Of a stretch of DNA of 24,765 nt, positions 1 through 24,765 are shown one piece after another. The position numbers and the translations under genes are program-made. The stretch is taken from positions 1 through 24,765 of IMG/VR virus record IMGVR_UViG_3300031707_000165; one strand, 5' to 3'. Under the pieces are notes generated by a model that was not told where the DNA came from, did not search any database, and worked only from the letters and a program-made list of their open reading frames with translations. Positions within the stretch are counted from its first letter, which is position 1; each line of letters begins with the position of its first letter. Source of the stretch: a virus.

Positions 1-324
1 ACACCATGCGTATCCACTATGTTCTTTATTCAGAGATGGCACAAATTCTTTGTCTATAATCAATACATATGTATTATATTGAAATTTCTGATCATTACTA
101 ACAAATAACTCCAATGGTACAAATTTTCGTATAGTAGGAGTCTTTCCAACTTCTTCTGATATTTCACGTATAAGGGTATCATACGGTGTTTGATCGTGTA
201 TCTCTTTCCTTCCGCCGACAAGTCCCCATGTACCCGCTGTCTTGCCCTGAGTTCTGAGTAAAAATAAAAATCTCTGTGATTCCTTGGATAAAAATAACCC
301 ACCAGAGCATAGAATTTCTGTCAT
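1..324 (-). CDS. Nudix hydrolase (3' end beyond window)
   Basis: Reading leftwards from the ATG at 324, 108 codons are open to the window edge, so the C-terminus is missing. The translation shows the Nudix beta-strand W-G-L-V-G-G (residues 33-38) followed by the helix REISEEVG (residues 53-60), which matches the REXXEEXG half of the Nudix box and supplies the metal-binding glutamates. The first half of the box is slightly irregular: one extra residue lies after GG, and Q stands where the upstream glutamate usually is. Family members hydrolyse nucleoside diphosphates linked to another group, for example oxidised dNTPs, ADP-ribose or RNA caps; the substrate cannot be told here. The start lies 1 nt after the stop of the gp15-like gene, so it is translated in that late operon. 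A different frame (60-302) is open but carries no motif. Confidence 0.85.
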   Translation of the reverse strand, partial: MTEILCSGGLFLSKESQRFLFLLRTQGKTAGTWGLVGGRKEIHDQTPYDTLIREISEEVGKTPTIRKFVPLELFVSNDQKFQYNTYVLIIDKEFVPSLNKEHSGYAWC

Positions 325-325
325 A

Positions 326-1714
326 CTATAAAATTAATCGCCAATTTTCGTTACTATAAATTCCTTCAAACGATTTGGACCATGAAGATCCATCCCATTT
401 GTATTGAATTCCTGTATATGCATTAGTTATGTAAGTAGTTGAAGTGGTTATTGAGGAATCGAAAAGAACCGCCCAATCAGTGCCATCCCATCGTATGATA
501 TCATTTGCTCCTGCTTGGAAATCATTACCTCCTATCCCCTTCCACGCATCAGGTCCATCATATCCCATGGTACCAAATTCAGCATTGACGTTTATATCTT
601 CTAGAATAAGATATCTACGATCTATATTTTGACCAGATACTGAATTTGGATTAAATGTCTGTGGATTGATGATTGCATCTATGGTCCCACGACTATACGT
701 GCTAGTGGTCAAAATGGTGTTTGCAGGAATTGTATCAATGTCGAATGAAAGATTCATTAATGATTCGTTACTCGCATTTAATGAGAGTTGTGCGACGATT
801 TCATTTCCATCTGGTTTTTTGATACGCAATTGACTTAGATTTGGTATAAACTTCCCAGGGTACATATCCAATAAATTCAACCATGATGGTCGATCAGGAA
901 CATCGTCAATATCTAACCACCCTTCACTAACATTTGCGTATCCAACCGGAACCAAAACCGCAACATTATTTAAAACCAATAAATCATAATCTTTGGGGGT
1001 GACTACTATTCTCGCATCTGGAATTAAACCACCAAATATATCCCCACCATCGAATGCATCTGCATATCCACCACCCTCCCCGGTTCCAGTTGGCTCAACA
1101 AATACGTTGGCAATGATTTTTGTTACTATGCCAAGTCTTTTAATCTTGGCAGGAGGAGTTATCCATATAGGTGCAGTAAATTGTAATGTCGCGATACTTA
1201 GGTCATTTGCAACCCCCTGAGGAACTGTCCTGCTCTCAAATACACATCCTTCCGTTAGTTCCAAAACACTTAAACTTGTCCAATCTATATAATTATCAGA
1301 CATTTGTAATTCCATACTTGGATTAAACAATACAGTAATTTGTTCCCATAACTGTAATTTTTGATCCATATTGGTTGTCCATATGTCGGCATTGAATGTA
1401 ATAAGATATGGAGTGGGCATAATTCGTTCAACAGTGTAATTCAATCCTTGTGTATTGAAATATTCAGAGTTGTCCGCATCATAAGCTCGTTCTCTTATAT
1501 GCATCTTACTAACATATGTTGGATCTTGTTGCCTCGAACGGTCAAACTTTAGATCTTTGATATAACACGCGATCATCGGAGCACTTTGCATTACATTTTC
1601 AGAATTTTTATTTAAAATAGCTGCCACTTGTCTTGAAGGGTCGCCATATCGTACTGGCACCTGCGTGATTTTTCCCGATGCATCTTTGACACCAAAATTG
1701 CTCATCAATCTCAT
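326..1714 (-). CDS. 15: Tail sheath stabiliser and completion protein, gp15-like
   Basis: This is a 462-aa protein whose first ~210 residues resemble T4 gp15, the hexameric terminator that caps the sheath and tube and joins the tail to the neck. The same order of elements is present: a V-P-V-R-Y strand near the start, a P-M-I-A-C-Y segment, a long N-P/T-P-Y strand, an E-Q-I-T-V-L-F-N-P helix and W-I-T-P-P. T4 gp15 has 272 residues. The extra C-terminal ~250 residues include a Trp-rich stretch (residues 387-462) with R-W-D-G-T-D-W and Y-K-W-D-G-S-S-W, which also occurs in marine T4-like gp15 proteins as I recall them. The gene is downstream of the gp14-like gene (62-nt gap, no clear promoter) and 1 nt upstream of the Nudix gene. 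The start could also be the Met at codon 4; neither has a strong ribosome site. Confidence 0.8.
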   Translation of the reverse strand: MRLMSNFGVKDASGKITQVPVRYGDPSRQVAAILNKNSENVMQSAPMIACYIKDLKFDRSRQQDPTYVSKMHIRERAYDADNSEYFNTQGLNYTVERIMPTPYLITFNADIWTTNMDQKLQLWEQITVLFNPSMELQMSDNYIDWTSLSVLELTEGCVFESRTVPQGVANDLSIATLQFTAPIWITPPAKIKRLGIVTKIIANVFVEPTGTGEGGGYADAFDGGDIFGGLIPDARIVVTPKDYDLLVLNNVAVLVPVGYANVSEGWLDIDDVPDRPSWLNLLDMYPGKFIPNLSQLRIKKPDGNEIVAQLSLNASNESLMNLSFDIDTIPANTILTTSTYSRGTIDAIINPQTFNPNSVSGQNIDRRYLILEDINVNAEFGTMGYDGPDAWKGIGGNDFQAGANDIIRWDGTDWAVLFDSSITTSTTYITNAYTGIQYKWDGSSWSKSFEGIYSNENWRLIL

Positions 1715-1776
1715 GAATTGTGTGAGAACTCTTTTTATTTGCCCATCATAGAAGTGTTGAATTTTAATTCTCCAAA

Positions 1777-2970
1777 TTAATTGTCAGCGCGTGGCCGCAG
1801 TGCTTTGCTCAATGCCTGGCGCTCAGGAATAACTTCTCCTGCTATTGTTGCAGTAGTATTGTTATTAATGAAGCCAGTCTTCTGAGTTTGGCGCGTTAAT
1901 GATGAGTTAGCCGGCAACGCATTCTTCGGTTTGTTAGTCATGGTCATTCGTACATTATCTTCAAATTTAACCCAATTGGTTCCATTCCATCTATATAGTC
2001 TATTTGGGAGATAATCAGTTCTTAAATGGAATTGCCCGATGGTATTTGCTGATGGGAACTCAATGCCCATAGTGAAGGTGTACCCATTTGGTGGCTTTCC
2101 ATCCCCAGTTAACCATCCTATATAAAAATCCCTCTTAGGGCTGTGTAGTATCATACTTGCATCGACGGCTGCATCTTCCAAATCAACAGTGATTATATCA
2201 TCACTTGCATCTACTATATCAACAATGCCAGATTCTCGAGTTGGAATAACGAAATAGCTATGAGTATCATATCCACTCAATGGGGCGTCTGCTTCGGCTT
2301 GGGCGATAATTGCATCATTGATTTCTATATTTTTACTATACACACTCAATAAATCTCGTAAGGTTTTATTACCGTCGCCTGAGGGTGAATCCAGTATCTC
2401 TTTAAATTCTTGTGAATCGACCATAGGTTGGCATTTTGCTCTGAGTAAATGTGGATACCAAGTTTGACTATATCCCGTAGATGGGCGAGTAACTTCTGTA
2501 ATTACATAAAATCTTTTTAATGCAACCATGGCATCATCTAGTGCATATTCATCTTTTTGATGCGGCAATTCAATTACATCTCCAGCTATCAATTTTCTTC
2601 CCAATGCTTCAAATGTACTTCTTAGGTGAAAATTTACCATAATCTCATCGTTTTGCAAAAACAAACCAAATTGCGCCAAATTAAATACCGAATCAATCAT
2701 GGTATAAACTCCACGGAGCCTATAGACATCTGCATCATAGTGTCTATCTCTATTCTCCATTAGAAGAACATCCTGAATACCCAATTCTGTAATAGAATTT
2801 GTGTTGGTTGATACAACCGCGGTAACATCATCTGGGGCCGGATCAACAGGACCTAAATATTTGTGAACCATACAATCGGTCCCGCCGACTTGGAATTGTT
2901 CGTTTATTATACGATCTAAAAATTTAAAATCATTACCTTTCTCAGGTCTGTATAGGCTTAGTCTTGGCAT
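1777..2970 (-). CDS. 14: Neck protein, gp14-like
   Basis: This 397-aa protein is probably the head-tail connector/neck component equivalent to T4 gp14 (256 aa). Recognisable stretches are the M-P-R-L-S-L-Y-R-P start, F-Q-V-G-G-T-D (residues 26-32), L-M-E-N-R-D-R (70-76), A-Q-F-G-L-F (99-104), G-D-V-I-E-L-P-H (130-137) and a W-Y-P-H-L segment (171-175). The G-D-x-I-x-x-P and Q/K-F-G elements match the gp14 family, and from memory the long form is typical of marine T4-like phages. Residues 304-338 form a P-S-A-N-T-I-G ... R-W-N-G-T-N-W module also seen in the gp15-like and sheath proteins of this window. It is the first gene of the leftward operon. Its ATG is 5 nt after a late-promoter octamer and has no ribosome site. 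Assignment to gp14 rather than another connector protein is likely, not certain. Confidence 0.7.
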   Translation of the reverse strand: MPRLSLYRPEKGNDFKFLDRIINEQFQVGGTDCMVHKYLGPVDPAPDDVTAVVSTNTNSITELGIQDVLLMENRDRHYDADVYRLRGVYTMIDSVFNLAQFGLFLQNDEIMVNFHLRSTFEALGRKLIAGDVIELPHQKDEYALDDAMVALKRFYVITEVTRPSTGYSQTWYPHLLRAKCQPMVDSQEFKEILDSPSGDGNKTLRDLLSVYSKNIEINDAIIAQAEADAPLSGYDTHSYFVIPTRESGIVDIVDASDDIITVDLEDAAVDASMILHSPKRDFYIGWLTGDGKPPNGYTFTMGIEFPSANTIGQFHLRTDYLPNRLYRWNGTNWVKFEDNVRMTMTNKPKNALPANSSLTRQTQKTGFINNNTTATIAGEVIPERQALSKALRPRADN

Positions 2971-2975
2971 AGTAG

Positions 2976-2983
2976 TATTTATT
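2976..2983 (-). promoter_or_regulatory. Late promoter box AATAAATA for the gp14-like gene
   Basis: On the minus strand the octamer AATAAATA differs at one base from the T4 late box TATAAATA. It is followed by CTACT and then the ATG at 2970. A late transcript would be expected to start on or next to the ATG. No Shine-Dalgarno sequence lies between. Confidence 0.65.
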
Positions 2984-3005
2984 CACGATTGATTGTATAA
3001 GAGCA

Positions 3006-3013
3006 ACTAAATA
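3006..3013 (+). promoter_or_regulatory. Late promoter box ACTAAATA for gp13
   Basis: ACTAAATA matches the TAAATA core of the T4 late box and is followed by TAACT and the ATG at 3019. It mirrors the minus-strand box in the same 48-bp intergenic region, with 22 bp between the two boxes. No Shine-Dalgarno sequence is present. Confidence 0.65.
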
Positions 3014-3018
3014 TAACT

Positions 3019-3777
3019 ATGAATGAACTAGAAAACGAACGCCAAAAAGTCATAGATTACATCAAAACCATGATGGGAGATGGGATGGTAGATGTTGATT
3101 TGGATCCAATTCATTATAATACTGCCATAGACAAATCTTTAATGCGATATAGGCAACGTAGCCAAAACGCAACTGAAGAAAGTTATGGATTCTTAACATT
3201 GCAACTTGATGTAAATGATTACATTTTACCAAAAGAAGTAATCCAGGTCCGACAAGTTTTCCGAAGAAGCATAGGCTCTCGATCAGGTGGTGGAGATGGG
3301 GGTTCATTATTTGAACCATTTAATTTGGCATACACAAACACTTACCTTTTAGCCAGCTCACATGTGGGCGGATTAGGTACTTATTATGCATTTGCAAGTT
3401 ATCAAAATCTTGTAGGCAAAATGTTTGGTAGTTTTATTAATTTCAGCTTTAATCCTAGTTCAAAAAAATTAAGCATATCACAACGTCCGAGGGGTGAAGA
3501 GAGTGTATTATTGTGGATGTACAATACTCGGCCAGATTATGCATTATTTCAAGATAACTATGCGGGACTTTGGCTACGAGATTATGCCCTTGCAAATTGT
3601 AAGATAATGCAGGGTGAAGCCCGAGAGAAATTTTCTCAAATTGCCGGCCCTCAAGGCGGAACTACCCTTAACGGAGCAGCGTTAAAAGCTGAAGGTTTGG
3701 CATTAGTTGAAAAACTAGATCTTGAATTGTCTACTAATTTCGACAACCAACAACCGATGACTTTTGTTATTGGTTAA
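3019..3777 (+). CDS. 13: Neck protein, gp13-like
   Basis: This 252-aa protein resembles T4 gp13 (309 aa), the neck protein that sits on the portal vertex and joins head to tail with gp14. The N-terminal part has the family pattern: an initial helix, V-D-V-D-L-D-P, then a helix with A-I-D-K-S-L-M-R-Y-R-Q-R (residues ~38-49), followed by a F-L-T-L-Q-L-D ... Y-I-L-P strand pair. The central region is rich in Gly/Ser/Tyr and the C-terminal half has a long helical stretch with L-R-D-Y-A-L-A-N-C-K. The gene begins rightward transcription, divergent from its usual partner gp14. It has no ribosome site and its ATG is 5 nt after a late box. Identification rests on pattern similarity and context. Confidence 0.8.
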   Translation: MNELENERQKVIDYIKTMMGDGMVDVDLDPIHYNTAIDKSLMRYRQRSQNATEESYGFLTLQLDVNDYILPKEVIQVRQVFRRSIGSRSGGGDGGSLFEPFNLAYTNTYLLASSHVGGLGTYYAFASYQNLVGKMFGSFINFSFNPSSKKLSISQRPRGEESVLLWMYNTRPDYALFQDNYAGLWLRDYALANCKIMQGEAREKFSQIAGPQGGTTLNGAALKAEGLALVEKLDLELSTNFDNQQPMTFVIG

Positions 3778-3790
3778 CTATTCAAAATAC

Positions 3791-3820
3791 TTGACGATCT
3801 TTCTCATATCCTATAAATTA
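3791..3820 (+). promoter_or_regulatory. Sigma70-like promoter for dNMP kinase
   Basis: TTGACG (3791-3796) is followed by a TATAAA (3812-3817) at 15-bp spacing, or TAAATT (3814-3819) at 17 bp. The second region lies inside an inverted repeat CCTATA-AAT-TATAGG (about 3810-3824) that could be an operator. A clear Shine-Dalgarno GAGGAG follows before the ATG at 3840. The AT-rich element also resembles a late box (TATAAATT), so the gene may be read in both phases. Confidence 0.5.
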
Positions 3821-3839
3821 TAGGTATTGAGGAGATTCT

Positions 3840-4535
3840 ATGATCATAGGTTTTGTTGGATTCATTGGTGCAGGGAAAGATACAGCAGCAGATTTCTTGG
3901 TTAATTATTATGGATTTCGAAGAGAATCTTTTGCCAATACACTGAAAGATGCAGTTGCCGCAGTGTTTGAATGGGATCGAATTTTACTTGAAGGCAGAAC
4001 AAATCAAGCTCGCGAATGGCGAGAACAGGTAGATCCTTGGTGGGCTGAACGATTGAATATACCACATCTTACCCCTAGGTGGATTTTACAACATTGGGGC
4101 ACGGAAGTATTTAGAAAAGGTTTTCACGATGATTTGTGGATAGCAAGTCTTGAAAACAAGATGCGAAAAACCAAAGATGACATTGTCATATCAGATGTTA
4201 GATTTCCGAATGAGATTGCCGCAATTCACAATGCAAAAGGAATTGTTATCCGTGTGAAACGAGGACCTGATCCAAATTGGTTTCAAGCCGCGGTTGATTT
4301 TAATAAAGGGCCCAATGGCAATGCTGGATGGGCTATAGGAAAATCGAAATTGGAAAAAAATAAAATTCACTCATCCGAATCAGCCTGGGTTGGCGGAAAA
4401 ATTGATCATGTACTACTAAATGATACAACCATAGATGACTTATTCAAACAGCTTGAAAAAATTGTCAAAAATCAGGAGATAGATCCCCCTGCCGCCAAGG
4501 AAGAGATAAGTTATGAAGTAGCCGTTGACAATTAG
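3840..4535 (+). CDS. 1: Deoxynucleoside monophosphate kinase, gp1-like
   Basis: This 231-aa protein is like T4 gp1 (241 aa), which phosphorylates dNMPs to dNDPs for phage DNA synthesis in the cytoplasm. The N-terminus carries a P-loop, G-F-I-G-A-G-K-D-T (residues 7-15), followed by a helix and F-A-N-T-L-K-D-A-V typical of the family's lid and substrate region. W-I-L-Q-H-W-G-T-E and I-V-I-S-D-V-R-F-P-N-E are the other family hallmarks; the latter is the Walker-B-like strand. It sits between structural genes but has its own sigma70-like promoter and a strong ribosome site, consistent with expression before the late genes. Its last 71 bp overlap the opposite-strand zinc/HNH gene. Confidence 0.92.
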   Translation: MIIGFVGFIGAGKDTAADFLVNYYGFRRESFANTLKDAVAAVFEWDRILLEGRTNQAREWREQVDPWWAERLNIPHLTPRWILQHWGTEVFRKGFHDDLWIASLENKMRKTKDDIVISDVRFPNEIAAIHNAKGIVIRVKRGPDPNWFQAAVDFNKGPNGNAGWAIGKSKLEKNKIHSSESAWVGGKIDHVLLNDTTIDDLFKQLEKIVKNQEIDPPAAKEEISYEVAVDN

Positions 4536-4800
4536 CACACACGGTTTTAATGTTATCATAACGACAATTATTTAAATTTCCGTCAGTATGGAACACGTTA
4601 AATTGTTGAGAATAACGACTAGAGAATCCACAACGGTCGCATTTTGATTTTTTCTTGTATCCCGCTTTGGCCCATCGCGGGATGCCTTCTTTTGCACATC
4701 TAGAACAATGATCACATTGTGATCTATAATGTGCTTTCCCCTCTTTGTAATAATTGATAGCAACTGGTCGTTGATTGCAAGTATTGCACAATTTTCGCAT
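4465..4800 (-). CDS. Zinc-binding HNH-like protein
   Basis: This 111-aa protein has two cysteine pairs near the N-terminus (C5-x2-C8 and C29-x2-C32) and an HNH-like core: C54-x2-C57, the H-T-D-G-N segment with H71, N83, then C88-x2-C91. That arrangement fits an HNH (beta-beta-alpha-metal) nuclease with a structural zinc site. I recall close relatives in other T4-like phages, usually annotated as hypothetical or HNH endonuclease. It is the only gene on this strand between 3000 and the right edge of the window. Its 3' end overlaps the end of the dNMP kinase gene by 71 bp, in antisense. It has a GGGGAAAG sequence upstream of the ATG and its own possible promoter. Whether it cuts DNA is not shown by the sequence. 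Confidence 0.85.
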   Translation of the reverse strand: MRKLCNTCNQRPVAINYYKEGKAHYRSQCDHCSRCAKEGIPRWAKAGYKKKSKCDRCGFSSRYSQQFNVFHTDGNLNNCRYDNIKTVCANCQRLLHNLSLPWRQGDLSPDF

Positions 4801-4847
4801 ATATCTTTCCCCTGCATTGTATTTACGCCCTTTGACGCACCCTTTGA

Positions 4848-4876
4848 TTTGTATCTTACCTTATCAAAAATCACAA
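4848..4876 (-). promoter_or_regulatory. Possible sigma70-like promoter for the HNH-like gene
   Basis: On the minus strand TTGTGA (4876-4871), a 17-bp spacer and TACAAA (4853-4848) form a moderate promoter about 48 bp upstream of the ATG at 4800. It lies beside the rightward late promoter of the sheath gene, so the two may interfere. Confidence 0.4.
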
Positions 4877-4881
4877 AAGTT

Positions 4882-4889
4882 ACTAAATA
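4882..4889 (+). promoter_or_regulatory. Late promoter box ACTAAATA for tail sheath
   Basis: ACTAAATA is identical to the octamers before gp13 and the gp54-like gene. Here there are 30 nt between the box and the ATG at 4920, and this leader contains a strong Shine-Dalgarno sequence, GAGGAGAT (4906-4913). Confidence 0.6.
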
Positions 4890-4919
4890 ACAGTATCAAT
4901 CCATTGAGGAGATCGAAGA

Positions 4920-7900
4920 ATGGCGACATTACAATCACCGGGCGTAGAAGTAACAGTTATCGACGAGAGTTTTTATACCAGTGCTAATCCAGGCACAGTA
5001 CCAATGATTTTTGTGGTATCTGGAACTGACAAACCAAATGCAAGTGGTACTGGAACGGCTCCGGGAACCCTGGCAACAAATGCGGGAAAAGTTTGGACTA
5101 TCACAAGTCAACGTGATCTAAGTGATACTTTTGGCACCCCAACGTTTTATACCGATGCTGATGGAAATCCTGTCAACGGTGGTGAACTGAATGAATATGG
5201 CTTGCAAGCAGCCTATAGTTTTTTGGGAGTCAGTTCAAAAGCCTATATTGTTCGAGCAGATGTTAATACCAGCGAATTATCAGCTGTTGCTTCTGAACCA
5301 AATGGAGATCCAACTAGTGGAACATATTGGTTAGACACATCGAATACTCTATTTGGAGTAAGCGAATGGGATGCAACAAATCGTGTGTTTGTTGATAAAA
5401 CCCCATTAATTATTGACAATGATAATAAACTTTCTGTTGCAGATTTATCTGGAAGTACCTGGACTCCGAAAGCGAGCTTCGGAGTTCAAGGCAATTATGC
5501 AATGACTGTAACAAGTGAGAATACAAACCAATTATGGTTTAAGAATACAGATAATGTATGGGTCACTGTTGGAACAAATCATGAATTGAATTTCAGTGCA
5601 GGTGGGTTTACGAGTAGTGTATGGCAAACAAGTTGGCCGCTAGTTAAGAGCACAGGGTTCGGAACCGTGGCAACATCGACAACTATTGTAGTCAATGGAA
5701 CAACTATTACCCTGAGTGCTTCGTCAGTGACTCCAGCAACAGTTGCGACAAGTATTAATACAGCGATGGCTACTAAAGGAGTCGGTGCACGAGTGGTAAA
5801 TGGCTACTTGGCTTTATATGCTGATCAAAATGCAAAATCAGACAACGTAAATGTTGATGGAAAAATTGCATTGGCAAGTGGTACAGCTTTGTTACCGAAC
5901 TTGGGATTGACCACAGGTACAACAGGTGCTGTGGCATTATCCATTCAACCACATACTCAATATCCGCAATACACAACGGGCGCAAATCCTACAGGCTCAT
6001 TATATGTAAAAACAACTACACCTAACAACGGTGCAAGTTGGATTACAAAATACTTCAATGGTGCCACTTTAAGTTGGGGAACTGTTTCTGCTCCGATCTA
6101 TGCTTCATCTGAGGCCGCAATTTATGCATTAGATACGGCTGGTGGGAAAAACATTCCAGTTGGCTCCCTATATGTTGAATCTAATTATGATCATGGCACA
6201 GGTGCTTCTACAAGTAGTGTTAAATTATCAGAATTTAAAATATTCCGTAGAGCAGCAAGTAGCCCAACTGTCGTAAGTACGGTGGCATCAACTGCCACAA
6301 TTACAAGCACAAGTACCTTCATCATCAAAGAAACTTTGGTAAATAGTGCGACATATTCATCCACGACCACAGTCACAATTCCTGCAGGGAGCACCCTAGA
6401 TGGTGTTGTTACCGCAGTTAGTGCAGCTGGTTTGGTCAATGTTTCGGCGGCTCATAGTTCATCGGCCGGCACTATCAGTTTAAGTCACGCACTTGGTGGA
6501 AATTTTGAATTAACAGATGGAACAAACTCTCCATTGACTACGCTAGGATTTACTGCATATGATATGGTCACAAAACTTGGCACACCAAACCTATATGCAA
6601 CTGGTGCATATGATAGTATGAGTTTGGTTGGCAGCAATTGGAAACCTTTAGTTTTTGAAGCTAAAGCAGATGCCCCTTATACTGTACCGGCCGACGGACG
6701 TTTATGGTATAATTCCATTGTTGATGAAGTTGACATCATGGTTCATGATGGATCAACATGGGTTGGATATCTAACAGCATTCCCAACAAGCGATCCTGCA
6801 GGTCCTCAAATTGCGGCATTGGCCCCAACTACGCAGAGTGACGGAACTGATTTGGTTAATGGTGATATCTGGATCAGCACAGCTGATATAGAACTATATG
6901 GACAGAATATATACGTTTGGAACAGTATTACATTAAAATGGGTTAAGCAAGATACGACCGATCAAACCACTCCTAATGGATGGTTATTTGCAGATGCACG
7001 ATGGGCGACCACTGGTCAATCTACGACCGCATCGTCAATAGTTTCATTATTGTCAAGCGGATACTTAGATCCTGATGCCCCAGATCCTGCATTATATCCA
7101 CAAGGAATGCGTTTATGGAATCTACGCCGTAGTGGATTTAATGTGAAGAAATACGTTGTCGATCATATCAATATATATGATAACGATGGCTTGAATGCTC
7201 GATATGGTGATCAAGCTATGGATACCCCAGGTAATGAATATTACGCAAATCGTTGGGTTAGCGCAAGTCCTAATGCAGCAGATGGCAGTGGTACTTTTGG
7301 CCGCCTTGCACAACGCGGTATTATTGTTGCAAGACTAAAGGCATTGATAGATTCTAATCAAGCAATTCGTGATACGGATTCATTAGTATTCAATTTAATT
7401 GCAACCCCTGGCTATACTGAAACAATTCAGAATATGATTGCTTTTAATACTGATCGAAGCCAAACAGCATTTGTTGTTGGTGATACACCGTTCAGATTGG
7501 CTCCTACAGGTACTGCATTGGCAGAGTGGGGAAATAACACCAATGGTGCATTAGACAATAATGATGTCGGCGCTGTCAGTTACGATGAATATATGGCGAT
7601 GTTTTATCCAAGTGGATATACAAATGATAATACTGGTAACTATATCGTTGTTCCACCAAGTCATATGATGTTGAGAACTATTGCTAACAGTGATGCTAAG
7701 AGTTATCAATGGTTTGCTCCAGCAGGAACACGCCGTGGTGGAGTTGACAATGCAACTTCAGTTGGATATTTGTTAGATGGGGAATTTAAAGCAGCAGCAT
7801 TGCACGTAGGTCTTCGCGACGTGTTGGCTGGGGTTAATATTAATCCAATCGCAACTATTCCCGGAGTCGGAATATTAAATTATGGTAACAAGACACGAGC

Positions 7901-8240
7901 AAGAAACGCAAGTGCATTGGATAGGATCAACGTTGCTAGATTAGTGGTTTACTTACGTAGACAACTAGAAATTCTTGCTCGTCCATTCTTATTTGAACCA
8001 AATGATAGAATCACTCGTAATGAAATTAAGGCCGCAACAGAAAGTTTGTTGTTGGAATTGATGGGACAACGAGCATTGTATGACTTTATTGTAGTATGCG
8101 ATACATCGAATAATACAAATGCAAGAATTGATCGTAATGAGCTATGGTTGGATATTGCTATTGAGCCAGTCAAGGCTGTGGAATTTATCTACATTCCATT
8201 ACGTTTGAAGAATACTGGCGCAATCAAGGCTGGTCTGTAA
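4920..8240 (+). CDS. 18: Tail sheath protein, gp18-like (giant form)
   Basis: This 1106-aa contractile sheath protein compares with 659 residues in T4 gp18. The conserved ends are clear. The N-terminus M-A-T-L-Q-S-P-G-V-E-V-T-V-I-D leads the domain that exchanges strands with neighbours. The C-terminal ~330 residues hold L-D-R-I-N-V-A-R-L, the long Y-L-R-R-Q-L-E helix, R-P-F-L-F-E-P-N-D and a final P-V-K-A-V-E-F-I-Y-I-P. The middle is much enlarged. It has two Thr/Ser/Ala/Val-rich beta segments (~245-330 and ~457-547) resembling the flagellin hook IN type, and several Trp-containing G-x-(L/I)-W ... W repeats (about 134-160, 205-217, 360-390, 593-620, 648-680). These probably decorate the sheath surface. 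The gene has its own late promoter and ribosome site and is followed by the tube gene. Confidence 0.93.
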   Translation: MATLQSPGVEVTVIDESFYTSANPGTVPMIFVVSGTDKPNASGTGTAPGTLATNAGKVWTITSQRDLSDTFGTPTFYTDADGNPVNGGELNEYGLQAAYSFLGVSSKAYIVRADVNTSELSAVASEPNGDPTSGTYWLDTSNTLFGVSEWDATNRVFVDKTPLIIDNDNKLSVADLSGSTWTPKASFGVQGNYAMTVTSENTNQLWFKNTDNVWVTVGTNHELNFSAGGFTSSVWQTSWPLVKSTGFGTVATSTTIVVNGTTITLSASSVTPATVATSINTAMATKGVGARVVNGYLALYADQNAKSDNVNVDGKIALASGTALLPNLGLTTGTTGAVALSIQPHTQYPQYTTGANPTGSLYVKTTTPNNGASWITKYFNGATLSWGTVSAPIYASSEAAIYALDTAGGKNIPVGSLYVESNYDHGTGASTSSVKLSEFKIFRRAASSPTVVSTVASTATITSTSTFIIKETLVNSATYSSTTTVTIPAGSTLDGVVTAVSAAGLVNVSAAHSSSAGTISLSHALGGNFELTDGTNSPLTTLGFTAYDMVTKLGTPNLYATGAYDSMSLVGSNWKPLVFEAKADAPYTVPADGRLWYNSIVDEVDIMVHDGSTWVGYLTAFPTSDPAGPQIAALAPTTQSDGTDLVNGDIWISTADIELYGQNIYVWNSITLKWVKQDTTDQTTPNGWLFADARWATTGQSTTASSIVSLLSSGYLDPDAPDPALYPQGMRLWNLRRSGFNVKKYVVDHINIYDNDGLNARYGDQAMDTPGNEYYANRWVSASPNAADGSGTFGRLAQRGIIVARLKALIDSNQAIRDTDSLVFNLIATPGYTETIQNMIAFNTDRSQTAFVVGDTPFRLAPTGTALAEWGNNTNGALDNNDVGAVSYDEYMAMFYPSGYTNDNTGNYIVVPPSHMMLRTIANSDAKSYQWFAPAGTRRGGVDNATSVGYLLDGEFKAAALHVGLRDVLAGVNINPIATIPGVGILNYGNKTRARNASALDRINVARLVVYLRRQLEILARPFLFEPNDRITRNEIKAATESLLLELMGQRALYDFIVVCDTSNNTNARIDRNELWLDIAIEPVKAVEFIYIPLRLKNTGAIKAGL

Positions 8241-8242
8241 TT

Positions 8243-8250
8243 GGTAAATA
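8243..8250 (+). promoter_or_regulatory. Possible late promoter box GGTAAATA for tail tube
   Basis: GGTAAATA keeps the TAAATA core and lies 23 nt before the tube ATG. A strong AAGGAG (8261-8266) ribosome site lies between. It would allow the tube to be made in excess of the sheath transcript. Confidence 0.4.
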
Positions 8251-8273
8251 TAACAAAGATAAGGAGCACTTAG

Positions 8274-8900
8274 ATGGCAATTTCCAGTTTAAGTAAATTA
8301 GGTATCCCCTTACAAGGAGATCAAAGCGCGGGCAATCAAGGGTTGTTAATGCCGAAACTGTCATATCGTTTCCGTGTATTTTTTGAAAACCTCGGTATCA
8401 GCAAACCAACAACGGAATTGACAAAGCAAATTATGACAGTTGGACGACCTTCTGCATCATTTGATGATATCACATTAGACACATATAACAGTCGAATTAA
8501 ATTGGCTGGTAAAGCAAAATGGGATGATATCGAGGTTGTTGTACGTGATGATGCAACTGGAGCCGTAAGCAAATTAGTCGGTGAGCAAGTACAGAAACAA
8601 TTTGATTTCTTTGAGCAGGCGAGTGCAGCAAGTGGTATCGATTATAAGTTTACTACTAAGGTCGAAATCCTGGATGGTGGAAATGGTGCATACGAACCTA
8701 CTGTATTAGAAACTTTTGAATTAGATGGCTGCTTCTTGCAAAAAGTTGCATATGCTGGTGGTGATTATGCGAAGAGTGATCCATTAACTATTACCTTGAC
8801 AGTTAGATTTGACAATGCTATTCAAGTTAATCAAGTTGGAGTCCCAACTGGAATTGGTGCAGCAGTTGGCCGTACAGTTCGTACTTTGGCAACTGGTTAA
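8274..8900 (+). CDS. 19: Tail tube protein, gp19-like
   Basis: This 208-aa protein is the inner tail tube subunit (T4 gp19, 163 aa). The family pattern is present: a Y-R-F-R-V-F-F strand (~residues 31-37), T-V-G-R-P-S-A-S-F-D-D-I-T-L-D, the W-D-D-I-E-V-V-V-R-D-D strand pair, and the late D-P-L-T-I-T-L-T-V-R-F-D-N-A strand. It follows the sheath gene by 33 nt with a strong AAGGAG ribosome site. An intrinsic terminator stands just after its stop codon, so it ends the sheath-tube transcription unit. Confidence 0.93.
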   Translation: MAISSLSKLGIPLQGDQSAGNQGLLMPKLSYRFRVFFENLGISKPTTELTKQIMTVGRPSASFDDITLDTYNSRIKLAGKAKWDDIEVVVRDDATGAVSKLVGEQVQKQFDFFEQASAASGIDYKFTTKVEILDGGNGAYEPTVLETFELDGCFLQKVAYAGGDYAKSDPLTITLTVRFDNAIQVNQVGVPTGIGAAVGRTVRTLATG

Positions 8901-8920
8901 ACTATTTTATCGAATTAAAG

Positions 8921-8945
8921 AAGCCCGATTTTTTCGGGCTTTTTT
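8921..8945 (+). terminator. Intrinsic terminator after tail tube
   Basis: A perfect 8-bp stem, AAGCCCGA (8921-8928) with TCGGGCTT (8934-8941), has a 5-T loop and a run of T to 8945. It ends 4 nt before the late box of the next gene. Confidence 0.92.
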
Positions 8946-8949
8946 GATG

Positions 8950-8957
8950 ACTAAATA
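8950..8957 (+). promoter_or_regulatory. Late promoter box ACTAAATA for the gp54-like gene
   Basis: ACTAAATA is followed by CTTAC and then the ATG at 8963, with no Shine-Dalgarno sequence. The preceding terminator makes a separate transcript likely, and by T4 geometry it would begin at the ATG. Confidence 0.65.
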
Positions 8958-8962
8958 CTTAC

Positions 8963-10189
8963 ATGGCTAATCCTTTTGTAAATTTTCTTAGTGGTGTATT
9001 TGATGGCTCAGGAGACATGCGAGACTATCAACACGCGTCAAGATTATATGTTAATAATTTTTACGAATTAGCCCCGAAAGCTGGTTGGATATATTACGTG
9101 GTAATGGTTGTTAATCCAAAAATTAGAGGAGCTATTACCGACACCGTTAGATTAGGAGAATTTGATACATGGTATAACCGATATAAAGGTACTGTTGGAT
9201 TGTTAGCAAAATCAGTCGATATGCCTAAGTTTAATATTGAAACTGAGGTGATGAATCAATATAATAAAAAGACTGTGATCCAAAAACGAATTAATTATTC
9301 TCCGGTCAGTATCACCTTCCATGATGATATGGCGAATGTAACCACCAATTTGTGGAAGCAATATTTTCAATATTATTTTGCAGATAGCATCACTGAAGAA
9401 AAATCTTGTAGGTTATCGCCGTCTATATTACCTAAATATACCGATACCAAATATAATGATTATAATCCCAGTTCGGATTATCATTACGGATTAAACAATA
9501 AACAAAGTATTCCATTTTTTATCGCGGTCGACATTTATCAATTATACAAGAGGCGATTTACTTCATTTAAATTAGTAAATCCCTTAATAAAAGAGTGGGG
9601 GCATGATGCACTCGACCAATCTGTTGGAAATAAAATGCTATCAAGCAAAATGACAATCGAATACGAAACTGTCATATACAACACAGATCCTCTTAATAAA
9701 ATTACCCAAGATAATCCCGGATTTGCAAAAGATCATTATGATAATAGTCCAAGCCCTCTCAGCATCGGTGGGGTGGGAACAAATAGTATTTTTGGCCCAG
9801 GTGGGATAGTCGCAGGAGCAAGTGAGGTGTTCGGCGACCTAGCCAATATTGGTACAGCCAGTCCACTTGATATATTAAATACTGCAATAAAAGGTGCCAA
9901 TTTGGTTAAGAATGTCAAGAAGGTTTCGTCTACAGGGGTTAAAGAAGAAGGCTACAGTATCTTGACCGGAGTTTTGGGAAATATTAGTTCAACCCCTGCA
10001 TCAGTTACAAATCCTGATGGGACGGTTTCTAAGGTTCCTGCAGGCACAAGAACATCTCAAGGATTCAATCAATCTATAGCTGGGATCCGTCAAGTAATTA
10101 CTCCAGTGGGAATAAATTTATTTACTGGTAATAACTCGAGTGTAAATGGCCAATCGCAAGCCACCCAAAAGAAAATAGGCCCACAATAA
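8963..10189 (+). CDS. Tube-fold baseplate protein, gp54/gp48-like
   Basis: This 408-aa protein shares features with the T4 gp54/gp48/gp19 family, which nucleates and caps the base of the tail tube. Visible similarities are K-S-V-D-M-P-K-F-N-I-E-T-E (~residues 82-94), a V-M-N-Q-Y-N-K-K strand, and I-N-Y-S-P-V-S-I-T-F-H-D-D followed by a helix with N-L-W-K-Q-Y-F-Q-Y-Y. These correspond to the M-P ... I-S-F-R-x-D-H region of gp54. A strand M-T-I-E-Y-E-T-V-I-Y lies near residue 235. The last ~150 residues are Gly/Ser/Thr/Asn-rich and less structured. T4 gp54 is 320 aa. It opens a transcription unit that continues, with 1-nt gaps or overlaps, through the 123-aa protein, gp4 and gp16. Which of gp48 or gp54 it corresponds to is not decided. 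Confidence 0.6.
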   Translation: MANPFVNFLSGVFDGSGDMRDYQHASRLYVNNFYELAPKAGWIYYVVMVVNPKIRGAITDTVRLGEFDTWYNRYKGTVGLLAKSVDMPKFNIETEVMNQYNKKTVIQKRINYSPVSITFHDDMANVTTNLWKQYFQYYFADSITEEKSCRLSPSILPKYTDTKYNDYNPSSDYHYGLNNKQSIPFFIAVDIYQLYKRRFTSFKLVNPLIKEWGHDALDQSVGNKMLSSKMTIEYETVIYNTDPLNKITQDNPGFAKDHYDNSPSPLSIGGVGTNSIFGPGGIVAGASEVFGDLANIGTASPLDILNTAIKGANLVKNVKKVSSTGVKEEGYSILTGVLGNISSTPASVTNPDGTVSKVPAGTRTSQGFNQSIAGIRQVITPVGINLFTGNNSSVNGQSQATQKKIGPQ

Positions 10190-10190
10190 T

Positions 10191-10562
10191 ATGTCTCTTA
10201 CCAATTTACCAAAGGAACGCAATAAATCAAGTTCTGATCTTACGTTAAAGGTGTTTGATCAATATTATAAGCCCATTGCAGATCTCAATTACGATGAGTT
10301 GACGGCAATGAAGGGACTTTTTGAAAAGAAAGGTTTCGAGGCTGTAGCAGCAGAAGCAACTGCGTTGACTATTTTGACCCAGGCAAAAAAAGACGGATAC
10401 AATGCGATGCAAATTATGGATACATTGGTTGGATTAGACACAATTGCCATTAGCGGATTGGTTGCTGAGATCTTAAATTATAATAGATTTAAATCAAGTG
10501 CTATCGGCGTTACTCAGATTTATTCTCCATCTGAGGAAGTTACTCGAAATATATTATTATGA
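10191..10562 (+). CDS. Conserved T4-like phage protein of unknown function
   Basis: This 123-aa, mostly helical protein is without a signal peptide or membrane segment. It has V-F-D-Q-Y-Y (~residues 21-26), a helix with F-E-K-K-G-F-E-A-V-A-A-E-A, and L-N-Y-N-R-F-K-S-S-A-I-G near the C-terminus. I recall similar small proteins at related positions in marine T4-like phages, described only as hypothetical or virion structural. It begins 1 nt after the gp54-like stop and overlaps gp4 by ATGA, so it is translated with tail and head-completion genes. A minor virion or assembly role is inferred from context only. Confidence 0.7.
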   Translation: MSLTNLPKERNKSSSDLTLKVFDQYYKPIADLNYDELTAMKGLFEKKGFEAVAAEATALTILTQAKKDGYNAMQIMDTLVGLDTIAISGLVAEILNYNRFKSSAIGVTQIYSPSEEVTRNILL

Positions 10563-10999
10563 GTTTGAAATTTAGTCAGGGATCATATAAGGTTAAAAAT
10601 CCTAAAAAATATATGGGGCTTGGATCGCCACGTTATCGGTCATCATGGGAATTATCTGTTATGCAGATGTGTGATGAGAATGCAGCAATACAAAATTGGG
10701 CAAGTGAAAGCATAAAAATACCTTACAAAGATCCATTGACTGGGAAGAATACTGTATATGTTCCTGATTTCTTAGTGGTATTTGTAGATAAAAATAATAA
10801 TAGAAAAGCCGAGATATGGGAGATTAAACCTGCAAATCAGACTTTGAAAGAGCATGTGGGTAAGAACAAATACAATCAAGCCCAATATGTACGCAACATG
10901 GTTAAATGGGCTGCGGCAACAAATTATTGTAAAAATCATAAAATGACATTTAGAATTATTACCGAGCATGACCTATATCATACGGGCAAAAAAATATGA
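10559..10999 (+). CDS. 4: Head completion protein, gp4-like nuclease fold
   Basis: This 146-aa protein is like T4 gp4 (150 aa), needed to finish filled heads before tails join. A PD-(D/E)XK nuclease-like arrangement is visible: S-S-W-E with E31, V-P-D-F with D70 and W-E-I-K-P with E88 and K90. The opening, K-F-S-Q-G-S-Y and N-P-K-K-Y-M-G, is also typical. The protein may trim or protect packaged DNA ends. It overlaps the gene before it and the small terminase gene after it by ATGA, so the three are translationally coupled. Confidence 0.9.
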   Translation: MSLKFSQGSYKVKNPKKYMGLGSPRYRSSWELSVMQMCDENAAIQNWASESIKIPYKDPLTGKNTVYVPDFLVVFVDKNNNRKAEIWEIKPANQTLKEHVGKNKYNQAQYVRNMVKWAAATNYCKNHKMTFRIITEHDLYHTGKKI

Positions 11000-11472
11000 C
11001 AAAAAAATTAGAAGAAATCCTCGGTATAAATGAAAAAGTTGAGCCTATACCACCAAATATAGAACCTCCGAAAAAGCAACAAGTAATTAACCTCCAGGAA
11101 AAGCTTGAAGAGTTTGATAAAATTGCCTCTGCTCTACCCATAGTCACCGGGTTGGGAGATATGAGTGATTCCGAATTCGATGCCCTCGCGGCAAAGGCTG
11201 AGCAAGCATACGACGATTTAATGGACCTAGGAATGAATGTCGAGGCAAGATACGGTGCAAGGATGTTTGAAGTGGCTGGGAATATGTTAAATGCAGCAAT
11301 TGCGGCAAAGAGTGCGAAGATTGATAAGAAATTAAAGATGGTCAATCTTCAACTTAAAAAGCTAGATATTGATAAAAAACATGGTACAAAAGATGATAAT
11401 GAAGTGAATGGTGAAGGGTATATCCTAACTGATCGCAATAGCATATTGGAAAAACTTAGGAATTTGAAATAA
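10996..11472 (+). CDS. 16: Terminase small subunit, gp16-like
   Basis: This 158-aa protein is close in size to T4 gp16 (164 aa), which recognises concatemeric DNA and stimulates the large terminase. The middle carries the strong family signature: I-A-S-A-L-P (~43-48), G-L-G-D-M-S-D-S-E-F, Y-D-D-L-M-D-L-G-M-N-V-E-A-R (~72-85), F-E-V-A-G-N-M-L and K-L-K-M-V-N-L-Q-L-K-K at the end of a long helix. The long central helices fit the coiled-coil oligomerisation domain. The large subunit lies two genes downstream rather than adjacent, separated by two putative head proteins. Confidence 0.93.
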   Translation: MTKKLEEILGINEKVEPIPPNIEPPKKQQVINLQEKLEEFDKIASALPIVTGLGDMSDSEFDALAAKAEQAYDDLMDLGMNVEARYGARMFEVAGNMLNAAIAAKSAKIDKKLKMVNLQLKKLDIDKKHGTKDDNEVNGEGYILTDRNSILEKLRNLK

Positions 11473-11475
11473 ATA
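11468..11475 (+). promoter_or_regulatory. Possible late promoter box AATAAATA
   Basis: AATAAATA is the same octamer as in front of the gp14-like gene. It overlaps the stop codon of gp16 and lies 23 nt before the ATG of the 195-aa gene. The leader has only a weak, distant AGGA. Confidence 0.4.
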
Positions 11476-11498
11476 AAGCATAGGATCACATACTCATT

Positions 11499-12086
11499 AT
11501 GAAAAATTTTAAAGATTATCTTACAGAAAGTTCAAAGAAATACGATTTCCGCATAAAAATTGCAGGTGATGTTTCGAAGGAACAAGAAGTAAACTTGAAG
11601 GAGATGTTGACCAAATACCAAATATCAGCTTTCAAAAAAGCAGGTCAAACCCCCATCCAAGAACTCCCATTAGATTTTCCAAAGATAAAAAATCGAGCAG
11701 TTAATATATATGAAGTGACTTTAGATTATCCAACTACACAATGGGAACTATTAGAATACCTTTGTAGCGGTCTTGGATTTACTCAAGAATCGATGGTCAT
11801 CCGTCGTGATGGGGAACCATCAGAACAATATCAAGCAGCACCTGGTGAAAAACGCAAAGGAGCTTTGTTGCTTGATCCAAACTATTCAGAATCACCAAAC
11901 GCAAAAATGGAAGATTTTTATGGTGACAAATATAACTCTGGCTTTGTAAAAGAATTAAACGATATTCTGAAATTACAACGAAAAGACAGAGGGGAAGAAA
12001 TTCCAGCCACTGAGCCTGCAAAATATATTACAGATGACGTTAAATCTAAAAGTGTGTTAACACCGTCCTCGGATCCGAGAAAGTAA
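11499..12086 (+). CDS. Putative internal head protein with capsid-targeting-like N-terminus
   Basis: This 195-aa protein has no named family that I can assign. Its first residues, M-K-N-F-K-D-Y-L-T-E-S, resemble the capsid targeting sequence of T4 internal proteins (M-K-T-Y-Q-E-F-I-A-E-A). They include an L-x-E at residues 8-10 where the prohead protease gp21 would cut ((L/I)-x-E). The body is a mixed alpha/beta domain with a long polar C-terminal region. The protein lies between small and large terminase genes with a possible late promoter. I infer that it is packed in the prohead and perhaps ejected with the DNA. A cytoplasmic role cannot be excluded. Confidence 0.6.
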   Translation: MKNFKDYLTESSKKYDFRIKIAGDVSKEQEVNLKEMLTKYQISAFKKAGQTPIQELPLDFPKIKNRAVNIYEVTLDYPTTQWELLEYLCSGLGFTQESMVIRRDGEPSEQYQAAPGEKRKGALLLDPNYSESPNAKMEDFYGDKYNSGFVKELNDILKLQRKDRGEEIPATEPAKYITDDVKSKSVLTPSSDPRK

Positions 12087-12087
12087 T

Positions 12088-13467
12088 ATGTATAATTTAT
12101 TGAAGAAATTGACAGACCTATCAGGAAATCGTGTGGCTAATGAAGGTCTAGTTGATCCTCATAATTATGATAGTGATTGGGATTATTATGATGCTCTAAA
12201 TGCGCCATCCAAACGTCGCAGTGGGTATTCATCTAGATCCGATGATACGGTTGACATGGATCCGCCTAGTAAATCAGCTAAGCCTGATGGCATATCCTAC
12301 AAATTCGATAAAGAAGCTGAGGGTGTGGCTCCGAATGGTCAACGGTATAATTTAGTAGTTACAATTTCCGGACCTGATGAGACAACGATTGCTCATAAAG
12401 TTCAGTTATTTAAAGATCACGAATGGGGGGCAAAGGAAGTCGTTGATACAAAAGCATCTTCTGATGGAACACCCGGAATTACTCTATTTGTTGTAAACAA
12501 CCACAAATATGGTCATTTTAAACCTTGGAAAGATGAAAATGCAACAAATGAAGGAACAGATATGAATGAAATAACATTAGAAAGCTTGCGTCTATTATCA
12601 GGTATGAAAGCTCCTATCGCAGAATGTGGAATGTCACCAGTCATGGACAGCATGGGCGGCGGAAGTGGAACGCCGGCATCTATTAGCGCAACGGCTGGTA
12701 GTGGACCAGAATTATCTGCAATGTTGAAAGACATTATGAGCCTGGCGGGATTGAAGCAAGTTGGTCAAAATGATATGCCTGCTGATATTGGACCAAGTAA
12801 GGTAATTTCGGCCCCACCAATGGCAGGGGTTGACCCTATGCGATCAATGATGGATATCATTGACGGCGATGATGATGTGGCTGAACCAGCCGCTCCAGAC
12901 TCTATGAACAATGATGAAATGGGCGGCAATGGGGCCGATGGAAAAGACGACGGAATTGATACGGGTGATGGTGATGAAGTAGAAGATGAAGGATTATTAG
13001 GCACAATGGCCGGATCCGCCGCAGGCGCCGCACTTGGTGGTCCTCTGGGAGCTGCTGTTGGCGGGGCAGCTGGCGATGCTATCACTGGCAAAGAAGAAGA
13101 AAGCAGAAATCCAGAATATTTAAATTCTCCGAAAGAAAAATCATTACCAAATCCAGTTAGTAGATTGGGAGATGTAAATCAAGGCGATCATCGCGAGCGC
13201 CAAAAGGGATTACCTCAGGGGAACCCACAAACAACTGCTGAATCATTATTGGCAGATTATAAAAAGTTTGTGATTGAAGAATCCAAAAAACCAAGTGCAG
13301 GTATGACCACCAAAGAAAAATCATCCCTTGCAAAGAAAGCCTCTGCAGGTAAAGATATTGGAAAACCTGGGAAAAATTTTGAAAAAGTTGCAAAGAAAGC
13401 AGGTGGTGGTGAAAAGGGTAAAAAGATTGCAGCCGCAGCAATGTGGAAGAATGCAGCAAAAAAATAA
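12088..13467 (+). CDS. Putative head-associated protein with glycine zipper and basic C-terminus
   Basis: This 459-aa protein of unknown function starts 1 nt after the previous gene. It is modular. The N-terminus has the L-x-x-L-x-x-L-S-G motif (residues 1-13), then comes a polar linker. A small alpha/beta domain spans ~70-150, followed by two more copies of the motif around 165-175 and 215-222. An acidic Asp/Gly-rich linker covers 265-300 and an Ala/Gly zipper ~300-334. Residues 388-401 resemble a capsid targeting sequence. A strongly basic Lys/Ala/Gly tail from ~405 ends in A-A-A-A-M-W-K-N. From memory, similar basic tails occur in several marine T4-like virion proteins. The tail could bind packaged DNA. 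A terminator follows the stop. Confidence 0.65.
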   Translation: MYNLLKKLTDLSGNRVANEGLVDPHNYDSDWDYYDALNAPSKRRSGYSSRSDDTVDMDPPSKSAKPDGISYKFDKEAEGVAPNGQRYNLVVTISGPDETTIAHKVQLFKDHEWGAKEVVDTKASSDGTPGITLFVVNNHKYGHFKPWKDENATNEGTDMNEITLESLRLLSGMKAPIAECGMSPVMDSMGGGSGTPASISATAGSGPELSAMLKDIMSLAGLKQVGQNDMPADIGPSKVISAPPMAGVDPMRSMMDIIDGDDDVAEPAAPDSMNNDEMGGNGADGKDDGIDTGDGDEVEDEGLLGTMAGSAAGAALGGPLGAAVGGAAGDAITGKEEESRNPEYLNSPKEKSLPNPVSRLGDVNQGDHRERQKGLPQGNPQTTAESLLADYKKFVIEESKKPSAGMTTKEKSSLAKKASAGKDIGKPGKNFEKVAKKAGGGEKGKKIAAAAMWKNAAKK

Positions 13468-13482
13468 TCATCCAAACCTATC

Positions 13483-13508
13483 AATAGCCCCTTCTGGGGC
13501 TATTTGTT
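13483..13508 (+). terminator. Intrinsic terminator before large terminase
   Basis: A perfect 9-bp stem, AATAGCCCC (13483-13491) with GGGGCTATT (13496-13504), has a TTCT loop and a T-rich tail. It ends the gp54-like to 459-aa unit and is followed within a few nucleotides by the late box of gp17. Confidence 0.88.
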
Positions 13509-13510
13509 TC

Positions 13511-13518
13511 TGTAAATA
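13511..13518 (+). promoter_or_regulatory. Late promoter box TGTAAATA for gp17
   Basis: TGTAAATA is followed by ACAAT and the ATG at 13524. There is no Shine-Dalgarno sequence, and the spacing is identical to that at gp13, gp14, the gp54-like gene and the 873-aa gene. Confidence 0.6.
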
Positions 13519-13523
13519 ACAAT

Positions 13524-15116
13524 ATGGCAAGTAATAAGCATCTCGATGGTAATCTAATAAAGCGGGCTCACGCAACTCAAAAATGGACTCAAAAAGAAAT
13601 AGAAGATTTGATGAAATGTCAAGATCCTGATACGGGCCCTGCATATTTCTTAGACAATTTCTTTTTTATTCAACATCCAACAAAGGGCAAGCTTCAATAT
13701 CATGCATATGATTATCAAATAGAATTATTACAAAGTTATCACACTCATCGATTTAGTGTGAACATGCTAGGACGACAGTTGGGGAAAACAACCACCGCAG
13801 TGGGATATCTACTCTGGTATGCAATGTTTATACCTGACAGCACAATATTAATTGCCGCCCACAAATATACAGGTGCCCAGGAAATTATGCAACGCCTTAG
13901 GTATGCATATGAACTATGCCCTGATAATATCAGAGGTGGAGTTACAAGTTATAATAAACATAGTATTGATTTCGACAACGGATCTCGTATTGTTGCGCAG
14001 ACAACAACTGAAACAACAGGCCGTGGTATGTCTGTCTCCCTATTATACTCGGATGAGTTTGCATACGTTGAGCCTAATATTGCAACAGAATTCTGGACAT
14101 CTATTAGCCCCACTTTAGCAACTGGTGGTAAAGCAATTATTACATCAACTCCGAATAGCGATGAAGATCAATTCGCTCAAATATGGAATGAAGCGAATAA
14201 GAAATTCGACGAATTCGGAAATGAGACTGAATTGGGCCGCAATGGATTCTTCCCGTTCATGGCGATTTGGAGCCAACATCCAGATCGTGATGCGGCTTGG
14301 GCAGAGACGGAGCGCAGTCGAGTTGGAACAGAAAGATTTGAGCGTGAACACGAATGCAAGTTCTTGATTTTCGATGAGACTTTAATCAATAGCATCAATT
14401 TGGCAAATCTAGAAGGAGCCGAGCCTCTTGTAAAAATGGGGCAGGCCAGATGGTATAAATCGATTGACCCTACATGTACCTATATTTTTAGCTTAGATCC
14501 CAGTTTAGGAACTGGTGGTGATTACGCCGCAATTGAAGTAATTGAATTGCCAACTTTGAACCAAGTTGCTGAATGGCATCATAACACAACCCCTGTCCAA
14601 GCACAAGTGAGAATATTACGGGATATGATTAAATTCGTCGATGACCAATGCCTAGAGGCAAAAGTTACGAGTAGTATATATTTCAGCGTTGAAAATAATA
14701 CTGTTGGGGAAAGTGCATTAGTTGCAATAAGCGAGATCGGAGAAGAAACTTTTCCAGGATTTTTCTTATCAGAACCAATCAAAAAAGGACATATTCGACG
14801 ATTTAGAAAAGGGTTTAATACTACCCATGCCTCGAAGATTTCCGCATGTGCCAAATTAAAACAACTAATTGAAAGTAAACAACTTAAAATTAACAGTAAG
14901 CCGTTAATCAGTGAATTGAAAGCATTCGTTGCAACTGGAATCACATTCAAAGCCAAGATAGGACAACATGATGATTTGGTATCAAGTATATTGGTCGCGA
15001 TTAGAATGATAATGCTTCTGCAAGACTGGGATCCATTAGTTTATGAAAAGATGCGAGATCATAGTGGATTGGAAGAATACGACCTACCTATGCCCATCTA
15101 TATTAGTCATTTTTGA
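13524..15116 (+). CDS. 17: Terminase large subunit, gp17-like
   Basis: This 530-aa DNA packaging motor and nuclease compares with 610 aa in T4 gp17. The ATPase domain has Walker A G-R-Q-L-G-K-T-T (residues 83-90), Walker B L-L-Y-S-D-E (E178 catalytic) and the coupling motif T-S-T-P-N (207-211). The RNase H-like nuclease domain has F-S-L-D-P-S-L-G-T-G-G-D-Y (D325), S-V-E-N-N (E390) and H-D-D-L-V (D483/D484), the three acidic positions that bind metal. It uses ATP to translocate DNA into the prohead through the portal and cuts the concatemer. It is transcribed from its own late promoter after a terminator, with no ribosome site. No internal frameshift or intron is seen. Confidence 0.96.
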   Translation: MASNKHLDGNLIKRAHATQKWTQKEIEDLMKCQDPDTGPAYFLDNFFFIQHPTKGKLQYHAYDYQIELLQSYHTHRFSVNMLGRQLGKTTTAVGYLLWYAMFIPDSTILIAAHKYTGAQEIMQRLRYAYELCPDNIRGGVTSYNKHSIDFDNGSRIVAQTTTETTGRGMSVSLLYSDEFAYVEPNIATEFWTSISPTLATGGKAIITSTPNSDEDQFAQIWNEANKKFDEFGNETELGRNGFFPFMAIWSQHPDRDAAWAETERSRVGTERFEREHECKFLIFDETLINSINLANLEGAEPLVKMGQARWYKSIDPTCTYIFSLDPSLGTGGDYAAIEVIELPTLNQVAEWHHNTTPVQAQVRILRDMIKFVDDQCLEAKVTSSIYFSVENNTVGESALVAISEIGEETFPGFFLSEPIKKGHIRRFRKGFNTTHASKISACAKLKQLIESKQLKINSKPLISELKAFVATGITFKAKIGQHDDLVSSILVAIRMIMLLQDWDPLVYEKMRDHSGLEEYDLPMPIYISHF

Positions 15117-15124
15117 TATAAATA
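15117..15124 (+). promoter_or_regulatory. Late promoter box TATAAATA for the 873-aa gene
   Basis: This is an exact T4 late-promoter octamer. It begins directly after the gp17 stop, is followed by TCTAT and the ATG at 15130, and has no Shine-Dalgarno sequence. Confidence 0.75.
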
Positions 15125-15129
15125 TCTAT

Positions 15130-17751
15130 ATGAATGCCATAGACCTAATATCTCAAGATCTTTTTGACAAAGTTCGAAGTCGATTTTCTAACCTAGAAAT
15201 GGGCGATGAAGAAGGAAATGTTACCAGTGATCCACATGCGTCCAGATTTTTTGATTTTGATTTTACCATAGAAGGTAACAATCTTGGACGAGTGAGCATA
15301 TCCATCAATGAACGAGGTTCTTTGAAGATATTTTATAGCCAAGGTATACTAGAAGGTTCAAATCCGATCGTCCAAAAGATATGGTTTGATTTCTTGCGTG
15401 AAATGCGGAATTTTGCAAAACGCAGATTATTACGATTTGATACCCGAGATATTACAAAGAATAATTTAGATAAGACAGATTTCAAATACTTAGCCACTAC
15501 TGGCACGAAGGAAGATAACATGACTGACAGCAAAATGGAAAAAAGCAAAATGTTTGGTAGCTCAAAAAGTAGTTACTTACCATTAGATACTGCCCCATTC
15601 AAGACTAGACTGGTAGTTCGCCACAACAAAGCGGTGGATGAAGAACAGCGTGGCGCTAGGAGTAGAAATATTAATGCCATATACATCGAAAATGAAGATG
15701 GTGAACGTTTTAAATATCCTTTTGTACACCTGGCCGGCGCCAAGGCTATGCAACGACATGTTGCAAATGGTGGGAAACCGTTCGATGAATGCGGGAATGC
15801 AATCGTAAAAATGAGTGAGAACATTGCCAAACTCCATGCATTTAAACGTCATGTGGGCAGTCACGATAGCATGCATAAGGAAACAAATGAAATAATGGAT
15901 CGTGCATGTGCCAAGTTAGAGAATCTTCGAAGCCACATTGCTAATCTAAGCAAGCAGCGCCACTATGAAGAATGGAAAAATGCTTTTTCTCCAAACACTG
16001 AAGATGAAGAAATGGTTCTTGATCAAGCTACGATGGAGGATTACAAGAGTAAATTCACAGTCAACACATTTTCTGAAGATCTAAGCCAGTATTTCCCACT
16101 GATTCATTCGATAATGAAGGAAACAGGAACAATTGATTTAGACGCTTATGTTGGTGAGGCATCTGATGACGAGGAAGAGGATTGTGACAAGTGTCACAAA
16201 TCACCATGCGAATGCGAAAAGGCAGTCAAAGAATTCGCGCAATTTGAAGCATGGGCAAATGCTGTTTCTGAAGGCAAATATGAACCAGATACATTGAAGG
16301 GACTGGAAGATTTATTGAAAAATAATCTAACACTTGGAGTTGATGCCACAAGCGCCATTGAAGCATTGCAAGGAATTGGAATTCACGACGAAACATTAGA
16401 AAAAGCGTTGGCAATGTTGGCTAAAATAAATCCAGAAACAGACCCCAAAGACGCAATACTTGGTTGGTTGGCAACGGAAGATCCAGAGGCCGCAGCCGCA
16501 TTAGGTGGTCCAGGCGCAACCTCAGATAAACAAGTTGAACCAGAACAACCAGTTGCGCCTGAGCAATCCCCAGCACCTGTAGCCGATCCCGGAATGACCC
16601 CGCAGCAACCAATGCCAACCGCAGAAGATACAGAAGAAGAGGGAATGGGCGGTGCATTAGCTGGAGGAGCAATCGGAGCAGCAATAACAAAATCACCACG
16701 AGGTGCAATGTCTGGTGCAGAACTTGGTAGTAAAGTTCAAGATGCATTGCCTCCGTTAAAAGAAATCGCAGAAATGGTGAAAAGTTTTTATGACAAAGAA
16801 ACTGGAAAATTCCCATTAGGTGAAACAGGTGTTATTACCAAAGTTAAAAAAGAATTCGGTGATCAGGCAGGCGCCCTTGCAGAAAGGTTGGTAAATCATT
16901 TATCTGGAGTTGGACGAGCTCAACAGGGACAAGAATTGGACGAATTGAATCTTCGTCCATCTATTGCAAAAATTTCTCCAGAAGAAACAAATTTATATAG
17001 GGCAGCGATGAAAGATATCGCAACGAAAATTGATAAATTAAATGCTATGTATATCAAAGCTCGCCAAATGAATAATCAAGAAATGATGGGTAAGATTAAG
17101 GAACGACTTGCATTTTTTGCAAGTCAAAAAGCAGACCTATCTAGTAATCTGGATCAACGTCAGCAAGGTAGTACGCCATCTGAAGACATGGTCGATGAAA
17201 TTCGTGGCCCATTGGCGGGGCATCCTTATCATGATAAATCGGATGCTGAATTGCGATACATTATCAAGGATGCCGGAGAAGCCGCCCGTATGATGAAGGG
17301 ATTGAATCCAGCCGCAGAGGCAAAATACCTTGATCAAGTAAATGATGCATCAACAGTTTTATACCATAGAAAACAAAAAGGTAACAATCAACTACACCGT
17401 ACTGATGATCCATATGACATTGACGACCCCGCTCCAATGGAAGAAACAGGAGTTGAATTGGAAAATGTAATTCCTGGCTCGCCTAATGCCCCTGTTGGTG
17501 AAAGTGGAGAGCATAGTTACAATGATGACGATTGGTATGAATACAATCCAACAACCAAAGAAATAGTTAAACAACATAGCCCTAGTTCCTTTAAATCAAA
17601 TTGGGATGGTGGCAACAGTGCACATACATTGCCAAATGGAAATAAAGTTGAAAAAGGTATGCGGGTTAAATTCAAAGGAATGACCCATTCGAAAACTAAT
17701 GAGGGTTTTGGTTTGGAAGATATTTTGAAATTATCTGGTGTAAAAATTTAA
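15130..17751 (+). CDS. Large putative virion protein of unknown function
   Basis: I start this 873-aa protein at 15130 because the in-frame ATG at 15043 lies deep inside gp17, while 15130 is placed 5 nt after an exact late box. The N-terminal ~130 residues form an alpha/beta domain (F-D-F-D-F-T, R-V-S-I-S-I-N-E). A second domain (~160-310) has I-E-N-E-D-G-E-R-F-K-Y-P and H-L-A-G-A-K-A-M-Q-R-H-V. A C-x2-C-x4-C-x-C cluster lies near residues 352-362. Then follow E-A-W-A-N-A-V-S-E-G, an acidic/Pro-rich linker, an Ala/Gly zipper (~505-535), coiled-coil helices and a C-terminal G-L-E-D-I-L-K-L-S-G motif shared with the 459-aa protein. I recall related large proteins in marine T4-like phages without a known function. 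A head-internal or virion role is inferred from the late promoter and shared motifs. Confidence 0.75.
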   Translation: MNAIDLISQDLFDKVRSRFSNLEMGDEEGNVTSDPHASRFFDFDFTIEGNNLGRVSISINERGSLKIFYSQGILEGSNPIVQKIWFDFLREMRNFAKRRLLRFDTRDITKNNLDKTDFKYLATTGTKEDNMTDSKMEKSKMFGSSKSSYLPLDTAPFKTRLVVRHNKAVDEEQRGARSRNINAIYIENEDGERFKYPFVHLAGAKAMQRHVANGGKPFDECGNAIVKMSENIAKLHAFKRHVGSHDSMHKETNEIMDRACAKLENLRSHIANLSKQRHYEEWKNAFSPNTEDEEMVLDQATMEDYKSKFTVNTFSEDLSQYFPLIHSIMKETGTIDLDAYVGEASDDEEEDCDKCHKSPCECEKAVKEFAQFEAWANAVSEGKYEPDTLKGLEDLLKNNLTLGVDATSAIEALQGIGIHDETLEKALAMLAKINPETDPKDAILGWLATEDPEAAAALGGPGATSDKQVEPEQPVAPEQSPAPVADPGMTPQQPMPTAEDTEEEGMGGALAGGAIGAAITKSPRGAMSGAELGSKVQDALPPLKEIAEMVKSFYDKETGKFPLGETGVITKVKKEFGDQAGALAERLVNHLSGVGRAQQGQELDELNLRPSIAKISPEETNLYRAAMKDIATKIDKLNAMYIKARQMNNQEMMGKIKERLAFFASQKADLSSNLDQRQQGSTPSEDMVDEIRGPLAGHPYHDKSDAELRYIIKDAGEAARMMKGLNPAAEAKYLDQVNDASTVLYHRKQKGNNQLHRTDDPYDIDDPAPMEETGVELENVIPGSPNAPVGESGEHSYNDDDWYEYNPTTKEIVKQHSPSSFKSNWDGGNSAHTLPNGNKVEKGMRVKFKGMTHSKTNEGFGLEDILKLSGVKI

Positions 17752-17765
17752 AATATTTCAATATT

Positions 17766-17796
17766 TTGTAGTCAATATACTTGTAAAGTATAAATA
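17766..17796 (+). promoter_or_regulatory. Promoter for gp32: sigma70-like and late box combined
   Basis: TTGTAG (17766-17771), a 17-bp spacer and TATAAAT (17789-17795) form a good sigma70-type promoter, and the same positions contain the exact late octamer TATAAATA (17789-17796). The gene could therefore be read by both host-type and late holoenzymes. An AAAATATT-TC-AATATTTT inverted repeat (17750-17767) abuts the -35 element. Confidence 0.65.
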
Positions 17797-17797
17797 G

Positions 17798-17831
17798 AAC
17801 TGTGTATACTTAATATGTATGCACAGTTTTT
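17798..17831 (+). promoter_or_regulatory. Hairpin in the gp32 leader (terminator or operator)
   Basis: AACTGTGTATAC (17798-17809) pairs with GTATGCACAGTT (17817-17828), 12 bp with one G-U pair and a 7-nt loop, followed by TTT. It could terminate transcripts from the 873-aa gene. In transcripts starting near 17802 only part of the 5' arm would be present. In T4 the gp32 mRNA is autoregulated through a folded 5' leader, so a translational operator is the other possibility. Confidence 0.5.
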
Positions 17832-17892
17832 CTCTTGAGCAGTGGTTCAAAAGAAAGCGGCAAAGATAAATTTAAATAAAGGAAAAATTATC

Positions 17893-18885
17893 ATGGCAAC
17901 ATTAGCAGAAATTCGCGCAAAACTCAAAGCAGCATCTCAACAAAGCACCAGTGGCGCAGCTGGTGGAGACAACGGCATTTACCCCCATTGGAATATTGCA
18001 GAAGGACAAACCGCAACGGTTCGTTTCTTACCTGATGCAGACACATCAAATCCTTGGGGTTTTTGGATTGAACGGGCAATGATCAAATTACCGTTCGCCG
18101 GAGTTAAAGGTGAAACCAATAGTAAACCAACTATCGTACAGGTTCCTTGCATGGAAATGTGGGGGGAAACTTGTCCTATCCTAACTGAAGTTCGTCCTTG
18201 GTTTAAAGATAAGACGGATAAGACTCTTGAAGAAATGGGTCGAAAGTATTGGAAGAAGAAAAGTTATCTATTTCAAGGATTCGTTGTTGACAGCGCATAC
18301 AAGGAAGATGGTAAGATCCCCGAGAATCCAATTCGTAGGTTCATCATAGGTAGTCAAATCTACAATATTGCGAAATCAATTTTGTTAGATCCAGAAATGG
18401 AAGAGTTGCCAACAGACTATGTTCGTGGCATCGATTTTAAGATAGTAAAAACATCTAAGGGTGGTTATGCCGACTATTCCACTTCAAATTGGTCACGTCG
18501 TGAACGTGCTTTAAACGAAGCTGAATTAGAAGCCATCAAGACATACGGATTGTTTGATCTCAAGGAATTCTTACCTAAGAAACCTGGTGAAGTTGAACTA
18601 AAGGTTATGAAGGAAATGTTTGAAGCCTCAGTGGATGGTGAAGTATTTGATATGGATCGTTGGGGCCAATATTTCAAGCCTAGCGGATCTAACTTCAATA
18701 AGGGCAGTTCTGATGCAGAGGCAACTGCGGCTCCCAAGCCAGTCCCAACAAAAGCCGCGGTGGCTGAAGATGCTCCCGATGATGCTCCCGTAGCATCTGT
18801 TAAGGATGCTACAAGCCCAAGCTCACGTGCACAGGAAATGTTGGCTAAAATCAACGCTCGCAAGACAAACAAAGCTACAGCTTAA
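17893..18885 (+). CDS. 32: Single-stranded DNA-binding protein, gp32-like
   Basis: This 330-aa protein starts from the ATG at 17893, which has AAAGGAAAA just upstream; the in-frame ATG at 17842 lacks a ribosome site. It is like T4 gp32, which coats ssDNA during replication, recombination and repair. The OB-fold region shows T-V-R-F-L-P-D (~residues 38-44), F-W-I-E-R, V-P-C-M-E-M-W-G-E-T-C-P (C-x7-C) and R-P-W-F-K-D, followed by Y-W-K-K-K-S-Y-L-F-Q-G-F-V-V-D. T4's zinc site has one His and three Cys; only the two Cys are evident here. The end differs from T4: after an Ala/Pro/Asp linker (containing a D-A-P-D-D-A-P repeat) the protein ends with a basic helix, R-A-Q-E-M-L-A-K-I-N-A-R-K, instead of an acidic tail. 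It precedes UvsX by 13 nt. Confidence 0.9.
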   Translation: MATLAEIRAKLKAASQQSTSGAAGGDNGIYPHWNIAEGQTATVRFLPDADTSNPWGFWIERAMIKLPFAGVKGETNSKPTIVQVPCMEMWGETCPILTEVRPWFKDKTDKTLEEMGRKYWKKKSYLFQGFVVDSAYKEDGKIPENPIRRFIIGSQIYNIAKSILLDPEMEELPTDYVRGIDFKIVKTSKGGYADYSTSNWSRRERALNEAELEAIKTYGLFDLKEFLPKKPGEVELKVMKEMFEASVDGEVFDMDRWGQYFKPSGSNFNKGSSDAEATAAPKPVPTKAAVAEDAPDDAPVASVKDATSPSSRAQEMLAKINARKTNKATA

Positions 18886-18898
18886 TTAGGAAGTCAAA

Positions 18899-19948
18899 AT
18901 GGGAAAGACTTTTGACATTTCTAAATTTAGAAAAAGTATTACCAAAAGTATTGAAGGTCTGGGGATTGGATTCAACGATCCCACAGACTGGATTAGCACT
19001 GGTAATTATGCGTTGAATTATCTTATATCGGGGGACTTTTTTAAAGGGGTCCCCCTTGGTAAGGTTACTGTGTTTGCAGGTGAATCTGGCGCGGGAAAGA
19101 GTTATATATGCGCTGGAAACATTATCAAGAATGCACAAGAGCAAAATATTTTTGTAATCTTAATCGATAGTGAAAATGCTCTTGACCAATCTTGGTTAAC
19201 AGCTTTGGGTGTTGATACATCTGAAGAAAAGTTGTTGAAACTTAACATGGCAATGATAGATGATGTGGCGAAAAGCATTAGTGAATTTATGAAGGGCTAC
19301 AAAGAAATGCCCCAAGAAGATCGACCTAAAGTGCTATTTGTTATAGATTCATTGGGAATGTTGTTGACTCCCACTGATGTAAATCAATTCGAATCAGGCG
19401 AGATGAAAGGTGATATGGGACGAAAACCAAAAGCCCTGACCTCATTGGTGCGAAATTGCGTTAACATGTTTGGTAGTTATAATGTTGGATTAGTATGTAC
19501 CAATCATACATATGCAAGTCAAGATATGTTTGATCCAGATGACAAAATTAGTGGTGGGCAAGGATTCATTTATGCAAGTTCTATCGTAGTTGCTATGCGA
19601 AGATTGAAGCTAAAGACGGATGAGGACGGAAATAAAACCACTTCAGTGAACGGTATTCGTGCAGCTTGCAAGATTATGAAGACTCGGTATTCCAAACCAT
19701 TTGAACAAGTTCAGGTTGAAATTCCGTATGCAACTGGCATGAGTCTATTCAGTGGACTAGTTGACTTATTTGAAGGAAAATCTCTCTTGAAGAAAGAAGG
19801 TAATAGTTTAGTTTATACGACCAAAGATGGTGAAATTATTAAACAATTTCGCAAAGGTTGGGAGAAAAATGAAAAGAATGGACTAACTATAATAATGGAA
19901 GAATGGGATTCTATGAAAACCGAACCATTGGAAACGGAGGTAGCATAA
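18899..19948 (+). CDS. uvsX: Recombinase UvsX (RecA-like)
   Basis: This 349-aa RecA-family strand-exchange protein acts with gp32 and UvsY in recombination-dependent replication and repair. Walker A is G-E-S-G-A-G-K-S (residues 61-68). Next is I-D-S-E-N-A-L-D with the catalytic Glu region, then Walker B V-L-F-V-I-D-S-L-G. The M-K-G-D-M-G-R-K-P-K-A-L region and T-N-H-T-Y ... S-G-G-Q-G-F-I-Y-A-S-S cover the DNA-binding loops. T4 UvsX has 391 residues; the C-terminus here is shorter. An AGGAA ribosome site lies before the ATG. The stop overlaps the next start as TAATG. Confidence 0.96.
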   Translation: MGKTFDISKFRKSITKSIEGLGIGFNDPTDWISTGNYALNYLISGDFFKGVPLGKVTVFAGESGAGKSYICAGNIIKNAQEQNIFVILIDSENALDQSWLTALGVDTSEEKLLKLNMAMIDDVAKSISEFMKGYKEMPQEDRPKVLFVIDSLGMLLTPTDVNQFESGEMKGDMGRKPKALTSLVRNCVNMFGSYNVGLVCTNHTYASQDMFDPDDKISGGQGFIYASSIVVAMRRLKLKTDEDGNKTTSVNGIRAACKIMKTRYSKPFEQVQVEIPYATGMSLFSGLVDLFEGKSLLKKEGNSLVYTTKDGEIIKQFRKGWEKNEKNGLTIIMEEWDSMKTEPLETEVA

Positions 19949-20196
19949 TGGACGAGAGTTTAATCATTGAAATATGGGACACATTTAAAGAATATATTTC
20001 AGAAAAAAATAGAGATACAGCAGCAGATCAATATGTTGATTATCTATTGGGGAAAGATGTCGAAATCGATGTCCTTGAGGGATTCTTAGGGTACGATCCT
20101 CATCTTGATTATGCAATTAATGCAGTCATTGATCAAGGATCTGACTCGATGGATGATGATGAAGATGACGATATTGATAATGATGAGGATTTTTAA
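19948..20196 (+). CDS. Small acidic protein between UvsX and UvsY
   Basis: This 82-aa protein starts at 19948, supported by a perfect GGAGG (19936-19940) 7 nt upstream and a TAATG overlap with uvsX. The upstream in-frame ATG at 19903 is inside uvsX. The first ~62 residues are helical with I-E-I-W-D-T-F-K-E-Y. The last ~15 are almost all acidic and end in D-E-D-F. The stop overlaps the UvsY start in the same way. I recall small acidic proteins at this place in other marine T4-like phages but no function for them. The acidic, Phe-terminated tail resembles the protein-interaction tips of SSB proteins, so a role as partner of UvsX or UvsY is plausible but unproven. Confidence 0.8.
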   Translation: MDESLIIEIWDTFKEYISEKNRDTAADQYVDYLLGKDVEIDVLEGFLGYDPHLDYAINAVIDQGSDSMDDDEDDDIDNDEDF

Positions 20197-20657
20197 TGGC
20201 TGCATGGTATGCAAAGGTGAGTTCAGATTATCTAACTCACCTGCCTAGTTGCATTGACTATTTTTATAATGAACTCATTGAGGCAAAAAAAGAAGTAAAG
20301 TTATACGGAAACATTGAAAAAGCAGCCTCTGCATTGCCCGGAATCATGGAACATCGGTTCAATCAACTCCAAGAGATAGAGGCTGTTTTAGAATATCTTA
20401 ATATCGAATTACGTAAAATTCGATCAGCTACATTTAGAAAATATTTAGAGAATTATCAAAGAGCTCTCACATCAAGAGACGTTGACAAGTATGTTGACGG
20501 AGATATTGATGTTGTGGACATGGAATTCATTATAAATGAATTCGCTCTTTTACGAAATCAATGGCTTGGAATTATAAAAGCTATTGATCAAAAACAATGG
20601 CAAATTACCAATATCGTAAAATTACGAGTAGTTGGAATAGAGGACGCAAGTATATGA
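20196..20657 (+). CDS. uvsY: Recombination mediator UvsY
   Basis: This 153-aa protein compares with 137 aa in T4 UvsY, the hexameric mediator that loads UvsX onto gp32-coated ssDNA. The all-helical pattern fits: a long N-terminal helical region, then R-K-Y-L-E-N-Y-Q-R, S-R-D-V-D-K-Y-V-D-G-D (~105-115) and N-Q-W-L-G-I-I-K-A-I-D, with I-T-N-I-V-K-L-R near the end, as in T4 where the corresponding helix ends with I-K-H-I-Q-D-M-R. Position between UvsX and UvsW genes supports the call. It begins in a TAATG overlap with the 82-aa gene and ends in an ATGA overlap with the next gene. Confidence 0.85.
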   Translation: MAAWYAKVSSDYLTHLPSCIDYFYNELIEAKKEVKLYGNIEKAASALPGIMEHRFNQLQEIEAVLEYLNIELRKIRSATFRKYLENYQRALTSRDVDKYVDGDIDVVDMEFIINEFALLRNQWLGIIKAIDQKQWQITNIVKLRVVGIEDASI

Positions 20658-21856
20658 CAGATATTGAAGATGTAATTTGTGTATTCTACAGATGGAATTG
20701 CCCTATAAAGTTGGCTGCTCAAGAAACTAATTTTATAAACAGCGTTGGTGACTCCATGTCTGTTAGGGGATTAACTCTACGTCAACGAACCGCTATCATC
20801 AGGCTGATTAAAAAATATGCGGATCAGTTGTCTATTCATTGCAACGTTGATATCAATTTATTAGTTGAAAATCCAATTTTTAGATCTCCATTACGTGAAT
20901 TGTCTCATTCTCAATCGAGAAAAATTTCAATCATCACAAGTAACAATGAAAAGAAAATAGCTGTAAAATTTCCGTATGATGAAGCTCTTGTTGCTGATAT
21001 ACGAAACTATAAAACAACGGCGAAATCTCCTTCACATTTAAATTGGGCGACTTGGAACCCTGATGAATTTTTATGGGAATTTACGCTCAATGAGCCGAAT
21101 TTACTCTTTTTATCAAATTTGGAGACATTAGGTTTTACAGTTGATGCTGAATTCTCGGAATATATGCGAGAATTTCATACTATCACTGAAAGCATGGATC
21201 AGCATATCCCAATGCTTATATTTGAGAATGGAAAATTTTCTTATAAAAATACAGTTGATGCTATCCCACAACCTGAGTCATCTGACATACTTGAAGTTTT
21301 ATTGCATGCAAGAAAGTATGGAGTCACATGCTGGGATGATGCTATAGAATTAGCATTGGAATCTAATCCAATAAATCCAGCAATAACAAAGATGCTAAAA
21401 AATGCTACCGGGCTCCCAACGATAAGTGATGCGGATCTCATTGATTTTAAAGATATTATTGCATGTTCTAATAATGTATTATTTGTAATTCCTGGTGGAT
21501 CTGAATTATTTCATTTAGAAGAGATTCATAAATTTTTACTTTCTGAGAACTATACCAATGAGCAACTTTCCGTCTTATTTAGGTTAGACAATTCCAACTC
21601 TGCAGGAACAATGTTTAATGAATATATTGTAAAGAACCATTTAAATAATCATTTTTTAAAAAGGGTTAAATTCTTTTTCATCAGTGGCAAAATACAACGT
21701 CCATTGCTTGAAGCAAATAAAGATTTTGATATAGTTATACATTTTGGAACTAATTCTGCACATTACTCATTAACTAACTTTATCAAGAATCATCATAATG
21801 TAATAAGCATTGCTTTACAAAATAAGAATAAGGAATTACCCCTTGACATCTTGTAA
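20654..21856 (+). CDS. Unknown protein between UvsY and UvsW, possible HARP-like domain
   Basis: This 400-aa protein starts at the ATGA overlap with uvsY; the earlier in-frame ATG at 20597 lies inside uvsY. The N-terminus is helical with S-V-R-G-L-T-L-R-Q-R-T-A-I-I-R. Residues ~97-172 carry K-I-A-V-K-F-P-Y-D-E-A-L-V, N-W-A-T-W-N, L-W-E-F-T-L and a following helix. That pattern resembles the HARP DNA-recognition domain of SMARCAL1-type annealing helicases. The C-terminal ~140 residues alternate hydrophobic strands (V-L-F-V-I-P-G-G, V-L-F-R-L-D, F-F-F-I-S-G-K, I-V-I-H-F-G) and helices like a RecA-type lobe, but I find no Walker motifs. The last 14 bp overlap the proposed UvsW start. A DNA-binding helper of UvsW is an inference. 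Confidence 0.7.
   Translation: MTDIEDVICVFYRWNCPIKLAAQETNFINSVGDSMSVRGLTLRQRTAIIRLIKKYADQLSIHCNVDINLLVENPIFRSPLRELSHSQSRKISIITSNNEKKIAVKFPYDEALVADIRNYKTTAKSPSHLNWATWNPDEFLWEFTLNEPNLLFLSNLETLGFTVDAEFSEYMREFHTITESMDQHIPMLIFENGKFSYKNTVDAIPQPESSDILEVLLHARKYGVTCWDDAIELALESNPINPAITKMLKNATGLPTISDADLIDFKDIIACSNNVLFVIPGGSELFHLEEIHKFLLSENYTNEQLSVLFRLDNSNSAGTMFNEYIVKNHLNNHFLKRVKFFFISGKIQRPLLEANKDFDIVIHFGTNSAHYSLTNFIKNHHNVISIALQNKNKELPLDIL
21830..21845 (+). promoter_or_regulatory. Ribosome binding site selecting a TTG start for uvsW
   Basis: AAGGA (21830-21834) lies 8 nt before TTG at 21843. The upstream in-frame ATG at 21810 has no comparable site and would add residues (L-Y-K-I-R-I) unlike the UvsW N-terminus. 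Confidence 0.55.
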
Positions 21857-23327
21857 GTTGATAATTATTGATGAAGTAAATTGTAAATTCACTGGTCTTG
21901 ATCTCGATACCAGGAAAGCATTGGCCAAAAAATTCAAATATGAAGACCCCACGGCGAGATTTAGGCCTTCGTTTAAATTGGGAAGATGGGACGGGTCTGT
22001 TAGCTTTTTTGGATTGGGTGGGAATACATATATGTCAATGCTTGGCCAGGTATTGGAGTATCTAGAATCCAAGAATTTTTATATTGAATATGAAGATCTT
22101 AGAACTAGTCCATCATTAGAATTTGATAGAATTGAAGAAGATTACTGGGGAGATCTTTGTTGGCCCAAGGGGCATAGATATGCAGGAGAATTAATCCGTC
22201 TTCGTGATGACCAATGTGACGCTATTAATAAATTCCTAGAAAATCCCCAGTGCATTCAAGAGATCGCAACTGGTGCAGGAAAAACTATAATGACTGCAAC
22301 GCTTGCAAAAATATGCGAGAAATATGGTAGGACAATTCTTATCGTTCCCAATAAAAGTCTTGTTGAGCAGACAGAGGAAGATTATATTAATTGTAAATTA
22401 GATGTTGGTGTATATTATGGTGATCGAAAAGAGTTCAATAAAACCCACACCATTTGTACCTGGCAAAGTTTAAATATTCTTCATAAGAAAAATCAAGATG
22501 ATGACGAATTATTAAGTTTGGCTGAATTTTTAGATGGAGTTAATGCGGTAATGGTAGATGAAGTACATATGGCAAAGGCCGATGTACTAAAGCGCATCCT
22601 TACTCAAAATATAAGTAATGCCCCCATTCGTTGGGGATTGACCGGAACTATCCCCAAAGCCGAGATAGATTTTCAGAATATACGAACGTCATTGGGTGAT
22701 GTGGTGAACCGAGTAACTGCCAACGAGTTGCAAGAAAAAGGTATTTTAAGTGATTGCCATGTAAACATTATCCAAACAGGTGAATGGAAAGAGTTTAAAA
22801 GTTATGCCGAAGAGTTAAAATATCTCGTAACTGATCAAGTACGCATGGATTATCTTTCAAAAATGATAGGAAAGATTGCAGAGACTGGAAACACTTTAGT
22901 ATTGGTGGGACGAATTGAAACTGGTAAAATGATTCAAACTTATTTAAGTAACTTGTTTAGTCCGTTACCAGATAAACCAGAAGTTGCATTCATATCAGGA
23001 GTTGTTAAAACAAAAGATCGAAAGGATGAATATGACGAAATTAAGACCAGCAACAATAAAATCATTGTTGCAACTTATGGGGTGGCTGCTGTTGGTATCA
23101 ATATTCCTCGCATTTTTAATTTAGTATTCATCGAATCTGGAAAAAGTTTTACGCGAGTTATACAGAGTATTGGCCGAGGAATCCGAAAGGCCGACGATAA
23201 AGATTTTGTACAAATTTGGGATCTAACAGCCAGTACCAAATATGCAAAACGGCATCTTACCGAACGAAAACGTTTTTACAAAGAAGCAAAATACCCATTT
23301 ACTATAGAGAAGGTACAATATCAATAA
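21843..23327 (+). CDS. uvsW: ATP-dependent DNA helicase UvsW
   Basis: This protein has 494 aa from the proposed TTG start (T4 UvsW: 503 aa), or 505 aa if the ATG at 21810 is used. It is a superfamily 2 helicase that remodels branched DNA and R-loops and drives the switch to recombination-dependent replication. The N-terminal region R-F-R-P-S-F-K-L-G-R-W-D-G matches the substrate-recognition domain of UvsW. Helicase motifs follow in order: R-D-D-Q, A-T-G-A-G-K-T (I), V-P-N-K-S-L-V-E-Q-T (Ia), V-D-E-V-H (II), L-T-G-T-I-P (III), T-Y-G-V-A-A-V-G-I-N-I-P (V) and Q-S-I-G-R-G-I-R-K (VI). All catalytic residues are present. It overlaps the preceding gene by 14 bp and closes the recombination operon. 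Confidence 0.95.
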   Translation: MTSCKLIIIDEVNCKFTGLDLDTRKALAKKFKYEDPTARFRPSFKLGRWDGSVSFFGLGGNTYMSMLGQVLEYLESKNFYIEYEDLRTSPSLEFDRIEEDYWGDLCWPKGHRYAGELIRLRDDQCDAINKFLENPQCIQEIATGAGKTIMTATLAKICEKYGRTILIVPNKSLVEQTEEDYINCKLDVGVYYGDRKEFNKTHTICTWQSLNILHKKNQDDDELLSLAEFLDGVNAVMVDEVHMAKADVLKRILTQNISNAPIRWGLTGTIPKAEIDFQNIRTSLGDVVNRVTANELQEKGILSDCHVNIIQTGEWKEFKSYAEELKYLVTDQVRMDYLSKMIGKIAETGNTLVLVGRIETGKMIQTYLSNLFSPLPDKPEVAFISGVVKTKDRKDEYDEIKTSNNKIIVATYGVAAVGINIPRIFNLVFIESGKSFTRVIQSIGRGIRKADDKDFVQIWDLTASTKYAKRHLTERKRFYKEAKYPFTIEKVQYQ

Positions 23328-23329
23328 AT

Positions 23330-23359
23330 TTGACTTTGTCTTCTAATAGTTGCTATAAT
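23330..23359 (+). promoter_or_regulatory. Sigma70 promoter for the glycosyltransferase gene
   Basis: TTGACT (23330-23335), an 18-bp spacer and a consensus TATAAT (23354-23359) make the best sigma70-type promoter in the window. The ATG at 23365 is 5 nt after the -10 hexamer, so the transcript should start at or inside the start codon. No Shine-Dalgarno sequence is present. Confidence 0.8.
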
Positions 23360-23364
23360 ATATT

Positions 23365-24579
23365 ATGAATTATTCTAAATTTTCAGTCGTTATTCCGACT
23401 ATGTGGAAATATGAACCCTTCGTCAATTTCCTAAAAGATATTGTTGAATGCCCTTCAGTGGATGAGGTGATTATCATCAATAATGCCGTGGATTTAACTC
23501 CAGCAGAATATGATAAATCTCTTCGTCACCATGAAAAGATTATAGAGATATCTTATGGTGAGAATATCTTTGTGAATCCTGCATGGAATATTGGAGTACA
23601 AACCAGTAGAAATAAAAAAGTATGCATCATTAATGATGATATAATTTTTGATTTGCGGCTATTTCATCACGCAGATCGGGTGTTGAATGAACATACCGGT
23701 GTGCTTGGTTTATGCCAAGGTAGCACTGACTGGAACCAACCAACGTTAATTGATGGATCGATTGACATACGTCCATGGAATAATGAAGTTATTTCAGCTT
23801 ACGGTTGCCTTATGTTTGTTCATAAAGATTGGTGGATCGATATCCCAAGTGATTTGAAAGTATATTTTGGTGACAACTGGATATTTGATACATGTTTGAT
23901 GCGTGGTCTTCATCCCCATATTATCACCAATTTATTATTTCACACACCTTACGCAGTTACATCTCGTGATTTAGTTGGTGAATTTTCTGATAAAGAATCT
24001 GCAATATACTCAGAACATAAAAAAGAGTTTGGTAACCAATTAGGCACTATATTGAGCATTAGGGCATATCTGGAACATGAATATAACCAACATTGTGCAG
24101 CACAGACAGATATAAATGAACATTTACCAGTGTTATATGAATATGCAAAAAAATGTAATCAAGTAACCGAATTTGGAGTACGAACAGGAAGTAGTACAAG
24201 GGCATTTTTACATGCAGGTGTTAAACTCAGATCATATGATTTGGAAAAAAATGATTATGTTGAATACCTATTCGCAACTGGAAGGAATGCTGGCTTTGAT
24301 GTTCAATATATAACTGGTGAAGACGGCAACACCCTTACCAATGAAATTCAACCGACCGACTTGTTATTCATCGACACTGATCATACATATGTCCAGTTAT
24401 CAGCAGAATTAATGCGACATGCATATAAAGCCAATCGGTATATAGCATTCCACGATACAATATCATGTGCAGCTGAATTGAATCATGCTATATTAGAATT
24501 TTTGGCGCACAATCCTGAATGGAGGGTTGTGGTTCAACGCAATAATAATAATGGATTAACAATCCTTGAAAGGATCTGA
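23365..24579 (+). CDS. Glycosyltransferase (GT-A fold) fused to SAM methyltransferase
   Basis: This 404-aa protein has two domains. Residues 1-~205 look like a family-2-type glycosyltransferase: F-S-V-V-I-P-T (6-12), V-I-I-I-N-N (35-40), N-P-A-W-N-I-G-V (71-78) and the metal/nucleotide-sugar motif I-I-N-D-D-I (88-93). Residues ~255-404 look like a class I methyltransferase of the Methyltransf_24/CmcI type: E-F-G-V-R-T-G-S-S-T (motif I, 269-278), D-L-L-F-I-D-T-D-H-T-Y (332-342) and F-H-D-T (362-365), with a terminal N-N-N-N-G-L-T. Together they could add and methylate a sugar on DNA, a virion protein or a host glycan; the acceptor is not visible. It follows UvsW with its own strong promoter and overlaps the next gene by TGATG. 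Confidence 0.85.
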   Translation: MNYSKFSVVIPTMWKYEPFVNFLKDIVECPSVDEVIIINNAVDLTPAEYDKSLRHHEKIIEISYGENIFVNPAWNIGVQTSRNKKVCIINDDIIFDLRLFHHADRVLNEHTGVLGLCQGSTDWNQPTLIDGSIDIRPWNNEVISAYGCLMFVHKDWWIDIPSDLKVYFGDNWIFDTCLMRGLHPHIITNLLFHTPYAVTSRDLVGEFSDKESAIYSEHKKEFGNQLGTILSIRAYLEHEYNQHCAAQTDINEHLPVLYEYAKKCNQVTEFGVRTGSSTRAFLHAGVKLRSYDLEKNDYVEYLFATGRNAGFDVQYITGEDGNTLTNEIQPTDLLFIDTDHTYVQLSAELMRHAYKANRYIAFHDTISCAAELNHAILEFLAHNPEWRVVVQRNNNNGLTILERI

Positions 24580-24765
24580 TGCAAATATTAACTCTCAATA
24601 ATACAACTTTATATTTAAATGACCTCCCCGAAGAGGTGGATGACGATATGAGATTTTCAGTGTTGGATAATAATGATCCAAGTAATCCTGATTATTTTTT
24701 CATTCCATTAATATTTCTTGAAAGCTTTACAAGTCCCGCGGCGGTATTAAAGATAGGCCCCTATG
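24579..24765 (+). CDS. Conserved phage protein of unknown function (3' end beyond window)
   Basis: The ATG at 24579 overlaps the preceding stop as TGATG. The frame stays open for 62 codons to the window edge. The start reads M-Q-I-L-T-L-N-N-T-T-L-Y, then an acidic E-E-V-D-D-D-M-R-F segment and F-I-P-L-I-F-L-E-S-F. I recall proteins with this opening in marine T4-like phages, without a known function. No catalytic motif is visible in the part present. Confidence 0.75.
   Translation, partial: MQILTLNNTTLYLNDLPEEVDDDMRFSVLDNNDPSNPDYFFIPLIFLESFTSPAAVLKIGPY

Follow-up and report, generated by a model that had tools for sequence, protein, structure and literature searches.

The T4-type (gp55-dependent) late promoters of a large group of T4-like giant phages, most of them uncultured, very likely double as translation-start elements, such that numerous genes for virion and packaging proteins appear to be leaderless, although gp55 dependence, transcription start and translation are all inferred. 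The architecture is associated with a late-promoter octamer that ends exactly 5 nt before the start codon, and is found alongside conventional leadered genes.

Placement of the late-promoter octamer

The initial annotation of the window, which is the whole 24,765-nt stretch of viral DNA analysed, had claimed five late octamers, each exactly 5 nt from an ATG, and all five were confirmed in position and strand. Two of them lie back-to-back, with AATAAATA at 2976..2983 on the minus strand preceding the ATG of a gp14-position virion structural protein (PHROG 11591; 1777..2970, minus strand), and ACTAAATA at 3006..3013 on the plus strand preceding that of a gp13-like head-tail adaptor (PHROG 211; 3019..3777, plus strand). 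The other three are also on the plus strand, as are their genes. A second copy of ACTAAATA at 8950..8957 precedes a 408-aa tail-tube-like protein (8963..10189; PHROG 13438 with a modest score, described as gp54-like in the initial annotation), TGTAAATA at 13511..13518 precedes the large terminase subunit TerL (gp17; 13524..15116; Pfam PF03237/PF17289), and TATAAATA at 15117..15124, right after the TerL stop, precedes an 873-aa virion structural protein (PHROG 13484; 15130..17751). The open reading frames that begin at these ATGs encode 252–873 aa, and all five genes are inferred to be leaderless.

A pattern search of the window for TAAATA-N5-ATG returned exactly these five sites, and a reversed control pattern returned none. 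The hexamer as such is not over-represented, with 30 occurrences against 34.9 expected; it is the placement of TAAATA, and not its abundance, that is in excess. When upstream regions were shuffled only 0.08 gap-5 genes were expected against the five observed, with a maximum of three in 5000 shuffles, and any other hexamer/position pair upstream of genes in the window was shared by two genes at most.

The same scan with shuffled controls was run on relatives of the phage and gave a clear gap-5 excess there too, with 67 genes observed against 3.1 expected. The sharp 5-nt peak recurs in eight related contigs. Permuted hexamers gave no comparable peak. Orthologous sites are not independent, but counts by gene family remain strong: no hexamer/position pair is commoner upstream of starts than TAAATA at 5 nt (36 of 575 families). 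The box is kept in 47/47 orthologues of the 408-aa gene, 72/74 of TerL and 77/77 of the 873-aa gene, and it lies at gap 5 in all seven gp13 orthologues that have upstream sequence. The spacer sequence varies among orthologues whilst the 5-nt spacing is conserved. Hence the claim that a constant 5-nt spacing is hard to explain by chance or AT-richness held against shuffles, permuted hexamers, AT-rich controls and orthologues, but constancy itself has to be amended, as gaps of 6–7 nt also occur in some orthologues. For the 873-aa gene the gap is 5 nt in 29 orthologues, 6 in 35 and 7 in 11, and for the gp14-position gene in relatives it is mostly 7, with ACT preceding the ATG. Open reading frame starts were picked mechanically and gene starts are predictions only; moreover, the search for leaderless starts was limited to ATG, so the choice of start codon is without an independent test.

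Transcription start, ribosome sites and two initiation modes

There is strong indirect support, drawn from sequence and without mapped 5' ends, for transcription starting at or within a few nucleotides of the start codon. The T4 late octamer occupies -13 to -6 (PMC1524935; see also PMC2988020), so a 5-nt gap places +1 on the A of the ATG. If so, a pyrimidine is expected at -1, and one is found at 62 of 63 gap-5 sites compared with 52% of other starts, at 158 of 160 sites in a second count, and in 33 of 35 families (p=2e-7). In divergent gene pairs two back-to-back boxes are accommodated between start codons that are often only 26–31 nt apart, which leaves no space for leaders. Terminators often precede the box, and intrinsic ones lie just upstream of those of the 408-aa gene and TerL. 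The former is a hairpin and T-run at 8921..8941 (plus strand; the palindrome is listed on the minus strand, whilst the T-run that follows is on the plus strand), and the latter a terminator-like hairpin at 13483..13504 (plus strand), conserved in eight relatives. The first 40 nt of the predicted leaderless mRNAs are also less structured, with a mean folding energy of -1.6 compared with -3.3 kcal/mol (p=2e-8). Among orthologues the codons just downstream of the ATG vary whilst the residues are largely conserved, which supports the start codon. The proposal that these mRNAs are leaderless, with +1 on the A, is thus supported by spacing conservation, the -1 pyrimidine, divergent pairs and upstream terminators, but only indirectly: neither 5' ends of RNA nor N-termini of proteins are available for any member of the group, and initiation and translation at the ATG are therefore only inferred.

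As the initial annotation had claimed, no Shine-Dalgarno sequence precedes any of the five genes, and such sites are present at gp1, gp18, gp19, gp32, uvsX and the 82-aa gene, as well as at uvsY. The site claimed for uvsW was not confirmed because the start of uvsW is ambiguous. Several further genes in the window are without a clear ribosome site, but these overlap or closely follow an upstream gene. Overall, an SD-like motif is found at 3% of gap-5 starts and 47% of other starts, with the caveat that the box itself fills most of the position available to a ribosome site. Strong ribosome sites are retained by the sheath, tube and major capsid genes, and therefore two modes exist side by side. 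In the window a late box is followed by a 30-nt leader with a GAGGAG site before gp18, the tail sheath gene (4884..4919, plus strand), and by a 23-nt leader with an AAGGAG site before gp19, the tail tube gene (8245..8273, plus strand); gp18 is leadered in 9/9 contigs. The idea of a leaderless late mode must consequently be amended, as the highest-copy late proteins are made from leaders with ribosome sites. A real and conserved dual-mode architecture is very probable, with transcript starts and translation at the ATG inferred in the absence of mapped RNA. Genes would be sorted between the two modes, leadered mRNAs serving mainly the most abundant virion proteins, although sorting by copy number is itself inferred.

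The mode also appears to extend beyond late promoters, which amends the 'late' part of the original claim. Sigma70-type promoters peak at gap 6, their own -10-to-+1 distance, and the leaderless mode is therefore not purely late. A gene missed in the initial annotation, encoding a 404-aa protein with glycosyltransferase-like and methyltransferase-like parts (23365..24579, plus strand), has the arrangement TTGACT-N18-TATAAT-N5-ATG. The promoter (23330..23359, plus strand) ends 5 nt before the ATG and lies outside late control, and the gene is inferred to be leaderless.

Proposed mechanism and relation to known systems

In the proposed mechanism, host RNA polymerase carrying a gp55-like sigma factor would bind to the NNTAAATA box, which spans -13 to -6, and begin transcription at the A of the ATG, so that the mRNA would open with AUG and have no leader. 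This 5'-terminal AUG would then be engaged by host ribosomes, probably in the 70S form, in the absence of a Shine-Dalgarno sequence. Initiation by 70S ribosomes has been described for other leaderless mRNAs. The sequence-based evidence comprises the box, its spacing and conservation, the -1 pyrimidine, the terminators, the weak 5' structure and gp55 homologues in three relatives (G001, G002 and G003); the position of the transcription start and translation from the 5' AUG remain inferences. Genes orthologous to T4 late genes are preceded by an octamer like TATAAATA. The window, a fragment of 24.8 kb, yielded no gp55.

Several accompanying factors were considered and rejected. Phage bS21 is present in PA5oct and HTVC008M but was not found in the clade contigs, and so does not correlate with the leaderless mode. 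RegB, as a driver through cleavage of ribosome sites, was found only in T4, and phage IF3 only in GAP32. For stop-codon overlap, through the TAA in TAAATA, controls were against the idea, and terminators rather than stops precede the boxes of TerL and the 408-aa gene.

Both components of the architecture, the T4 late promoter and the leaderless mRNA, are known, and it is their combination that is a new variant. As with the T4 late promoters (gp55/gp33/gp45), the octamer is the same, there is no -35 element, a gp55 homologue is found in relatives and the same kinds of gene are served (neck, tail and terminase). However, T4 normally uses leaders with ribosome sites, as the initial annotation correctly stated, and its own box is mostly some 20–30 nt before the ATG, whereas the box of the phages studied here abuts the gene. 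T4 has one gap-5 gene against 0.9 expected, and no gap-5 peak was seen in T4, PA5oct, GAP32, Syn9 or S-PM2. Bacterial leaderless genes, such as the TA-led genes (PMC3160421) and those of Lactococcus with its bimodal leaders (PMC10986495), likewise carry a -10-like box some 10 bp ahead of the start codon and lack a ribosome site, with two modes per genome and intermediate leader lengths avoided. What differs is that the box described here mainly serves a late sigma specific to the phage, and that its genes are virion genes of a T4-like phage. Lambda, cited as the first case of a leaderless mRNA (PMC3160421), also provides a phage mRNA that begins at AUG. The lambda mRNA is that of cI, a single regulatory gene, whereas here a set of conserved structural genes is involved.

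The closest cultured TerL relatives are PA5oct and the GAP32/CBB-like jumbo phages. An ATAAATA late motif has been reported for CBB (PMC5259590), but these phages are without the gap-5 peak, and the boxes of GAP32 are further upstream. TerL groups with PA5oct (Arenbergviridae), apart from T4, cyanophages and GAP32, in a FastTree phylogeny of 24 tips with some weakly supported branches. The Pelagibacter phage HTVC008M, a separate lineage, displays the same signal at 11 gap-5 genes; HTCC1062 is given as its host in the sequence record. Assignment to the 'Far-T4' freshwater phages (PMC4360716) is possible. An attempt to identify the host through TerL recovered no relative from bacterial genome assemblies. 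The literature searches, which could reach only open-licence papers, brought up neither a description of leaderless late genes in T4-like phages nor a transcriptome study of PA5oct.

Alternative explanations and implications

The alternative that survives best, and remains possible, is that these are real late promoters but that transcription starts 1–3 nt away from the A, or heterogeneously, to give tiny leaders without a ribosome site. Orthologue gaps of 4, 6, 7 or 8 nt, which mean that +1 may be 1–3 nt off in some orthologues, speak for it, as do the 29:35:11 split of gaps 5, 6 and 7 at the 873-aa gene and the ACT-preceded gap 7 of the gp14-position gene. Against it, the main peak is sharp at 5, and the near-universal -1 pyrimidine at gaps 5 and 6 favours a start on the A in either case.

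It is unlikely that translation of these genes relies on longer transcripts begun upstream, with the box acting in translation or as a merely secondary late promoter. Operon arrangements are frequent among late genes, and because the TerL stop abuts the box of the 873-aa gene, read-through transcripts could carry that gene. However, the boxes of TerL and the 408-aa gene each have a terminator immediately upstream, co-transcription is impossible for divergent pairs, the five starts have no ribosome site, and a translational role cannot explain the differing sigma70-type spacing. True starts further downstream, with ribosome sites and short leaders, had been named at the outset as a result that would refute the leaderless reading. 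Although gene starts are only predicted, this possibility is very unlikely and largely refuted, as relatives largely keep the same N-terminal residues when read from the proposed ATG, with synonymous change between them, for example in TerL and the 873-aa protein. A chance placement of a common hexamer in AT-rich DNA, with which the lack of TAAATA enrichment in the window would be consistent, is all but excluded by the shuffles, the permuted hexamers, the orthologue conservation and the absence of a peak in the equally AT-rich T4, PA5oct and GAP32.

A bolder reading of leaderless late expression can be made as a single joint claim, although as a whole it is held with slightly more doubt than belief. 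Here, a whole T4-like lineage would sort its genes between two translation-initiation modes. Low-copy proteins of the head, neck, packaging and replication would be expressed from leaderless promoters, late as well as sigma70-type, and the abundant sheath, tube and capsid proteins from leadered mRNAs in which the ribosome sites are strong. Where a promoter lies would thereby contribute to protein stoichiometry. The mode would also have evolved on two or more occasions, one of them in the line of the Pelagibacter phage, and PA5oct would have lost it.

Late transcription in T4 is textbook material, and its leadered mRNAs have been assumed to represent the whole family. If a widespread uncultured lineage conserves a leaderless late mode, the calling of gene starts and promoters in such genomes would change, and late transcription starts would become readable from sequence because each would coincide with a start codon. 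Such a mode would also imply that the host ribosomes are proficient at translating leaderless mRNAs, and would provide a natural case of orthologous virion genes placed under different initiation modes.

Spacing between late boxes and start codons

The window is a virus contig of 24,765 bases from a T4-superfamily phage, and its genes include those for a tail-sheath stabiliser, neck, dNMP kinase, sheath, tube, head-closure nuclease and large terminase (TerL), together with gp32, UvsX, UvsY and a UvsW-like helicase. The initial annotation had claimed that five T4-type late-promoter octamers (boxes, containing TAAATA) each lie 5 nt 5' of an ATG, and this held: all five were found, before the gp14-position gene (minus strand), gp13, a 408-aa tail gene, TerL and an 873-aa gene. 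A pattern search for TAAATA-N5-ATG gave exactly five matches in the window and its reversed control none. These five genes compare with a mean of 0.08 in shuffled upstream regions, and when all hexamers and positions were considered the runner-up pair occurred twice. TAAATA itself is slightly scarcer in the window than expected; the unusual property is its spacing from the ATG, not its abundance.

Distances from TAAATA to the ATG of ORFs of at least 80 aa were counted over the window and the loci of 80 relatives, contigs whose encoded TerL is 69–82% identical. They peak at 5 nt (165 cases), with 40 at 6, 43 at 7 and fewer than 20 at every other distance except 31 nt (52 cases), which is the box position of the leadered sheath gene in several contigs; permuted hexamers gave no comparable peak over the same set. 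The peak at 5 recurs in each of eight related contigs, with 5–14 genes per contig, larger contigs being examined as 20-kb pieces. With each gene family entered only once, the top hexamer/position pair is TAAATA at 5 nt (36 of 575 families), ahead of the Shine-Dalgarno hexamers, and the full count of genes with this gap of 5 is 67 against 3.1 in shuffles. Among comparison phages, gap-5 genes number one in T4, two in PA5oct and none in GAP32, Syn9 or S-PM2. Unlike those of the clade, the boxes of T4, GAP32 and the cyanophages Syn9 and S-PM2 mostly lie some 20–36 nt from the start.

Inferred transcription start

The T4 octamer occupies -13 to -6 (PMC1524935), so that a 5-nt gap would place +1 on the A of the ATG. 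Bacterial RNA polymerase favours start sites with a pyrimidine at -1 followed by a purine at +1. A pyrimidine directly precedes the ATG at 62 of 63 gap-5 sites and at all 14 gap-6 sites, the figure at other starts being 52% (n=729). With one member per family the count is 33/35 (p=2e-7), and it reaches 158/160 in the fetched loci and 98/102 in more distant relatives; positions -2 and -3 of gap-5 sites show no pyrimidine bias.

The start codons of the divergent gp13 and gp14-position genes are 26–32 nt apart in most relatives and 48 nt apart in the window, the DNA between them being taken up by two back-to-back boxes, a layout that recurs in a second divergent pair. Judged from sequence alone, this layout leaves no space for leaders. 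In nearly all relatives an intrinsic terminator with a T-run ends a few nt 5' of the boxes of TerL and the 408-aa gene, so that transcription from upstream probably does not supply these two genes. Folding of the first 40 nt is also weaker in gap 5–6 genes than in genes with a ribosome site (mean -1.6 versus -3.3 kcal/mol, p=2e-8). The proposal of the initial annotation that these late genes are transcribed as leaderless mRNAs is strongly supported by sequence evidence, there being no RNA or protein data for the contigs.

Promoters of the sigma70 type (TTGACA-like, 16–18 nt, TATAAT-like) also abut start codons in the clade. The gap between -10 and ATG peaks at 6 (22 genes), with a second broad group at about 20–31 and few in between; the 22 is approximate, as a few matches look like coding-sequence coincidences. 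The -10 hexamer occupies -12 to -7, and a gap of 6 would therefore again set +1 on the A. As late boxes peak at 5 and sigma70-type promoters at 6, each class is spaced by its own geometry. Within the window, such a promoter (23330–23365, gap 5) abuts a glycosyltransferase/methyltransferase-like gene at 23365. The gap-6 arrangement is frequent in relatives, including at the primase gene, whose abutting promoter is kept in seven contigs. No sigma70-type peak near the start codon was seen in T4, PA5oct, GAP32, Syn9 or S-PM2.

Conservation and two modes within one genome

The box is found before 72 of 74 TerL orthologues (66 at 5 nt) and before every orthologue of the 408-aa gene (47/47), the 873-aa gene (77/77) and gp13 (7/7). 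Orthologous sites are not independent of one another, and gene starts were picked mechanically. Spacer letters vary, and directly 3' of the ATG residues are largely conserved with synonymous codon changes, which indicates a genuine start. The two TerL orthologues lacking an abutting box, at loci L013 and L019, carry a Shine-Dalgarno sequence in its place. At L013, TAAATA is still present after the terminator but now with a leader, an arrangement that suggests a switch of initiation mode. The sequence upstream of the L019 gene reads as if an inserted homing-endonuclease-type gene ended there.

Other genes are leadered: sheath in 9/9 contigs (leaders of 30–35 nt with ribosome sites), tube in eight, and a gene shortly 5' of the capsid gene. 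At the major capsid gene, 5/5 clade contigs show AAGGAGA, and none of them has a box closer than 150 nt. Among the leaderless-type genes are TerL and those for neck proteins and for several structural proteins of the minor kind. Sorting of the two modes by low versus high protein copy number fits these data, but remains an inference only, because the copy numbers come from general knowledge of T4.

Two further features of the window genes were observed. A 111-aa cysteine-rich ORF (4465–4800, minus strand), antisense between gp1 and gp18, is conserved in relatives and may have its own late box. The product of 11499–12086 begins MKNFKDYLTES. Similar N-terminal motifs, MK.F.EYL.E or MRINEL, are seen in many proteins of the clade and recall T4 capsid-targeting sequences.

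Distribution across phage lineages

In a 353-kb related contig (G001) the box of many genes stands at gap 4 instead of 5. Several of these genes encode MRINEL-type N-termini, and some follow immediately on tRNA-like sequence; at gap 4 the pyrimidine bias of position -1 is weaker. Loci fetched with the PA5oct TerL (53–59% identical to it) contain 102 gap-5 sites, with 61 of 80 loci positive, and GAP32-like loci give no gap-5 signal. In a TerL tree of 24 tips, PA5oct falls inside a group rich in leaderless members, beside a leaderless contig, and loss of the mode in PA5oct is therefore possible. The TerL of Pelagibacter phage HTVC008M groups with cyanophages, and this phage has 11 gap-5 genes against 0.73 expected, 10 of the 11 with a -1 pyrimidine. 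On a tree of this size, two origins of the leaderless mode and repeated loss are both conceivable. Homologues of gp55 were found in three related contigs (G001–G003), PA5oct, GAP32 and HTVC008M. Neither a phage-encoded ribosomal protein, bS21 (HTVC008M, L213; PA5oct, L214), nor an IF3-like protein (GAP32, 234984–235244) correlates with the leaderless mode. The initial claim of five late genes in one window is to be widened to a conserved dual-mode architecture across a large lineage.
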